Assembly (NCBI RefSeq): GCF_028743715.1
Contig: NZ_CP117996.1
Span: forward strand, 744,001 to 808,000
Direction of reading: 5' to 3'
Origin: Microbacterium sp. Clip185
GTDB taxonomy: Bacteria; Actinomycetota; Actinomycetes; Actinomycetales; Microbacteriaceae
Length of the DNA: 64,000 nucleotides
In this document: piece by piece, positions 1 to 64,000 of the stretch
Layout: each line of letters starts with the position of its first letter
Numbering within the stretch: the first letter of the stretch is position 1
Made by a program: the position numbers and the translations under genes
The notes under the pieces: model-generated
The model's input: the letters and a program-made list of their open reading frames with translations, nothing else
Told to the model about the DNA's origin: nothing
Database searches by the model: none

Positions 1-1
1 C

Positions 2-1519
2 TACGCCTTCCGCGGCGCCGACATCCGCAACATCAGCGAGTTCGAGCGCGACTTCCCGGGCGCGAAGGTCGTGCTGCTCGAGCAGAACTACCGTTCGACC
101 CAGAACATCCTCTCCGCCGCCAACGCGGTCATCCGCAACAACTTCGACCGACAGGACAAGAAGCTCTGGACGGATGTGGGTGCGGGCGAGCTCATCGTCG
201 GCTTCACCGGCTACTCGCAGCACGACGAGGCCCAGTTCGTCGCCGACGAGATCGAAAAGATCCACCGCGCAGGCACGGCCTACTCCGACATCGCCGTCTT
301 CTACCGCACCAACTCGCAGTCCCGTGCGCTGGAAGAGATCTTCATCCGGTCGGCGCTGCCCTACAAGATCATGGGCGGCACGAAGTTCTACGAGCGCGCC
401 GAGATCAAGGACGCACTGGCCTATCTGATCGCCGTCGCCAACCCCGCCGACGAGATGGCGGTGCGCCGCATCCTGAACAAGCCGCGTCGCGGCATCGGCG
501 ACGTCACGGAGACGGCCATCGCGCGCTTCGCGGAGGACAACCAGATCACCTTCCGCGAGGCCCTCGCCTCGCCGGAGGCGCTGGGCGTCGGACCGAAGAT
601 CCAGGCGGCGATCGCGCAGCTCGACCGGGTGCTCATCGAGGCGACGGCGCTGCTGCTGCCCGAAGGGCAGGATGCGCCGCCCACCGCGGTCGCCGAGGCG
701 CTGTCGCTGCTGCTGAGCAAGAGCGGCTACTCCGACGCGCTGCGTGCCAGCCGTGACCCGCAGGACGAGGCCCGCCTCGAGAACCTCGACGAGTTCGTCG
801 CCGTGGCGCGCGAGTTCGCCCGCAACAACCCGCAGGGCACCATCAGCGACTTCCTCACCGAGGTCGCGCTGGTCGCGGACGCGGACGACCTCGACGACGC
901 GTCCGGTTCCGTCTCCCTCATGACGCTGCACACCGCGAAGGGTCTCGAGTTCGACGCGGTCTTCCTCACGGGGGTCGAAGAAGACCTCATTCCGCACCGT
1001 ATCTCGGCGAACGAGCCCGGCGGCCCCGCCGAGGAACGTCGCCTGTTCTACGTGGGCGTCACCCGGGCGCGCAAGCTCCTCCACCTCACCCTCGCGATGA
1101 CCCGCGCGCAGTTCGGCGAGGTCACGGTCGCGATGCCGAGCCGGTTCCTGCAGGAGATCCCGACCGAGCTCATCGACTGGCGCCAGTCTCCCGGCGACGT
1201 CAACTCGCGCGGCGGCTCGCAGTCGCGCGCCCTCAACGCCCGCCGTCCCGGCGGGTGGGGCTCGCGCCGCGACGACAACCCGCCGCTGCTGCCCAAGTCG
1301 ACCTCGCTCGAGCGCTTCGCGAACAAGATCCCCGCGAAGGTGCGCGACAACAGCGAGCTCGAGCTGGCGGCGGGCGACCGCATCCGGCACGAGGACTTCG
1401 GCGAAGGACGCATCGACGCGGTCACGGGCGAGGGGGCCAAGCGCATCGCGCACGTGCGCTTCGACAGCGCCGGGGCCAAGAAGCTGCTGATCAAGATCGC
1501 ACCGATCGAGAAGATCTGA
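2..1519 (+). CDS. pcrA: ATP-dependent DNA helicase PcrA/UvrD, C-terminal part
   Basis: Superfamily 1 3'-5' DNA helicase acting in repair and replication restart. The open frame enters from the left edge, so the N-terminal Walker A part is outside the window. What remains begins in the region reading FRGADIRNI, followed by LLEQNYRST (motif IV) near the start. SVSLMTLHTAKGLEFDAVF (motif V) is around base 925, and EERRLFYVGVTRARK (motif VI) around base 1035, which contains the arginine finger. The last 100 residues form the usual PcrA tail, with a basic Ser/Arg/Gly linker and a terminal Tudor-like segment (RIRHEDFGEGRI). The frame is clean to the TGA. Naming as PcrA rather than another UvrD-like helicase rests on the tail and the overall fit. 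Confidence 0.93.
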   Translation, partial: YAFRGADIRNISEFERDFPGAKVVLLEQNYRSTQNILSAANAVIRNNFDRQDKKLWTDVGAGELIVGFTGYSQHDEAQFVADEIEKIHRAGTAYSDIAVFYRTNSQSRALEEIFIRSALPYKIMGGTKFYERAEIKDALAYLIAVANPADEMAVRRILNKPRRGIGDVTETAIARFAEDNQITFREALASPEALGVGPKIQAAIAQLDRVLIEATALLLPEGQDAPPTAVAEALSLLLSKSGYSDALRASRDPQDEARLENLDEFVAVAREFARNNPQGTISDFLTEVALVADADDLDDASGSVSLMTLHTAKGLEFDAVFLTGVEEDLIPHRISANEPGGPAEERRLFYVGVTRARKLLHLTLAMTRAQFGEVTVAMPSRFLQEIPTELIDWRQSPGDVNSRGGSQSRALNARRPGGWGSRRDDNPPLLPKSTSLERFANKIPAKVRDNSELELAAGDRIRHEDFGEGRIDAVTGEGAKRIAHVRFDSAGAKKLLIKIAPIEKI

Positions 1520-1563
1520 GTCACACCCCGGCGCGCGCGGCGCCGCGCGGTTAGGCTGGCCCG

Positions 1564-2592
1564 ATGGCACTCTTCTCGCGCCGACCCAAGCCCTCCGAAG
1601 AACCCGAACGGGATGCGGCCGCGTCCGCTGCGCCCGAGGCGACCCCGGAGGCGCCCGCCGAGAACGTCCCCCACGTGCCGATCTCGGTCAGCACCTTCGG
1701 TGAGAACCGGACACCGGACGCAGCTCCCGCCCTGCCGGAGGGCGTTTCTGCCATGGCCGCCGCCAGGCCCCCGCACCTCGCTTCTCCCGCTGCCGAGGCG
1801 TCCAAAGATCTCGAGACCGTGCCGGGTCTGCGCGACAACGTCCTCTTGCGCGACGCACTCGCAGCGCTGCCCGAGAAGGCGCAGCCGATCGAGCTCATGA
1901 ACGTCGCACGTCAGCTGCTGCAGGGGCACGTCTACATCCGCGTGCAGGGCGACGCCCGCGAACTCCTCGCCAAGGGCGACAATCTGCCCACCTCGGTGAT
2001 CACGTACCAGGAGCAGAAGTACATGCTCGTGTACTCCAGCGGACGAGCGCTGCAGGATGCGGTGCGCGCCGACGGCGACGCGTCCACCTCTGCTCTGGCC
2101 CAGCCCGTCATCAGCCTCCTGCGCCAGATCGTCGCGGGCGAGTTCGGCGGCATTGCCGTCGACCACGCGTCGCGTCCCGGCTCCGCCATCCTGCCGAAGC
2201 CCCTGATCGAGAAGGCTCTCGCCGACCTCGACCCGCACCTGGCAGTGAAGACCCTGCTCGCCGCCGACCGCACCGATGAGACGGCCGGCGACATCGCCGA
2301 CGCGCTCACGTACGCGCCGGTATGGGTCGCCGCCCGCCGCGGCGAAGGCGACCGCATCGGCATCGCGGAGCTCCGCACGACGGAGGGCGAGCGCATCCTC
2401 GAGCTCTTCTCCCATCCGCTGGAGCTCGTCGCCCTCGGTCGTGGAGATCAGCCGGCCAAGGTCACGCCCGAACAGCTCGCCCGCGCGCTGCGCTCCGACG
2501 ACGGCATCTCCGGGGTGATCGTGAACCCCGCCGGGCCCTGGATCCGTCTCAGCCGCGCGCAGCTCGCGCCTGTGCTCGCCCTCGGCGCCTGA
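1564..2592 (+). CDS. SseB-family protein
   Basis: 342-residue soluble protein. The first ~95 residues are Pro/Ala/Glu-rich and probably disordered. Two SseB-like alpha/beta modules follow: one around residues 100-215, with the typical NLPTSVITYQEQKYMLVYSS core, and one in the last 110 residues. SseB-domain proteins occur widely in actinobacteria, but their cellular role is unclear, so no function is assigned. The start is set by a TAGGCT box at 1552-1557 exactly six bases before the ATG, which implies a leaderless transcript. There is no Shine-Dalgarno sequence. The gene stands alone between the helicase and the polymerase gene. Confidence 0.8.
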   Translation: MALFSRRPKPSEEPERDAAASAAPEATPEAPAENVPHVPISVSTFGENRTPDAAPALPEGVSAMAAARPPHLASPAAEASKDLETVPGLRDNVLLRDALAALPEKAQPIELMNVARQLLQGHVYIRVQGDARELLAKGDNLPTSVITYQEQKYMLVYSSGRALQDAVRADGDASTSALAQPVISLLRQIVAGEFGGIAVDHASRPGSAILPKPLIEKALADLDPHLAVKTLLAADRTDETAGDIADALTYAPVWVAARRGEGDRIGIAELRTTEGERILELFSHPLELVALGRGDQPAKVTPEQLARALRSDDGISGVIVNPAGPWIRLSRAQLAPVLALGA

Positions 2593-2669
2593 CACCCTCA
2601 TCCATGGGGCGCACATATCCCGTGCGCAAGGGGATGCGGGGTGCGAGCGTGCGCCCCTAGGGTCGGGTC

Positions 2670-3692
2670 ATGGCGAGCGAACGCACCACCGTGATCGTCC
2701 CCGGGCCCGACGGCGACCGGGAGATCTCCGTCTCGAGTCCGTCCCGCGAGGTGTGGCCGGCGGTCGGGATCACGAAGCGCGAGCTCGTCGACTACATCCT
2801 CGCCGTCGCCGAACCGTTCCTGCGGGCGAACGGGCACCGTCCGGTCTCGCTCGAGCGGTTCCGCGACGGCATCGACGGCGAGGCGTTCTTCTCGAAGAAC
2901 CCGCCCAAGGGCACCCCGGATTACGTCGATGCGGTCACCGTCACCTACAACAGCGGGCGCAGCCATCCGCAGGTCGTGCTCACGGAGCCGGCAGCGCTGG
3001 TGTGGGCCGTGCAGATGAACACCGTGGTCTTCCATCCGTGGGCCTCGCTCGCCGCCGACCCCGATCGACCCGTCGAGCTGCGGATCGATCTGGACCCCCA
3101 ACCCGGTACGGATTTCTCGGATGCGGCTGCCATCGCCCCTCTCATGCGCGATGTCCTCGCGGAGGCAGGCCTCGAGTCCTGGATCAAGACGAGCGGGAAC
3201 CGCGGCATCCACCTCTTCTGTCCGATCGAGCCGACGCACGAGTTCCTCGACGTGCGCCACGCGGCGATCGCCGCGGGCCGGGAGCTCGCCCGGCGCGAGC
3301 CGGAACGGGTGACGATGAACTGGTGGAAGGAGGAGCGCGGGCAGCGCATCTTCGTGGACTTCAACCAGACCAACCGCGATCGCACGATGGCCGGCGCCTA
3401 CAGCCCGCGGGCGCTGCCCGATGCCACGGTGGCCACCCCCATCTCGTGGGACGAACTGCCGACGGTCGATCCCCACGCCTTCACCGTGCGCACCGTGCCG
3501 CGCCGCCTCGCGGAGATCGGCGACCCGTGGGAGCACATCTCCCGCAACCCCGGACGCATCGACACGCTGCTCGAGTGGTGGCAGCGCGACCTCGACGACG
3601 GCCTCGGAGAGCTGCCGTTCCCGCCCGAATTCCCGAAGATGCCCGGCGAGCCGCCGCGCGTGCAGCCCAGTCGCGCGCGCTCGGAGGAGTGA
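2670..3692 (+). CDS. LigD-type polymerase/primase domain protein (stand-alone PolDom)
   Basis: Archaeo-eukaryotic primase-type polymerase of the bacterial non-homologous end-joining system; it fills or extends ends, often with ribonucleotides. The catalytic carboxylates are visible as RIDLDP (D140, D142) and FVDFNQ (D230), and the nucleotide-binding motif is SGNRGIH (residues 175-181). At 340 residues it is only the polymerase domain, without the ligase or phosphoesterase domains of a full LigD. The ATG at 2670 lies six bases after a TAGGGT box (2658-2663), indicating a leaderless start. It ends 4 bp from the stop of a convergent ATP-dependent ligase, so the polymerase and ligase functions of LigD are split over two genes here. 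No Ku gene is in the window. Confidence 0.9.
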   Translation: MASERTTVIVPGPDGDREISVSSPSREVWPAVGITKRELVDYILAVAEPFLRANGHRPVSLERFRDGIDGEAFFSKNPPKGTPDYVDAVTVTYNSGRSHPQVVLTEPAALVWAVQMNTVVFHPWASLAADPDRPVELRIDLDPQPGTDFSDAAAIAPLMRDVLAEAGLESWIKTSGNRGIHLFCPIEPTHEFLDVRHAAIAAGRELARREPERVTMNWWKEERGQRIFVDFNQTNRDRTMAGAYSPRALPDATVATPISWDELPTVDPHAFTVRTVPRRLAEIGDPWEHISRNPGRIDTLLEWWQRDLDDGLGELPFPPEFPKMPGEPPRVQPSRARSEE

Positions 3693-3696
3693 TCGA

Positions 3697-4728
3697 TCAG
3701 TCGAGCACGTCGCCGAGGTCGTAGGCCGACACCTGCTCGAGCTGCGAGAAGGTGCACGAGCGTGCATCGCGGTCCGGGCGCCACCGCTCGAACTGCACGG
3801 TGTGACGGAATCGCATCCCCTCGAGCTGGTCGTAGCGCACCTCGAGCACCCGTTCCGGACGCAGGCGCACGAAGGAGACGTCCTTGGATGCGGCGAATCT
3901 CGACCGCTCGGTCTCACCCCTCACCGCGTCGCCCGACTCGTCGCGCACCACCAGGGGAGCCAGCTCGTCGACGAGCTCCCGGCGTCGCACATCCGTGAAC
4001 GCCGAGACGCCGCCGACATTGCGCAGCGTGCCGTCGTCGTCGTAGAGGCCGACGAGGAGCGATCCGACGCCGACACCGCTCTTGTGGATGCGGTAGCCGA
4101 GCGCGACGACGTCGGCGGTGCGCGCGTGCTTGATCTTCAGCATGGTGCGCTTGTTCGGCTGGTAGGCGTCGTCGAGACGCTTGGCGACGACACCGTCGAG
4201 ACCCGCGCCCTCGAACTCCGCGAGCCAGCGTCGGGCGGTTGCGGGATCGTCGCTCGTGCGGGTCAGGTGCACCGGCGGCTCGACGCCCGCAAGGAGGTGC
4301 TCGAGCTCGGCGCGACGGCGGGCGAACGGAGCATCGCGCAGATCGCGGTCGCCGCGCGCCAGCAGGTCGAAGGCGATGAGCAGGGCGGGCGTCTCGTCGG
4401 CGAGCTTCGTGACCCGGGAGGCGGCGGGGTGGATGCGTTGGCTCAGAGCTTCCCAGTCCAGCCGTTGCGCGCCCCGAGGACCCGTCGGGATCACGATCTC
4501 ACCATCGATGAGACACGGCTCCGGCAGCACGCGCGGCAGCGCCTCGACCAGTTCGGGGAAGTACCGGGTGAGCGGCTTCGCGCCGCGCGATCCCAGTTCC
4601 ACGCTCTCCCCGTCCCACGCGGCCAGCACCCGGAAGCCGTCCCACTTGGGCTCGAAGCTCCAGCCCGCCGCATCCGGAACGTCCTTCACGGCCTTGGCAA
4701 GCATGGGGGCCGGGATGTCGTAGCGCAT
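3697..4728 (-). CDS. ATP-dependent DNA ligase (LigC-like)
   Basis: Seals DNA nicks through a covalent lysyl-AMP intermediate. The adenylation motif is EPKWDGFR with the nucleophile K28. Further nucleotidyltransferase motifs are SRGAK, LIDGEIV, GVVAKR and LKIKHAR. A C-terminal OB-fold of about 110 residues follows. The length of 343 residues matches stand-alone LigC-type ligases rather than the multi-domain LigD. Its start is 9 bp from the stop of the upstream AI-2E-type gene on the same strand, so the two are probably co-transcribed. It converges on the polymerase gene, which supports a shared end-joining or backup repair role. The alternative is a general backup ligase. Confidence 0.9.
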   Translation of the reverse strand: MRYDIPAPMLAKAVKDVPDAAGWSFEPKWDGFRVLAAWDGESVELGSRGAKPLTRYFPELVEALPRVLPEPCLIDGEIVIPTGPRGAQRLDWEALSQRIHPAASRVTKLADETPALLIAFDLLARGDRDLRDAPFARRRAELEHLLAGVEPPVHLTRTSDDPATARRWLAEFEGAGLDGVVAKRLDDAYQPNKRTMLKIKHARTADVVALGYRIHKSGVGVGSLLVGLYDDDGTLRNVGGVSAFTDVRRRELVDELAPLVVRDESGDAVRGETERSRFAASKDVSFVRLRPERVLEVRYDQLEGMRFRHTVQFERWRPDRDARSCTFSQLEQVSAYDLGDVLD

Positions 4729-4737
4729 GGTGAGCCC

Positions 4738-5913
4738 TCAGGCCGTCTTCTCGCCCGCGGCGACCTGCCGCTCGCGCTTCTTGGGCCTCGCCCACTTCGC
4801 CGGGGTGTCGGGGCCGTCCCAGACCTGGATGATGCCCCAGACGACAGCCGTCAGCGGGACGGCGAGGAGCGTGCCGAGGATGCCGCCGATCGCGGTGCCG
4901 CCGGCCAGCGCCACGAGCACGACGAAGGAGTGCAGCTTCATCGACCGGCCCATGAGCACCGGCTGCAGGAAGTTGCCCTCGAGCTGGTTGACGGCGACGA
5001 CCACGCCCACGACGATCAGGGCGATGACCGGCCCGTTGGCCACCAGCGCCACGAGCGCTGCGAGTGCACCCGCCGTCACGGCGCCGACGATGGGGATGAA
5101 GGCGAGCAGGAACACCAGCACCGCCAGCGGGATCGCCAAGGGCACCTGCAGGATGAGCAGGCCGATCAGGATCCCGACCGCGTCCACGAACGCCACCGCC
5201 GCCGTGCCACGCACGTAGGACCCGAGCACCTGCACCGACTTGTCGCCGATACGGCGCGCGCGCACGTAGGAGGCGCCGTGGAACGGGCGCAGCAGGAACT
5301 CCCACATCCGCGGGCCGTCCTTGAGGAAGAAGAAGAGGATCACGACCATCAGAACGAGACCCGTGACGAAGTTCGCGACGGCACTGACTCCCGCAAGAGC
5401 GCCGCTACCGAACTGCGCACTCGTCACGAAGTCGCCCAGCTGCCCCATCCAGTCGTCGATCTGCGCCGAGGTCGGGGCGAACGGCAGCGTGCGCACCCAG
5501 TCGAGCAGCTGCTGGAAGCCGCCCTGCGCCTGCGACGACAGGTCGTCCCACTGGTCACGGATCGCCCACACGATGAGCCACCCGAGCCCGGTCAGCAGCA
5601 CGACGACGGTGAGGAGCGTCAGGAGGGTGGCCAGGATCGACGGCACGCCTCGGCGCCGCATCCACGTCATGACCGGCGCGAAGGCCGAGGCGAAGATGAG
5701 CGCGAGGATGAGCGGGATGACGACGACCGTGACCTGACGGATGCCCCAGATGGCCCCGGCCAGGATCGCGACGATGACGATGATCTGCAGTCCGCGGATT
5801 GCGAGGCGTCCGAAGGCGTCGCCCCAGAGGCTCCACGGAGCCCGGTGTGCGGTGAGCTCCACCTCGCGGGAGGTGAGCGTCACCTCCTGCGGTGCGCGGC
5901 GGAACAGTCCCAT
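4738..5913 (-). CDS. AI-2E family (PerM-like) membrane protein
   Basis: Integral membrane protein of about 391 residues with some eight hydrophobic segments. These include a tandem pair near the N-terminus and the conserved C-terminal block (FIPIVGA, then LVALAGGTAIGGILG) typical of AI-2E/PerM exporters. The last ~30 residues are a basic cytoplasmic tail. The substrate cannot be told from the sequence; family members have been linked to AI-2 export or to sodium/proton antiport. The longer open frame upstream is antisense to the acyl-CoA dehydrogenase and not real. The ATG at 5913 is six bases after a TACGGT box (5920-5925 on the complement), giving a leaderless start. It is followed by the ligase after 9 bp. 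Confidence 0.85.
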   Translation of the reverse strand: MGLFRRAPQEVTLTSREVELTAHRAPWSLWGDAFGRLAIRGLQIIVIVAILAGAIWGIRQVTVVVIPLILALIFASAFAPVMTWMRRRGVPSILATLLTLLTVVVLLTGLGWLIVWAIRDQWDDLSSQAQGGFQQLLDWVRTLPFAPTSAQIDDWMGQLGDFVTSAQFGSGALAGVSAVANFVTGLVLMVVILFFFLKDGPRMWEFLLRPFHGASYVRARRIGDKSVQVLGSYVRGTAAVAFVDAVGILIGLLILQVPLAIPLAVLVFLLAFIPIVGAVTAGALAALVALVANGPVIALIVVGVVVAVNQLEGNFLQPVLMGRSMKLHSFVVLVALAGGTAIGGILGTLLAVPLTAVVWGIIQVWDGPDTPAKWARPKKRERQVAAGEKTA

Positions 5914-5984
5914 GCGACGACCGTATCGGCCGCATCCGACCGGCGTCTGCGTCTTGACGCGCGGATGCCGGGGCGACAGGGCGC

Positions 5985-7208
5985 TCAGACGAACGCGCCG
6001 GTGCCCGTGACGTCGCGTCCGATGAGCAGCGCCTGCACGCTCTCGGTGCCCTCGTAGGTGTGGATGGCTTCGATGTCGGCCATGTGCTGGATCACCCGGT
6101 TCTCGAGCAGGATGCCGTTGCCGCCCATGAGGTCGCGCGCGGTCTGGGCGATGCGGCGTGCGGCGCGGGTGTTGTGGTACTTCGCGAGGGAGGCCTGGGT
6201 GGGTCGCAGTGCGCCCGCGGTCTCGAGATCCGCCATGCGGCGGCAGTAGAGCTGCATCGCCGTCAGCTCGTCGAGCATCTGCGTGAGCCGCTCCTGCACC
6301 ATCTGGAACTTCACGAGGGGCTTGCCGAACTGCACACGCTGCTGGGCGTACGACAGCGCGGCCTCGTAGCACGCCGTGGCATGGCCGAGCGCCGACCACG
6401 CCACGCCGGAGCGGGTGGAGTACAGCACCGTCGACGCATCCTTGAAGCTGCGGGCGCCGGGCAGCACCGCATCCGCGGGCAGGCGCACGTCGTCCAGCGC
6501 GATGTGCGCCTGGTGGATGCCGCGCAGCGACGCCTTGCCGGCGATCACCGTGCCGGTGTAGCCCGCGGTGTCCTGCGGGACCAGGAAGCAGCGCACCGCG
6601 CCGTGCTCGTCGGCGGAAGGGTCGTCCACGCGCGCCCACACGAACGTGATGCCCCCGGACGCACCGTTGCCGATCCACTTCTTCGCGCCGCGCAGGACCC
6701 ATTCGTCGCCATCGCGCCGAGCGACGGTCTCGAGCGAGACGGAGTCGGATCCGTGATCGGGTTCCGTGAGCGCGAAGGAGCCCAGCACCTCGCCGCGGGC
6801 GAGCGGCTCGAGCCACCGCTCCTGCTGCTCGGCGGATCCGAAGAGAGCGAGGGTGCGAAGCGCGAGGCCGCCCTGCACCGCGATCACCGTGCCGAGCGAG
6901 CCGTCGCCCCGCGACACCTCCATGTTGACCAGGCCCGCGGCCAGCGGGGAGAAGTGGGTGAGTCGAGGGTGGTCGATGCCGTCGTTGTACAGATCGAGCT
7001 CGCCCAGACGGGTGACGAGATCCAGCGGGTAGGAGCTGTCGTCCCAGGCGGCGACCATGCGATCGCCGACCTCGTCGACGTAGGCCTTCGCGCGGTCCCA
7101 GACCGCCCGGTCGGCGGCGGGGATGTCAGCGAACACGGCGTAGTAGTCGGTGTCCAGCCGCGCGGTCACGTCGTAGGCGGCGGCGGTGTCGCCCGGCAGA
7201 GAAGTCAT
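5985..7208 (-). CDS. acyl-CoA dehydrogenase (glutaryl-CoA dehydrogenase-like)
   Basis: FAD-dependent acyl-CoA dehydrogenase of 407 residues. The first ~130 residues are the helical N-domain, then the FAD/substrate block containing SFALTEPDHGSDS, the beta-barrel, and the C-terminal helical domain ending in TYEGTESVQALLIGRD. The glutamate in that motif (about residue 386) is the catalytic base position of the glutaryl-CoA dehydrogenase subgroup. Physiological substrates could be glutaryl-CoA or another short acyl-CoA. I chose the ATG at 7208 over an in-frame GTG two codons upstream. A TATCGT box (7215-7220 on the complement) sits exactly six bases before it. Lone gene, divergent from the aminotransferase. 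Confidence 0.88.
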   Translation of the reverse strand: MTSLPGDTAAAYDVTARLDTDYYAVFADIPAADRAVWDRAKAYVDEVGDRMVAAWDDSSYPLDLVTRLGELDLYNDGIDHPRLTHFSPLAAGLVNMEVSRGDGSLGTVIAVQGGLALRTLALFGSAEQQERWLEPLARGEVLGSFALTEPDHGSDSVSLETVARRDGDEWVLRGAKKWIGNGASGGITFVWARVDDPSADEHGAVRCFLVPQDTAGYTGTVIAGKASLRGIHQAHIALDDVRLPADAVLPGARSFKDASTVLYSTRSGVAWSALGHATACYEAALSYAQQRVQFGKPLVKFQMVQERLTQMLDELTAMQLYCRRMADLETAGALRPTQASLAKYHNTRAARRIAQTARDLMGGNGILLENRVIQHMADIEAIHTYEGTESVQALLIGRDVTGTGAFV

Positions 7209-7302
7209 GCGCACACGATAGTCGCGTGGGACGCTGTGCCGCCAACTCTGGCACTCAGTTTCACCGCGCGGATGCGGAGCCGTGACGCGTTAGCCTGAGC
7301 GG

Positions 7303-8451
7303 GTGCCGGCCCTCAGCGACCACCTGCGATCCGTTCCTCCCAGCGGCATCCGTCGCATCTTCGAGATCGCGCTCACCCTCGACGACGTCACCATGCTCGC
7401 GGTCGGCGAGCCCGATGTGCCGGTGGCGGGGCACATCATCGAGGCGGCCAGGCGTGCCTGGGAGGCGGACGAGACCGACTACGTGGCCAACGCCGGCATC
7501 CCGGCGCTGCGCCACGCCTTCGCCGATCGTTTCGCGGTGAACCATGGCGTCGACCTGTCGCCCGAGCGGGTCTGGGTCACTGTCGGCGGCACGCAGGCGC
7601 TGCACCAGGCGATGGGTCTCGTGCTGGGCCCCGGCGACGAGGTGCTCGTGCCCGACCCCGGATACACGACGTTCTCGATGAGCCCCAGGATGCTGAGCGC
7701 GGTGCCGGTGCCCTATGCGCTGCGTCCGGAGGTCGACTTCCTGCCGGAGCTCGAGGCGATCGAGGCGCTCATCACACCGCGCACGCGGGCGATCGTCGTG
7801 AACTCGCCGTCGAACCCGCTCGGCACGGTCATCGACGGCGGGCTCGCGCAGGGGCTTCTCGAGCTCGCGCGCCGCTACGACCTCTGGATCATCAGTGACG
7901 AGGTGTACGCGGAGCTGACCTGGGGCGATCCGCACGTGAGTCTGACCGCCCTCGATGCGCGAAGCGACGAGCCGAGGGTCCTGGGCGTGTTCTCCCTCTC
8001 GAAGTCCTACGCCATGACGGGAGTGCGGGTGGGCTTTCTCATCACCCCGCTCGGCATGGATCAGACCCTGCGCACGGTGCAGGAAGCGATGATCGCGTGC
8101 GTAGCCGCGCCCGATCAGCGCGCGGGCGTCGCGGCGCTCACCGGCGACCAGAGCAACATCGCTCTCGCGCGCGCTCATTACCGTCGGAACCTGGATGCGG
8201 CGATCGCGCTGCTCGACGAGCGCGGCATCGCCTACCGGGTGCCCGACGGCGCGTTCTACCTGTGGATCGATCTGCGCCACGCGACCGGCGGCGACGTCGG
8301 GGCGTGGGCGGAGGAGTTCCTGCGCACCCAGCGCGTCGCCCTCGCACCCGGTTCCGCCTTCGGCGCCTCGGGCGAGGGATGGGTGCGCGTGTGCGCGGCC
8401 GCCTCGCGCGGCGATCTGCTCCACGGGCTGTCCCTGCTTCCCGCGCCCTGA
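7303..8451 (+). CDS. PLP-dependent aminotransferase, class I/II
   Basis: Cytosolic fold-type I aminotransferase of 382 residues. Visible features are the NSPSNPLGT motif (cofactor-binding Asn), SDEVYAEL (Asp/Tyr contacting PLP) and SLSKSYAMTG with the Schiff-base lysine K234. WVRVCAAAS near the end holds the arginine that binds the substrate carboxylate. The sequence resembles aspartate/aromatic aminotransferases, but the substrate is undetermined. The GTG start at 7303 is six bases after TAGCCT (7291-7296), so the transcript is probably leaderless. It is convergent with the TetR gene. Confidence 0.87.
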   Translation: MPALSDHLRSVPPSGIRRIFEIALTLDDVTMLAVGEPDVPVAGHIIEAARRAWEADETDYVANAGIPALRHAFADRFAVNHGVDLSPERVWVTVGGTQALHQAMGLVLGPGDEVLVPDPGYTTFSMSPRMLSAVPVPYALRPEVDFLPELEAIEALITPRTRAIVVNSPSNPLGTVIDGGLAQGLLELARRYDLWIISDEVYAELTWGDPHVSLTALDARSDEPRVLGVFSLSKSYAMTGVRVGFLITPLGMDQTLRTVQEAMIACVAAPDQRAGVAALTGDQSNIALARAHYRRNLDAAIALLDERGIAYRVPDGAFYLWIDLRHATGGDVGAWAEEFLRTQRVALAPGSAFGASGEGWVRVCAAASRGDLLHGLSLLPAP

Positions 8452-8493
8452 GCCACGCGGGCCCGCGGCGCGGGTGCGGCGACGTGTGCACGG

Positions 8494-8556
8494 CGGATGC
8501 GGGATCCGGCGCCGCATCCGTCACGTCACGTGACTCCTGCACCACGGGTCGTGCAG
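8494..8556. terminator. two consecutive stem-loops between convergent genes
   Basis: A 9-bp stem CGGATGCGG/CCGCATCCG (8494-8502 with 8512-8520) is followed by a 6-bp stem CTGCAC/GTGCAG (8537-8542 with 8551-8556). They lie between the aminotransferase and the convergent TetR gene and can serve as terminators in both directions. There is no clear U-tract, so the role is inferred. Confidence 0.5.
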
Positions 8557-8587
8557 ATGTCGCACCGCACGGCGCGGGAACGTGTGC

Positions 8588-9256
8588 TCAGCGCAGGCTG
8601 TCGCCCAAGCGCCGGGCCACCTCGGCGGCCGGCATGCGGCGGGGGAAGACGGCTACCACGACGTCGTCGGGCGCCTGCGATGCGCGCGAGCCGACCCCGA
8701 ACTTGTCGAGGCAGTCGTCGAGGGCCCGACGCAGCGCCGAGGCCGGCACCTTTTTGGGGCCGCGCAGGAGGCGGCGCAGCACATGGTTGTGCACGGCCGT
8801 GACAAGGGCCGCGAAGCTCACCGCATCCAGCGGGTCGAGGCCGGGCAGGGCCGTGCGCAGGTACTCGTCGAACAGCCGTTCGTAGCGGAACACGGTCACG
8901 ATCTCGCGGTCGCGCAGCGCCGGCACGTCGCGCACCACCGTGTAGCGGCGTCGGGCGAGCTCGGGGTCGGCCGCGAAGTGGCGGTAGACCTGCATCGACG
9001 CCTCGCAGACCGCCTCCCACGGGTTCTCGTGGGGCCGAGCGAGGTAGGTGCGGAGCTTGTCGAGCAACAGCTCATGGTCGGCGAAGACGACGTCGTCCTT
9101 GCCGCCGAACTGGCGGAAGAACGTGGAGCGCGAAATACCCGCGGCCTGGGCGATCTGGTCGACCGAGGTCGCCTCGAAACCCTGCCGTGCGAACAGGTCG
9201 AGGGCCGCGGCGACGACATCGTCACGCGCGGCTGAGGGGGAAGCTGTCTCACTCAT
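8588..9256 (-). CDS. TetR-family transcriptional regulator
   Basis: 222 residues with an N-terminal TetR DNA-binding domain at about residues 8-58. Its helix-turn-helix reads VDQIAQAAGISRSTFFRQF. The C-terminal ligand domain is not assignable. It is transcribed divergently from the FAD/Rieske oxidoreductase with 100 bp between start codons, so it is a good candidate to control that gene and itself. A TAGGCT box lies ten bases upstream of the ATG. An open frame extends further upstream, but the residues before MSETAS do not look like protein. Confidence 0.87.
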   Translation of the reverse strand: MSETASPSAARDDVVAAALDLFARQGFEATSVDQIAQAAGISRSTFFRQFGGKDDVVFADHELLLDKLRTYLARPHENPWEAVCEASMQVYRHFAADPELARRRYTVVRDVPALRDREIVTVFRYERLFDEYLRTALPGLDPLDAVSFAALVTAVHNHVLRRLLRGPKKVPASALRRALDDCLDKFGVGSRASQAPDDVVVAVFPRRMPAAEVARRLGDSLR

Positions 9257-9356
9257 CTGCGGAGCAAGCCTAGACCTGCCGCGGCGTGCGCCCGTGGACT
9301 CCGTCGCCGTGTCAAGCCCCGCGGCCATCTGCCGCCGAACGCGTTGACTGCGCCGC

Positions 9357-13083
<3,727 letters not shown>

Positions 13084-13097
13084 GGCCCCCTCGCGAC

Positions 13098-13134
13098 GGG
13101 CGGATGCGGGCGGCCGAGGCCCCCGCATCCGCCC
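13098..13134 (+). terminator. sucCD terminator
   Basis: A perfect 13-bp stem, GGGCGGATGCGGG (13098-13110) with its complement at 13122-13134, has an 11-nt loop. It is 14 bp after the sucD stop and followed by TTCGTCG. A factor-independent or hairpin-assisted terminator is likely. The stem uses the GGATGCGG word. Confidence 0.75.
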
Positions 13135-13166
13135 TTCGTCGTATCCGGCCGCAGTAGCCTGGACGC

Positions 13167-13607
13167 ATGCCGCTGACAGGGGAGTACAAGCCGAGCACGT
13201 CCGAGTGGGCAAGGTCGCAAGCCGAGCTCTACGAAGCCACCAACGGCGCGGAGGGCGGTGAGCTGCGCGGTGTTCCGATCATCGTGCTGACCACGGTCGG
13301 CGCCAAGAGCGGTGGCCTGCGCAAGACCGCGCTCATGCGCGTCGAGCACGACGGGGACTACCTCGTCGTGGCCTCCAAGGGTGGGGCGCCCGAGGAGCCC
13401 GCGTGGGGCAACAACATCCGAAAGCACCCGCACGTGGAGCTGCAGGACGGCGCCGTCAAGCGCGACTACACCGCGCGCGAACTCGAGGGCGAGGAACGCG
13501 AGCTGTGGTGGGACCGTGCGGTCGCCGTGTGGCCCGACTACGCGGTCTACCAGACCAAGACCGACCGTCAGATCGCGATCTTCGTGCTGGAGCCGCGCGA
13601 GGCCTGA
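13167..13607 (+). CDS. deazaflavin-dependent nitroreductase-family protein (Ddn-like)
   Basis: 146-residue split-barrel protein of the F420-dependent Ddn family. Visible features are [20 protein letters not shown] (barrel and cofactor phosphate region), [16 protein letters not shown] and the terminal strand [11 protein letters not shown]. Family members use reduced F420 to reduce quinones or nitro compounds. Whether this one does cannot be shown from the sequence. The ATG is six bases after TAGCCT (13155-13160), so the transcript is leaderless. It converges on the purine permease gene across a nested palindromic repeat. Confidence 0.85.
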
Positions 13608-13625
13608 GCGCCGCCCGCACACGCG

Positions 13626-13693
13626 CGAACGAGCATCCGTTCGCCGAGTGAGCACCACATCGGGTGCTCGTTCGATGAACGGATGCTCGTTCG
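13626..13693. repeat. type A nested palindromic element, copy 1
   Basis: The outer stem is 17 bp and perfect: CGAACGAGCATCCGTTC at 13626-13642 with its complement at 13677-13693. Inside is a second stem, GAGTGAGCACC with GGTGCTCGTTC (two G.U pairs). The cores GAGCAT, GAGCAC, GTGCTC and ATGCTC begin at 13631, 13650, 13664 and 13683, i.e. offsets 0/19/33/52. The same offsets occur in copies 2 (60513-60582) and 3 (61711-61786). It lies between two convergent genes and may act as a bidirectional terminator. Confidence 0.85.
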
Positions 13694-13709
13694 GCGTCGA
13701 GGCGGGGGC

Positions 13710-15158
13710 TCAGCCGCCGAGGGCCGCCTCGATCGGACCGCGCACGAAGAACACGACGAAGCCGGCGGCGACGATCCACAGCAGCGGGCTGATGCGGCGG
13801 GCGTGTCCCGAGAGCGACCGGATCACGACCCAGCTCACGAAGCCCGCGCCGATGCCATTGGCGATCGAGTACGTCAGCGGCATGACCGTGATGGTCAGGA
13901 ACACCGGGATCAACACCGAGACGTCGGTGAGATCGACGTGGCGGATCTGGCTCATCATCAGCGCGCCGACCGCGACCAGCGCCGCCGAAGCGACCTCGCT
14001 CGGCACGATGGTGGTCAGGGGTGTCACGAACATCGCCAGCAGGAAGAGCGCGCCGGTCACGAGGTTCGCGAGGCCCGTACGAGCGCCCTCGCCGATGCCG
14101 GTGCCGGACTCGATGAACACCGTGTTGGACGACGACGAGGTGAGTCCACCCGCGACGGCGCCGATGCCCTCGACCACGAGGGCGGAGCGCAGGCGCGGGA
14201 AGTTGCCCCGCTCATCGGCGAGGTTCGCCTCGCGCGAGAGGCCCGTCATGGTTCCCATCGCGTCGAAGAAGTTCGTGAACAGCAGCGTGAACACGAGCAT
14301 CGCGGCCGCGAGCACGCCGATGCGGTCGAAGGCGCCGAAGCTGACCTGACCCACGAGGCTCAGGTCGGGCAGGCTGAAGATGGATGCCGGGATCTCCGGC
14401 ACGCTGAGGCCCCACCCGCCGGCGTGACCGTCTGCCCGCGCGCCGAGGTGCCAGATCGCCTCGACGATGACCGCGACGACGGTGCCGCCCGCGAGGCCGA
14501 TGAGGATCGCGCCCTTGACCTTGCGGGCGAGGAGGATCGCGATGGTCACGAGCGTCAGCACGAACAGGAGCGTCGGGACGGTGGCGATCGAGCCGTTCAC
14601 GCCGAGGCCCACCGGCGGCGAGGGCAGGCCGGTGCTCTGAACGAGTCCGCCGTCGACGAAGCCGATGAAGGCGATGAAAAGACCGATGCCGACCGTGATG
14701 GCGGTCTTCAGTGCCATCGGCACGGCGTCGAAGATGAGTCGGCGCAAGCCCGTCACAGCCAGCAGCACGATGAGCAGGCCATTGATGAGAACCAGGCCCA
14801 TCGCCTCGGGCCAGGTGACCTCGCCCACCACGCTGACGGCGAGGAACGAGTTGATGCCGAGACCCGCCGCGAACGCGAACGGCAGTCGGGCGACCAGCCC
14901 GAACAGGATGGTCATGGCGCCGGCGGTGAGCGCGGTGGTCGCGGCGACCTGGGCGAAGCCGAGGGCGTTGCCGGCCACATCCGTTCCGCCGGACAGGATG
15001 ATCGGGTTCAGCAGGACGATGTAGGCCATCGCCACGAAGGTGACGATGCCGCCGCGGATCTCGCCTCCGACGGTGGCGCCGCGCGCCGTGATGCCGAAGA
15101 AGCGGTCGAGACGGCCGGGGGAGGAGGACGAGGCGCTGGTGGTACGGGGGTGTTGCAC
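13710..15158 (-). CDS. NCS2 family permease (purine/xanthine-guanine type)
   Basis: Inner-membrane transporter of 482 residues with 12-14 hydrophobic segments, of the AzgA/GhxP branch of nucleobase permeases. The N-terminal block DRFFGITARGATVGGEIRGG and the FTNFFDAMGTMTGLSREA and SSSSNTVFIESGTGIGEGAR motifs are characteristic. Adenine, guanine or hypoxanthine is the likely substrate. The open frame extends upstream, but the GTG at 15158 lies six bases after TACTCT (15165-15170 on the complement), which fixes a leaderless start. It is near purN/purH, so nucleobase uptake and purine synthesis are neighbours. Confidence 0.88.
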   Translation of the reverse strand: MQHPRTTSASSSSPGRLDRFFGITARGATVGGEIRGGIVTFVAMAYIVLLNPIILSGGTDVAGNALGFAQVAATTALTAGAMTILFGLVARLPFAFAAGLGINSFLAVSVVGEVTWPEAMGLVLINGLLIVLLAVTGLRRLIFDAVPMALKTAITVGIGLFIAFIGFVDGGLVQSTGLPSPPVGLGVNGSIATVPTLLFVLTLVTIAILLARKVKGAILIGLAGGTVVAVIVEAIWHLGARADGHAGGWGLSVPEIPASIFSLPDLSLVGQVSFGAFDRIGVLAAAMLVFTLLFTNFFDAMGTMTGLSREANLADERGNFPRLRSALVVEGIGAVAGGLTSSSSNTVFIESGTGIGEGARTGLANLVTGALFLLAMFVTPLTTIVPSEVASAALVAVGALMMSQIRHVDLTDVSVLIPVFLTITVMPLTYSIANGIGAGFVSWVVIRSLSGHARRISPLLWIVAAGFVVFFVRGPIEAALGG

Positions 15159-15269
15159 TCGACGAGAGTAGTCGGATGCGGCCCGCTGCGCGACGCGGAG
15201 GAGCCGTGGCAGATGCCGGCGGCGTGGCCGACGGTCGTGCAAAGATCCGCTGGGTAGGGTCAGGGGGCC

Positions 15270-16577
15270 ATGCAACGCGTCCTCGTCCTTCTCCTCTCCG
15301 CCCTCGACGCTCTCGTCGCGGTGGCCGTCGGCCTCGCCGTCGCCGGTGCCCCGCTGATGGTGTTCTGGTTCGTCGCGTTCGGGTCGGGAGATCTCGCCGC
15401 CATATGGCAGAGCGCAGGGACCATCTGGCAGTTCGGGCACTCGGTTCCCGTCGCGATCACACTCCCGGACATCTACGTCGCCGAGCTGGGCATCGATCCG
15501 TCGCTCGCGAGCTTCACGCTCTCGCTCGCTCCGCTGGCCTTCGCCGCGTTCACGCTGCTCTTCGGCGGGCGCTCAGGTGCGCGCGCCGGGCGTGCCGGGG
15601 CGCCGTGGAGCGGCGCACTCACCGGAACGCTCGTGTTCGCCGTGCTCGCCGCCGGCATCGCCGTCACCTCGCAGGCGCCGCTGGCGGGCACCGATCTATG
15701 GCGCGCGATCTGCTACCCGACGGCGTACTACGCCGCTGGCGTGTTCGCGGGTGCCCTTCACCGCGCGTGGATCGACGGCGATGACGGGCCCGTCGACGCC
15801 CTGCGGGCCCGGCTCGACCGGTCCGGGGGCGCCTGGCCCGAGGTGCCGGAGCTCGCCGTGCGCGGCGGGGCGATCGCCGTGACGGGCCTGGTCGCCGTGG
15901 GCGCGGCCGTGCTCGGGGTCGCCCTCATCGTGCGCGCTCCGAACATCGTCGCGCTCTCACAGGCGGGCAACCTGGATGCGGGCGGCGCGGCGGTCCTCGC
16001 GCTCGCTCAGCTGCTGTACCTGCCGACTCTGCTCGTCTGGGCGCTCTCCTTCGTCGCAGGGCCCGGTATCGGGCTGGGTGCCGGAAGCGTGGTCTCGCCC
16101 GCGGGCACGCAGCTGGGTGTCCTGCCCGGTGTGCCCGTCCTGGGCGTGCTGCCCGAAGGCGCGAGCAGCTGGTTCCTGCTGTTCGCCCTGCTCCCGATCG
16201 CGGTGGGAGTCGTCGCGGGGTGGGCCACCCGATCCCGCCTCGGTCCCCGGGGTTCGACCGCGGATGCGGAGAGCACCGGCATCCTCGTGACCCTCACGGT
16301 GTCGATCGCCGCCCTTGCCGCTCTCGCCGCCGCCCTCATGGCGGTTCTGGCCAGCGGGAGCATGGGGCCCGGGCGACTGTCGACGGTCGGGCCGGATGCG
16401 GTCGCGGTGGGCGTGGCCGTCGGTATCGAGGTGGGGCTGGGTGCGGCGATCCTCCTGCTCTCCCCGCGCCGACGCGGCGAGGAGACGCTCGTGACCGAGC
16501 CGGGGCTGTTCGCCCGTCTTGCGGGTGCGCGCGGCACGGACGACGTCCCCGAGCGGACGGATGCGGCGCGCGACTAG
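15270..16577 (+). CDS. DUF6350 family membrane protein
   Basis: 435 residues with about ten hydrophobic segments, acidic and disordered in the last 30 residues. It matches the DUF6350 actinobacterial membrane proteins that are usually found between sucD and purN/purH. The position here agrees. No function is known. An ATG nine bases after TAGGGT (15254-15259) is taken as start. The purN -10 box lies at the very end of this gene. Confidence 0.75.
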
Positions 16578-16586
16578 ACTGTGCGG

Positions 16587-17177
16587 GTGCTCACGGTCGC
16601 CGTTCTCATCTCCGGCACCGGCTCGAATCTGCGAGCCCTGCTCGAGGCCGCGGCGGAAGCCGATTTCCCCGCCCGCGTGATCGTGGTCGGCGCCGACCGC
16701 GAAGCCTCCGGCCTCGCGCACGCCGAGGAGTTCGGGATCCCGAGCTTCGTCGTGCCCTGGCAGGGCGCCGACCGCCGCGAGATCTGGGGGGAGGAGCTCG
16801 ACCGGCAGCTGCGTGTCTGGCAACCCGACCTCGTGGTGCTCTCCGGCCTCATGCGCCTGCTGCCACCCGCGGTCGTCGCCGCGTGGAGCCCGCGCCTGAT
16901 CAACACCCACCCCGCTTACCTGCCGGAGTTCCCCGGCGCCCACGCGGTGCGCGATGCGATCGAGGCGGGCGCCACCGAGACGGGTGCGAGCGTGATCGTC
17001 GTCGACGACGGCGTCGACACGGGGCCGATCCTCGCCCAGGAGCGCATCCAGGTGCGCCCCGGCGACGACGAGTCCGCGCTTCACGAACGCATCAAACCCG
17101 TCGAACGACGTCTGCTCATCGACGTCGTCCGCCGCATCGCCATCGGCGAGCTCGACCTCACCGCATCCGCCGTCTGA
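16587..17177 (+). CDS. purN: phosphoribosylglycinamide formyltransferase
   Basis: Transfers a formyl group from 10-formyl-THF to GAR in purine synthesis. It has about 196 residues of the expected size. It shows the N-terminal [16 protein letters not shown] loop for the GAR phosphate, the [15 protein letters not shown] catalytic block (Asn and His) and the following HxxD-type aspartate in [12 protein letters not shown] frame also opens at a GTG two codons earlier. I prefer the GTG at 16587 because TAGACT (16575-16580) lies exactly six bases upstream, as in other genes here. purH follows after 32 bp. Confidence 0.93.
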
Positions 17178-17209
17178 CCCACCGCAACCGCCCCACCCCG
17201 AGGAGTCCC

Positions 17210-18817
17210 ATGGCCGGGCCCAGCCACGATCCGTCCCTCTACCGCGACCGCGATGTCGTTCCCGTCCGCCGCGCGCTCGTCTCGGTCAGCGACAAGACCG
17301 ACCTGCTGCGTCTGGCCGAAGCGCTCGTCGCCGCCGGCGTCGAGATCGTCTCGACGGGCTCGACCGCGCAGACCATCCGTGACGCCGGGTACGACGTCGT
17401 CGACGTGTCGAGCGTGACCGGATTCCCCGAGTCGCTCGACGGGCGCGTGAAGACCCTGCACCCTGGCGTGCACGCGGGCCTTCTCGCAGACCTCCGCCTC
17501 GCGCACCACGAGGAGCAGCTGACAGATCTCGGCATCTCGCCCTTCGAGCTCGTCGTCGTGAACCTCTACCCGTTCGTAGAAACGGTGGCATCCGGCGCAT
17601 CCGGCGACGCCGTGGTCGAGCAGATCGACATCGGCGGGCCCGCGATGGTGCGCGCCTCGGCGAAGAACTACGCCAACGTCGCGATCGTCGTCTCGCCCGA
17701 GTCGTACCCCGCGATCATCGACGCGATCGCCGCCGGCGGGACCTCGCTCGCCCAGCGCAAAGAGCTCGCGGCGCGCGCCTTCGCTCACACGGCCAACTAC
17801 GACCGCGCGGTGGCGACCTGGTTCGCCGACGAGACCCTCGCCGAGGGCGAGCAGCTGCCCGCGCACCTGACGATCAAGGCCGAGCGGCTCGCGACCCTGC
17901 GCTACGGCGAGAACTCCCACCAGCGCGCGGCCATCTACACCCGCACCGGCGGACACGGCATCGCGCAGGCGCTGCAGCTGCAGGGCAAGGAGATGTCGTA
18001 CAACAACTACGTCGACGCGGATGCGGCGCTGCGGGCCGCCTTCGACATGGTCAAGCCGGCCGTGGCGATCATCAAGCACGCCAACCCGTGCGGCATCGCC
18101 GTGTCGGCGCCCAACGCGCTCGATGAGATCGCCAGCGCACACCTGCGGGCCCACGAGTGCGACCCCGTTTCGGCTTTCGGCGGTGTGATCGCGGCCAACC
18201 GCACGGTCACGCTGAAGATGGCGGAGAACCTGCGCGACATCTTCACCGAGGTGATCGTGGCCCCCGCCTTCGAGCCGGAGGCGCTGGAGCTGTTCCGCCT
18301 GAAGAAGAACTTGCGCGTGCTGCAGCTGCCGGCCGACTGGCAGCAGGAGCGCATGGATGTGCGGCTCGTATCGGGCGGTCTGCTGCTCCAGGACGCCGAC
18401 CGTTTCCCCGACGACATCGAGTCCGTCGCGACAGACTGGGAGCTCGTCGCGGGCGAGCGCCCCGCCGGCGAGGAGATGACGAACCTCATTTTCGCGTGGA
18501 AAGCATGCCGCGCCGTCAAGTCGAACGCGATCGTGCTCGCGAAGAACTCCGCCACCGTCGGCATCGGCATGGGGCAGGTCAACCGTGTCGACTCGTGCCG
18601 CCTCGCCGTCGAGCGCGCGGGCGAGCGCGCGGTCGGCTCCGTCGCCGCATCCGATGCCTTCTTCCCGTTCTCGGACGGACCGCAGGTGCTGCTGGATGCG
18701 GGTATCTCCGCCATCGTGCAGCCGGGCGGATCGGTGCGCGACGACGAGACGATCGCCCTGGCGCGCGAGCGCGGCGTGACCATGTTCTTCACGGGAGAGC
18801 GCCACTTCTACCACTGA
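17210..18817 (+). CDS. purH: bifunctional AICAR transformylase / IMP cyclohydrolase
   Basis: Last two steps of IMP synthesis: it formylates AICAR (ZMP) with 10-formyl-THF, then closes the ring. It has 535 residues. The cyclohydrolase (MGS-like) domain spans ~1-160 ([32 protein letters not shown]). The transformylase domain covers the rest ([31 protein letters not shown]). The ATG at 17210 follows an AGGAG site at 17201. The open frame runs far upstream through purN, but that extension is a shadow. ZMP, its substrate, is the ligand precursor for the ZTP riboswitch seen before glyA in this same window. Confidence 0.97.
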
Positions 18818-18841
18818 GTCCCGCCGCTGTCGCAGGACATC

Positions 18842-18890
18842 ACCGCCCCGCAGGACGATTCCGACCGGATCGCCTTGCGGGGCGGTTGTT
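18842..18890 (+). terminator. purH terminator
   Basis: An 11-bp perfect stem, ACCGCCCCGCA (18842-18852) with TGCGGGGCGGT (18876-18886), encloses a weaker inner stem and is followed by TGTTTCC. It is 24 bp after the purH stop and just before the convergent flavoprotein gene. A good intrinsic terminator candidate. Confidence 0.75.
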
Positions 18891-18904
18891 TCCTGTCGGG
18901 AGCC

Positions 18905-20329
18905 TCAGGCGCTCGGACGCCCGTACGCCTCGAGCAGCCGCAGCCACACCTCGCTGAGCGTCGGGTACGACGGCACGGCGTGCCAGAGGCGCGCGATCGG
19001 CACCTGGCCCACGACGGCGATCGTCGCCGAGTGGAGCAGCTCGGCCACATCCTCGCCGACGAACGTGGCGCCGATGATCGTGCCCGCATCCTCGTCGACG
19101 ATCGCGCGCGCCTGGCCGCGGTAGTCGTCGGCGCGGGTGGCGGCGCCGGCGATCCACGAGAGGTCGTAGTCGAGCACTCGGATGCGGCGGCCCGCCGCTT
19201 TCGCTGCGGCCTCGGTGAACCCGATGGAGGCCACCTCGGGATCGGTGAAGGTCACCTGCGGAACGGCCTCGTGGTCGGCCGTCGCGACGTGCACGCCCCA
19301 GGGTGCATCGTCGACGGGGCCCCCGGTCGCGCGTGCGGCGATGACGTCGCCCGCGGCGCGCGCCTGGTACTTGCCCTGATGGGTGAGCAGAGCCCGGTGA
19401 TTGACGTCGCCGACCCCGTACAGCCAGTCGGTGCCCGTCACGAGCATGGTGTCGTCGACGGCGAGCCACTCGCCCGGGACCAGTCCCACCGCATCCAGTC
19501 CGAGATCCTCGGTACGGGGCACGCGCCCTGTCGCCACGAGCACTTCGGCCGCACGGATACGGGTGCCGTCCGACAGCTCGAGCTCCTTCTCGTCGCCGAC
19601 CCGCTGTGCCGACACGACGTTGGTGTGGCGGAGGATGCGCACGCCCCGCTCCTCGAGGGCGCGGCCGACGAGCTCGCCCGCGAAGGGCTCGTTGGCGGCC
19701 AGCAACGTGCCCCGGACGACGAGGGTGACCTCGGCGCCGAGGTCCGCGTAGGCGGTGGCCATCTCCGCGGCGACCACGCCGCCGCCGATGATCGCGAGGG
19801 ATGCGGGGATCTCCTGCGCACTGGTCGCCTCGCGGCTCGTCCAGGGTGCGATCTCGGCGAGGCCGGGGGTATCGGGGAGGAGAGCTGCGGTGCCGGTGCA
19901 GACGGCGACCGCGTGGCGAGCGGTCAGGCGGGTGATGTTGCCGTCCGCATCCGTCACCTCGACCTGCTTGACGCCGACGAGACGGCCGTGGCCGCGCACG
20001 AGGTCGATGCCCGCGCTCGAGAGCCACTCGACCTGCGAGGAGTCGTTCCAGTCGTGGGTGAGCGTGTCGCGACGACGGAGGACCCCGGCGACGTCGAGGG
20101 GACTCGATACGGCCTGCTTCGCGCCGTCGACGTCGCGCGCCTCGCGCAGCACCGCCCCCGCGCGCAACAGCCCCTTCGACGGCATGCACGCCCAGTACGA
20201 GCATTCCCCGCCGACGAGCTCGCTTTCCACGATGACGGCGGACAGTCCGCCTTGTACGGCGCGGTCGGCGACGTTCTCGCCCACGGGGCCGGCGCCGATG
20301 ACGATGAGGTCGTAGGTCTGCTCGCTCAT
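18905..20329 (-). CDS. pyridine nucleotide-disulfide oxidoreductase family flavoprotein
   Basis: 474-residue FAD/NAD(P) oxidoreductase of the lipoamide dehydrogenase/mercuric reductase fold. FAD is bound by YDLIVIGAGPVGENVA. The redox disulfide is C43-x4-C48 in GGECSYWACMPSKG. The NAD(P) site is AIIGGGVVAAEMATAYADLG, and the dimerisation domain covers the last ~115 residues. Residues around the second half (HSATIAVVGQVPI) lack the usual His-Glu pair of true lipoamide dehydrogenases, so a quinone or disulfide reductase (LpdA-type) is more likely. The start is supported by TAGCGT (20336-20341, complement) six bases before the ATG. Confidence 0.85.
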   Translation of the reverse strand: MSEQTYDLIVIGAGPVGENVADRAVQGGLSAVIVESELVGGECSYWACMPSKGLLRAGAVLREARDVDGAKQAVSSPLDVAGVLRRRDTLTHDWNDSSQVEWLSSAGIDLVRGHGRLVGVKQVEVTDADGNITRLTARHAVAVCTGTAALLPDTPGLAEIAPWTSREATSAQEIPASLAIIGGGVVAAEMATAYADLGAEVTLVVRGTLLAANEPFAGELVGRALEERGVRILRHTNVVSAQRVGDEKELELSDGTRIRAAEVLVATGRVPRTEDLGLDAVGLVPGEWLAVDDTMLVTGTDWLYGVGDVNHRALLTHQGKYQARAAGDVIAARATGGPVDDAPWGVHVATADHEAVPQVTFTDPEVASIGFTEAAAKAAGRRIRVLDYDLSWIAGAATRADDYRGQARAIVDEDAGTIIGATFVGEDVAELLHSATIAVVGQVPIARLWHAVPSYPTLSEVWLRLLEAYGRPSA

Positions 20330-20430
20330 GCTGCGACGCTACTCCGTCACATCCTTCCCAGGGCCCCCGGTTGCGCCCCCAGCCTCACGGGTGTGCGTGT
20401 TCCGCCGGTGCCCTGCCCCGATGCCCTGTT

Positions 20431-20519
20431 GCCCGAGTTGCGTCGCTCATGCGCAAGTGCGCCACTTTCACGCAGGTGCGCCAGGGAATGACCGGCGCAT
20501 CTGCGTGAAAGTGTGGCCG
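20431..20519 (+). repeat. type C palindromic element, copy 1
   Basis: 89-bp element starting GCCCGAGTTGCGTCGC. It holds direct cores GCAAGTGCGCCA (20453-20464) and GCAGGTGCGCCA (20472-20483), 19 bp apart, then an inverted core at 20493-20504. A 19-bp stem (one G.U) pairs 20464-20482 with 20494-20512 around an 11-nt loop. An inverted copy of equal length lies at 20618-20706. Confidence 0.75.
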
Positions 20520-20617
20520 AAGTGGTGACGGATGCGGGATCATCGCCCCACCGCTTCCGTATCCGCCACACCAGGCTCCCGCATCCGCGGGGGTGTGGGT
20601 AGGCCCCGCTCCCGCAT

Positions 20618-20706
20618 CCGCTACACCTTCACGCAGATGCGACAGTGAACGTCTGTCGCGGATGCGGAAACCTGTCGCATTTGCGCACATGCGACGCAAC
20701 TCGGGC
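20618..20706 (-). repeat. type C palindromic element, copy 2 (inverted)
   Basis: Read on the complement it begins with the same 16 bases as copy 1, and both share GCATCTGCGTGAA near the other end, while the middle differs. Cores CTGTCGC start at 20653 and 20672, again 19 bp apart. Local stems are GCGACAG/CTGTCGC (20639-20645 with 20653-20659) and GTCGCAT/ATGCGAC (20674-20680 with 20689-20695). The two copies make a large inverted repeat across 276 bp. Confidence 0.75.
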
Positions 20707-20825
20707 AGGAAGAGACAGCATCCCGCGCAGCACGGACGCCGCCTCGGACGGGAGCCAGAGGGGCACCGCGCTGTGGTGTCCGAAAACCGCGAGCCGGCGT
20801 CGGTGAGGCGTGACAGGCTGGGGAC

Positions 20826-22331
20826 GTGCCCACCCCCGCGATGACCTTCGACGAGCGCTACCGCGCGATCGACGCCCGGGATGCGCGCTTCGACGGACAG
20901 TTCGTCACCGCGGTGCACACCACCGGCATCTACTGCCGTCCCAGCTGCCCCGCCCGCACTCCACGGCCAGAGAACGTCACGTTCTACCCCACGAGCGCCG
21001 CCGCCCACGAGGCGGGCTACCGCGCCTGCAAGCGCTGCCTGCCCGAGGCCGCCCCCGGCTCGCCGGAGTGGGACCTCCGCGGCGACGTCGCCGGGCGCGC
21101 CATGCGCCTCATCGCCGACGGCGTCATCGAGCGCGAGGGTGTGCCGGGGCTCGCCCACCGGCTCGGCTACTCGTCGCGGCAGCTCGGACGCATCCTCACG
21201 GCCGAGCTCGGCGCGTCGCCTCTCGCGCTCGCTCGCGCCCACCGTGCCCACACGGCGCGAATGCTCCTCGTCGGCACGGACCTTCCCGCCGCGGACGTCG
21301 CCTTCTCCGCCGGCTTCGCGAGCGTGCGGCAGTTCAACGACACCGTCCGCGAGGTGTTCGGGATGACGCCGCTCGCGCTGCGCGCCCGCCGGAAGTCCGA
21401 GAATCGCGCCGCCCCCGGCGAGATCGACCTGCTGCTCGCGCATCGGCGCCCCATCGACGACGGCGGCATCTTCGCCTGGATGACGGCCCGCGCGCTCCCG
21501 GGAGTGGAGACCGTCACCGCGACGACCTTCGCGCGCACCCTGCGTCTTGCCGGTGGCTCCGCGTGGTTCGAGGTGCGCCGTGACGGCGAGGCGCTCCGCC
21601 TCCGCGCCCGCCTCTCCCAGCTCGCCGATCTGCCGCAGCTGGTCACGCGGGTGCGCCGGCTGTTCGATCTGGATGCGGATCCGCTCGCCGTCGACCAGGC
21701 ACTCGCAGCCCATCCCGAGCTCGCCGCCCGGGTGGCCGCTCTTCCCGGCATCCGGGTCCCCGGCGCCGCCGACCCGCACGAGATGCTCATCCGCGCGATG
21801 GTGGGCCAGCAGATCACCGTTGCCGCGGCCCGCACGGCCCTCGCTGCTCTCGCGCAGCACCTGGGGGAGCGGGTGCCCGCCCACGAAGGCACCGACCTGC
21901 TCTTCCCGACGATGGCGGCGATCGCCGATCGCGGCGCCGAGGTGCTGCGTGGACCCGCGGCCCGCATCCGCGCCATCGTCGGCGCTGCCGGAGCGCTCGC
22001 CGACGGCGCTCTCGTCCTCGACGCCGGAGGCGACCCGCACGAGCAGCGCGCGGCACTTCTCGCGATGCCCGGGATCGGACCGTGGACCGCGGATTACGTG
22101 CGGATGCGGGTCACGGGCGATCCCGACGTGTTCCTTCCCGGTGACGTCGCCGTGCGCACCGGGGCCGCCCGGCTCGGACTTCCCGCGGAACCGCGGGCGC
22201 TGACAGCCTGGTCCGTCCGCGCGGCGCCGTGGCGCAGCTACCTGACCGCGCATCTCTGGGCGGCCGTCGCAGCCGTGCCCGCGCAGATCCCGCATCCCGC
22301 CCACCTCCCGAACGAGAGCCGCATCGCATGA
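20826..22331 (+). CDS. Ada-AlkA fusion: methylphosphotriester sensor / 3-methyladenine DNA glycosylase
   Basis: 501-residue alkylation-damage protein. An N-terminal Ada zinc/methyl-acceptor domain has C37, C41, C68 and C71. An AraC-type helix-turn-helix follows (~90-195, [20 protein letters not shown]). Then come an AlkA N-domain (~205-275) and an HhH-GPD glycosylase domain with [15 protein letters not shown] and catalytic D440 in PGDVAVRTG. It would sense methylated DNA phosphates, activate its own operon and excise alkylated bases. A GTG at 20826 is chosen because CAGGCT ends six bases before it; MTFDERYR at 20841 is the alternative. It overlaps ogt by four bases (ATGA). Confidence 0.92.
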
Positions 22332-22819
22332 CCGCGCACATCGCCACCATCGACACCCCCGACGGCGCCTTCACGGCGCTCGTGGACGAGCATCAGCGCG
22401 TGCTCGCCTCCGGTTGGAGCGCCGACCACGACGTCATCGTGGCTCGCCTGCGCCCCGCCGACCGGCCGGTGCAGATCTCGGAAGGCCCCGTTCGCGCCAT
22501 GGATGCGGTCGCCGCCTATTACGGCGGAGACGTGCGGGCCATCGACGAGGTCGAGGTGCACCAGACCGGCACCGCGGGGCAGCTCGCGGGCTGGCGGATG
22601 CTGCGGCGTATCGCGCCGGGGGAGCCTCTGACGTATGCGGAGTTCGCGGCAGCGCTGGGAAGCCCGCGCGCGGTGCGCGCCGCCGCATCCGTTTGCGCGC
22701 GGAACGCACCGGCCCTGTTCGTGCCGTGCCATCGCGTGCTGCGCACCGGGGGCGCGATGGGCGGCTTCGCATGGGGTGTCGAGGTCAAGCGCAGTCTGCT
22801 TGCGCGCGAAGCCGCCTGA
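22328..22819 (+). CDS. ogt: methylated-DNA--protein-cysteine methyltransferase
   Basis: Removes methyl groups from O6-methylguanine by irreversible transfer to its own cysteine. It has 163 residues. The acceptor is C134 in [10 protein letters not shown], and the DNA-binding segment [20 protein letters not shown] precedes it. It is translationally coupled to the Ada-AlkA gene (ATGA overlap). This is the same partnership seen in mycobacteria, so both are probably induced together by alkylation. A short stem-loop follows its stop. Confidence 0.93.
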
Positions 22820-22826
22820 TCCGCGC

Positions 22827-22844
22827 GCGCGGGAATGCCCGCGC
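22827..22844 (+). terminator. stem-loop after ogt
   Basis: GCGCGGG (22827-22833) pairs with CCCGCGC (22838-22844) around an AATG loop, eight bases after the ogt stop. It separates the alkylation-repair operon from the exporter leader. Short but GC-only stem; no U-tract. Confidence 0.5.
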
Positions 22845-22855
22845 AGAACTGATCG

Positions 22856-22884
22856 TTGCACTCAGCGAACACACAGCATAGGCT
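22856..22884 (+). promoter_or_regulatory. sigma-70-type promoter for the ABC exporter leader
   Basis: TTGCAC (22856-22861) and TAGGCT (22879-22884) are separated by 17 bp, an unusually complete -35/-10 pair for this window. The transcript would start near 22890 and carry a leader of about 220 nt before the exporter start, containing a short ORF and several stems. Confidence 0.75.
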
Positions 22885-22922
22885 GGAGGGCTGTCGCGCG
22901 CACTCGCCGCGGCATCCGTGCA

Positions 22923-23109
22923 CTCGAGGAGGACGATATGACTCAGGCATTCGCCATTGCGGTAATCCCCGCCGTCCTCGCGGTGCCCGCGCGCTTCGCG
23001 TAGCTGCCGCCCGCCGCCAGTGAGCGGCCTCCTCCCTCTCCGAGCCGCCGCACCTCTGCGTGCGAGCTCATCCTTCTGCGGCACAGCTGTCGCACGCTCT
23101 CCTCGAGGA
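22923..23109 (+). promoter_or_regulatory. probable translational/transcriptional attenuator before the ABC exporter
   Basis: Leader bases CTCGAGGAGG (22923-22932) complement TCTCCTCGAG (23098-23107), which covers the exporter Shine-Dalgarno (GAGGA, 23105-23109); the match is nine Watson-Crick pairs plus one G.U. CCTCCTC at 23028-23034 competes for the leader site. A 7-bp stem CGTGCGA/TCGCACG (23059-23065 with 23090-23096) and a GCCGC/GCGGC stem (23013-23017 with 23024-23028) are mutually constraining. A ribosome held on the leader ORF would free the exporter start. Structure read by eye. Confidence 0.55.
22938..23003 (+). CDS. 21-codon leader peptide of the ABC exporter operon
   Basis: ATG at 22938 with a strong GAGGAGG Shine-Dalgarno sequence (22926-22932) and a TAG at 23001. 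The peptide begins MTQAFAIAVIPAVL and ends VPARFA. It is hydrophobic with alternating Ala/Val/Pro and a single Arg near the end, a composition also seen in regulatory leader peptides that stall ribosomes. It lies 48 bases from the predicted transcript start and 108 bases before the exporter ATG. The leader Shine-Dalgarno can pair with the exporter Shine-Dalgarno, which suggests attenuation. The role is inferred from the layout. Confidence 0.6.
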   Translation: MTQAFAIAVIPAVLAVPARFA

Positions 23110-23111
23110 TC

Positions 23112-24920
23112 ATGAGTTCCACACCCTCTCGTTCGTCCACCGAACCGTCCACGCTCCGCGCCCTCGCGAGGCTTCTGCCGTTTGTGCGTCCCGTGCTGCG
23201 TCCGTTGGCGCTCGGCGCCATCAGCGCGCTCGCCGCCAGCGTCGTCGCCCTGATGATCCCGCTCGTGCTCGAGGGCGTCGTCGCGGGTCCGATCGCCTCC
23301 GCGGACCCGACGCAGATCCTCTGGGGCACGCTCGCCGTCATCGGGCTCGGGCTCGCCGAGGCCGCCCTCGTGTGGGGTCGGCGCTGGTTCGTGCTCGCGC
23401 CCTCGACCAAGGTCGAGTACGCGTTGCGCACCGGCTTCGCCGCGCGTCTGCAACGACTCCCCGTCGCCTTCCACGACCGGTGGCAGTCGGGACAGCTGCT
23501 CAGCCGCATGATGCAGGACATCAGCCTCATCCGTCGCTGGCTCGCCTTCGGCGTCATCCTGCTCGTCGTCAATGTGCTGACGATCGCGCTCGGCACGGTG
23601 CTGTTGTTTCAGTGGCACTGGGCGCTCGGCACGATCTTCCTGCTGTGCTCCGCCCCGCTCTGGTACGCCGGATACCGCTTCGAGAAGCAGTACGGGGTGT
23701 TGGCGCGACAGAGTCAGGACCAGGCGGGCGATCTCGCGACCGCCGTCGAGGAGAGCGTGCACGGCATCCGCGTGCTGAAGGCCTTTGGTCGTGGGTCCCA
23801 CGCGCTGGCTAAGTTCGCGCGTCAGGCCGAGACGCTGCGCCAGACGGAGCTGCGCAAGGCCACAGCCATCGGCCTGATCTGGTTCTGGCTGGTGCTGCTG
23901 CCCGAGATCGCGTTCGCGCTGTGTCTGGCGGCCGGGATCGTCCTCGCCCAGCTCGGCCAGCTCTCGGTCGCTCAGCTGTTCGCGTTCTTCGCGATGGCGA
24001 CGGTGCTGCGCTGGCCCATGGAGTCCATCGGCTTCCTCTTCTCGTTCCTTCTGGATGCGCGTACGGCCACCGACCGCGTGTTCGAGGTATTCGACGAGCA
24101 CATCACGATCGACGACCCGGAGAACCCGGTCTCGCTCGGGAACCCGCGGGGACGGCTCGTGTTCGAGAACGTGCACTTCCGCTATCAGGATGCGCCGGAT
24201 GCCCAGCGCGACCTGCTCGACGGCATCGACCTCGCCCTGGAACCGGGCGAGACGATGGCGCTCGTGGGACTCACCGGCTCGGGCAAGACGACGCTGACCA
24301 CCCTGCCGACGCGTCTGTACGACGTGACCGGAGGACGCGTGACGCTGGACGGCGTCGATGTCAGAGAGCTCACGCTGACCGAACTGCGCACCCACATCTC
24401 GATGGCGTTCGAGGAGGCGACGCTGTTCTCCTCCTCCGTCCGCGAGAACGTGCTGCTCGGACGCGACGACCTGGATGCGGCCTCACCCGAGGGCGAGCGC
24501 GTGCTGCGTGAAGCGCTCGACGTGGCTCAGGCGGAGTTCGTGGAGCGTCTGCCCGACGGCGTCGACACCGTCATCGGAGAGGAAGGGCTGAGCCTGTCGG
24601 GAGGTCAGCGGCAGCGTCTCGCGCTCGCGCGCGCGGTGGCCGCGAGGCCGTCGGTGCTCGTGCTCGACGACCCGCTGTCGGCGCTCGACGTCGACACCGA
24701 GGCGCGCGTGGAGGAGGGTCTGCGCCGGGTGCTGGCCGACACGACCGCCCTCATCGTCGCCCACCGGCCCTCGACCGTGGCTCTCGCGGATCGGGTCGCG
24801 CTCCTCGAAGACGGTCGGGTCACCGCCGTCGGCACGCACAGTGAGCTGATGCGCTCCTCGGCGCACTACCGGCACGTCATCTCGAGTCTGGACGAGCAGG
24901 AGAAGGAGGAAGCGCGATGA
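23112..24920 (+). CDS. ABC exporter half-transporter, degenerate-site subunit
   Basis: 602 residues: six transmembrane segments (ABC membrane domain ~20-320) and a nucleotide-binding domain (~340-600). Walker A is GLTGSGKTT (K392) and the signature [13 protein letters not shown] is canonical. The residue after the Walker B aspartate is Asp, not Glu ([12 protein letters not shown]), and the switch motif reads AHRPSTV. This pattern marks the degenerate partner of a heterodimeric exporter of the TM287/288 or Rv1272c/1273c type. Multidrug or lipid export is likely, but the substrate is unknown. The ATG is preceded by GAGGA inside the TCCTCGAGGA palindrome of the attenuator. It overlaps the next gene by four bases. 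Confidence 0.9.
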
Positions 24921-26728
24921 GCACCGTCACGGGAACCAGCGGCGAAGACCGCTCCGACTACACACGTGTCGAGAGCCGCGAGATCCGGCGTCGCTCGATG
25001 CGGCTGCTCGGCTCCCTCATCCGCCCGCTGCGCGCGAAGCTCGTGCTCGCGGCCGTCGTGCTCGTCGTCTCGACGGCCCTGCGGGTCGTGGGTCCGGCGC
25101 TGATCGCGTTCGGTATCGACAACGCGCTGCCGGCGGTGCTGAACGAGATGGACTGGCTTCCCACGATCGGTGTGGTGGCCGTCTATCTCGCATCCGGGCT
25201 GCTCGGGGCGGCCCTCATCGGGTGGTACGCCGTGGTCGCCGCGCGGCTGACGCAGGCGGTCATGCTCGACCTGCGCACCCGCATCTTCCGTCACACGCAG
25301 CGGCTGAGTCTCGAGTTCCACGAGTCGTACACGTCGGGGCGAATCATCTCGCGCCAGACGAGCGACCTGGACACGATCCGGGAGCTCCTGGACGGCGGGC
25401 TCAACGAGCTGGTCTCGGGTGTGCTCTTCGGCGCGTTCACGCTCATCGCGCTGCTGCTGGTCGACTGGCAGAGCGGCGTCGTGCTCATCGTCATGGGCAT
25501 CCCGCTGGCACTTCTCATGCGGTGGTTCTACCGCCGCTCGCAGATGGTCTACCGCGAGTCGCGCGTGATCAGCGCGAAGGTCATCGTGCACTTCGTGGAG
25601 ACCATGACCGGCATCCGCGCGGTCAAGGCGTTCCGCAAGGAGAAGCGCGGCGACGTCGAGTTCGGTGAGCTGAGCGAGCAGTACCGCGACGTCAACATGC
25701 GCTCGATCCGGCTGTTCGGCACATTCGAGCCCGGGCTGATGGCGATCTCGACGCTCAGCCTCGGCGCCGTGCTGCTCTTCGGCGGGATCCGCGTCGCCGG
25801 CGGCGCGCTGGAGATCGGCGTGCTGCTGGCCGCCGTGCTGTACGTGCGCAACTTCTTCTCGCCCCTGCAGGAGGTGGCGATGTTCCTGAACTCCTACCAG
25901 TCGGCAGCGGCGGCGCTCGAGAAGGTGTCGGGCGTGCTGGAGGAGGAGCCCACGGTTCCCGAGCCCGCGCATCCGGTGGCTCTGGAGCGGCCGCGCGGAG
26001 CGATCCGTTTCGACGACGTGGCGTTCGGCTACGGCGATGGACGCGTCGTGCTGCCCGACTTCTCGCTGGACGTTCCGGCGGGTCAGACGATCGCCCTGGT
26101 CGGCACGACGGGGGCGGGCAAGTCCACGCTGGCCAAGCTCGTCTCCCGTTTCTACGATCCGACCCGCGGCTCCGTGACGCTCGACGGCGTGGATCTGCGG
26201 ACGCTCGGCTCGGCGGACCTGCGCCGTGCGATCGTCATGGTCACGCAGGAGGCGTACCTGTTCAGCGGCACGGTCGCCGACAACATCGCGCTCGGAAAAC
26301 CGGATGCGACCCTCGACGAGGTGCGGGATGCGGCCATGGCCGTCGGTGCGCACGCGTTCATCGAGGCGCTTCCCGACGGCTACGACACCGATGTGAACAA
26401 GCGCGGCGGGCGTGTGTCAGCGGGACAGCGTCAGCTGATCTCGTTCGCGCGCGCGTTCCTCGCAAACCCGGCGGTGCTGATCCTCGACGAGGCGACCGCC
26501 TCGCTCGACATCCCGAGCGAGCGTCAGATCCAATCGGCTCTCGGGACGCTCCTCGCCGATCGAACGGCCATCATCATCGCGCACCGCCTCTCCACGGTCG
26601 CGATCGCGGACCGCGTGCTGGTCATGGAGCACGGCCGCATCGTCGAGGACGACGCTCCCGAGGCGCTCATCGGCGGCACCGGCACGTTCGCGCGGCTGCA
26701 CGCTGCCTGGCGCGACTCGCTCGTGTGA
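24917..26728 (+). CDS. ABC exporter half-transporter, catalytic-site subunit
   Basis: 603 residues with the same six-helix membrane domain plus nucleotide-binding domain. Walker A is GTTGAGKST, Walker B carries the catalytic glutamate ([12 protein letters not shown]) and the switch is AHRLSTV, all canonical. The signature motif is altered to VSAGQRQ. Combined with the first subunit it gives one consensus and one degenerate ATP site. Translationally coupled to the first subunit (ATGA). A terminator stem follows the stop directly. Confidence 0.9.
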
Positions 26729-26730
26729 CG

Positions 26731-26763
26731 GTTCGGGATGCGGCGAAAGGCCGCATCCCGAAC
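26731..26763. terminator. bidirectional terminator between exporter and esterase genes
   Basis: A perfect 14-bp stem, GTTCGGGATGCGGC (26731-26744) with its complement at 26750-26763, has a GAAAG loop. It fills the whole gap between two convergent stop codons. Confidence 0.8.
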
Positions 26764-27729
26764 TCACACGCGTGCGGCGAGGAACTCGGCCTGCGCGAAC
26801 CATTGGTACATGAGACCACCCTCGTGCTGATTGTGGGGGTACACCTCGATGTCCGCCTCGCCCGCATAGTGGTTGCGGGCGGCGAAGACGGTCGAGGGCG
26901 GGCAGGTCTGATCGTGCAACGCTGTCGAGAACAGCGCGGGTGCATGGGAGCGGCGCGCCATGTTGACGCCGTCGAAGTAGGACAGCGTGGTGAACACCCG
27001 CTCCTCGGTGTGGCGGTGCACAGCGAGGTAGCGCACGATCTCCTGGTAGGGATCCGCGTCCGTGAGGCCGACGGCGCGTTCGAAGTGGCAGAGGAACGGC
27101 ACGTCGGGCATGACCGCGATCAGCCCGTCGGACAGGGCTCCCGCCGCGAGCGCGATTCCGCCGCCCTGGCTGCCGCCGCACACCGCGACGCGGTCGGCGT
27201 CGACGATGTCGAGCGTGCGCGCCGCATCCACCAGGCGCACCGCATCCGTGAACACGCGGCGGTAGTAGTACTGCGCGGGATCCTCGATGCCGCGCGTCAT
27301 GAAGCCGCTGACGGACGGGCCGGTACCGTGCGGATCGGGGGTGTCGCCTCCGGTTCCCCACATCGAACCCTGACCGCGCGTGTCCATCAGCAGGTGCGCA
27401 TAACCGGCGTTGGCCCAGCCGAGTCGTTCGCCCGCGAGTCCGCGGCCGCCGCCGTAGCCGTTGTACTCGACGACCGCCGGCAGCGGCTCGTCGGCGCCCG
27501 CCGGCACGGTCAACCATGCGCGCACCGGCTCGCCCGCATAGCCGCTGAACGTCACGTCGTAGACGTCGACGAGAGTGAACGGCGTCGCGACGCGCGCGTA
27601 GCGCACCTCCTCGCCCGCGGCGCGGGAGGAGGCGATCGTCTCGGCCCAGAAGGCATCGAAGTCGGCGGGCTCGCGCACCTCGGGCCGATACTCGCGGAGG
27701 GCGTGCGGGTCCATGTCGAAGCGCGGCAT
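26764..27729 (-). CDS. acetylxylan esterase / cephalosporin-C deacetylase family (CE7)
   Basis: Alpha/beta-hydrolase of about 321 residues removing acetyl groups from xylo-oligosaccharides or similar esters. The start MPRFDMDPHALREYRPE matches the conserved CE7 opening. RGQG, the nucleophile elbow GGSQGGG, and a C-terminal EVYPHNQHEGG with the catalytic His are visible. No signal peptide, so it acts on imported substrates. I chose the ATG at 27729 rather than one two codons earlier because it fits the family start and lies seven bases after TATCGT on the complement. Stand-alone gene. Confidence 0.85.
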   Translation of the reverse strand: MPRFDMDPHALREYRPEVREPADFDAFWAETIASSRAAGEEVRYARVATPFTLVDVYDVTFSGYAGEPVRAWLTVPAGADEPLPAVVEYNGYGGGRGLAGERLGWANAGYAHLLMDTRGQGSMWGTGGDTPDPHGTGPSVSGFMTRGIEDPAQYYYRRVFTDAVRLVDAARTLDIVDADRVAVCGGSQGGGIALAAGALSDGLIAVMPDVPFLCHFERAVGLTDADPYQEIVRYLAVHRHTEERVFTTLSYFDGVNMARRSHAPALFSTALHDQTCPPSTVFAARNHYAGEADIEVYPHNQHEGGLMYQWFAQAEFLAARV

Positions 27730-27858
27730 GTGCATCACGATAGGGGCATCGGGGTTCTCGACGCGGCACCGCGGCCGGAGAATCGGCCGGCCACGGCATC
27801 GGCGGTGCCGTGGCCGCATCCCGCCCCGTCGCTATGATCGCGATCGGGGAGGTGGTCC

Positions 27859-30573
27859 ATGAGCGGCACACAGACACCGGTTGGCGCGCAGTCCGAAACG
27901 GCGGCCTGGTGGGCGATGGGTGCCGACCAGGTGGCGGCCGAGCTCGGTACGGACGCCGCGGAGGGGCTGTCGGACGAGCAGGCCGCCAGACGACTGGCGG
28001 AGCAGGGGCCCAATGCCATCGCCGCGCCGCCGTCACCCCGCGCGGTGACCATTGCGCTGCGACAGCTCGCCGACCCGATGAACCTCATGCTCATCGGTGT
28101 CGTCGTGGTCAGCATCCTCATCGCGCAGCCCTCCGTGGCCGTCGTCGTGGCGTTGCTCGTGGGGCTGAACGTGGTGCTCGGTACGCGGCAGGAGCTCGCG
28201 GCGCGTCGCAGCGTCGACGCCCTCTCCCAGTTGCAGATCCCCCAGGTGCGGGTGCTCCGCCAGGGCACGCTGCGTCAGATCGACGCGACGGACGTCGTCG
28301 CCGGGGACATCGTCCAGCTGGAGGCCGGCGACCTCGTCCCGGCGGACGGCCGCATCCTGCGCAGCGCGACGTGCGAGACGCAGGAGTCGGCGCTGACGGG
28401 GGAGAGCGCCCCGGTGCCGAAGGATGCCGGAACGCTCGCCGACGCCGACGTCGCACTGGGCGACCGCGAGAACATGCTCTTCCAGAACACGAGTCTCACG
28501 CGCGGGACCGCCGTGATGGTCGTGACCGAGACCGGCATGCAGACCCAGATGGGTCGCATCGCGGGGATGCTCACGGCCGTCGTCGGCACGCGGAGCCCCC
28601 TCCAGCGGGAGCTGGACGGGCTCACGAAGGTGCTGGGACTCATCGCGTGGGGCGCCGTCGCGATCATGATCGTGCTGGGCTTCGCCCGCGGGGAGTCGAT
28701 CCAGACGGTCCTGCTCGTGGGCATCGCCATGGCCGTCTCGGCCATCCCGTCGGGGCTCCCGACCTTCGTGCAGGTGATGCTCTCGTACGGCGCCAAGCAG
28801 CTCGCCGAGCACCGGGCGGTCGTCAAGAACCTGAGCGATGTCGAGACGCTCGGTGCCACCTCCGCGATCAACTCCGACAAGACGGGAACGCTGACGCTCA
28901 ACCAGATGACCGCTCGCCGGCTCTACGCCCGCGGCCAGTGGTTCTCGGTCGAGGGCGAGGGATACCGCAAGACCGGGGCCTTGCGTCACGCCGCGGGGCT
29001 CGAGGTGCCCGACTTCACGGCGCTCGCGTACGGGCTGTGTCTCAACAGCGATGCCACGGCGTCGGATGCGGGCACGGTGGTGGGCGACCCGACCGAGGCG
29101 GCCCTGGTGGTGCTCGCGGCGAAGCTCGGTGCCGACGCGGAAGAGACGCGGCGGCTGTATCCGCGCGTGGCCGAGGTGCCCTTCGACTCGGCGTACAAGT
29201 TCATGGTGACCTGCCACGACGTGCCGTGGGACGGCGCCAGTGCCTTCGTCGCGACCATCAAGGGAGGACCGGATGTGGTCCTCGATCGCTGCACGCAGGT
29301 GCTGACGGGGGAGGGGGTCGTGCCCATCGCCCACGCGCGTGACGACATCCTCGCGGCCAACGCCCGACTCTCGGGCGAGGGGCTGCGCGTGCTGGCGTTC
29401 GGCTACCGCATCCTGAATGACGAGCGGGATGCGGCGATCGCCGATCCGATGGCCTTCTCGGACGACTTCGTGTTCGTGGCCCTCGTCGGCATCGTCGACC
29501 CGCTGCGGCCCGAGGCGATCGAGGCGGTGCGGATCGCGGCGGGTGCCGGCATCGAGGTGCGCATGATCACGGGTGACCACGCCGTCACGGCGGCCGCCAT
29601 CGGCGACGAGCTCGGCGTCGGCCCCGGCGCCATCAGCGGCTCGGAGCTGCGCGAGCTGAGCGATGCGGAGCTGTCGGCACGCCTCCCCGAGTTGCACGTG
29701 TTCGGCCGCGTGACTCCGGAGGACAAGCTGCGGGTGGCTCGCCTCCTGCAGGAGCGCGGTGAGATCGTCGCGATGACCGGCGATGCGGTCAACGACGCCG
29801 CAGCCCTCAAACAGGCCGACATCGGTGTCGCCATGGGCTCCGGGAGCGAGGTCACGAAGCAGGCGGCGCGCATGATCCTGACGGACGACGACTTCGGCAC
29901 CCTCGTCGAAGCGATCCGGCTGGGTCGCGGCATCTACGAGAAGATCGTCGGCTACGTCCGGTATCAGATGTCGACGCTGTTCTCGCTCGTTCTGCTCTTT
30001 CTCGCCGCCAGCATCTTCGACATCAACAACGGTGTGCCCCTCACGCCGCTCATGGTCATCTTCCTCAGCACCTTCATCACGTTCTTCCCCGTTCTGACCA
30101 TCACGTTCGGGCCCGACCCCGACGGCATCATGTCCAGGCCTCCCCGCGACGTGCGCCAGACGCTCGCGAACCGCGGCTCCATCACGCAGTGGCTCGTGTA
30201 CGGCGGCGCCATCTTCGCCACCGCGCTCGCCGCGCTTTTGCTGGCGCCGGGCGAGGCGCGCACCGCCGAGGCGTCGGTGCCGGTCACGATGGCCTTCGTC
30301 GTGATCAGCCTGGGATCGGTCGTGGCGGGGATGGCGATGCGGCGGGATCCCGCATCCGGATTCGCGGCGCCGTGGGCCGACGCGCTCAAGTGGATGTGGA
30401 TACCCGTCGTGTTGACCGTCGTGTGCGTCGAGGTCGGGTTCGCCCAGAACCTGCTGATGACCACGAGCCTGAGCGGCAGCGAGTGGCTGCTGGCACTCGC
30501 GCTGTCGGTGATCCCGGCCGTCGTGGTGGAGGCGGACAAGGCCCTGCGACGCGCCCGCGCCCGGCGCGCCTGA
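27859..30573 (+). CDS. P-type cation-transporting ATPase with altered core motifs
   Basis: 904-residue P2-like ATPase. It has an N-terminal cation-ATPase segment (~20-90), about ten transmembrane helices and an actuator motif LTGESAPVPKDAG. The phosphorylated aspartate is D340 in NSDKTGTLTLN. Two family hallmarks differ: the membrane motif IPEGLP reads IPSGLP (S298), and the hinge TGDGVNDAP reads TGDAVNDAA (642-648). The Glu at that place is a calcium ligand in SERCA-type pumps, so specificity is probably not calcium and remains open. A TATGAT box and a GGGGAGGTGG ribosome-binding site precede the ATG. Confidence 0.88.
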   Translation: MSGTQTPVGAQSETAAWWAMGADQVAAELGTDAAEGLSDEQAARRLAEQGPNAIAAPPSPRAVTIALRQLADPMNLMLIGVVVVSILIAQPSVAVVVALLVGLNVVLGTRQELAARRSVDALSQLQIPQVRVLRQGTLRQIDATDVVAGDIVQLEAGDLVPADGRILRSATCETQESALTGESAPVPKDAGTLADADVALGDRENMLFQNTSLTRGTAVMVVTETGMQTQMGRIAGMLTAVVGTRSPLQRELDGLTKVLGLIAWGAVAIMIVLGFARGESIQTVLLVGIAMAVSAIPSGLPTFVQVMLSYGAKQLAEHRAVVKNLSDVETLGATSAINSDKTGTLTLNQMTARRLYARGQWFSVEGEGYRKTGALRHAAGLEVPDFTALAYGLCLNSDATASDAGTVVGDPTEAALVVLAAKLGADAEETRRLYPRVAEVPFDSAYKFMVTCHDVPWDGASAFVATIKGGPDVVLDRCTQVLTGEGVVPIAHARDDILAANARLSGEGLRVLAFGYRILNDERDAAIADPMAFSDDFVFVALVGIVDPLRPEAIEAVRIAAGAGIEVRMITGDHAVTAAAIGDELGVGPGAISGSELRELSDAELSARLPELHVFGRVTPEDKLRVARLLQERGEIVAMTGDAVNDAAALKQADIGVAMGSGSEVTKQAARMILTDDDFGTLVEAIRLGRGIYEKIVGYVRYQMSTLFSLVLLFLAASIFDINNGVPLTPLMVIFLSTFITFFPVLTITFGPDPDGIMSRPPRDVRQTLANRGSITQWLVYGGAIFATALAALLLAPGEARTAEASVPVTMAFVVISLGSVVAGMAMRRDPASGFAAPWADALKWMWIPVVLTVVCVEVGFAQNLLMTTSLSGSEWLLALALSVIPAVVVEADKALRRARARRA

Positions 30574-30596
30574 CTCGCGCGGTGCCCATGCACCTT

Positions 30597-30665
30597 TCTC
30601 GGAGATCGGCGCGTTTCTCGGAGGATGCGGCTGTAAACCTCCGAGATTCGCGCGCATCTCCGAGA
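30597..30665. repeat. type B nested palindromic element, copy 1
   Basis: Outer stem TCTCGGAGAT/ATCTCCGAGA (30597-30606 with 30656-30665), then GCGCG/CGCGC, then inner stem TCTCGGAGG/CCTCCGAGA (30616-30624 with 30638-30646). Cores TCGGAG, TCGGAG, CTCCGA, CTCCGA begin at 30599, 30618, 30639 and 30658 (offsets 0/19/40/59). It lies between the convergent ATPase and nuclease-like genes. Confidence 0.88.
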
Positions 30666-30676
30666 TCAGGATGCTG

Positions 30677-31519
30677 TCAACAGGCGAGGTGGAGGCCGGC
30701 GGCGATGGCGCGCGCGATTGTGCGCTCGACGCTCGGCCAGTCGTACACGACCTGCGCATAGTCGAAGCGCAGCACGGTGAACCCGCGCAGGCGCAGTTCG
30801 GCGTCGTGGGCGATGTCCTTGCCCCGCTGCGCGGACGTACGGTGATGGGTGTAGCCGTCGATCTGCACGACCAGGCGCTCGCCGATCAGGATGTCGACGC
30901 GGCGGCCCGCCACGACCGCCTGCTGCGTCATGGGCACGCCCCAAGGACTCAGCCGCACGATGACCTGCGTCTCGAGACCGGAGTCGGAAAGGCCGCGGAC
31001 CTCGCGCGCGAGCGCGACGGCCTCGGGGGAACGCCAGCGCACCCGTCGCAGCGTGTCCAGGGAGATCCCTTCCGTGCGGACCGCCGACTCCCATACGACA
31101 CGCGCGGCCTCGGGGGACAGGCAGCGTGCGATATGGCGCAGCGCGTCCTCGGTCGACTCGAGCAGACTATGCGCAGCCGGCGGTGCGAGCGGAATGCTCC
31201 AGTGGGCGACCGCATCCGCGGGCACGCCGTCGGATGCGGCGTGCGGCCGTAGATGCAGGTGGGGTCGATCGGTGAGCAAGGGCGGCAGCCACCAGCCGCG
31301 ATGCCGCGCGACCGAGACGCACGCCAGTCGTGCTCCCGCCTGCGCCGCCGCCAGCAGGTCCCGCGGTGCGGATGATGTGGCGATCCACGACCTCCGGACG
31401 ATGCGGATGCGGCCGGCGGCCGCCTCGGCGCGGACGGCGCGCACGCCGAATCCGGCCTCGGCGGCGACCGCGCGATGGGCGAGCCCGCCCTGTGCGGCGA
31501 GCCAGGGAGTGAGGGACAT
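30677..31519 (-). CDS. AbiEi-like winged-helix / DUF559-type endonuclease domain protein
   Basis: 280 residues. The N-terminal ~70 residues resemble the winged-helix/AbiEi antitoxin-type module common in actinobacteria (RAVAAEAGFGVRAVRAEAAAG). The last ~100 residues form a PD-(D/E)XK/Vsr-like fold. VDILIGERLVVQIDGYTHH supplies the acidic D...Q-I-D strand pair, and DAELRLRGFTVLRFDYAQV follows. Nuclease activity is plausible but unproven. The frame opens 32 codons earlier into a repeat; MSLTPWLA at 31519 is the better start. Type B elements lie on both sides, and a related gene at 60591-61568 is flanked by type A elements. Confidence 0.75.
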   Translation of the reverse strand: MSLTPWLAAQGGLAHRAVAAEAGFGVRAVRAEAAAGRIRIVRRSWIATSSAPRDLLAAAQAGARLACVSVARHRGWWLPPLLTDRPHLHLRPHAASDGVPADAVAHWSIPLAPPAAHSLLESTEDALRHIARCLSPEAARVVWESAVRTEGISLDTLRRVRWRSPEAVALAREVRGLSDSGLETQVIVRLSPWGVPMTQQAVVAGRRVDILIGERLVVQIDGYTHHRTSAQRGKDIAHDAELRLRGFTVLRFDYAQVVYDWPSVERTIARAIAAGLHLAC

Positions 31520-31616
31520 CCCGCCATCCTGCGTCGGCGTCCGCATCCCTGCTCTCCGGGGAGCGACGTCTGTGGCAGACCCGCCGCGCCGCTCGGGTGG
31601 GGGAGGAGGTGCCAAT

Positions 31617-31689
31617 GTTCTCGGAGATCGGCGCCGAGCTCGGAGAATTCGGACCGAAACCTCCGAGAAGTGCGCGGAACTCCGAGAAC
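31617..31689. repeat. type B nested palindromic element, copy 2
   Basis: Outer stem GTTCTCGGAG/CTCCGAGAAC (31617-31626 with 31680-31689) and inner stem CTCGGAG/CTCCGAG (31639-31645 with 31661-31667). Core starts are 31621, 31640, 31661 and 31680, the same 0/19/40/59 spacing as copy 1. It lies between the 5' end of the nuclease-like gene and the 3' end of the acetyltransferase gene. Confidence 0.88.
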
Positions 31690-31755
31690 CGCGCGACGAG
31701 CAGGCGGCTCAGACGAGCAGAGAGCTCAGGCCGGCGCGCTGCGCGCGCGGCCGCG

Positions 31756-32208
31756 TCAGAGCGCGATGCGGGCGACGACCTCGCCGAACTCGGTTTCGCC
31801 GACGGGTTCGAACCCTACGCGGCGGAAGAACGCCTCAGGGCCGCCCTCGCCCGCCTCATAGATGACGTCGACGTGATCCATGCCGCGCTCGCGGGCCTCG
31901 TTCACGAGGCCTTCGATGGCGAAGCGCCCGATGCCCTGGCCCTGGTCGTCGGCGTCGACGTTGATGCGCCAGAGCACGGAACGGAACCACTCCTGCGTCT
32001 CGTGCGGATCGAAGTTCGCGCTGACGAACCCGACGACATCGTCGCCCGCGAGCACGACGCGCTGCCAGCTGGTGCGAGGGTCGATCACGGTCGCCGCCAC
32101 CCCGTAGCTGACCGGGGCGAGGAACTGTTCCTGCCCGGGTTTGAGTGACATGTTGTTCACGGCGACGATCGTCGCGGCCGACAGCTCTTCGAGGCGCAGT
32201 TCGGTCAT
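31756..32208 (-). CDS. GNAT-family N-acetyltransferase
   Basis: 150-residue acetyltransferase. The acetyl-CoA loop is DADDQGQGIGRFAIEGL (Q/RxxGxG/A), preceded by the strand WFRSVLWRINV and followed by FFRRVGFEPVGETEFGE. It resembles spermidine/streptothricin-type acetyltransferases, but no substrate can be set. Start: TAGCCT (32215-32220, complement) is exactly six bases before the ATG at 32208, so I use that rather than the GTG two codons earlier. Divergent from icd. Confidence 0.85.
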   Translation of the reverse strand: MTELRLEELSAATIVAVNNMSLKPGQEQFLAPVSYGVAATVIDPRTSWQRVVLAGDDVVGFVSANFDPHETQEWFRSVLWRINVDADDQGQGIGRFAIEGLVNEARERGMDHVDVIYEAGEGGPEAFFRRVGFEPVGETEFGEVVARIAL

Positions 32209-32309
32209 GGTCACAGGCTAACGCCTGGCGCCCGCCCGCGGGGAGGGATGCGGGCCGTGTGAACTCCCGCATCCGGATGTGGTCAGATGCGGCCGTGCGG
32301 CGGGGGAGA

Positions 32310-32349
32310 TATCTCGACATCGAGATAACCGGACCGGGTGCGATAGGCT
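32310..32349 (+). promoter_or_regulatory. icd promoter with TATCTCGA-CA-TCGAGATA palindrome
   Basis: A near-perfect palindrome, TATCTCGACATCGAGATA, spans 32310-32327. TAGGCT at 32344-32349 is the -10 box with its -35 position overlapping the right half of the palindrome, so a bound protein should block transcription. The core matches the sucCD palindrome at 10932-10945. Confidence 0.65.
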
Positions 32350-32388
32350 GGCGGCTGACCCTCGACGCCTCTATGGAGAGACAAATCC

Positions 32389-34605
<2,217 letters not shown>

Positions 34606-34611
34606 CATCGC

Positions 34612-34655
34612 ACGCAGAAGGGGCCGGATGCGGATGCATCCGGCCCCTTCTGCGT
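34612..34655. terminator. bidirectional terminator between icd and the L,D-transpeptidase gene
   Basis: A perfect 20-bp stem pairs 34612-34631 (ACGCAGAAGG...) with 34636-34655 around a GGAT loop. It fills the 56-bp gap between two convergent stop codons. The T-rich and A-rich flanks within the stem suit both directions. Confidence 0.9.
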
Positions 34656-34661
34656 TGCGGC

Positions 34662-36107
34662 TCAGTAGTGGACCGAGACCTCGGACCCCTTGGAGAGGAA
34701 CTCGTAGGCCCATGCCGCCTGGTCGATCGGCATGTTGATGCAGCCGTGGCTCATCGGGTTACCGAAGTTGTTGTGCCAGTAGGTGCCGTGGAAGCCGATG
34801 TCCGGGGCGAAGTACGTCACCCAGGGGACGTCCTTGGTGCAGTACGTCGATGTGGGCGTGCAGCCCATGTCCTGCATGCGGACGTGCGCGAAGACGGTGA
34901 AATTGCCCGTCGGCGTTGCGTTCTCGCCGAGCCCGGAGGAGATCGGCCAGCTGTTGACGACCTGGCCGTTCTCGTAGAACGTCGCCTGCTGCGTGCTGAG
35001 GTTCACGTCGGAGTAACGGTGGAGTGAGGTCGTCGCGAACGGTGCCTCGGTCACGGGGAGCTGGTACGCGGCGTCGCCCGCGGCGAGCTGAGCCGCGAAG
35101 TCGTCGGCCACCTTGGAGGTGTCGCCGAGTGTGCGTCCGACCGCACCGGGCGTCAGGTCGCGAAGCACCTCGCCCGCGGCGTTCGTGACGACGGTGGCGT
35201 CCACCGGCGCGCGGTTCACGAGCGGCGCCAGCGTGTCGACGGTCTTTTGGATGGCGTCGGCGTCGGCCGAGAGCGTGAGCTTGCCGTCCTCGGTGCCGAG
35301 CTTCAGCCACGAGGCGGCCAGTGCGCGGTCCACGGGCACGGTGCGTTCGTCGCCGACGTAGAAGCCGATCGTGTCGAGGATGCCGTTCAACCGCGTGACG
35401 GAAGCGTCGGCATCCGTTGTCGTGATGGCCGCGTCCACCGGGATGATGGAGGCGTCGATCGTGGTGCGACCCTCGCCGGAGGAGAACGCCTCGCTGAGAG
35501 CGGTGCGCACCTGATCGAGGTCGATGCCCTCGCCGGCCTCCGCGGGGGTGGACACATAGGACGCGGTCGCGGAGTCGAACGTCACGGTCGCATCGGTGGG
35601 GTCGGTGTAAGCGCCCGGAGCCGCGTCGCGAAGAGCGTCGGTGGCGACGACGGGGTCGAGTGTCACGTCGGCGACGAGCGGCGCGGAGTTCCACTGGGTC
35701 ACGTTCCACAGCGGGTGGGCATCGAATGCCTGCTCTGCGATCGTGCGCGCGTCGATCGACGCTCCCAGGTCGGCGCCGGTCACGGTGACGTCGCCGTCGG
35801 GCGTGTTCAGCACCACGGTCGCGCCGGCGAGGCGGGCCGACAATGCGTCGGCGGCGCCGCCCACCGTCATCCCGCCGATCGGAACGCCGGCGACGGCGGT
35901 CCCGGGCGCGATGAGCACGAGGGATGCCGTGACCGCCGCGACCGCGAGGACGGCGGAGGGGATGCCGATCCAGAGGCCGAGGTGGCGCTTGCGAGGCTTG
36001 GGCTCTTCGGGGGCCCACGCGTAGACGGGCGTCGTGCCGTCGCCGGACCCGGCGTCTTCCGCCGGCGTGTCGTGCTGCGCGTGCGGTCCGGTTGCCAGAT
36101 CCGTCAC
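34662..36107 (-). CDS. L,D-transpeptidase with peptidoglycan-binding domains
   Basis: 481-residue envelope protein that forms 3-3 peptidoglycan cross-links. A ~45-residue cytoplasmic Pro/Lys segment precedes one membrane anchor (~46-70). Repeated peptidoglycan-binding-type modules follow (two copies, ~75-330), then a C-terminal YkuD domain. The catalytic block has [10 protein letters not shown] followed by SHGCINM with the nucleophilic Cys. The GTG at 36107 is preceded by GGGGGTGAG. The frame continues upstream but the extra residues are antisense to the ROK regulator. Stands alone, convergent with icd. Confidence 0.9.
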
Positions 36108-36254
36108 ACTCTCACCCCCGTGCTTCGTGTGCTGTGTCTTCCCAGGGTACGCGAGCAAGTCTGATAAAGGCGTGGTCAGAGTCCGATCTCCGACAACGTT
36201 CCGATCACGGCGTCGTGTAACAGTCGTGTGACGAGCGCGCGGAATGCTTGCATC

Positions 36255-36285
36255 ATGTTTGTTCGTAAGGTGTACTAACAAACAT
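36255..36285 (+). promoter_or_regulatory. palindromic operator of the ROK regulator
   Basis: ATGTTTGTT (36255-36263) and AACAAACAT (36277-36285) form perfect 9-bp arms around a 13-bp spacer. They cover the -10 region (TGTACT, 36271-36276, seven bases before the start) and touch the ATG. Position and symmetry indicate autorepression by the ROK protein. TTTGTT followed by TAAGGT also occurs before the hexosaminidase gene (47122-47138, complement). Confidence 0.65.
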
Positions 36286-37483
36286 GACTGCATCGGAAGT
36301 GCAGCGCGGCGCTTCCCTCTCCGAGCCCGCGCACACCCACATGACCTCTCGCGGAGGCGCCTTCGCTCCCGGCCGCGCACTGCGCGCCGGAGTGAAGGTC
36401 CTGCCCGAGCACGCTCGCGGGCACAACCGGTCGCTCGTGCTGCAGACGCTCTTCCACCGCGGCGCGATGAGTCGCGCCGATCTCTCGCGCGAGACCGGAC
36501 TGACGCGCGTCACGATCTCCGACCTGGTCGCCGAGCTGATCGGCGACGGATTCGTGGTCGAGAAGGGGATGCGCGAGGGCAGCCGCCCCGGCAAGCCCGC
36601 CATGCTCGTCGACGTCGATCGGGCCGGTCACCGCATCATCGGACTGGACCTCTCGGGAAGCGACGTCTTCATCGGCGCGGTCCTGACCCTCGACGGCGAC
36701 ATCGTCTCGCGCGCCGAGACACCGCATCCGGCCGCCGCATCCGATGTGCTCGCCGCCGTCATCTCGCTCGCCCAGCGACTCGTCGCCGAGGCGAAGGCCC
36801 CCGTGCTCGGCGTCGGTGTGGGCACTCCCGGCGTCATCGATGACCGCGGCATCGTGCTCACGGCCCCGAACATGGGGTGGGCCGGTTTCGATCTCGAGGG
36901 CGTGTTGAGCGAGGCGCTCGGGCTCGAGGTGCTCGTCGCGAACGACGCGAACGCCGCCGTGCTGGCGGAGTACACGTTCGGCGGCTCAGGCGACGACGTG
37001 CTGCTGGTCAAGGTCGGCAGCGGTGTCGGATCGGGCCTGCTCGCGGGCGGCCAGCCCATGCGCGGCAGCCGCTTCGCCGCGGGCGAGATCGGTCACGTGA
37101 CCGTCGGCACCGACGGCGGCCCGCTCTGCGCGTGCGGCAAGGTCGGCTGCCTCGAGGCGTGGCTGTCCGTGCCGGCGCTGACCGCCAGAGCGGATGCGGC
37201 CGACCCGGACGAGCGCGACACGGTGCTCCGGGATGCCGGAGAGCGCCTCGGCATTGCGCTCGCCCCCGTCGTCGGCGCCCTCGATCTGTCGGAGATCGTT
37301 CTCTCCGGCCCTCCTGAACTCCTCGGCGGTGTGCTTGCGCAGGCCACCGCCGAGGCCCTCCGCACGCGGACACTCGCCCCTTTCCACGAGGGCGTCCGGG
37401 TGCGGATGACGGAGCAAGGCCAGGACATCGTCCTGCGCGGTGCGGCCGTCATGGTCCTTTCGGCGACGCTCGGCGTCTCCTGA
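36284..37483 (+). CDS. ROK-family transcriptional regulator (NagC/XylR-like)
   Basis: 399 residues. A helix-turn-helix at about residues 50-100 (MSRADLSRETGLTRVTISDLV) precedes a ROK sugar-kinase-like domain. That domain has the GVGVGTPGVID loop, ANDANAAVLAEY and the zinc motif CACGKVGCLE. It is the likely repressor of the following amino-sugar uptake operon, with sugar or sugar-phosphate as inducer. The start overlaps its own operator. The gap of 62 bp to the binding-protein gene holds no second operator, so read-through from this promoter is possible. Confidence 0.88.
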   Translation: MTASEVQRGASLSEPAHTHMTSRGGAFAPGRALRAGVKVLPEHARGHNRSLVLQTLFHRGAMSRADLSRETGLTRVTISDLVAELIGDGFVVEKGMREGSRPGKPAMLVDVDRAGHRIIGLDLSGSDVFIGAVLTLDGDIVSRAETPHPAAASDVLAAVISLAQRLVAEAKAPVLGVGVGTPGVIDDRGIVLTAPNMGWAGFDLEGVLSEALGLEVLVANDANAAVLAEYTFGGSGDDVLLVKVGSGVGSGLLAGGQPMRGSRFAAGEIGHVTVGTDGGPLCACGKVGCLEAWLSVPALTARADAADPDERDTVLRDAGERLGIALAPVVGALDLSEIVLSGPPELLGGVLAQATAEALRTRTLAPFHEGVRVRMTEQGQDIVLRGAAVMVLSATLGVS

Positions 37484-37545
37484 CGGGACCTCCCGTGCGC
37501 GCCGCCGGCGCTCACGGTCTCATCATCGAGAACAGAGGACAGCAC

Positions 37546-38814
37546 ATGAAGAAGTTCCTCCCAGCCGTCGCCCTGATGGGCGCATCGGCGATTGCGCTTG
37601 CCGGATGCGCGGGGACAGGAGGCGGCTCGTCGAGCGGCGGCAGCGCGCAGATCCGTGTCTGGCTCGTCGGCACCGACACCCCTCAGGACGCCCGCGACTA
37701 TCTCGTGAAGACGTTCGAGGATCAGAATCCCGGTTCCACGCTGGTCATCGAGGAGCAGCAGTGGACCGGACTCGTCGACAAGCTCACCACGAGCCTGTCG
37801 TCCAACGACAGCCCCGACGTCGTCGAGATGGGCAACACGCAGGCCCCGGCGTTCACATCGAGCGGCGCGCTGCTGAGCCTGGGCGACATCAAGGACGAGC
37901 TCGGGGGATCGGACCTGCTCCCTGGGTTCGTCGAGGCCGGCAGCTGGGACGGCGACCTTTACGCCGCCCCCTACTACTCGGGCTCCCGTGTCGTGTTCTA
38001 CAACACGGCGCAGTACGCGCAGGCCGGCGTCTCGGTGCCCACGACCCTCGACGAGTACGTGTCGAACGGCGTGACCCTCGCGACGGCGTTGCCCGGTGTC
38101 TCGGGCGTGTACTTCCCCGGCAAGGACTGGTACAACGGGTTGCCCTTCATCTGGGAGAACGGCGGCGAGGTCGCCGTTCAGGACGATGACGGCAGCTGGG
38201 ATGCCCAGTTGTCGAGCCCGGAGTCGATCGCAGGGCTCGAGCAGGTGCAGGAGCTCATGACGAAGGCGTCTCTCGCGCCCAAGGACGGCGACGAGACCGA
38301 GGGATGGGTGCCCTTCCGCACACAGCAGGCCGCGACCTACTCCGCGCCCAGCTGGGCCTATTGGTCGATCGTGGCCGACGAGGACAAGCAGCCGACCGCT
38401 GTCGCCGAGACGACCGGCGAGTTCGCTCTGCCCGGCGCCAAGGGCGGTGCGGCACAGGTGTTCGCCGGCGGCTCCAACGTCGGCATCGCGGCCAAGTCGA
38501 AGAACCCGGAGCTGGCGAAGTCGGCGCTGGAGATCATGCTGAGCGACGAGTACCAGACGATCCTGGCCGAGGCGGGTCTCGTGCCCGCCAAGACGTCGCT
38601 GGGCGACAAGGTCGCCGCCGCCACGCCGGAGCTCGCATCCGTCATCGCGTCGGCTGCAGCCAACGCCAAGCTGACGCCGGCATCGCCGAAGTGGGCGGAT
38701 GTGGAGGCGCAGGGCATCATGCAGGACCTGTTCGTCAACATCGCCGGCGGAGGCGACGTCGCCTCGCTCGCGGCTGCTGCCGACGAGCAGATCGAGTCCA
38801 TCCTCAACGGCTGA
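37546..38814 (+). CDS. sugar ABC transporter substrate-binding lipoprotein
   Basis: Extracellular solute-binding protein of family 1, 422 residues. The signal peptide MKKFLPAVALMGASAIALAGC ends in a lipobox (LAGC), so it is membrane-anchored after lipidation. The body has the usual two-lobe pattern (IRVWLVGTDTP, GLPFIWENGGEV). The frame opens 17 codons upstream, but the ATG at 37546 gives the signal peptide. Neighbouring nag genes suggest GlcNAc or chito-oligosaccharide as ligand. A stable stem-loop follows its stop. Confidence 0.9.
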   Translation: MKKFLPAVALMGASAIALAGCAGTGGGSSSGGSAQIRVWLVGTDTPQDARDYLVKTFEDQNPGSTLVIEEQQWTGLVDKLTTSLSSNDSPDVVEMGNTQAPAFTSSGALLSLGDIKDELGGSDLLPGFVEAGSWDGDLYAAPYYSGSRVVFYNTAQYAQAGVSVPTTLDEYVSNGVTLATALPGVSGVYFPGKDWYNGLPFIWENGGEVAVQDDDGSWDAQLSSPESIAGLEQVQELMTKASLAPKDGDETEGWVPFRTQQAATYSAPSWAYWSIVADEDKQPTAVAETTGEFALPGAKGGAAQVFAGGSNVGIAAKSKNPELAKSALEIMLSDEYQTILAEAGLVPAKTSLGDKVAAATPELASVIASAAANAKLTPASPKWADVEAQGIMQDLFVNIAGGGDVASLAAAADEQIESILNG

Positions 38815-38821
38815 TCCGTCC

Positions 38822-38879
38822 CGCAGCGACGAGTCGAATCGTCTCGGGTTCCGACTCCGCGTTTCGACTCGTCGCTGCG
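38822..38879 (+). repeat. intra-operon stem-loop between binding-protein and permease genes
   Basis: A perfect 17-bp stem pairs CGCAGCGACGAGTCGAA (38822-38838) with 38863-38879 around a 24-nt loop that has a small inner stem. It sits 7 bp after the binding-protein stop and 71 bp before the first permease. Such stems usually protect the upstream message so that binding protein is made in excess. The right arm (ACTCGTCGCTGCGCTCC) resembles a repeat I recall as common in Micrococcales. Confidence 0.7.
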
Positions 38880-38950
38880 CTCCTCGCGGGGCGACCGGCT
38901 CGTTCCGGGCGTTGGGCGGGGAGCACCCCCATCCGTTCTCAGGAGTCACC

Positions 38951-39907
38951 ATGGCTGTCGCCACCCAGCTGCCCGTCGACGCGGTCATCGCGTCCGGGCC
39001 CCCGCCCGTACGGCGCCGCCGTCGCCGGGCGCTCACCCCTCTTCTGCTGCTCTCGCCCGCGCTGGTCATGCTCGCCGTGTTCATCGGCTGGCCGCTCGTG
39101 CAGATGGTGGTCATGTCGTTCCAGGAGTTCGGCCGTGCGCAGATCTTCGGCGCACCGCCGTCCTTCGTCGGACTCGACAACTACATCGCCGTGCTCACGG
39201 ACTCGGGATTCTGGCAGGTGCTCGCGCGCAGCGTGCTGCTGTGCATGGTCTGCGTCGCGGCGACGATGGTCCTGGGTGTCCTGATCGCGCTGCTCATGAC
39301 CAAGCTCGGCCGCATCATGCGCACCGCCGTCTCGGTCGCGCTCCTGCTGGCCTGGGCGATGCCGGCGCTGACCGCCACGATCGTCTGGGGCTGGATCTTC
39401 GACACCCAGTACGGCCTCGTCAACTACGCGCTCACCCAGCTGACCGGCACCGACTGGACCGGGCACAGTTGGTTGATCGACCCGCTGAGCTTCTTCGCCG
39501 TGGCGGCCATCATCATCACATGGGGCGCGATCCCCTTCGTCGCCTTCTCCGTCTACGCCGGGCTCGGTCAGGTGCCCGACGAGGTGCTGGAGGCCGCCCA
39601 GCTGGACGGTGCGGGCGCCTTCTCGCGCTTCCGTCTCATCGTCTTCCCCTACCTGCGCTCGATCCTCGTCGTGCTGCTCATCCTCCAGGTCATCTGGGAT
39701 CTGCGCGTGTTCGCGCAGATCTACGCCCTGCAGACCATCGGCGGCGTCCGCGCCGACACCAACACGATCGGCGTCTACATCTACAGCGTCTCGATGGCCT
39801 CGGGTGACCTCGGCTCGGGCGGCGCGATCTCGGTGATCCTCGTGGCGATCATGCTCGTGATCTCCGGCTACTACATCCGCTCGATGCTCCGTCAGGAGGA
39901 GGCATGA
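38951..39907 (+). CDS. sugar ABC transporter permease (MalF-type)
   Basis: 318-residue inner-membrane permease with six predicted helices after a basic N-terminus (PPPVRRRRRRA). The coupling EAA-type loop is EVLEAAQLDGAGAFSRFRLIVFPYL. It partners the following MalG-type permease (ATGA overlap). AGGAG at 38941 is the ribosome-binding site. No ATPase gene is in the operon, so a shared MsiK-type ATPase elsewhere is expected. Confidence 0.9.
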   Translation: MAVATQLPVDAVIASGPPPVRRRRRRALTPLLLLSPALVMLAVFIGWPLVQMVVMSFQEFGRAQIFGAPPSFVGLDNYIAVLTDSGFWQVLARSVLLCMVCVAATMVLGVLIALLMTKLGRIMRTAVSVALLLAWAMPALTATIVWGWIFDTQYGLVNYALTQLTGTDWTGHSWLIDPLSFFAVAAIIITWGAIPFVAFSVYAGLGQVPDEVLEAAQLDGAGAFSRFRLIVFPYLRSILVVLLILQVIWDLRVFAQIYALQTIGGVRADTNTIGVYIYSVSMASGDLGSGGAISVILVAIMLVISGYYIRSMLRQEEA

Positions 39908-40746
39908 CCACGCGCGCACGCACCCGCACCGGCCGGGTCCTGCTGAATCTGGCCGCCCTCGTCGTGATCGTCTGTGCGGTGTTCCCCGTGTACTGGATGA
40001 TCAACACGTCGCTGCTGCCTGCATCCGCCGTGCGAGGTGAGACGCCGCACTTCTGGCCCGACCAGTTCACGCTGCGCAACTACGCCACAGCCCTCGGCGA
40101 GGGCGGGTTCCTGGGCGCGCTCGGCACGTCGGTGACGGTGACGGGCATCACCCTCGTCGCAGCCCTGCTGTTCGCGTTCCTCGCGGCCGTCGCGCTCTCG
40201 CGCTTCCGGTTCCGCAGCCGCAAGAGCATCGTCGTTGCGATCCTCGTCGTGCAGATGATCCCCGCGGAAGCCATGATCATCTCGACCTTCCGCGTGCTGG
40301 ACGGATGGGCCCTCGTCAACACGATCGCCGGCCTCAGCCTCGTCTACATCGCGATCGTGCTCCCGTTCACCATCTGGACCCTGCGCGGCTTCGTCCAAGG
40401 CGTGCCGGCGGAACTGGAGGAAGCGGCGATGATCGACGGCTGCAGCCGCACGGGTGCCTTCTGGCGGGTCACCTTCCCGCTGCTCGCGCCGGGCCTCGTC
40501 GCCACGGGGGTGTTCGCGTTCATCCAGGCGTGGAACGAGTTCGTGTTCGCGCTCGTCATCCTCACGCGTCCCGATCCGCAGACCCTTCCGATCTGGCTGC
40601 GCGCCTTCGTGCAGGTCACCAAGGCGACCGACTGGTCCGTGGTCATGGCCGCATCCACCCTGATGGCCCTGCCGGTCGTCGCGTTCTTCCTGATCGTGCA
40701 GCACCGCATGACCGGGGGACTTGTCTCGGGCGCGGTGAAGGGATGA
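39904..40746 (+). CDS. sugar ABC transporter permease (MalG-type)
   Basis: 280 residues, six helices. The EAA loop is ELEEAAMIDGCSRTGAFWRVTFPLL, and the C-terminus ends LVSGAVKG as in many MalG homologues. It is coupled to both neighbours by ATGA overlaps, so the ratio to the first permease and the kinase is probably fixed. Confidence 0.9.
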   Translation: MTTRARTRTGRVLLNLAALVVIVCAVFPVYWMINTSLLPASAVRGETPHFWPDQFTLRNYATALGEGGFLGALGTSVTVTGITLVAALLFAFLAAVALSRFRFRSRKSIVVAILVVQMIPAEAMIISTFRVLDGWALVNTIAGLSLVYIAIVLPFTIWTLRGFVQGVPAELEEAAMIDGCSRTGAFWRVTFPLLAPGLVATGVFAFIQAWNEFVFALVILTRPDPQTLPIWLRAFVQVTKATDWSVVMAASTLMALPVVAFFLIVQHRMTGGLVSGAVKG

Positions 40747-41669
40747 GGGTCGGACTCGACGTCGGCGGCACCAAGACCGATGCGGTGGTCGTCGACGCCC
40801 GGGATCGAGTGCTCGCCTCCGTGCGGCTCGCGACCCTCTGGGGGCCGGTGGGTGTCGTCGAGACCGTCGCCGACGCGGTGGCGGCCCTTTCCAGCCTGCC
40901 GGGCATCGACGCCGCACAGTTCACGTCGGTGGGGATCGGCATGCCGGGTCAGGTGCGCCGAGGCTCCGGACGCGTCACCCACGCGCTCAACCTCGGCGTC
41001 TCGGATCTGGATGTGGCGGCCGCCGTGGCGCCCCGGGTGGGTCTGCCCGTGCACGTCGAGAACGACGTGAAGGCGGCAGCCCTGGGCGCCGCCGCCCTCG
41101 AACAGCCCGGCACGAGTCTCGCGTTCCTGAACCTCGGCACCGGTGTCGCCGCGGGCATCGTGCTCGACGGTGCGCTGTGGCGCGGTGCGGGCGGCTCCGC
41201 CGGGGAGGTGGGCCACATCAGCATCGATCCCGAGGGCCCGCTCTGCCGTTGCGGCGGTCGCGGATGCATCGAGGCGCTCGCCGGGGGAGCGGCCATCGCC
41301 GACCGATGGGGACGCCCCGCAGCCCTCCCGGTGCGCGACGTCTTCGACGCCGCCGACGCGGGAGATGCGCTCGCCACCGCCATCCGCCGCGATCTGGCCC
41401 GGGCTGTCGCTGCGGCCGTGCGCATCCTCGTGCTGACGGCCGATGTGGAACGTGTCGTCCTCGGCGGCGGCCTCACCGCGCTCGCCGACCGGATGCTCCC
41501 GGAGGTGCGTGCGGAGCTCGAGCGCAGCGTCGCCGCATCCCCCTTCCTGCGTTCTCTCGGGCTCGCGGATCGGATGCGGGTGCTGCCGACCGGTTCGCCG
41601 GCAGCGGCGGTCGGGGCGGCGATCGTGGGAGGAACAGCAATCGAGCAGGAGGTGAGCGCACGTGGCTGA
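40743..41669 (+). CDS. ROK-family sugar kinase (probable N-acetylglucosamine kinase)
   Basis: 308 residues: phosphate-binding MRVGLDVGGTKTDAVV start, catalytic base in HVENDVKAAALG, nucleotide loop NLGTGVAAG and the zinc motif CRCGGRGCIEAL. It lacks a DNA-binding domain, so it is a kinase and not a second regulator. Position before nagB suggests phosphorylation of imported GlcNAc to GlcNAc-6-P, the substrate of NagA. Overlaps the permease (ATGA) and nagB (8 bases). Confidence 0.85.
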   Translation: MRVGLDVGGTKTDAVVVDARDRVLASVRLATLWGPVGVVETVADAVAALSSLPGIDAAQFTSVGIGMPGQVRRGSGRVTHALNLGVSDLDVAAAVAPRVGLPVHVENDVKAAALGAAALEQPGTSLAFLNLGTGVAAGIVLDGALWRGAGGSAGEVGHISIDPEGPLCRCGGRGCIEALAGGAAIADRWGRPAALPVRDVFDAADAGDALATAIRRDLARAVAAAVRILVLTADVERVVLGGGLTALADRMLPEVRAELERSVAASPFLRSLGLADRMRVLPTGSPAAAVGAAIVGGTAIEQEVSARG

Positions 41670-42441
41670 AGTGGTCATCGTCGCATCGAAGGAAGAGGGC
41701 GGCGCGATCGTCGCCGACGAGATCGTCCGGCTGATCCGGATGCGGGAGGACGCCGTTCTCGGGCTCGCCACGGGCTCCACGCCGCTGCCCGTGTACGAGG
41801 CGCTGCGCGAGCGCATCGGTGATCTCGACGTGTCGCGGGTGCGCGGCTTCGCGCTCGACGAGTACGTCGGCTTGGATCCCTCGCACCCCGAGAGCTACCG
41901 CTCGGTGATCGCCCGCGAGGTGGTCGAACCGCTGGGCCTGGACCCTGCCCGCATCCACGTGCCGGACGGCCGCGAGGCGGGGATCGCCACGGCGGGCGAG
42001 GAGTACGAGCGTGCGATCCGGGACGCGGGCGGTGTGGACCTGCAGATCCTGGGGATCGGCACCGACGGGCACATCGGGTTCAACGAACCCGGCTCGTCGT
42101 TCGCCTCCCGCACCCGCGTGAAGACCCTGACCGCGCAGACCAGGGAGGACAACGCCCGCTTCTTCGCGGATGCCTCCGAGGTGCCGCGGCACTGCATCAC
42201 GCAGGGTCTCGGCACGATCCTCGAAGCCCGGCACCTCGTGCTCCTCGCCTTCGGGCAGGAGAAGGCGGATGCGGTCGCCGGGGCTCTCGAGGGACCGGTC
42301 ACGGCGATGGTTCCCGGGTCGGCGGTCCAGCTGCATCCGCACGTCACCGTCGTCGTGGACGAGGCCGCCGCATCCCGTCTGCGCCTTGCCGACTACTACC
42401 GCGCCAGCTGGGAAGGAAAGCCCGACTGGCAGGGTCTGTGA
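41662..42441 (+). CDS. nagB: glucosamine-6-phosphate deaminase
   Basis: Converts glucosamine-6-P to fructose-6-P and ammonia, the entry of amino sugars into glycolysis. It has 259 residues. The substrate loop is GLATGSTPLPVYEAL, the catalytic Asp is in ALDEYVGLDPSHPESYR, and the active-site block is GIGTDGHIGFNEPGSSF. A GTG start overlaps the kinase gene by eight bases. Last gene of the uptake operon; the tandem type C element follows. Confidence 0.95.
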   Translation: MAEVVIVASKEEGGAIVADEIVRLIRMREDAVLGLATGSTPLPVYEALRERIGDLDVSRVRGFALDEYVGLDPSHPESYRSVIAREVVEPLGLDPARIHVPDGREAGIATAGEEYERAIRDAGGVDLQILGIGTDGHIGFNEPGSSFASRTRVKTLTAQTREDNARFFADASEVPRHCITQGLGTILEARHLVLLAFGQEKADAVAGALEGPVTAMVPGSAVQLHPHVTVVVDEAAASRLRLADYYRASWEGKPDWQGL

Positions 42442-42447
42442 CCCCTC

Positions 42448-42543
42448 CATGTCCCACTTCCCGCAAGGCATGTCCCACTTCCCGCAGGGCATGTCCCACT
42501 TGCCGCAAAAAACCGGGGTGAAAGTTGCGGCAAGTGGGACATG
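42448..42543. repeat. type C element, copy 3: 21-bp tandem repeats plus inverted copy
   Basis: CATGTCCCACTT occurs three times with exact 21-bp spacing (42448, 42469, 42490). The third unit (42490-42508) pairs perfectly over 19 bp with 42525-42543. In the inverted copy the core reads GCAAGTGGGACA, 10 of 12 bases identical to the core at 20453. It fills the gap between convergent nagB and the FAD oxidase gene and should terminate both. Confidence 0.88.
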
Positions 42544-42549
42544 GTCGCC

Positions 42550-43914
42550 TCAGTCGGCGAAGACGACGCCGGGATTCAGGATGCCGGTGGGATCGAACAG
42601 CCGTTTGATGTCGCGCTGCAGCTCCCACTGGCGTGCGCCGAGCTCGTCGCGCAGCCATCGTCGCTTGAGAACACCGATGCCGTGCTCGCCGGTGAGTGTG
42701 CCGCCGAGCCGCAGCGCGGAACGGAACAGGTCGTCGGCCGCGCGCCAGACGACGTCGGGCACCTCGGGGCCCTCGAAGACGAAGTTCGGGTGGAGGTTCC
42801 CGTCACCCGCGTGCGCCACCGTGGGAATCGTGAGTCCGTAGTCGCCCTCGATCCGCACGATCTCGTCGAACATCGCCGGCAGTGCGGATCGCGGCACCGA
42901 GACGTCTTCGATGAGCGTCGTGCCGAGGCGTTCCATCGCCGGATGCAGCGACCGCCGCACGTGCAGCAGTGCCTCGCCCTCCGCCTCGTCCACGGCCACA
43001 CGCACCCGGCCGCCCACCCGCTCGAGCACGTGTGCGATCTGCGCGGCGTCGTCGGCGGCCGTGGGGCCGTCGGTCTGCACGGTCAGCAGGCTCTCGGTAC
43101 CGGCGGGCGCGCGAAGGGAGAGGAGGGCGTGGACGGCGGCGAGGCTCGCCGCATCCATGAGCTCCATGATCGCCGGTTGCACGCCAGAGGCGGTGACGGC
43201 GGCCGCGCCCGCGGCTGCGGCGCGCACGTCGGTGAAGGATGCGGTGAGCGTGCGCGTCTGCCCGGCGACCAGACGCCGCAGCTTGAGCGTGGCGCCCACG
43301 ACGACCCCGAGCGTTCCCTCCGATCCGATCATGAGCGAGGTCAGATCCAGGCCGGTGACGCCCTTCACGCTGCGATGGCCGAGGCGCACGAGCTCGCCGT
43401 CCGCGAGGACGACATCGACGCCGAGGACCGCATCGCGTACGACGCCGTACTTGGCGCACAGCAGCCCGCCTGCACCGGTGGCGATGTTGCCGCCCACGGT
43501 CGAGATCGCGCGGCTGGCCGGGTCGGGGGCCCACCACACGCCGTGGCGGGCGAGCTCGGCGTTGAGGTCGGCGTTGACGATGCCCGGCTCCACGATGGCG
43601 AGGAGGTCGTCGGGGCGGATCTCGAGGATGCGGTTCATCCGCGCGAGCGACAGGGCGATCCGGCCGTCGCCCGCGTTCGCGCCGCCCGCGAGGCCGGTAC
43701 CGGCGCCGCGAGGCACGACCGGGGTGCCGGTGGCGTGCGCGATGCGCAGCACGGCCTGTACGTCCTCGATGCACTCGGCGTGCACGACGGCGAGGGCGCG
43801 GCCTTGGGCTGCGTGCCCGGACTTGTCGGCGCGGACTGCCTCGAGCGCGGCCTCAGTCGTGTCGACCCGGTCGCCGAGCGCCTCGCGCAGCAGGTCGACG
43901 ACCGACGCGGTCAT
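42550..43914 (-). CDS. FAD-linked oxidase, GlcD/lactate dehydrogenase-like
   Basis: 454-residue flavoprotein of the PCMH/VAO fold. The FAD domain has VVPRGAGTGLAGGAN, STVGGNIATGAGG and SLMIGSEGTLGVV. The C-terminal substrate-cap domain has HAGDGNLHPNFV and GEHGIGVLKR, and ends in LNPGVVF. It resembles glycolate oxidase subunit GlcD and D-lactate dehydrogenases; the substrate is a 2-hydroxy acid by family. It overlaps the YrdB-like gene upstream by four bases, so the two share a transcript. Confidence 0.88.
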   Translation of the reverse strand: MTASVVDLLREALGDRVDTTEAALEAVRADKSGHAAQGRALAVVHAECIEDVQAVLRIAHATGTPVVPRGAGTGLAGGANAGDGRIALSLARMNRILEIRPDDLLAIVEPGIVNADLNAELARHGVWWAPDPASRAISTVGGNIATGAGGLLCAKYGVVRDAVLGVDVVLADGELVRLGHRSVKGVTGLDLTSLMIGSEGTLGVVVGATLKLRRLVAGQTRTLTASFTDVRAAAAGAAAVTASGVQPAIMELMDAASLAAVHALLSLRAPAGTESLLTVQTDGPTAADDAAQIAHVLERVGGRVRVAVDEAEGEALLHVRRSLHPAMERLGTTLIEDVSVPRSALPAMFDEIVRIEGDYGLTIPTVAHAGDGNLHPNFVFEGPEVPDVVWRAADDLFRSALRLGGTLTGEHGIGVLKRRWLRDELGARQWELQRDIKRLFDPTGILNPGVVFAD

Positions 43915-44285
43915 GCGAAGCGGCGGCGTCCGACGACGAGGCCCACTGTGACGGCGACGACCGCGTACGCGATGCCGATCCAGGTGAGACCGAGCGACCA
44001 CAGGGCGGCAGTCGCGGCGGCGTAGACGAGCAGTTCCGCGATGGCGCGCACGAAGGGGTGCACCGCGAAGACGGCGCGCGGCGAGACGAACAGCGCCCAC
44101 AGCACGATGGCTGCGGCGGGGGTCAGGATGCCCACCACGAGGTTCCAGGGGAACTCCCACGTCGCGAAGCCCCAGATCGCCAGGGCGACGATGCCGCCGA
44201 TCTCGCACAGGAACGCCACCACGTCGAGGGCGGACAGTGCGGGGCGCGTGCCCGCGGGCAGGGGCGCGGACGAAGGGGTGCTCAC
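43911..44285 (-). CDS. YrdB-family small membrane protein
   Basis: 124 residues with four hydrophobic helices and a short Pro/Ala N-terminus. It fits the YrdB family (DUF2568), whose function is unknown. The GTG start at 44285 lies six bases after TAGAAT (44292-44297, complement), so the operon with the FAD oxidase starts leaderless. Coupled to the oxidase through an ATGA overlap. Confidence 0.75.
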   Translation of the reverse strand: MSTPSSAPLPAGTRPALSALDVVAFLCEIGGIVALAIWGFATWEFPWNLVVGILTPAAAIVLWALFVSPRAVFAVHPFVRAIAELLVYAAATAALWSLGLTWIGIAYAVVAVTVGLVVGRRRFA

Positions 44286-44398
44286 TCCGCCATTCTACGC
44301 GGGCGCCCAGAGCGGGCCTTTCCCGTCGCTTCGTCCACGAGACAGTCCCCACAGCCCCTCCACGCCCGCCGCGCGGACGCGGAGCCTCCGGCTGCGAA

Positions 44399-44457
44399 AC
44401 TGCATCTCCCGCACGAGATCACGGGTGAACACCGTGATCTCGTGACCAAGATGCAGT
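44399..44457. terminator. nested stem-loop downstream of nagA
   Basis: Inner perfect 13-bp stem CACGAGATCACGG/CCGTGATCTCGTG (44412-44424 with 44432-44444) inside an 8-bp outer stem CTGCATCT/AGATGCAG (44400-44407 with 44449-44456). It sits 28 bp after the nagA stop on the minus strand. Same nested plan as the repeat families, but without their fixed direct-repeat spacing. Confidence 0.7.
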
Positions 44458-44484
44458 CTCGCGGAGAAGCAGGGCGGGCGGTGG

Positions 44485-45636
44485 TCAGGCCGGTTCGCCG
44501 GCCAGCCACACCCTGGCGACGCGCAGGTCTGCGGTCAGCAGCACCGCGTCGGCGAGGCGCCCCGGCTCGAGGGTTCCGAGATCCTCCCGTCCGAGCACGC
44601 GCGCGGGGGTCTCGGTGAGCGCCCGCACGGCCACCGCCAGAGGAACCCCCGCCCCGACGGTGACGCGCAGCGCTGCATCCTGGGTGAGAGTGGAACCGGC
44701 GATCGTGTCGGTCCCGACCACATGCGCGACGCCGCCCGCGACCTCCACATCGAGCGCGCCCAGGCGGTACGAGCCGTCGGCGGCACCGGCGGCGGCCATC
44801 GCGTCGGTCACGAGCGCGACGCGCCCCGCGGCAGCGGATGCGGCGATGCGCACGATGTCGGGATGCAGGTGCACGCCGTCGGCGATGATCTCCAGCACGA
44901 CGCGGTCGTCCGCGAGCGCCGCCCCCACCGGCCCGGGGGAGCGGTGGTGGAGCCCCGGCATCGCGTTGAACGCGTGCGTCAGCACGCTCGCCCCGGCATC
45001 GAAGGCCGCGGTTGCGAGGGCGGCGTCGGCTGCGGTATGACCGACGGCGGCGACGACACCTGCGTCGACGATCCGCCGGACGGCGTCGAGGCCGCCGGGA
45101 AGCTCGGGCGCGAGCGTCACCTGGCGCACCGTGCCGTCGCCGGCCGCCAGCAGCATTTCCAGCGATTCCGGGTCGGGCGCGCGCAGCAGATCCCCGGCGT
45201 GCGCACCCCGGTGGCTCGGCGCGAGGAACGGGCCCTCCAGATGCGAGCCCAGGATGTCCGGATCGGTGCGGGTGAGCTTCGCGATCGTCTCGAGCCGGTC
45301 GGCGAGGTCGCTGAGCGTCGCCGTGGCGAGCGACAGGACGGCGCGAGTCGTGCCGTGCGCGAGGTGCAGTGTCCGGGCGGCGCGGACCGCATCCGGTCCG
45401 TCTTCGTAGGAGTGGCCGCCGCCGCCATGCCCGTGCAGGTCGATGAATCCGGGTGTGAGCACCGCGTCCGGGCCCGCCGCGGCGCGCGCATCGACCAGCA
45501 CCTCGTCGCCCGAGCGCTCCCGCCAGCCCTCGCCCGTGCCCCGATGGGTGATGCGGCCGGCCTCCCACCTCACCCAGCCGTCCGGCGTCTCGCGGCCGCC
45601 GTCGACGATCCGCGCCGAGTGCACGATCACGCTCAC
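44485..45636 (-). CDS. nagA: N-acetylglucosamine-6-phosphate deacetylase
   Basis: Removes acetate from GlcNAc-6-P. It has 383 residues and an amidohydrolase barrel with FIDLHGHGGGGHS (His pair), EGPFL, AVGHTAADAA and VTDAMAAAG (catalytic Asp). The frame opens further upstream, but those residues are antisense-like; the GTG at 45636 overlaps the hexosaminidase stop (GTGA) and matches the family start. The product feeds NagB, encoded on the opposite strand 3 kb away. Confidence 0.93.
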   Translation of the reverse strand: MSVIVHSARIVDGGRETPDGWVRWEAGRITHRGTGEGWRERSGDEVLVDARAAAGPDAVLTPGFIDLHGHGGGGHSYEDGPDAVRAARTLHLAHGTTRAVLSLATATLSDLADRLETIAKLTRTDPDILGSHLEGPFLAPSHRGAHAGDLLRAPDPESLEMLLAAGDGTVRQVTLAPELPGGLDAVRRIVDAGVVAAVGHTAADAALATAAFDAGASVLTHAFNAMPGLHHRSPGPVGAALADDRVVLEIIADGVHLHPDIVRIAASAAAGRVALVTDAMAAAGAADGSYRLGALDVEVAGGVAHVVGTDTIAGSTLTQDAALRVTVGAGVPLAVAVRALTETPARVLGREDLGTLEPGRLADAVLLTADLRVARVWLAGEPA

Positions 45637-47120
45637 CGCCACGGCACGCCGTCGATCCGGCGATAGGTGAGCCCGTCGGCTTCCCACCGCGTCGCGAGAT
45701 CCGCCAGGCGCTCGCGGAAGCTCTCCCACGACCGGGATGCACCCGGCGACCACGCCACCTCGGCGGCGGCGGCGAGGCGAGGGAACACCATTTGCTGGAT
45801 GTCCTCCTCCGTGCGGATCGTCTCCGTCCACAGCGCTGCCTCGACGCCGAGGATCTCCTCCTCACGGATGCCGGAGACGACCTCGCTCGGCTCCCAGTCG
45901 TACGCGCGCCGCAGCGGGGTCGGGCCGTTCGCCCAGGTGAGACCGAGGGGGCAGTCGGCGCTGTCCTTCATGTCGAGGTACACCGCGTCGGCGGGGGAGA
46001 GGATGAGGCGTCCGCCGCGCTCGACGAAGCCGCGGGCCTTTTCGTCGGCGCCGTCCACGGGGCGCAGGAAGCCCCAGTACTGCCCGATCGTTCCGCCCGC
46101 GAGGTGCGTGGCGCTGCCCGCTTCGTGCCAGGCGACGGGGGTCTTGCCGAGCGAGGTCACGAGCGCGGTCACCTCCGCGATCGCCGCGTCGTAGTCGTCG
46201 CGCGAGGTGCCGAGGGCCTCGTCGCCGCCGATGTGCAGGTAGGGGCCGGGAGTGAGCTCGGCCAGCTCGGTGAACACGTCGCGCAGGAACGTGCTCGTCT
46301 CGGCATCGCCGATCCGCAGGGACGAGAAGCCGACGCCGAAGCCCGTGTAGGGCTGCCCCGCGACGGGCAGGCCGCCACCGAACTCCGCGGCCGTCTCCTC
46401 GAGCTCGGGGGTGAGGGCGGGAGGCCGGGCGATCTCGGGGTACGCGAGCCCCACGGCGTGCGTGTGTCCAGGCACGTCGAACTCGGGAATCACCGCGATG
46501 TGACGCGAGGCCGCCGCATCCAGGATCCGCTGCCAGTCGGCGCGCGAGTAGCAGCCGCCCGCATCGCCCAGGGTCGCCGAATCGGAGGCGTGCTCGGCCA
46601 GTCGCGGTCGCGAATCGAGCGCGAGTCGCCACCCCTGATCGTCGCTGAGGTGCAGGTGGAGCACGTTGAGTTTGAGCTCCGCCATCCGATCGAGGAGGCG
46701 CTCGACGACGTCGACGGCGAAGAAGTGCCGGGCGACGTCGAGCATCAGCCCGCGGTGGGCGAAGCGCGGTGCGTCATCGATTACCACGGCCGGCCACACC
46801 CATCCCTGCCGGGTCGGCGCCAGCAGTTGCAGCAGGGTGTGGACGCCGTGCTGCAGGCCTGCGGCATCGGATGCGGTGAGTTCCACCGCTTCGGTATCGA
46901 TGGCCAGTCGATAGGACTCCGCGGCGCCTTCGCCATCGATGCGCAGGCGGATGGGGGCGTCAGTGGCCTGGGCGATCGAGAAACCCGTGCGTCTGTGCAG
47001 TCGCGAGATCAGGAGGGCGACCGCATCCGGGTCGCCGGTGATCGAGACCGCATCCGTCACCGCGAACGCGCCGTTACCGAGGGCCACGGACGTCGGTCGC
47101 GGGACGAGGCCGGTTGACAT
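45633..47120 (-). CDS. beta-N-acetylhexosaminidase, GH20, without signal peptide
   Basis: 495 residues: GH20 N-terminal domain (~1-110), then the catalytic barrel with HRGLMLDVARHFF, HLHLSDDQGWRL and the catalytic pair D300-E301 in HIGGDEALG. No signal peptide or lipobox is present, so it should act in the cytoplasm on imported chitobiose or short chito-oligosaccharides. It is the first gene of a two-gene operon with nagA. TAAGGT seven bases before the ATG indicates a leaderless start overlapping a probable ROK operator. Confidence 0.93.
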   Translation of the reverse strand: MSTGLVPRPTSVALGNGAFAVTDAVSITGDPDAVALLISRLHRRTGFSIAQATDAPIRLRIDGEGAAESYRLAIDTEAVELTASDAAGLQHGVHTLLQLLAPTRQGWVWPAVVIDDAPRFAHRGLMLDVARHFFAVDVVERLLDRMAELKLNVLHLHLSDDQGWRLALDSRPRLAEHASDSATLGDAGGCYSRADWQRILDAAASRHIAVIPEFDVPGHTHAVGLAYPEIARPPALTPELEETAAEFGGGLPVAGQPYTGFGVGFSSLRIGDAETSTFLRDVFTELAELTPGPYLHIGGDEALGTSRDDYDAAIAEVTALVTSLGKTPVAWHEAGSATHLAGGTIGQYWGFLRPVDGADEKARGFVERGGRLILSPADAVYLDMKDSADCPLGLTWANGPTPLRRAYDWEPSEVVSGIREEEILGVEAALWTETIRTEEDIQQMVFPRLAAAAEVAWSPGASRSWESFRERLADLATRWEADGLTYRRIDGVPWR

Positions 47121-47121
47121 G

Positions 47122-47138
47122 TAAGGAACCTTAACAAA
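47122..47138 (-). promoter_or_regulatory. probable ROK operator and -10 box of the hexosaminidase-nagA operon
   Basis: On the complement the sequence reads TTTGTTAAGGTTCCTTA directly before the ATG. It contains the near-palindrome TAAGGTTCCTTA, and TAAGGT is the -10 box. TTTGTT..TAAGGT is shared with the operator of the ROK regulator at 36255-36285. Co-regulation is inferred. Confidence 0.5.
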
Positions 47139-47210
47139 CTGCTCCGCAGCGCACCACGCGTTCGCCCGCCGAGCACCGGGCGTTCAGATGTGTCCGGCGT
47201 CCGCGTCGGG

Positions 47211-47300
47211 TATGCTCGATGCCGTCGCGACTGGCGTTGAGGTGGATGACCACCGGGGAGCGACCGACACGGTATTCGGCCGTACGCCTGGGCCGATACG
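47211..47300 (+). ncRNA. ZTP (pfl) riboswitch upstream of glyA
   Basis: The pfl consensus is clear: CGACTGGCG at 47228-47236, stem GGTGG-ATGA-CCACC (47241-47245 with 47250-47254), then GGGGAGC, a variable linker and CGCCTGGGC (47285-47293). TATGCT at 47211-47216 is the -10 box, so the RNA starts close to the aptamer. An alternative stem GTATTCGGCC/GGCCGATAC (47272-47281 with 47291-47299) enclosing CGCCTGG may be the switching helix. ZTP/ZMP accumulates when 10-formyl-THF is short; binding should raise glyA expression. Confidence 0.92.
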
Positions 47301-47336
47301 GAACCCATTTGTCCGAAACCGTCGTCAGGGAGAGTC

Positions 47337-48611
47337 ATGACCGACCCGTACTTCAACGCCCCGCTCGCAGAGGTCGACCCCGAGATCGCCCAGGTGCTCG
47401 AGCGCGAACTCGAGCGCCAGCGCGGCTACCTCGAGATGATCGCGTCCGAGAACTTCGTGCCCGTCTCGGTGCTGCAGTCGCAGGGCTCCGTGCTCACCAA
47501 CAAGTACGCCGAGGGCTACCCCGGTCGCCGATACTACGGCGGCTGCGAAGAGGTGGATGTCGCGGAGGAGCTCGCGATCGCTCGCGCCAAGTCGCTGTTC
47601 GGCGCCGGCTTCGCCAACGTGCAGCCGCACTCCGGTGCCTCCGCCAACGCGGCGGTGCTGCACGCGATCGCCCGCCCCGGCGACACGCTGCTGGGTCTCT
47701 CGCTCGATCAGGGCGGTCACCTCACGCACGGCATGAAGATCAACTTTTCCGGCCGGCTGTACAACATCGTCGCCTACGGCGTCGACCCCGAGACCAGTGT
47801 CATCGACATGGACGAGGTGCACCGTCTCGCCGTCGAGCACAAGCCGAAGGTCATCATCGCCGGCTGGTCCGCCTACCCGCGCCAGCTCGACTTCGCGCGC
47901 TTCCGCGAGATCGCCGACGAGGTCGGCGCGTACCTCTGGGTCGACATGGCGCACTTCGCTGGCCTCGTCGCCGCGGGTGTGCACCCGAACCCGGTTCCGC
48001 ACGCGCACGTCGTCTCCTCGACCGTGCACAAGACGATCGGCGGCCCCCGCTCGGGCTTCATCCTCACGAACGACGAGGATCTCGCCAAGAAGATCAACAC
48101 CGCGGTCTTCCCCGGCCAGCAGGGCGGTCCGCTCATGCACGTGATCGCCGCCAAGGCGACCGCGTTCAAGCTCGCCGCGACCCCCGAGTTCAAGGAGCGC
48201 CAGGAGCGCACCGTCCGGGGTGCGGCGATCCTGGCCGACCGGCTCGCGCAGCAGGACGTGAAGGATGCCGGCATCGCGGTGCGCTCGGGCGGCACCGACG
48301 TGCACCTCGTGCTCGTCGATCTCCGCGAGGCGGCCATCGACGGCAAGCAGGCCGAGGACCTCCTGCACGACATCCACATCACGGTCAACCGCAACGCGGT
48401 GCCCAACGACCCGCGTCCGCCGATGGTCACCTCGGGTCTGCGCATCGGCACGCCGGCGCTCGCCACCCGCGGGTTCGGCGACGCAGAGTTCACCGAGGTC
48501 GCCGACATCATCGCGCTCGCGCTGCTGCCCGGCGCCGACGTCGAGGCGCTGCGCACCCGCGTCGCAGCTCTGACCGCCGCGTTCCCGCTGTACCCCGACC
48601 TGCAGCAGTGA
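47337..48611 (+). CDS. glyA: serine hydroxymethyltransferase
   Basis: PLP enzyme converting serine and THF to glycine and 5,10-methylene-THF. It has 424 residues. The Schiff-base lysine is K232 in [13 protein letters not shown]; further motifs are [21 protein letters not shown] and [13 protein letters not shown]. The ATG follows AGGGAGAG. Controlled by the ZTP riboswitch in its 5' region. A stem-loop and probable second promoter separate it from folD. Confidence 0.97.
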
Positions 48612-48616
48612 TCGGA

Positions 48617-48651
48617 ACGGATGCGGCAGCACAAGGTGTTGCCGCATCCGT
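48617..48651 (+). terminator. stem-loop after glyA
   Basis: A perfect 12-bp stem ACGGATGCGGCA/TGCCGCATCCGT (48617-48628 with 48640-48651) has an 11-nt loop, five bases after the glyA stop. TACCCT at 48676-48681 may be the -10 box of folD, so folD could be transcribed both by read-through and on its own. Confidence 0.65.
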
Positions 48652-48749
48652 ATCCCTACGTGCATAGTGATTGAGTACCCTCGGTCGCGACGCTGCGCTC
48701 ATCGCGCAGATCGGCGCGTGCTCGGGGCGGGCTCGAAGAGGAGACGACA

Positions 48750-49634
48750 ATGACCGCGATCACACTCGACGGCGTCCGCACCGCGGCCGCGATCAAGGAA
48801 GAACTCACCGCGCGCGTGGCGACGCTCGCCGAGCGTGGGGTGGTTCCCGGCATCGCCACGGTGCTGGTGGGGGCGGACCCCGCCTCGCAGCTGTACGTGG
48901 GCATGAAGCACAAGCAGTCCGTCGCGATCGGGATGAACTCGATCCAGCGGGAGCTGCCGGCGGACGCCACGCAGGAGGACGTCGAAGCGTTGATCGACGA
49001 GCTCAACGCCGACCCGACGTGCCACGGCTACATCGTGCAGCTGCCGCTGCCGAAGCACCTCGACACGGATCGCATCCTCGAGCGGATCGACCCCGACAAG
49101 GATGCCGACGGGCTGCACCCGACGAACCTCGGCCGCCTGGTGCTGAACGTGAACACCCCGATCACCTCGCCGCTGCCGTGCACGCCGCGCGGTGTGATCG
49201 AGCTTCTGCAGCGCAATGGCTACAACCTGGCGGGCAAGCATGTCGTGGTCGTCGGTCGTGGCGTCACGATCGGCCGCTCGATCGGGCTGCTGCTGACGCG
49301 CCGCGACATCAACGCCACAGTCACCCTGACCCACACCGGCACCGAAGACCTTCCCTTCCACCTCGCCCAGGCGGACGTCGTGGTCGCGGCCGCTGGCGTC
49401 AAGCACCTCGTCCGGGCGGAGCACCTGCGCGCCGGCGCCGCGGTGCTGGATGTCGGCGTCACGCGTGAGACGCATCCGGAGACGGGCAAGAGCATCGTCT
49501 ACGGCGACGTGCACCCGGACGTCGTGGAGGTCGCCGGTTACGTGTCGCCGAACCCCGGCGGTGTAGGGCCCATGACCGTGGCCCTGCTGCTCACGAACGT
49601 CGTCGAGGCTGCGGAGCGCGCGGCGGGGCTCTGA
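48750..49634 (+). CDS. folD: bifunctional methylene-THF dehydrogenase / methenyl-THF cyclohydrolase
   Basis: Makes 10-formyl-THF from the product of GlyA, supplying PurN and PurH. It has 294 residues: [14 protein letters not shown] (catalytic Lys and Tyr), [22 protein letters not shown] and the NADP loop [32 protein letters not shown] closes the C-domain. The ATG is preceded by AGAGGAGA. The glyA-folD pair forms a one-carbon unit under riboswitch control at least in part. Confidence 0.97.
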
Positions 49635-49653
49635 CCCACCCCACGCGCGGGAC

Positions 49654-50784
49654 TCAGGCGGTCCGCACAGCGAGGAAGTCGCGAGCCACTCGCCGATCGA
49701 TGTCCTCCGGGACGCCGTGCACGCCGTTCTCGGCGAGACCCTGCGCCACGGCCGCGAGGGAGCGCGCCTGCAGAGTGAGGCCGAGATCCATCGCCTCGAT
49801 CGGGTTACCGAGCCCGGCGACGAGATTCACCATCCGGTTGTCGGCGATGACGTGGATCGTCCGACCGTCGGCTGTCGCGTAGCTCGCGTGGTACGCCTCC
49901 GACGCCACGGGTGAGCCGAGGGCTGCGAGCTCCATCTCCCAGGCGTGGTGGCCGACGCCCGCGATGCACACGCCGTCGGGCAGCTGCGCGATTTCGGCGG
50001 CGCCCACCACCCCGGGAGCGCCGGTGGCGAGAAAGAGCAGCTGCGCGTTGGACAGTGCGCGAGGCGTGTCGGCGACGATGAATCCCTCGAGCGACGCCTC
50101 CAGCGCTCGGTAGGGGTCGGTATCGACGACCGTCACGAGCGCGCCGAGCTGGCGCAGCGTCTGGGCGGTGCCCCGGCCGCACGGGCCATAGCCGAGCACG
50201 GTGGCTCTCGCCCCGGGGATCATGAGGTTCGTGGCGTTCATGAAGCCCTGAACGACCGACTGGCCGACCCCGAATCGGTTCTCGACGAGCAGCTTGAGTG
50301 GGCTGTCGTTGATGACGATGACCGGATGGCGCACAGCGTCCGCGCGGCGGCGCAGGAGGATGCCGCCTGTCGTGGTCTCCTCGGTGCCACCGATGAGGCT
50401 CGGGGTGGGGTATCCGTCGAGCACGGCGAGGAAGAGGTCCCCGCCGTTGTCGAGGATGAGGTGGGGGTCGTGTGCAAGCACATCGGCGACGCGGGGAGCT
50501 GCGTCATCGCGCGCCGCGTGTACGGTGACCCCCGCGCGGCGAAGGTCGTCCACCGTGTCGTCGCGCGTCGTCCCGGGGGAGCCGGTGAGGGAGATGTCCG
50601 CCCCGGCGGCGGCGAGCAGCCGGACGAGGGCGGCGGTCTTGGGTTCGACGTGCAGGCACATCGAGATGCGGAGCCCGCGGAACACGGGTGCGAGCTCGTG
50701 GACGGCGGCGCGGGTCAGGGGCATGTGCGTCTCGGCCCAGTCGAGGCCGGGCGCGGGCATGGTGGGGTAGCGAGAAGAAGACAT
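49654..50784 (-). CDS. adenosylhomocysteinase-like protein, divergent and short
   Basis: 376 residues, about 100 shorter than typical bacterial SAH hydrolases. Family blocks are recognisable: HMPLT, GGTEETTTGG, INDSPLKLLVENRFGVGQS and the NAD-binding VLGYGPCGRGTAQTL. The canonical KSKFDN active-site motif reads KLLVEN, so the Asp is replaced by Glu. It may act on SAH, S-inosylhomocysteine or another thioether nucleoside. A 26-codon ORF with its own -10 box lies just upstream on the same strand, then a stem-loop. The frame continues upstream, but MSSSRYPTMPAPGLDWAE is the natural start. Confidence 0.75.
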   Translation of the reverse strand: MSSSRYPTMPAPGLDWAETHMPLTRAAVHELAPVFRGLRISMCLHVEPKTAALVRLLAAAGADISLTGSPGTTRDDTVDDLRRAGVTVHAARDDAAPRVADVLAHDPHLILDNGGDLFLAVLDGYPTPSLIGGTEETTTGGILLRRRADAVRHPVIVINDSPLKLLVENRFGVGQSVVQGFMNATNLMIPGARATVLGYGPCGRGTAQTLRQLGALVTVVDTDPYRALEASLEGFIVADTPRALSNAQLLFLATGAPGVVGAAEIAQLPDGVCIAGVGHHAWEMELAALGSPVASEAYHASYATADGRTIHVIADNRMVNLVAGLGNPIEAMDLGLTLQARSLAAVAQGLAENGVHGVPEDIDRRVARDFLAVRTA

Positions 50785-50814
50785 GGGGGTTCCGATCGAT
50801 CGAGTGAGAAGAGG

Positions 50815-50836
50815 GCGTGCGGCGTCGACCGCACGC
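50815..50836 (-). terminator. stem-loop between the small ORF and the SAHH-like gene
   Basis: GCGTGCGG (50815-50822) pairs with CCGCACGC (50829-50836) around a six-base loop. On the minus strand it begins one base after the stop of the 26-codon ORF and is followed by CCTCTTCTC, 31 bp before the SAHH-like ATG. It could act as an attenuator. Confidence 0.55.
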
Positions 50837-50837
50837 G

Positions 50838-50918
50838 TCACTGATACAGATCGGCTCGGTACGAGTGATCACCGAAGAGCACCGCGCCGCGGGGAGCGCC
50901 GGAGACCGGGATCGTCAT
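50838..50918 (-). CDS. 26-codon leaderless small ORF
   Basis: ATG at 50918, TGA at 50838-50840. The peptide begins MTIPVSGAPRG and ends DHSYRADLYQ. TAGGCT (50925-50930, complement) lies exactly six bases before the ATG, the same leaderless geometry as a dozen full-size genes here, which is the main reason to think it is expressed. It precedes the SAHH-like gene by 53 bp with a stem-loop between. It may be a regulatory leader peptide, a small protein or a modified-peptide precursor. No homologue is recognised. Confidence 0.5.
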   Translation of the reverse strand: MTIPVSGAPRGAVLFGDHSYRADLYQ

Positions 50919-50981
50919 GGCGGCAGCCTAGAGCATCGCCGCGGTAACGTGCCGGTGATCTCGGGCTGAGACGATCGGGCC

Positions 50982-52292
50982 ATGCTCACCCTGCACGGCG
51001 CTCGCCGCATCCTCATCGATCGTCGGACCGAGCGCGACGGCGACCTCGTGCTCGACGACGGCGCAGTATCGTCGTCATCCGACGCGGCCGGCGAGCGGCT
51101 CGACGTGTCGGGCTGCGTCGTGACGCCGGGGCTCATCAATGCGCACCACCACCTCCTGCAGACGGGCTTTCGCACGCTGCCCGCGACCCGCGGCGTGCCG
51201 ATGCGGGACTGGCTACCGGCCATGGCCGCCGCCTACGCGGACGCTGGGATCGACGCGTCCCTCACCGCCGCCACGGCGGCCGCGGGCATCGCCGAGTCGT
51301 TGCTGAGCGGGGTGACGACGGTGGCGGACCACCAGCTGAACTGGCCGGATCCGCGGCGCTCGCCGCATCCCGTCGACGACACGGTCGCGATCGCGCGGTC
51401 GGTGGCGGATGCGGCCGCCGCGCTCGGCGCCAGGCTGGTCTTCGTGCGCGGCTCGGCCCGCGACGCCCCCGATGCGGCGGAAGCGAGCGCGCGTGCCATC
51501 GCCGCTCACTTCCTCGCACCGGATGCGGGCGGGGTGAGCGCCGACGGCATGTTGCAGCTCGCGGTGGGGCCCGCGGGCGTGCACTCGGACGGTGAGGAGA
51601 CTTTTCGGGCACTGGGCGCGGTCGCTCGCGAGTACGGCCTCCGCCGTCGCACGCAGGCGAACGAGCAGGTCGATACCCAGATCGCACTCGAACGGTACGG
51701 TCGGCGACCCTTGGAGCTGCTGGAGGAGTGGGGCTGGCTCGCGCCCGATGTCACGATCGCGCACCTCTGCGATGTGACCGAGGCGGAGATCGAGCGGCTG
51801 GCGGCGGCGGGCGTCACCGCGACCCACGCCCCCGGGTGCGATGTGCAGATGGGGTGGGGCATCGCGCCGGTGGCGCGGATGCGGGATGCCGGCATCCGCG
51901 TGGGCCTCGGAACCTCCGGCGGCGGCTCCAACGACGCCGGACACCTACTGGCCGACGCGCGACTGGCCCTGCAGGTGTCGGCGCTCGTGGGCCCGCAGCT
52001 CGACGCGCGCGACGTGCTCGAGATGGCGACGGCCGAGGCGGCGGTAGGTCTCGGCCGGTCTGAGCTGGGTCACCTGCGGCCGGGAGCGGCCGCGGACGTG
52101 TGCGTCTGGGATGTGGACGCGGTGGCGGATGCGGGTGTCGCGGACCCCGTGGCGGGATTGCTCTGGACGAGTCCCGGGCGCCGGCCTCGGCACGTCATCG
52201 TCGCGGGTCGTGTGGTCGTGCGCGACTACCGCCTCGTGCAGGGCGACGAACGCGAGATCGCGGCACGGCTGCGCGGACGGGTCGGTCGCTGA
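50982..52292 (+). CDS. amidohydrolase, TRZ/ATZ (8-oxoguanine deaminase-like) family, altered metal site
   Basis: 436-residue amidohydrolase. The first metal motif (INAHHHLLQT) and the strand-6 histidine (VTIAHLCDVT) are kept. The strand-5 histidine appears replaced by Gln (RTQANEQVD), and the strand-8 aspartate by Ser (GLGTSGGGSND where the family has GxDGxxSND). It may be inactive as a deaminase, use another metal arrangement or have a different reaction. Divergent from the SAHH-like gene, whose nucleoside-type substrate it may share. Four codons from its end the convergent reductase gene begins. Confidence 0.75.
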   Translation: MLTLHGARRILIDRRTERDGDLVLDDGAVSSSSDAAGERLDVSGCVVTPGLINAHHHLLQTGFRTLPATRGVPMRDWLPAMAAAYADAGIDASLTAATAAAGIAESLLSGVTTVADHQLNWPDPRRSPHPVDDTVAIARSVADAAAALGARLVFVRGSARDAPDAAEASARAIAAHFLAPDAGGVSADGMLQLAVGPAGVHSDGEETFRALGAVAREYGLRRRTQANEQVDTQIALERYGRRPLELLEEWGWLAPDVTIAHLCDVTEAEIERLAAAGVTATHAPGCDVQMGWGIAPVARMRDAGIRVGLGTSGGGSNDAGHLLADARLALQVSALVGPQLDARDVLEMATAEAAVGLGRSELGHLRPGAAADVCVWDVDAVADAGVADPVAGLLWTSPGRRPRHVIVAGRVVVRDYRLVQGDEREIAARLRGRVGR

Positions 52293-52307
52293 ACAGCGCA
52301 CCGGCGG

Positions 52308-53285
52308 TCAGAGATCGAGGACGATCCGTTCGCACGCCGCGCGCGAGACGCAGACCATCATGACGGTCGAGTCGCGCTGCTCGATCGGCGTGAGCACCGA
52401 GTCCCGGTGCTCGATGTCGCCCTCCAGCACCGGCACCTCGCACGTGCCGCAGGTGCCGCGTCGGCAGCTCGAGAGCACGAGCGTGTCGGGTGACTGCTCG
52501 CGGATGGCATCGAGCACGGACTGCTCGGGCGTGACCTGGACGACGTCGCCGCTCATGGCCAACTCGACCTCGAACGGCCCGGGCCAGACCGGCTCCCCGA
52601 ACTCCTTCGCCTCGAATCGCTCCACGTGCAGTGCGCGCTCGTCGACACTCGCATCCAGTGCGTCCAGCATCCGCTTCGGACCGCACGCGAACACGGCCGT
52701 GCGCCCGTCGAGGGATGCCGCGAGCGCGTCGATATCGAGGCGGGCACCCTCGTCGCCGGCGTGGATGCGCACGCGGTCGCCGTACGTCTCGGCGAGTTCC
52801 GCCGCGAACGCCATGCTCTGCCGCGAGCGCCCCGCGTAGTCGAGCTCCCACTCCGCTCCGGCGGCCTCCGCCGCGGCTGCCATCGCCCGGATCGCCGTGA
52901 TACCGATCCCGCCCGCCACGAACCGGTAGCGCGTGCCGGGGGAGACCTCGAACGGGAAGTGATTGCGGGGGCCGCGGACGCGCACACGCGCACCGACCTC
53001 GAGCTCGTCATGCACGCGTATCGATCCGCCGCGACCGCCCGTCTCACGCAGCACGGCGATGCGCCATCGCCCGCGCTCGCCAGGGTCGCCGCACAGGGAG
53101 TACTGGCGTTCCGCGGGGCCGGTGCCGTCGGCATCCGGCAGGATCACGTCGAGGTGGGAACCGGGGGTCCAGGCGGGCAGGTCGCGCCCGTTCGGGGATG
53201 CCAGATCGAAGGCGACGATGTCGTCGGCGAGCGCGGTGCGCTCCACGACGACGAGGTCGCGTTCGACGTCGCTGAAGTAACTCAC
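52308..53285 (-). CDS. oxygenase-type reductase (FMN/NAD/[2Fe-2S]), VanB-like
   Basis: 325 residues in the phthalate dioxygenase reductase order. An FMN-binding barrel has RQYSLCGDPGERG, an NAD domain has FVAGGIGITAIRAM and VFACGPKRML, and a C-terminal plant-type ferredoxin has ligands CRRGTCGTC and a distal Cys in MMVCVSRA. It normally passes electrons from NADH to a Rieske oxygenase such as VanA. No oxygenase gene is near in this window. The GTG start lies eight bases after TAGCGT on the complement. Confidence 0.87.
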   Translation of the reverse strand: MSYFSDVERDLVVVERTALADDIVAFDLASPNGRDLPAWTPGSHLDVILPDADGTGPAERQYSLCGDPGERGRWRIAVLRETGGRGGSIRVHDELEVGARVRVRGPRNHFPFEVSPGTRYRFVAGGIGITAIRAMAAAAEAAGAEWELDYAGRSRQSMAFAAELAETYGDRVRIHAGDEGARLDIDALAASLDGRTAVFACGPKRMLDALDASVDERALHVERFEAKEFGEPVWPGPFEVELAMSGDVVQVTPEQSVLDAIREQSPDTLVLSSCRRGTCGTCEVPVLEGDIEHRDSVLTPIEQRDSTVMMVCVSRAACERIVLDL

Positions 53286-53403
53286 AGCGCGTCACGCTAA
53301 TCGGCCCGTGTGACGAGCAGATGACGACAGGCGCGTTACCGGCGGGAAACGCGCGCCGGATACCGTCGGCGCTGGCGCCGGGCGGCGCCGGAGAAGGAGC
53401 ACC

Positions 53404-54618
53404 ATGGACGACCTGCCGCAGCCCGCGACGATCGATCGGATCGCGGGCGCCACGCTGGCTGACGGGTCTCGCGTCGACGTCACGATCGAGAACGGCCGGG
53501 TCTCCGCGGTGACGCCCGCCGCGCCGGCGCCAGCGGCCGGCACGCTCGATCTCTCCGGATACGTGCTGCTCGCCGCGGCCGCAGAGCCGCACGCGCACCT
53601 CGACAAGGCGCTGAGCTGGGACGCCATCCGCTCGCCCATGGGCGATCTCCGCGCGGCGATCGCGGCCTGGCGCGTCTACGCCGAGACGATGACGGTGGCG
53701 GATGCGGCAGCGCGCGCACGTGCGCAGGTACTGCGGATGCTGCGGCACGGCACGACCGCCATCCGCACGCACGTCGACGTGCTGCTGGGCGATGCGCCCC
53801 TTCGCGGGGTCGAGGCGCTCGTCTCGGTGCGGGAGGAACTGGCCGCACTCGTCGACATCGAGATCGTCGCCCTCGCCGCTCCTGACGTGCCGACCGCGCA
53901 CCTCGAGGCGGCGCTGGATGCGGGCGCCGACGTCATCGGGGGAGCCTCGCATCTCGCCGACGATCCGATCGCCGACCTGCACCGGCTACTCGATGTCGCC
54001 GAGCGGCGGGGTGTTCCGGTCGACCTGCACACGGATGAGGGTCTCGCGGCCGCCGTGACCCTCGACGCCTACGCCCGACGCACCCTCGGATGGCCGCAGA
54101 ACCGCTCCGCGGGGCACTGTGTACGACTGGGCACGCTCGACGAACCCGCGCGCGATGCCGTCATCGCAGAGGTCGTCGCGTCGGGCGTGGGCATCATCGC
54201 CAACCCCATGACGAACCTCTCGTTGCAGGGGTGGGGAGTCGCTGTCGCGACCCCGCGCGGCATCGCGCCGGCCCGCGCGCTGTTGGCCGCGGGCGCGCGG
54301 TTCGCCGCCGGTGCCGACAACGTGCGCGACCCGTTCAATCCGCTCGGCCGCGGTGACGCGCTCGAGACCGCGATGCTCCTCGTCGTCGCCGCGCACCTCA
54401 CCGCCGACGAGGCGTACACCGCGGTGTCCACCGGAGCGAGGGAGGTCATGGGACTGCCCGAAGCAGGGGTCGTCGTCGGTGCCCGCGCCGACCTGCTCGC
54501 CGTGCGGGCGGACTCGCTCGTGCAGGCGATCGCCGAGGCGCCGGCCGACCGGCTCGTGATCCGCGGTGGGCGCATCGTGGCGGCCACCGCGACCGAGGGG
54601 TGGGTCGCCGCCCCCTGA
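53404..54618 (+). CDS. amidohydrolase, cytosine deaminase (CodA)-like
   Basis: 404-residue metal-dependent deaminase/hydrolase. The metal site is intact: EPHAHLDKA, DLHTDE, SAGHC and GADNVRDPFNPLGRGD, the last typical of CodA and N-isopropylammelide hydrolase relatives. Likely substrates are cytosine-like or creatinine/hydantoin-like rings; the neighbouring creatininase-family gene fits ring amide chemistry. The ATG follows GAAGGAG. First gene of a rightward set ending at 57500. Confidence 0.83.
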   Translation: MDDLPQPATIDRIAGATLADGSRVDVTIENGRVSAVTPAAPAPAAGTLDLSGYVLLAAAAEPHAHLDKALSWDAIRSPMGDLRAAIAAWRVYAETMTVADAAARARAQVLRMLRHGTTAIRTHVDVLLGDAPLRGVEALVSVREELAALVDIEIVALAAPDVPTAHLEAALDAGADVIGGASHLADDPIADLHRLLDVAERRGVPVDLHTDEGLAAAVTLDAYARRTLGWPQNRSAGHCVRLGTLDEPARDAVIAEVVASGVGIIANPMTNLSLQGWGVAVATPRGIAPARALLAAGARFAAGADNVRDPFNPLGRGDALETAMLLVVAAHLTADEAYTAVSTGAREVMGLPEAGVVVGARADLLAVRADSLVQAIAEAPADRLVIRGGRIVAATATEGWVAAP

Positions 54619-54754
54619 TCGCAAACCGCGTGTTGCGTGCGCGAAACATGGACGGCGCATGATGATCGCGGGCCACGGCCTCTGCGCGGCGAGTGACTCA
54701 TCACCCGGCTCGTCGCGCTCCTTCGTCGGGAGATGCACGCGAAGGAGGATTCCT

Positions 54755-56077
54755 ATGACCGAACCCGATTACGCCGCCCTCGAGGCAGAGCTGCGCGACC
54801 TGCTGGGCCCGCGCGGCGTCTCCAGCGACATGCGTCAGCGCGAGAAGGCGTCCGTGGACGGCGCGCGGATGTCGCCGATCATCGCCGAGATGCTGCCGTT
54901 GGGCATCGCCGACCTCGTCGCCTTCCCGACGACCGCGCAGGAGATCGCGGACGTCGTCGGCCTCGCCGCGCGTCACGGTGTGGCCATCACACCGCGTGGC
55001 AAGGGAACCGGCAACTATGGGCAGGCGATCCCCATGCCGGGCGGACTCGTGCTCGACACCTCGCGCGCCCGCACGATCGTCGAGGTGGGCGAGGGGTGGA
55101 TCACGGCGGATGCGGGCGCGCCCATGAACGCGCTCGAGGCCGCCGCCCGCGCGGCCGGTCAGCAGCTGTGGATGTATCCCTCGACCGTGCACACCACGAT
55201 CGGCGGATTCCTGGCGGGCGGCTCCGGCGGAACGGGAACGATCGCGCACGGTTCGAACGACATGGGGTTCGTGCTCGCGCTGGACGTCGCGACGCCCGCA
55301 TCCGGCGGCACGCTGCGGCACGTCGAGGGTGATGAGGCGCAGGGGTACGTGCACAACTACGGCACCGCGGGCGTCATCGCCCGAGCCACCGTGCGTCTCG
55401 AACCGCTGCAGGACTGGCGCGGCCTCTACGCCTCGTTCCCCGATTTCTCCGGAGCGCTGTCGGTGCTGCGTACGCTCGGCCGGATGACGCCCTCGCCGCG
55501 ACTCGTGTCGGCTGATACCCCGCACATCACCGCGCAGCTGCCGCCGGACGAGGCGTTCAGCGAGGGGCACAGCTCGCTGCGCATGATCGTCGACGCCCGC
55601 ATCCTCGACGAAGCGGTCGCCGTCATCGAGCGGGCCGGCGGGCGGGTCGAGGATGTGCGCGAGGGTCCGGGCGTCAGCGCCGCCATCTCCGTGCTCAGCT
55701 ACAACCATCCGATCGAGTGGCTGCAGAAGTCCGAGCCGGGCGTGTACTTCCACGTCGAGGTGTCCGGTGACGCGCTGGTGGAGCGTATCGACGAGGTCCA
55801 CGCCGTCTACCCCGGCGGCCAGTTGCACATCGAGGCGGGTCACACCGTTCCGATCGGGATGCTGGCGGGTGTCTACGAGAGCCCGGAGGCCGTCTACGCC
55901 GGCATCGAGCGCCTCGGGCAACTGGGCGTCGGCGTGCACAATCCGCACCAGTGGAACGTCGACTTCCGCCTCGCCGAAACGGTGGAGCTGGCGCGGCGCA
56001 CCGACCCGCAGGGCCTGCTGAACCCGGGCAAGCTCAACCCCGACTACGCCGGTCCGACCAAGGGAGCGATCCGATGA
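54755..56077 (+). CDS. FAD-linked oxidase (PCMH family)
   Basis: 440 residues. FAD-binding features are ITPRGKGTGNYGQAIP, STVHTTIGGFLAGGSGGTG and YGTAGVIARATVRL. The C-terminal half has FHVEVSGD, then HIEAGHTVPIGM, and ends DPQGLLNPGKLNPDYAG. It differs from the GlcD-like enzyme at 42550. An AAGGAGG site at 54743 sets the ATG at 54755; the open frame before it is not coding. It overlaps the creatininase gene by four bases. Substrate unknown. Confidence 0.85.
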   Translation: MTEPDYAALEAELRDLLGPRGVSSDMRQREKASVDGARMSPIIAEMLPLGIADLVAFPTTAQEIADVVGLAARHGVAITPRGKGTGNYGQAIPMPGGLVLDTSRARTIVEVGEGWITADAGAPMNALEAAARAAGQQLWMYPSTVHTTIGGFLAGGSGGTGTIAHGSNDMGFVLALDVATPASGGTLRHVEGDEAQGYVHNYGTAGVIARATVRLEPLQDWRGLYASFPDFSGALSVLRTLGRMTPSPRLVSADTPHITAQLPPDEAFSEGHSSLRMIVDARILDEAVAVIERAGGRVEDVREGPGVSAAISVLSYNHPIEWLQKSEPGVYFHVEVSGDALVERIDEVHAVYPGGQLHIEAGHTVPIGMLAGVYESPEAVYAGIERLGQLGVGVHNPHQWNVDFRLAETVELARRTDPQGLLNPGKLNPDYAGPTKGAIR

Positions 56078-56859
56078 CGGCGGCGACGAGGCGATGGGAC
56101 GACCTCTCGGGGCCCGCACTGGTCTCGGCCACGAGCGACCGGTCGATCGCCGTCGTGCCGATCGGGGCGATCGAGCACCACGGTCCGCACCTCCCGTTGC
56201 GGACCGACACGCTGATCGCAGAGGCGGTCGCGACCGCTGCCGTCGAGCGCGTCGCGGCGCAGGGAGTCGACGCGTGGCTGCTCCCGACGCTCGCCTACGC
56301 CAAGTCTGACGAGCACTACTGGGCGCCGGGGACGCTCTGGATGGAGGGGACGACCCTGTTGCAGCAACTCATCGAGATCGGCCGTGCCATCGCGCAGACC
56401 CCCGTACGCACGGTCGCCTTCGTCAACGGCCACGGAGGCAACGTCATGCTCCTCGGCTGGGTCAACCGGGAGCTCCGGCGCCGATTCGGGCTCCGCTCGT
56501 TCTCGATGGGTTCGGGTGCGGGTGTCGCGGGCGACGGATGCGACGGCCGTCCTGACGAACTCGGGCAGGGCATCCACGCGGGATGGGGCGAGACCTCGGT
56601 GGTCATGCACCTGGCGCCGCACCTGGTGGCGAAGGAGCTGCCGCCGCGCAACTTGCCCGAGCGCATCGCGGCGCTGACCCACATCGGCTTCAACGCCAAG
56701 CCCGTGATGTTCGGTTGGACGAGCGACGACTTCGGTCCCGACGGCGTGATCGGCGACCCCACCGGTGCCAACCCTGAGGACGGCCGTCGGATCTTCGAGG
56801 CCGGTGTCGACTTCGTGGCGGAGGCCCTCACCGAGATCGACGGATTCGAGTTCGCATGA
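56074..56859 (+). CDS. creatininase-family amidohydrolase
   Basis: 261 residues. The metal-binding set of the family is visible: PIGAIEHHGPHLPLRTDT (Glu, His, Asp), FVNGHGGNVMLLG (His) and WGETSVVMHLAP. Members hydrolyse creatinine, formamidopyrimidines or peptides (MftE). The position between an FAD oxidase and a PNPOx-like gene, with four-base overlaps on both sides, argues for one pathway. A catabolic amidase role is more likely than peptide processing, since no radical-SAM partner is present. Confidence 0.87.
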   Translation: MTAATRRWDDLSGPALVSATSDRSIAVVPIGAIEHHGPHLPLRTDTLIAEAVATAAVERVAAQGVDAWLLPTLAYAKSDEHYWAPGTLWMEGTTLLQQLIEIGRAIAQTPVRTVAFVNGHGGNVMLLGWVNRELRRRFGLRSFSMGSGAGVAGDGCDGRPDELGQGIHAGWGETSVVMHLAPHLVAKELPPRNLPERIAALTHIGFNAKPVMFGWTSDDFGPDGVIGDPTGANPEDGRRIFEAGVDFVAEALTEIDGFEFA

Positions 56860-57500
56860 CCGCCCCTCCCGCATCCGACGTCGTCGCCCTCCGGGTGCCG
56901 CGCATAGACGTGGCCACCGATCCGGTGCACGCCGACGAGCCGCCGCGCGATCCGCTCGCGCTCGCGGCGTCGTGGCTGCCCGGCGATGGCGAGGAGCGTG
57001 CGCTGATGACGCTCTCCACGGTCGACGAGGACGGCTTCCCCCGCGCGCGCACCGTCATGCTGACGGAGTTCGACGGGGAGCGTTTCTTCTTCCATACGGA
57101 TGCGGCGAGCCGGAAGGTGCGCGAGCTCAGCCTCAACCCGAGGGTCGCGTTGACCGTGCTGTGGCCCGGCTTCACGCACCAGCTCGTTGTGCAGGGGACG
57201 GCGGCCGTGGCGGACGAGGACGAGATCGCCCGAGCCTACGGCGGCCGTTCCGACTACCTGCGCCAACTCGCCTGGCTCAACACCGCCGAGTACGCCCGCC
57301 AGCCGCGTGCGCGCCGGGAGCGGCAGTGGGCCGCGTTCGCGGCGGCGAACCCGCATCCGGCGCAGCCCGACGGCTGGATCGGTTACGCGGTGCGCCCGCG
57401 GCGGATGCTGTTCTGGACGTCGCATCCCGCCGCCGCCAGTCGCCGCCTCGAGTATGTGCGCGAGGAGGGCGGCTGGATCTGTCGGCACCTGCCGGGCTGA
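56856..57500 (+). CDS. pyridoxamine 5'-phosphate oxidase-like FMN protein
   Basis: 214 residues with the PNPOx split barrel (FPRARTVMLTEFDGERFFFHT) and C-terminal dimerisation segment (WIGYAVRPRRMLFW, RRLEYVREEGGW). It is close to PdxH in plan, but several PLP-contact residues are not clearly conserved. The operon context suggests an FMN-dependent step in the same pathway as the creatininase-family enzyme. Overlaps it by four bases. A type B element follows. Confidence 0.8.
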   Translation: MTAPPASDVVALRVPRIDVATDPVHADEPPRDPLALAASWLPGDGEERALMTLSTVDEDGFPRARTVMLTEFDGERFFFHTDAASRKVRELSLNPRVALTVLWPGFTHQLVVQGTAAVADEDEIARAYGGRSDYLRQLAWLNTAEYARQPRARRERQWAAFAAANPHPAQPDGWIGYAVRPRRMLFWTSHPAAASRRLEYVREEGGWICRHLPG

Positions 57501-57533
57501 GTCAGCCGGTTCGCGCCGGTCGGGCCGGTCGGG

Positions 57534-57606
57534 CCGGTCGGAGAATGTGCTCAATCTCGGAGGATTCGCGCCGTATCCTCCGAGATTCGCGCGAATCTCC
57601 GACCGG
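57534..57606. repeat. type B nested palindromic element, copy 3
   Basis: Outer stem CCGGTCGGAGA/TCTCCGACCGG (57534-57544 with 57596-57606) and inner perfect 13-bp stem AATCTCGGAGGAT (57553-57565) with 57575-57587. Core starts are 57538, 57557, 57578 and 57597 (0/19/40/59). It lies between convergent genes. A GGGCCGGTC run precedes it. Confidence 0.9.
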
Positions 57607-57625
57607 GGGAGAATGCCCAGGTCGA

Positions 57626-58300
57626 TCAGACGCCCGCCCCGGCGCCCGCGCCCGCCCCTGCTCCGGCGCCCACGGGCCCGCGGTGCCGGATGCGGCGTCC
57701 CGCATCCCTCGCGCCCAGGCGCGCCGTCTCGGCGATCCACGTCCGCCGGGTCTCGTCGCTGCGGTGGCGCACCTGGTCGAAGCGGGTCACCCCGATCGTG
57801 CGCACGCCGCAATAGCCGAGCACCGCGTTTCGCAGACTCGTCTCCGCGGCGTGCCGGTACACGATCGCGTTCCACACGCGCGGCGAGTCCATCGTCATGA
57901 CGATGCGGGCGGTTCGTCCGGTCAGCAGCTTGTCCCACAGCGGACCCGTCGGGCGGTAACGGAAGGCGAACCCCGACAGGAACACGCGGTCGATGAAGAC
58001 CTTGAGGGCGCCGGGGTACGTACCCCACCACTGCGGGAAGAAGAACACGAGATGCTCGGCCCACGCGATGTCCTCGATCGCTCGCGCCGCGACCGCATCC
58101 AGCGGTGCGTCGTCGGACGTGCGGGGCATCCGCACCTGGCCCGGCGTGCGCGGATGCGCGGGAGCCTCTTCGACCGCGAGGTCGATCACGCGGACCTCCG
58201 CCCCCGCGGCACGGGCCGCATCCGCGTACGAGGCTGCGAGGGCGTGGTTGAGGGTGTCGGGCAGCGGGGTGCCGACGATGACGACGATCCTGGTGCTCAC
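57626..58300 (-). CDS. flavodoxin-fold NAD(P)H:quinone oxidoreductase
   Basis: 224 residues of the KefF/MdaB type. It has VVIVGTPLPDTLNHALA (FMN phosphate loop), LVFFFPQWWGTYPGALKVFIDRVFL and a C-terminal helix. The last ~14 residues are a repetitive Gly-Ala tail (from GPVGAGAG onward). Probably a two-electron quinone or electrophile reductase. It overlaps the MarR gene by four bases (GTGA), so it is a MarR target in one operon. Flanked by type B copies 3 and 4. Confidence 0.85.
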   Translation of the reverse strand: MSTRIVVIVGTPLPDTLNHALAASYADAARAAGAEVRVIDLAVEEAPAHPRTPGQVRMPRTSDDAPLDAVAARAIEDIAWAEHLVFFFPQWWGTYPGALKVFIDRVFLSGFAFRYRPTGPLWDKLLTGRTARIVMTMDSPRVWNAIVYRHAAETSLRNAVLGYCGVRTIGVTRFDQVRHRSDETRRTWIAETARLGARDAGRRIRHRGPVGAGAGAGAGAGAGV

Positions 58301-58734
58301 GGTGTCTCCTTCTCTCGGACGAGCTCCGTCAGCACCTCCAGCTGGCGGGCGAGCACAGCGCGATCGACTCCGGTGTCGATCAGGCGCTGATCATCGAAGA
58401 GGTCCATGAACTCGGCGTCGAGCTCGCTGCCCGCGCGCTCGACGAGGCTCGCGCCCGCATCCGTCAGCCCGACGAGGATGCGTCGCCCCGGACCGTTCGA
58501 GGTACGCACCCACCCGGCCTCGGCCAGATGCGGCATCCGCTTGCTGACGGCGGCCTTCGTGACCATGAGGCACCGCGCCAGGGAGGTCAGATCGAGCGGC
58601 TGCTGATCGGAGATCGTGGCGAGGTAGATGAAGTCGCCGATCGAGATTCCGTAGCCGCTGCGCAGACGTGCATCCGCGAACGCGTCGACGGTCGCGACGA
58701 GCTCGTGCAGGGTGAAGGAGATCCGGTCGGCCAC
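58297..58734 (-). CDS. MarR-family transcriptional regulator
   Basis: 145 residues with the winged helix-turn-helix (LTSLARCLMVTKAAVSKRMPHLAEAGWV) and wing (GRRILVGLTDAGASLV). It starts at a GTG and is co-transcribed with the quinone reductase gene. Two GTCAACC-type palindromes start eight bases upstream, so autorepression relieved by an electrophile or phenolic ligand is likely. Confidence 0.87.
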   Translation of the reverse strand: MADRISFTLHELVATVDAFADARLRSGYGISIGDFIYLATISDQQPLDLTSLARCLMVTKAAVSKRMPHLAEAGWVRTSNGPGRRILVGLTDAGASLVERAGSELDAEFMDLFDDQRLIDTGVDRAVLARQLEVLTELVREKETP

Positions 58735-58741
58735 AAGTCAA

Positions 58742-58778
58742 GTCAACCAGTTGACACCACGCGAGTCAACCGGTTGAC
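58742..58778. promoter_or_regulatory. tandem MarR operators
   Basis: GTCAACCAGTTGAC (58742-58755) and GTCAACCGGTTGAC (58765-58778) are palindromes of 14 bp, the second perfect, with centres 23 bp apart. They cover the promoter of the MarR/quinone reductase operon directly before its GTG start. Confidence 0.8.
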
Positions 58779-58796
58779 ACGGTTTGTCTGTGCGCG

Positions 58797-58870
58797 GCCG
58801 TCGGAGAATATGCGTCCCGTCGGAGCATGCGCGCCAGCGCCTCCGACATCCGCGCGAGACTCCGACCGGC
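58797..58870. repeat. type B nested palindromic element, copy 4
   Basis: Cores TCGGAG, TCGGAG, CTCCGA and CTCCGA begin at 58801, 58820, 58841 and 58860, again 0/19/40/59. Inner stem GTCGGAG/CTCCGAC (58819-58825 with 58841-58847); the outer stem has one bulge. Unlike the others it lies between two divergent genes, the MarR operon and the aldehyde dehydrogenase, where no gene end needs a terminator. Confidence 0.85.
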
Positions 58871-59013
58871 GACGCGGATGCCGGCGCCAAGGGCCTGTAC
58901 ACGGTGGCGAGTCGGATGCGGGGGCGCGCCGTGCGGGCGAATGCTCGGCGCTCCGCGGCGGATGAGAATGGGCAGGTCCCGACGGCGGGATGACCTGACC
59001 GAGGAGAGCCGAG

Positions 59014-60486
59014 ATGACCGCACTCACCGAGACCGACCTGCTCGCCCGCGTCCGCTCGCAGCTGTTCATCGGCGGCGAGTGGCGCGACGCATCCGACGCC
59101 CAGACGCTCGAGGTGCGTGACCCCGCCACCAACGCGGTCGTGAAGACGATCGCGAGCGCGACGGTGGCAGACGGCACCGCGGCGCTGGATGCTGCCGTCG
59201 ACGCGTTCGAGTCGTGGTCGCGGACCCCGGCACGTGAGCGGGCCGAGCTGCTGCGCCGTGCGTTCGATCTGCTGCAGGAGCGCAAGGAGGAGTTCGCGCT
59301 GCTCATGACGATCGAGATGGGCAAACCGCTCGCGGAGGCCCGCGGCGAGGTCGTCTACGGGGGCGAGTTCCTGCGGTGGTTCAGCGAAGAGGCCGCCCAC
59401 GTGCAGGGCCGCTACGGTGCCAACCCCGAGGGCACCGGTCGCATGATCGTCTCGCAGCACCCCGTCGGTCCGTGCTACCTCATCACTCCCTGGAACTTCC
59501 CGCTCGCGATGGCGACGCGCAAGATCGCCCCCGCGCTCGCCGCGGGCTGCACGGTGGTCATCAAGCCGGCCGAGCTCACCCCGTTGACGACGCTGTACTT
59601 CGCTCAGCTGCTGCAGGATGCGGGGCTGCCGGACGGCGTGGTCAACGTGATCACCACGTCGCACTCCGGCGCCGTGTCGGAGCCGATCATCCGCGATCCG
59701 CGCCTGCGCAAGCTGTCGTTCACGGGCTCCACCCCGGTCGGTGTGAAGCTGCTGGAGCAGGCGGCCGGCGGGGTGCTCCGCACATCGATGGAGCTCGGCG
59801 GCAACGCGCCCTTCCTCGTCTTCGACGATGCGGATCTCGACAAGGCCGTGGAGGGCGCGATGGCGGCGAAGTTCCGCAACATCGGACAGGCCTGCACTGC
59901 CGCGAACCGCTTCCTCGTGCACCGCAGCGTCGCGGAGGAGTTCACGCGACGCGTCACGGAACGGGTTCAGGCGATGCGGGTCGGCCGCGGCACCGAGGAC
60001 GGCGTGGCGATCGGCCCGCTCATCGACGAGCGTGCCGTCGCGAAGGCTGCGGCTCTGGTGTCGGATGCGGTCTCGCGCGGCGCGAGCGTGCGCACGGGCG
60101 GGTCGGCGATCGAGGGTGAGGGCACCTTCTTCGAGCCGACGGTGGTCTCCGATGTTGCGGCGGGAAGCGACATCTTGCGCGAGGAGATCTTCGGACCGGT
60201 TCTGGCGATCGTCCCCTTCGATACCGAAGACGAGGCCGTCGCGCTCGCCAACGCGACCGAGTACGGCCTGGTGTCCTACGTCTTCACCGAGAACCTTGCA
60301 CGCGGGCAGCGCATGATCGAGCGCCTCGAGACCGGGATGATGGGGCTCAACATGGGGGTCGTCTCCAACGCGGCAGGGCCCTTCGGCGGGTGGAAGTCCT
60401 CCGGCCTCGGCCGCGAGGGCGGCGCCGAAGGGATCCACGAGTACCTCCAGACCAAGTACACGCTCACCCCCAACCCCTTCGGCTGA
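59014..60486 (+). CDS. NAD(P)-dependent succinate-semialdehyde dehydrogenase
   Basis: 490-residue aldehyde dehydrogenase. The cofactor segment is [22 protein letters not shown], the general base is E260 in MELGGNAP and the nucleophile is C294 in [10 protein letters not shown]. The C-terminus reads [25 protein letters not shown]. Length and motifs fit the GabD subfamily, which converts succinate semialdehyde to succinate. AGGAGAG precedes the ATG. A type A element follows. Substrate choice within the family is probable, not certain. Confidence 0.88.
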
Positions 60487-60512
60487 GCGGCGGCGGGCCC
60501 GCGCTGCTGTCG

Positions 60513-60582
60513 CCGAGCGAGCATCCGATTGCCGAATGAGCACTCCATTGGGTGCTCATTGGATGAACGGATGCTCGCTCGG
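60513..60582. repeat. type A nested palindromic element, copy 2
   Basis: Outer 14-bp stem CCGAGCGAGCATCC/GGATGCTCGCTCGG (60513-60526 with 60569-60582), inner 9-bp stem AATGAGCAC/GTGCTCATT (60535-60543 with 60552-60560). Core starts 60519, 60538, 60552 and 60571 give 0/19/33/52, identical to copies 1 and 3. Between convergent genes. Confidence 0.9.
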
Positions 60583-60590
60583 TGCTGTCG

Positions 60591-61568
60591 TCACGAGGCC
60601 GAGTGCACCGGGTGCACGCCACAGGCCGCGAGGTGGTGGCGGAAGGCCGACGCCGTGGCGAGGTGAGCCATCTGCCAGCGCACGATCCGCTTGCCGGTCA
60701 CGCCGCGGATCCAGTCCTCCCGCTCCTTCTCGTCGGCGAGCACGCGAGCCGGCGTGCGGCCGTTCAAGAAACGCGGATCGGTGTACTTGAGGGCACCGTC
60801 GAACTCGCCCCAGACCGGACCGAGGTCGAAGTCGACGAGGTAGTCGGCGCCGTGCGGGCCCATGACCGGGACCTGGAGCCCCGGGTCGGCGAAGCCGAGC
60901 TGCCGCAGCAGAAGACGACTCACGCTCTCGCCGGGCAGCTGCGCGCGTGCATCCGCGAACTCCGTGACGAAGCGGGCCGCACGGATGCCCCGTCGCCCGG
61001 TTCGACGACGAAGGTGCTCCGCGACCGCCGCGCGGAGGTCCTCGGCACGGTCGAGATCGATCCCGCTCGTCCCTTCCGCGGCAGCCTTACGCAAGGCGGC
61101 ATCCGCGAGGGACACCGCGGTTTCCAGCGGCACCGAGGCGATGACATCGGCGACCGTCCGAGCCAGGTTCGTCACGCCGACTCGACCGGGCTCGAGCCAC
61201 TCCACATCCTCCGACGGGAGCGGCAGCCGGTGACGGAAGACCTGTGGGGTGGACCTCGCCGGCCCGTCGACCGTGACGTGTGCACGCGTGGCTCGAACGC
61301 GGAAGAGCGGCAGCGCCCAGAGCGCGGCCGCGCTCAGGTGCGAGAACACGATCGGTGCACCTCTGCCCGCCTCGTGCGCAGCAGCGGCCACCCAACGCGC
61401 GCGCTCCTCGGATGTGAGGCGCTCCCACGTCGGGGCAGAGGCGTAGACGCCTGGCCGCACCTGGTCGAGGTTGCCGCGATCGCGGTCCACGCGGAGCCTC
61501 GTGTCCGATGCGCCGCGTGCCAGCGCATCCCGGCGGGTGAAGACGGCGTCGTCGAACGAGGGCAGCAT
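60591..61568 (-). CDS. AbiEi-like winged-helix / DUF559-type endonuclease domain protein, second copy
   Basis: 325 residues. An N-terminal module of ~70 residues (FTRRDALARGASDTRLRV, then RPGVYASA) is typical of AbiEi-like proteins. A middle helical part follows, and the C-terminal ~110 residues form a PD-(D/E)XK-like fold (DYLVDFDLGPVWGEFDGALKY, KEREDWIRG, IVRWQMAHL). It shares the plan of the gene at 30677 but little direct identity. The frame opens earlier inside the type A repeat; the ATG at 61568 is preferred. It is flanked by type A copies 2 and 3. Confidence 0.72.
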   Translation of the reverse strand: MLPSFDDAVFTRRDALARGASDTRLRVDRDRGNLDQVRPGVYASAPTWERLTSEERARWVAAAAHEAGRGAPIVFSHLSAAALWALPLFRVRATRAHVTVDGPARSTPQVFRHRLPLPSEDVEWLEPGRVGVTNLARTVADVIASVPLETAVSLADAALRKAAAEGTSGIDLDRAEDLRAAVAEHLRRRTGRRGIRAARFVTEFADARAQLPGESVSRLLLRQLGFADPGLQVPVMGPHGADYLVDFDLGPVWGEFDGALKYTDPRFLNGRTPARVLADEKEREDWIRGVTGKRIVRWQMAHLATASAFRHHLAACGVHPVHSAS

Positions 61569-61710
61569 CCGACAACCCTCAGCGAAACAGCGGCGAGCCG
61601 TGCCGAGTGCCGCCTGACGTGTGCACGGCTCGCCGCAGACGAGGGATGCGGGAGGAGCGGTCGGTCGCCGCATCCGCCACCGCCTACGCGAACCCGCACC
61701 CGGGGTGCGA

Positions 61711-61786
61711 CCGCCGAGCGAGCATTCATTCATCGAGTGAGCACCTCATTGAATGCTCGCTCGGCAATTGGATGCTCGCTCGGCGG
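61711..61786. repeat. type A nested palindromic element, copy 3
   Basis: Outer 15-bp stem CCGCCGAGCGAGCAT/ATGCTCGCTCGGCGG (61711-61725 with 61772-61786), inner stem CGAGTGAGCA/TGCTCGCTCG (61734-61743 with 61754-61763). Core starts 61720, 61739, 61753 and 61772 keep the 0/19/33/52 spacing. It lies downstream of the sugar permease operon and upstream of the nuclease-like gene. Confidence 0.9.
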
Positions 61787-61818
61787 GGCGGCGGGCCGGA
61801 GCGCCAGCGAGGAACGCG

Positions 61819-62661
61819 TCAGCGCACCGCGCCGGAGGTGAGGCCTCCGACGAGCCAGCGCTGCAGGAACACCGCGGCGGCGAAGACGGGGATCACGCCG
61901 ATGACGGATGCGGCCGCGATCTTGCCGACGTGGGGAGTGCGCTCGCCGTAGAACAGCGAGAGCACGACGGGCAGGGTTCGGGCATCCGGCGACTGGGTCA
62001 GGAAGGTCGCGAGCAGGAACTCGTTGTAATTGAGCACGCCGGCGATGATGCCCACTGCGACGAGCGCCGGCGCGACCAGCGGTGCGACCACAGATACCAG
62101 CACACGGACGGAGCCGGCGCCGTCGATCCGTGCCGCCTCCTCGATCTCGATCGGGAGCTTGCGGAGGAACCCCTCGAGCAGCCAGATCGCGACCGGCACG
62201 TTGACGAGTGCGTAAACAAGGGTCAGTCCCCACAGCGTGTTGTTCGCGCCGATCAGGCGCAGCAGGGTGAACAGCGGCACGACGGCGACGATCGGCGGCA
62301 GGAGCCACGGACTCATGATCGTGCCCGCGAGTGTTGCGCCGCCGGTGCGGAAGCGCACCATGGCCCACGCGCCCGGCAGCGCGATCAGCAGGGACACGAC
62401 GGCGCCGCCGATCGCGGCGATGAGCGAGTTCGCGATGCCGTGCAGCAGATCGGACTGCGTGAGCACCTCGGTCCAGTTCGCGAACTGCGGCACCGCAGGG
62501 AGGAGCACGCCCTGCCCCGTCTCGTTGCGGCCCATGAACGACACCGACACCAGGTACAGCAGCGGCACCACGAAGAACAGCACGAGCGCGGCTAGCACGA
62601 CGGTGGACAGGATGCTGCGACGCGACGCGCGGGGTCGCCGAGGGGTGAGGAGCTCACTCAT
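61819..62661 (-). CDS. sugar ABC transporter permease (MalG-type)
   Basis: 280 residues, six helices. The EAA loop is EIEEAARIDGAGSVRVLVSVVAPL, and the C-terminus GGLTSGAVR matches MalG-type permeases. It overlaps the MalF-type gene by eight bases. Last gene of a leftward operon with binding protein and permease; its substrate is unknown. Like the nag operon it lacks an ATPase gene nearby. Confidence 0.9.
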   Translation of the reverse strand: MSELLTPRRPRASRRSILSTVVLAALVLFFVVPLLYLVSVSFMGRNETGQGVLLPAVPQFANWTEVLTQSDLLHGIANSLIAAIGGAVVSLLIALPGAWAMVRFRTGGATLAGTIMSPWLLPPIVAVVPLFTLLRLIGANNTLWGLTLVYALVNVPVAIWLLEGFLRKLPIEIEEAARIDGAGSVRVLVSVVAPLVAPALVAVGIIAGVLNYNEFLLATFLTQSPDARTLPVVLSLFYGERTPHVGKIAAASVIGVIPVFAAAVFLQRWLVGGLTSGAVR

Positions 62662-63571
62662 GGTTGACCTGCAATCTGCGCGCCACGAGGGCGAAGGGAA
62701 GGGTGGCGACGGTGACGAGCACCGCCAGCAGCAGGGTGATGACGGCCGCCTTGCCGAGGTCGAACTCCCGCAGGGCAGCCTGATAGATCAGGTAGGACGT
62801 CGTGGTCGTCGCCTGGCCCGGGCCGCCCGAGGTCATCATGAAGACGAGATCGAACACCTTGAACGCCAGCACGAGGCGGACGAAGAACGCCGCGGCGACG
62901 ACCCCCGAGATCGCCGGGAGCGTGATGTACCGGAACAGGGCGAACCCGTGCGCGCCGTCCAGGCGCGCGGCCTCGAGCGTCTGCGCGTCCTGGGCGAGCA
63001 GCGCCGTGAACACGAGCAGGGCGACCAGCGGGGTCCACTCCCAGACATCCGCGAGGGCGATGCCGGGCAGCGCCCAGGTGGTGGACGACAGCGGCGCGAT
63101 CGCGTCGCGGGGCGCCCCGAAGAAGCCCAGCACGGTCGCGAGGAGCCCGCCGCCGGGGTTGTAGACGAGCTTCCACAGCGTGCCGACGATGACCGGCGGC
63201 GTGATGAGCGGCAGCAGCAGGAGCGTCCGCACGAACGAACCGCTGCGCACCGCGCCGTGAAGCGCGAGCGCGGCCACGACACCGAGCGCGAGGCTCGCCG
63301 CCGACACCCCGAGGGCGTAGACGAGGGTGCGACCGAGGGTGGCGACCGCATCCGCATCCCCGAGCACCTTCTCGATGGTCTCGGTGCCCACCCACTCCTG
63401 GAAGGGCCGACCGAGCGAGGAATCGGTGAACGCCGCGCCCGCGATGAACAGCAGCGGATACAGGCCCAGCACGACGAGGGCCAGCACGCTCGGTGCGACG
63501 AACAGGCGATGCGCCCACGCCGGACCCCGAGGGGCACGGCGCGGGCGCGCGGGCGTGAGGGCGTCAGCCAA
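62654..63571 (-). CDS. sugar ABC transporter permease (MalF-type)
   Basis: 305 residues with a basic N-terminus (TPARPRRAPRG) and six helices. The coupling loop is TLEAARLDGAHGFALFRYITLP, and the FMMTSGGPGQATTT segment before it is typical of MalF/UgpA-like permeases. It overlaps both the preceding binding-protein gene and the following permease gene by eight bases. Confidence 0.9.
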   Translation of the reverse strand: MADALTPARPRRAPRGPAWAHRLFVAPSVLALVVLGLYPLLFIAGAAFTDSSLGRPFQEWVGTETIEKVLGDADAVATLGRTLVYALGVSAASLALGVVAALALHGAVRSGSFVRTLLLLPLITPPVIVGTLWKLVYNPGGGLLATVLGFFGAPRDAIAPLSSTTWALPGIALADVWEWTPLVALLVFTALLAQDAQTLEAARLDGAHGFALFRYITLPAISGVVAAAFFVRLVLAFKVFDLVFMMTSGGPGQATTTTSYLIYQAALREFDLGKAAVITLLLAVLVTVATLPFALVARRLQVNHE

Positions 63572-64000
63572 GGAGCTCTTCCCACTCCGCCTGAGTGGCG
63601 TCGAGGGCTTCCTTCGCGGTGACCTCGCCCGCGACCAGCTTCGCCAGTTCGTCCGTGAGCACCTCCGCAGCCTGCGTGGCGTTCTTGCCGGTCGGCCATG
63701 CGAGCGCGCCGTCGAGCGTGGCGCGGTTCACACGCTGCAGGTCGGGGTATGCGGTGCCGTACGCCTCACTCTCGAGCGACGAGATCCGGTTGGGATCGAT
63801 GCCCGTCTGCGGGTCGGCGACCAGCAGTTCCTCGTTCACCTCGCTCGAGGACGCCCACGCGATGAAATCACGCGCGAGATCGGTCTTGGCGGTGTTGGCT
63901 GCGACCACCCACGTGAATCCCGCGACGAGCGACGCGCGGGAGGTCGTGTTGTCCCCGCCCACCGGCAGAAGCGTCACGCCCCAGTTGTCCTTGACGGTCG
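63564..64000 (-). CDS. sugar ABC transporter substrate-binding protein, C-terminal part
   Basis: About 145 C-terminal residues of a family 1 solute-binding protein; the N-terminus lies beyond the right edge. NTTSRASLVAGFTWVVAANT and DFIAWASSSEVNEELLV are typical of the late lobe of sugar-binding proteins. First gene of the leftward importer operon. No ligand can be inferred. Confidence 0.85.
   Translation of the reverse strand, partial: TVKDNWGVTLLPVGGDNTTSRASLVAGFTWVVAANTAKTDLARDFIAWASSSEVNEELLVADPQTGIDPNRISSLESEAYGTAYPDLQRVNRATLDGALAWPTGKNATQAAEVLTDELAKLVAGEVTAKEALDATQAEWEELLG

Follow-up and report, generated by a model that had tools for sequence, protein, structure and literature searches.

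DUF559, a large family of genes, has no known function. Bacterial genomes often carry short palindromes, many of which have no known enzyme behind them. In the systems of REP/REPIN elements with RAYT (REP/RAYT, 'REPtrons'), the gene for the RAYT (REP-associated tyrosine transposase) is bracketed by its own palindromes, enzyme and repeat co-evolve, the presence of the gene goes with REP copy number, and the gene diverges faster than its neighbours, according to the excerpt of PMC2817692 used here. For the CGTC-tagged REPs and the Rickettsia palindromic elements, a dedicated transposase is said to be missing (PMC3733652, cited in part). The antitoxins AbiEi and Rv2827c bind several inverted repeats, with one monomer on each (PMC7319586, cited in part).

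The window analysed here, a stretch of 64,000 nucleotides from Microbacterium sp. Clip185, contains two genes of the same AbiEi-like plus nuclease build, each bracketed by its own, different palindromes, as well as dispersed copies of both palindrome types (positions are those of the window):

13628..13691, no strand: type A four-core palindrome, dispersed; core GAGCA/TGCTC, pitch 19, shorter centre
30599..30663, no strand: type B four-core palindrome, 3' side of the first nuclease gene, 13 bp past its stop; cores at 0/19/40/59
30677..31519, minus strand: putative AbiEi-like + DUF559/MTES_1575 (Vsr-like) nuclease gene, 280 aa (Pfam, AlphaFold model, PDB matches)
31621..31685, no strand: type B four-core palindrome, 5' side of the first nuclease gene; cores at 0/19/40/59
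57538..57602, no strand: type B four-core palindrome, dispersed, between convergent genes; cores at 0/19/40/59
58801..58865, no strand: type B four-core palindrome, dispersed, between divergent genes; cores at 0/19/40/59
60516..60579, no strand: type A four-core palindrome, 3' side of the second nuclease gene (fixed scan)
60591..61568, minus strand: second putative AbiEi-like + Vsr-like nuclease gene, 325 aa
61717..61780, no strand: type A four-core palindrome, 5' side of the second nuclease gene (fixed scan)

In all four type B copies the cores TCGGAG, TCGGAG, CTCCGA and CTCCGA stand at offsets 0, 19, 40 and 59, giving an element of 65 bp with spacers of 13, 15 and 13 bp. This bears out the invariant spacing described in an earlier, sequence-only reading, whose start positions (30597, 31617, 57534 and 58797) were 2-4 bp too low against the actual core starts at 30599, 31621, 57538 and 58801. 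Three shuffles of the window yielded a mean of 0.67 four-core matches of any core at 22/24 or better, versus a score of 24 for each real copy, arguing against chance geometry. Freely varying spacers, which that reading had named as evidence against its proposal, were not found: with outer spacers of 6-20 and central spacers of 8-22 allowed and three exact cores required, a scan of 14 genomes returned an outer spacer of 13 in every row except five (three in the Clip185 genome, one each in genomes G020 and G043), which resemble tandem or coding sequence, and a central spacer of 15 in all but one element with 14 and three with 16. The suggestion that all four sites lie on one face of the helix is inexact, since 19 bp amounts to about 1.8 turns and the pitch in sister clades is 18; the use of pitch 18 in a sister clade also makes strict phasing unnecessary. 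At up to three core mismatches, the Clip185 genome has 12 type B copies (11 with no mismatch, one with a single mismatch) and 0 matches to the reversed pattern. The fixed scan counted three type A copies in the window.

According to our own gene calls, several of the 12 genomic copies are located between convergent genes, some between divergent genes, and one is intragenic, lying in-frame in the linker of a helicase. Many copies occur past gene ends, and as single strands the four copies in the window fold well (z from -2.4 to -6.2), as strong intrinsic terminators resembling each other by chance or founder effect might; the fixed direct-repeat pitch and the copies between divergent genes and within a gene make this reading barely credible. 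In the 25 nt flanking each end of the 12 genomic copies (24 sides), no T-run is longer than 2, and no terminator was called in 30500-31800, which covers elements 1 and 2. The intrinsic terminator was accordingly rejected as a hairpin without a T tract, leaving the additional termination role proposed earlier unsupported. Counted position by position across 99 TCGGAG-type copies, the middles of the outer spacers showed pairing close to the chance level, unlike the folds of single window copies, in which these middles do contain base pairs. An RNA family was also rejected, as Rfam at gathering scores reported only a ZMP/ZTP riboswitch (47217-47300) in 29000-60000. An integron attC reading was considered because of the four boxes and bracketed genes; attC boxes differ from the cores of this element.

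The AlphaFold model of the 280-aa protein (pLDDT 93.9) matches PDB structures in two parts, with an AbiEi-like fold in residues 1-178 and a Vsr/I-Bth0305I-like catalytic fold in residues 181-276. DUF559 and MTES_1575 are matched by all 65 aligned members, no transposase family is among the ten families listed for them, and Asp209, Asp221, Asp235 and Asp239 are invariant in 65/65 homologues. The gene product is likely a DNA-cutting enzyme. The second-family protein has one weak PDB sequence match, and its AbiEi-like fold emerged from a fold search. Alternative starts of the first gene are possible at 31546 or at a TTG at 31615. A search of viral contigs for relatives of the nuclease protein found none; plasmids gave two partial relatives and phages one. 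The nuclease-like fold and invariant aspartates, together with the conserved cores described below, could also suit a defence or self-retention nuclease for which the palindromes are anchoring or self-marking sites, such that loss of copies harms cells. We consider this distinctly unlikely, as genomes keep elements although none of their examined loci holds a matching gene, and PADLOC gave weak matches only, for four members. NCBIfam matches were weak as well.

Pairing of gene and palindrome extends beyond this window. When a flank was counted as element-bearing at a score of at least 22/24, 42 of 68 Microbacterium homologues had elements on both sides, 17 on one side and nine on neither, versus 0/47 control genes with elements on both sides and five with one. 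By flank, this is 101/136 for homologues against 5/94 real control flanks, and 0.3% of 2040 shuffled flanks reached the threshold. Among 12 further homologues, two were bracketed and 10 lacked an element on either side; since the unbracketed L394 and L396 outscore the bracketed L395 against the family, the pairing is not universal. Flanking by two own palindromes is therefore frequent rather than universal. None of 21 scanned loci of other families reached 22 (the other five of the 26 were truncated), a weak scan because for partial protein matches the scanned stretch is partly intragenic. The homologue gene loci are often syntenic, implying that the gene unit moves rarely. Bracketing of the partner gene by two type B copies had not appeared in the sequence-only reading.

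Core letters vary by gene (TCGGAG, TCGCAG, CATGAC and others), and do so together with the protein. Left and right cores of the same gene agree more closely than in any of 5000 permutations (42 genes), and similarity between cores rises with protein identity (Mantel r 0.51 across 58 genes). At pitches of 15 to 22, the numbers of the 136 flanks scoring at least 22 were 0, 0, 1, 31, 70, 2, 0 and 1; the pitch, 19 or 18, tracks the protein tree, with four changes versus 15.4 when shuffled. Dispersed copies follow the same pattern. At least three TCGCAG copies are present in 7/7 genomes with a TCGCA-flanked gene versus 10/112 others, and at least three TCGGAG copies in 8/8 genomes with a matching gene versus 10/111 others, where both cognate counts include the gene's own copies. 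For CATGAC, there are seven copies in the predicted genome and one each in three of 118 other genomes.

Comparison of four sites between relatives showed that single copies can be present or absent. In one case the copy forms a clean insertion of 77 bp, and the junction is intact, as an empty site, in a relative. This site, S4, is the only base-clean one of the four (at S1 and S3 the sequence near the junction differs, and S2 is uninterpretable), and it has no target duplication. Such presence or absence would be expected of MITE-like repeats that an unrelated transposase mobilises, with the nuclease gene a passenger between two copies. Given that core letters and pitch track the nuclease protein family genus-wide, and that the palindrome of the other gene of this build differs from that of the first, we regard this as highly improbable.

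Across ten orthologous copies, 2 of 240 core sites changed versus 49 of 410 spacer sites (Fisher p 1.3e-8), a count biased toward intact cores because copies were found by their cores (at most two mismatches). Core conservation without movement would also fit a regulatory site. An AbiEi-type repressor would have the flanking elements as autoregulatory operators and the dispersed ones as its regulon, with the nuclease part acting elsewhere. Both window proteins have the AbiEi-like fold, the 5' copy is 74-101 bp ahead of the gene start, and AbiEi and Rv2827c bind promoter inverted repeats, four in the case of Rv2827c (PMC7319586, cited in part). However, a 3'-side copy is regularly present beside homologue genes too, copies are found between convergent genes and inside a gene, and their presence differs among relatives, so that we judge a repressor system unlikely.

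We instead conclude that the elements are probably both the recognition sites and the dispersed non-autonomous units of a small nuclease-based mobile system. Weighing against this are the homologues that lack elements, the many genomes that carry elements but no matching gene at the examined loci, the rare movement of the gene unit, and the single base-clean site with its lack of target duplication. The pairing, matching core letters, fixed pitch, core conservation and presence or absence of single copies are observed, and we infer that the nuclease protein binds, cuts and moves the elements. One protein monomer would occupy each of the four cores, so that each arm holds a pair at fixed pitch, bringing the nuclease domains together; the resulting breaks might spread new copies through repair from an existing copy, and the 5' copy may additionally autoregulate the nuclease gene. 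The sequence-only reading is partly supported overall: its protein-bound or recombination-type site fits the conserved cores, the fixed pitch and a gene family with DNA-binding and homing-endonuclease-like folds.

The arrangement appears to be a small mobile DNA system of a kind not described before; titles and abstract openings in the open-access PMC literature made no link of DUF559 or AbiEi-nuclease genes to palindromic repeats. We lean slightly toward the broader view that AbiEi-type domains joined to Vsr/homing-type nucleases spread and maintain their own four-core palindromes, with clade-specific letters and pitch, across the Microbacteriaceae as an unrecognised mobile-repeat class. DUF559 gains a testable partner in a predicted DNA site that flanks many of its genes on both sides, natural variation in core letters and pitch offers a ready-made recognition data set, and the system could reveal how a homing-type nuclease spreads a repeat of just 65 bp.

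Each known system shares part of this arrangement. Residues 1-178 resemble AbiEi and Rv2827c in fold, but here a nuclease-like domain follows, sites are dispersed, and the scanned window neighbours encode a GNAT protein and a P-type ATPase, neither an AbiEii toxin. The Vsr-like catalytic fold is shared with the homing endonuclease I-Bth0305I, and a relative has an element-free site that such an enzyme might cut; unlike I-Bth0305I, no intron or intein is seen, the DNA-binding part is AbiEi-like, and the dispersed unit is a 65-bp palindrome. The CGTC-tagged REPs and Rickettsia palindromic elements are likewise short palindromes, mostly intergenic and some intragenic; a search for a link to DUF559, confined to two S. 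meliloti megaplasmids, found no DUF559 on them. If the proposed system is real, it would be a model for the missing enzyme of orphan palindromic repeats elsewhere. As in REP/RAYT, the nuclease gene is bracketed by its own palindromes (42/68 on both sides), enzyme and repeat letters co-evolve, cognate copies are dispersed, gene presence goes with copy number, and the gene outpaces its neighbours in divergence. The differences are AbiEi-like and Vsr-like folds in place of an HUH/Y1 tyrosine transposase, four cores spaced at a pitch of 18-19 with no GTAG (or CGTC) head, cores such as TCGGAG, TCGCAG and CATGAC at both element ends, and at most 24 copies counted per genome versus usually more than 100 REPs, which would make this system, if true, a REP/RAYT counterpart driven by a restriction-fold enzyme.

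An invariant 0/19/40/59 spacing of four cores had been read from the sequence alone in the type B elements, and it is seen in all four copies of the window. A second, type A family is also present, and each family is associated with a gene encoding an AbiEi-like DNA-binding fold and a Vsr-like nuclease fold. The features are as follows.

Starts 30599, 31621, 57538 and 58801: type B copies 1 to 4, cores at offsets 0/19/40/59 in all four
30677-31519, minus strand: partner nuclease gene, between copies 1 and 2
13628-13691, 60516-60579 and 61717-61780: type A four-core palindromes, core GAGCA, with a shorter centre
60591-61568, minus strand: second AbiEi-nuclease gene, bracketed by type A palindromes

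The window spans contig positions 744001-808000 of the strain's 3.3-Mb Microbacterium genome, which holds 12 type B copies, 11 perfect over the 24 core bases and one with a single mismatch; none has two or three mismatches, and the backward pattern has no match. Across the genus, at least one copy (up to two mismatches) occurs in 38 of 119 genomes, and the backward pattern is again without a match in all 119. The fixed geometry also held when the spacers were left free in a search of 14 genomes: the outer spacer was 13 in every row except five, and the central spacer was 15, with exceptions of 14 (once) and 16 (three times). Arrays with copies approximately 120-180 bp apart were found as well.

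We scanned the flanks of 68 related nuclease genes without regard to core letters, accepting whatever core recurred at constant pitch and was followed by its inverted copies. Palindromes matching at 22 or more of 24 core bases lay on both sides of 42 genes, on one side of 17 and on neither side of nine. This threshold was reached by 101 of 136 flanks (69 at 23 or more), compared with 5 of 94 real control flanks (one at 23 or more), themselves a higher frequency than the 0.3% of 2040 shuffled flanks; none of the 47 control genes had such a palindrome on both sides. Only pitches 18 and 19 stood out among the 136 flanks (31 and 70, against 0, 0, 1, 2, 0 and 1 at pitches 15, 16, 17, 20, 21 and 22). 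Among 80 named loci, which overlap the 68 genes, 47 carried palindromes on both sides, 27 on a single side and six on neither. Loci from Okibacterium, Mycetocola and Cryobacterium score at least 22 on one side each. In G385 and G343, two genomes from a different genus within the family, the best loci have a palindrome on either side, an arrangement absent from all 21 usable loci outside the family. The elements flanking locus L395 of genome G034 (1870-1936 and 2925-2991) have the core GCACGA and match at every one of 67 bp, which suggests that copying or conversion took place recently. At L126 and L205 of genome G093, a shortened DUF559 gene (156 amino acids) lies between two elements approximately 470 bp apart, likely a decaying unit.

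We regard it as fairly probable that the palindromes are the sites and dispersed copies of a nuclease-driven mobile element. Our confidence fell slightly because, of twelve further homologues, two (L393 and L395) are bracketed and the other ten have a palindrome of 22 or more on neither side, some of these being no more distant than L395.

The cores vary (TCGGAG, TCGCAG, CCGGAG, GCGGC, AAGGAC, CATGAC, GAGGAC, TCAGGA and more), and they vary with the gene. Pitch 18 or 19 requires four changes on the protein tree, compared with 15.4 in shuffles (as low in 0 of 500); across 42 genes, the two elements of a gene are more like each other than like the elements of different genes (0 of 5000 permutations); and the more alike two proteins are, the more alike their cores (58 genes, Mantel r 0.51, 0 of 2000). 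Dispersed copies likewise go with the resident gene. Counting the gene's own flanking copies, at least three TCGCAG copies occur in 7/7 predicted genomes versus 10/112 others, and at least three TCGGAG copies in 8/8 versus 10/111, while CATGAC has seven copies in its sole predicted genome and, of the 118 others, three have one copy each. Against this match, G009, G064, G065, G069 and other genomes carry 8-14 TCGCAG copies, and G046, G049, G099 and G112 carry 3-7 TCGGAG copies, with the matching gene absent among the loci examined, which for several of these genomes comprise none or only part of their genes.

Within ten orthologous copies in the close relatives G009 and G054, changes affect 2 of 240 core sites versus 49 of 410 spacer sites (Fisher p 1.3e-8), a contrast somewhat inflated since copies were located by their cores (up to two mismatches) and lost cores are missed. 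In 63% of 99 TCGGAG-type elements (11% when shuffled) and in 28% of 53 TCGCAG-type elements (4%), the same base precedes each of the four cores, and spacer composition runs A+T-rich, G+C-rich, A+T-rich at fixed positions. Together these patterns point to recognition of both sequence and spacing; hairpin folding is possible.

Relatives also differ in the presence of elements. At one gene junction, G054 has a 77-bp insert (the 65-bp element plus 6 bp on each side) within a small palindrome that is intact in the uninterrupted sequence of G052, with no visible target duplication. A second site is empty in G052 and G054 but occupied in G020, by two TCGGAG-type copies, and in G009, by a single TCGCAG-type copy; two more such sites are less clear. 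By simple gene calls made within this analysis, copies 1 and 3 of the window have convergent genes on either side, copy 2 is flanked by two minus-strand genes and copy 4 separates divergent genes. Of the genome's eight other copies, one lies between divergent genes and one within a helicase gene (L029), in frame, in a linker of 13-62 residues across species. None of the 28 other helicase loci whose linker could be read with the motif used (all others except L065) has a four-core element scoring 21 or more. In the helicase gene of another species (L080, genome G029), TGSGTQGT-type tandem repeats occupy the corresponding linker. Copies 3 and 4 (57538-58865) flank a gene pair for a MarR regulator and a flavodoxin-like reductase (57626-58734), which may be a moved unit or a chance arrangement; two AGTCAAC-GTTGACA palindromes, read by eye directly upstream of the MarR gene (58740-58780), look like its own putative operators. 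A ZMP/ZTP riboswitch aptamer lies at 47217-47300 (Rfam RF01750, 62.9 bits).

According to excerpts of PMC7319586, AbiEi and Rv2827c bind inverted repeats, each repeat taking one monomer, and Rv2827c binds four repeats; by analogy, the four cores suggest four bound monomers of the partner protein. This would keep the Vsr-like domains joined to them near one another, and copies may spread when a nuclease-made break is repaired from an existing copy. MTES_1575 is described as a novel Vsr-type domain in a HEPN superfamily survey (PMC3710099), and we found no report of the nuclease gene-palindrome pairing among open-access papers in PMC, judged by titles and the starts of abstracts. For RAYTs, the mobiliser view, as presented in excerpts of PMC2817692, draws on flanking repeats, co-evolution, copy number linked to the gene and fast gene change. 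The same set of signs is seen here, including a gene less conserved than its neighbours: 55% versus 78% for the adjacent GNAT gene (the strain's genome and G084), and 61% versus 87% for the adjacent transporter gene (G084 and G108). The enzyme and the repeat head are different, however, and the system, though REP/RAYT-like in its probable working, is not a member of REP/RAYT.
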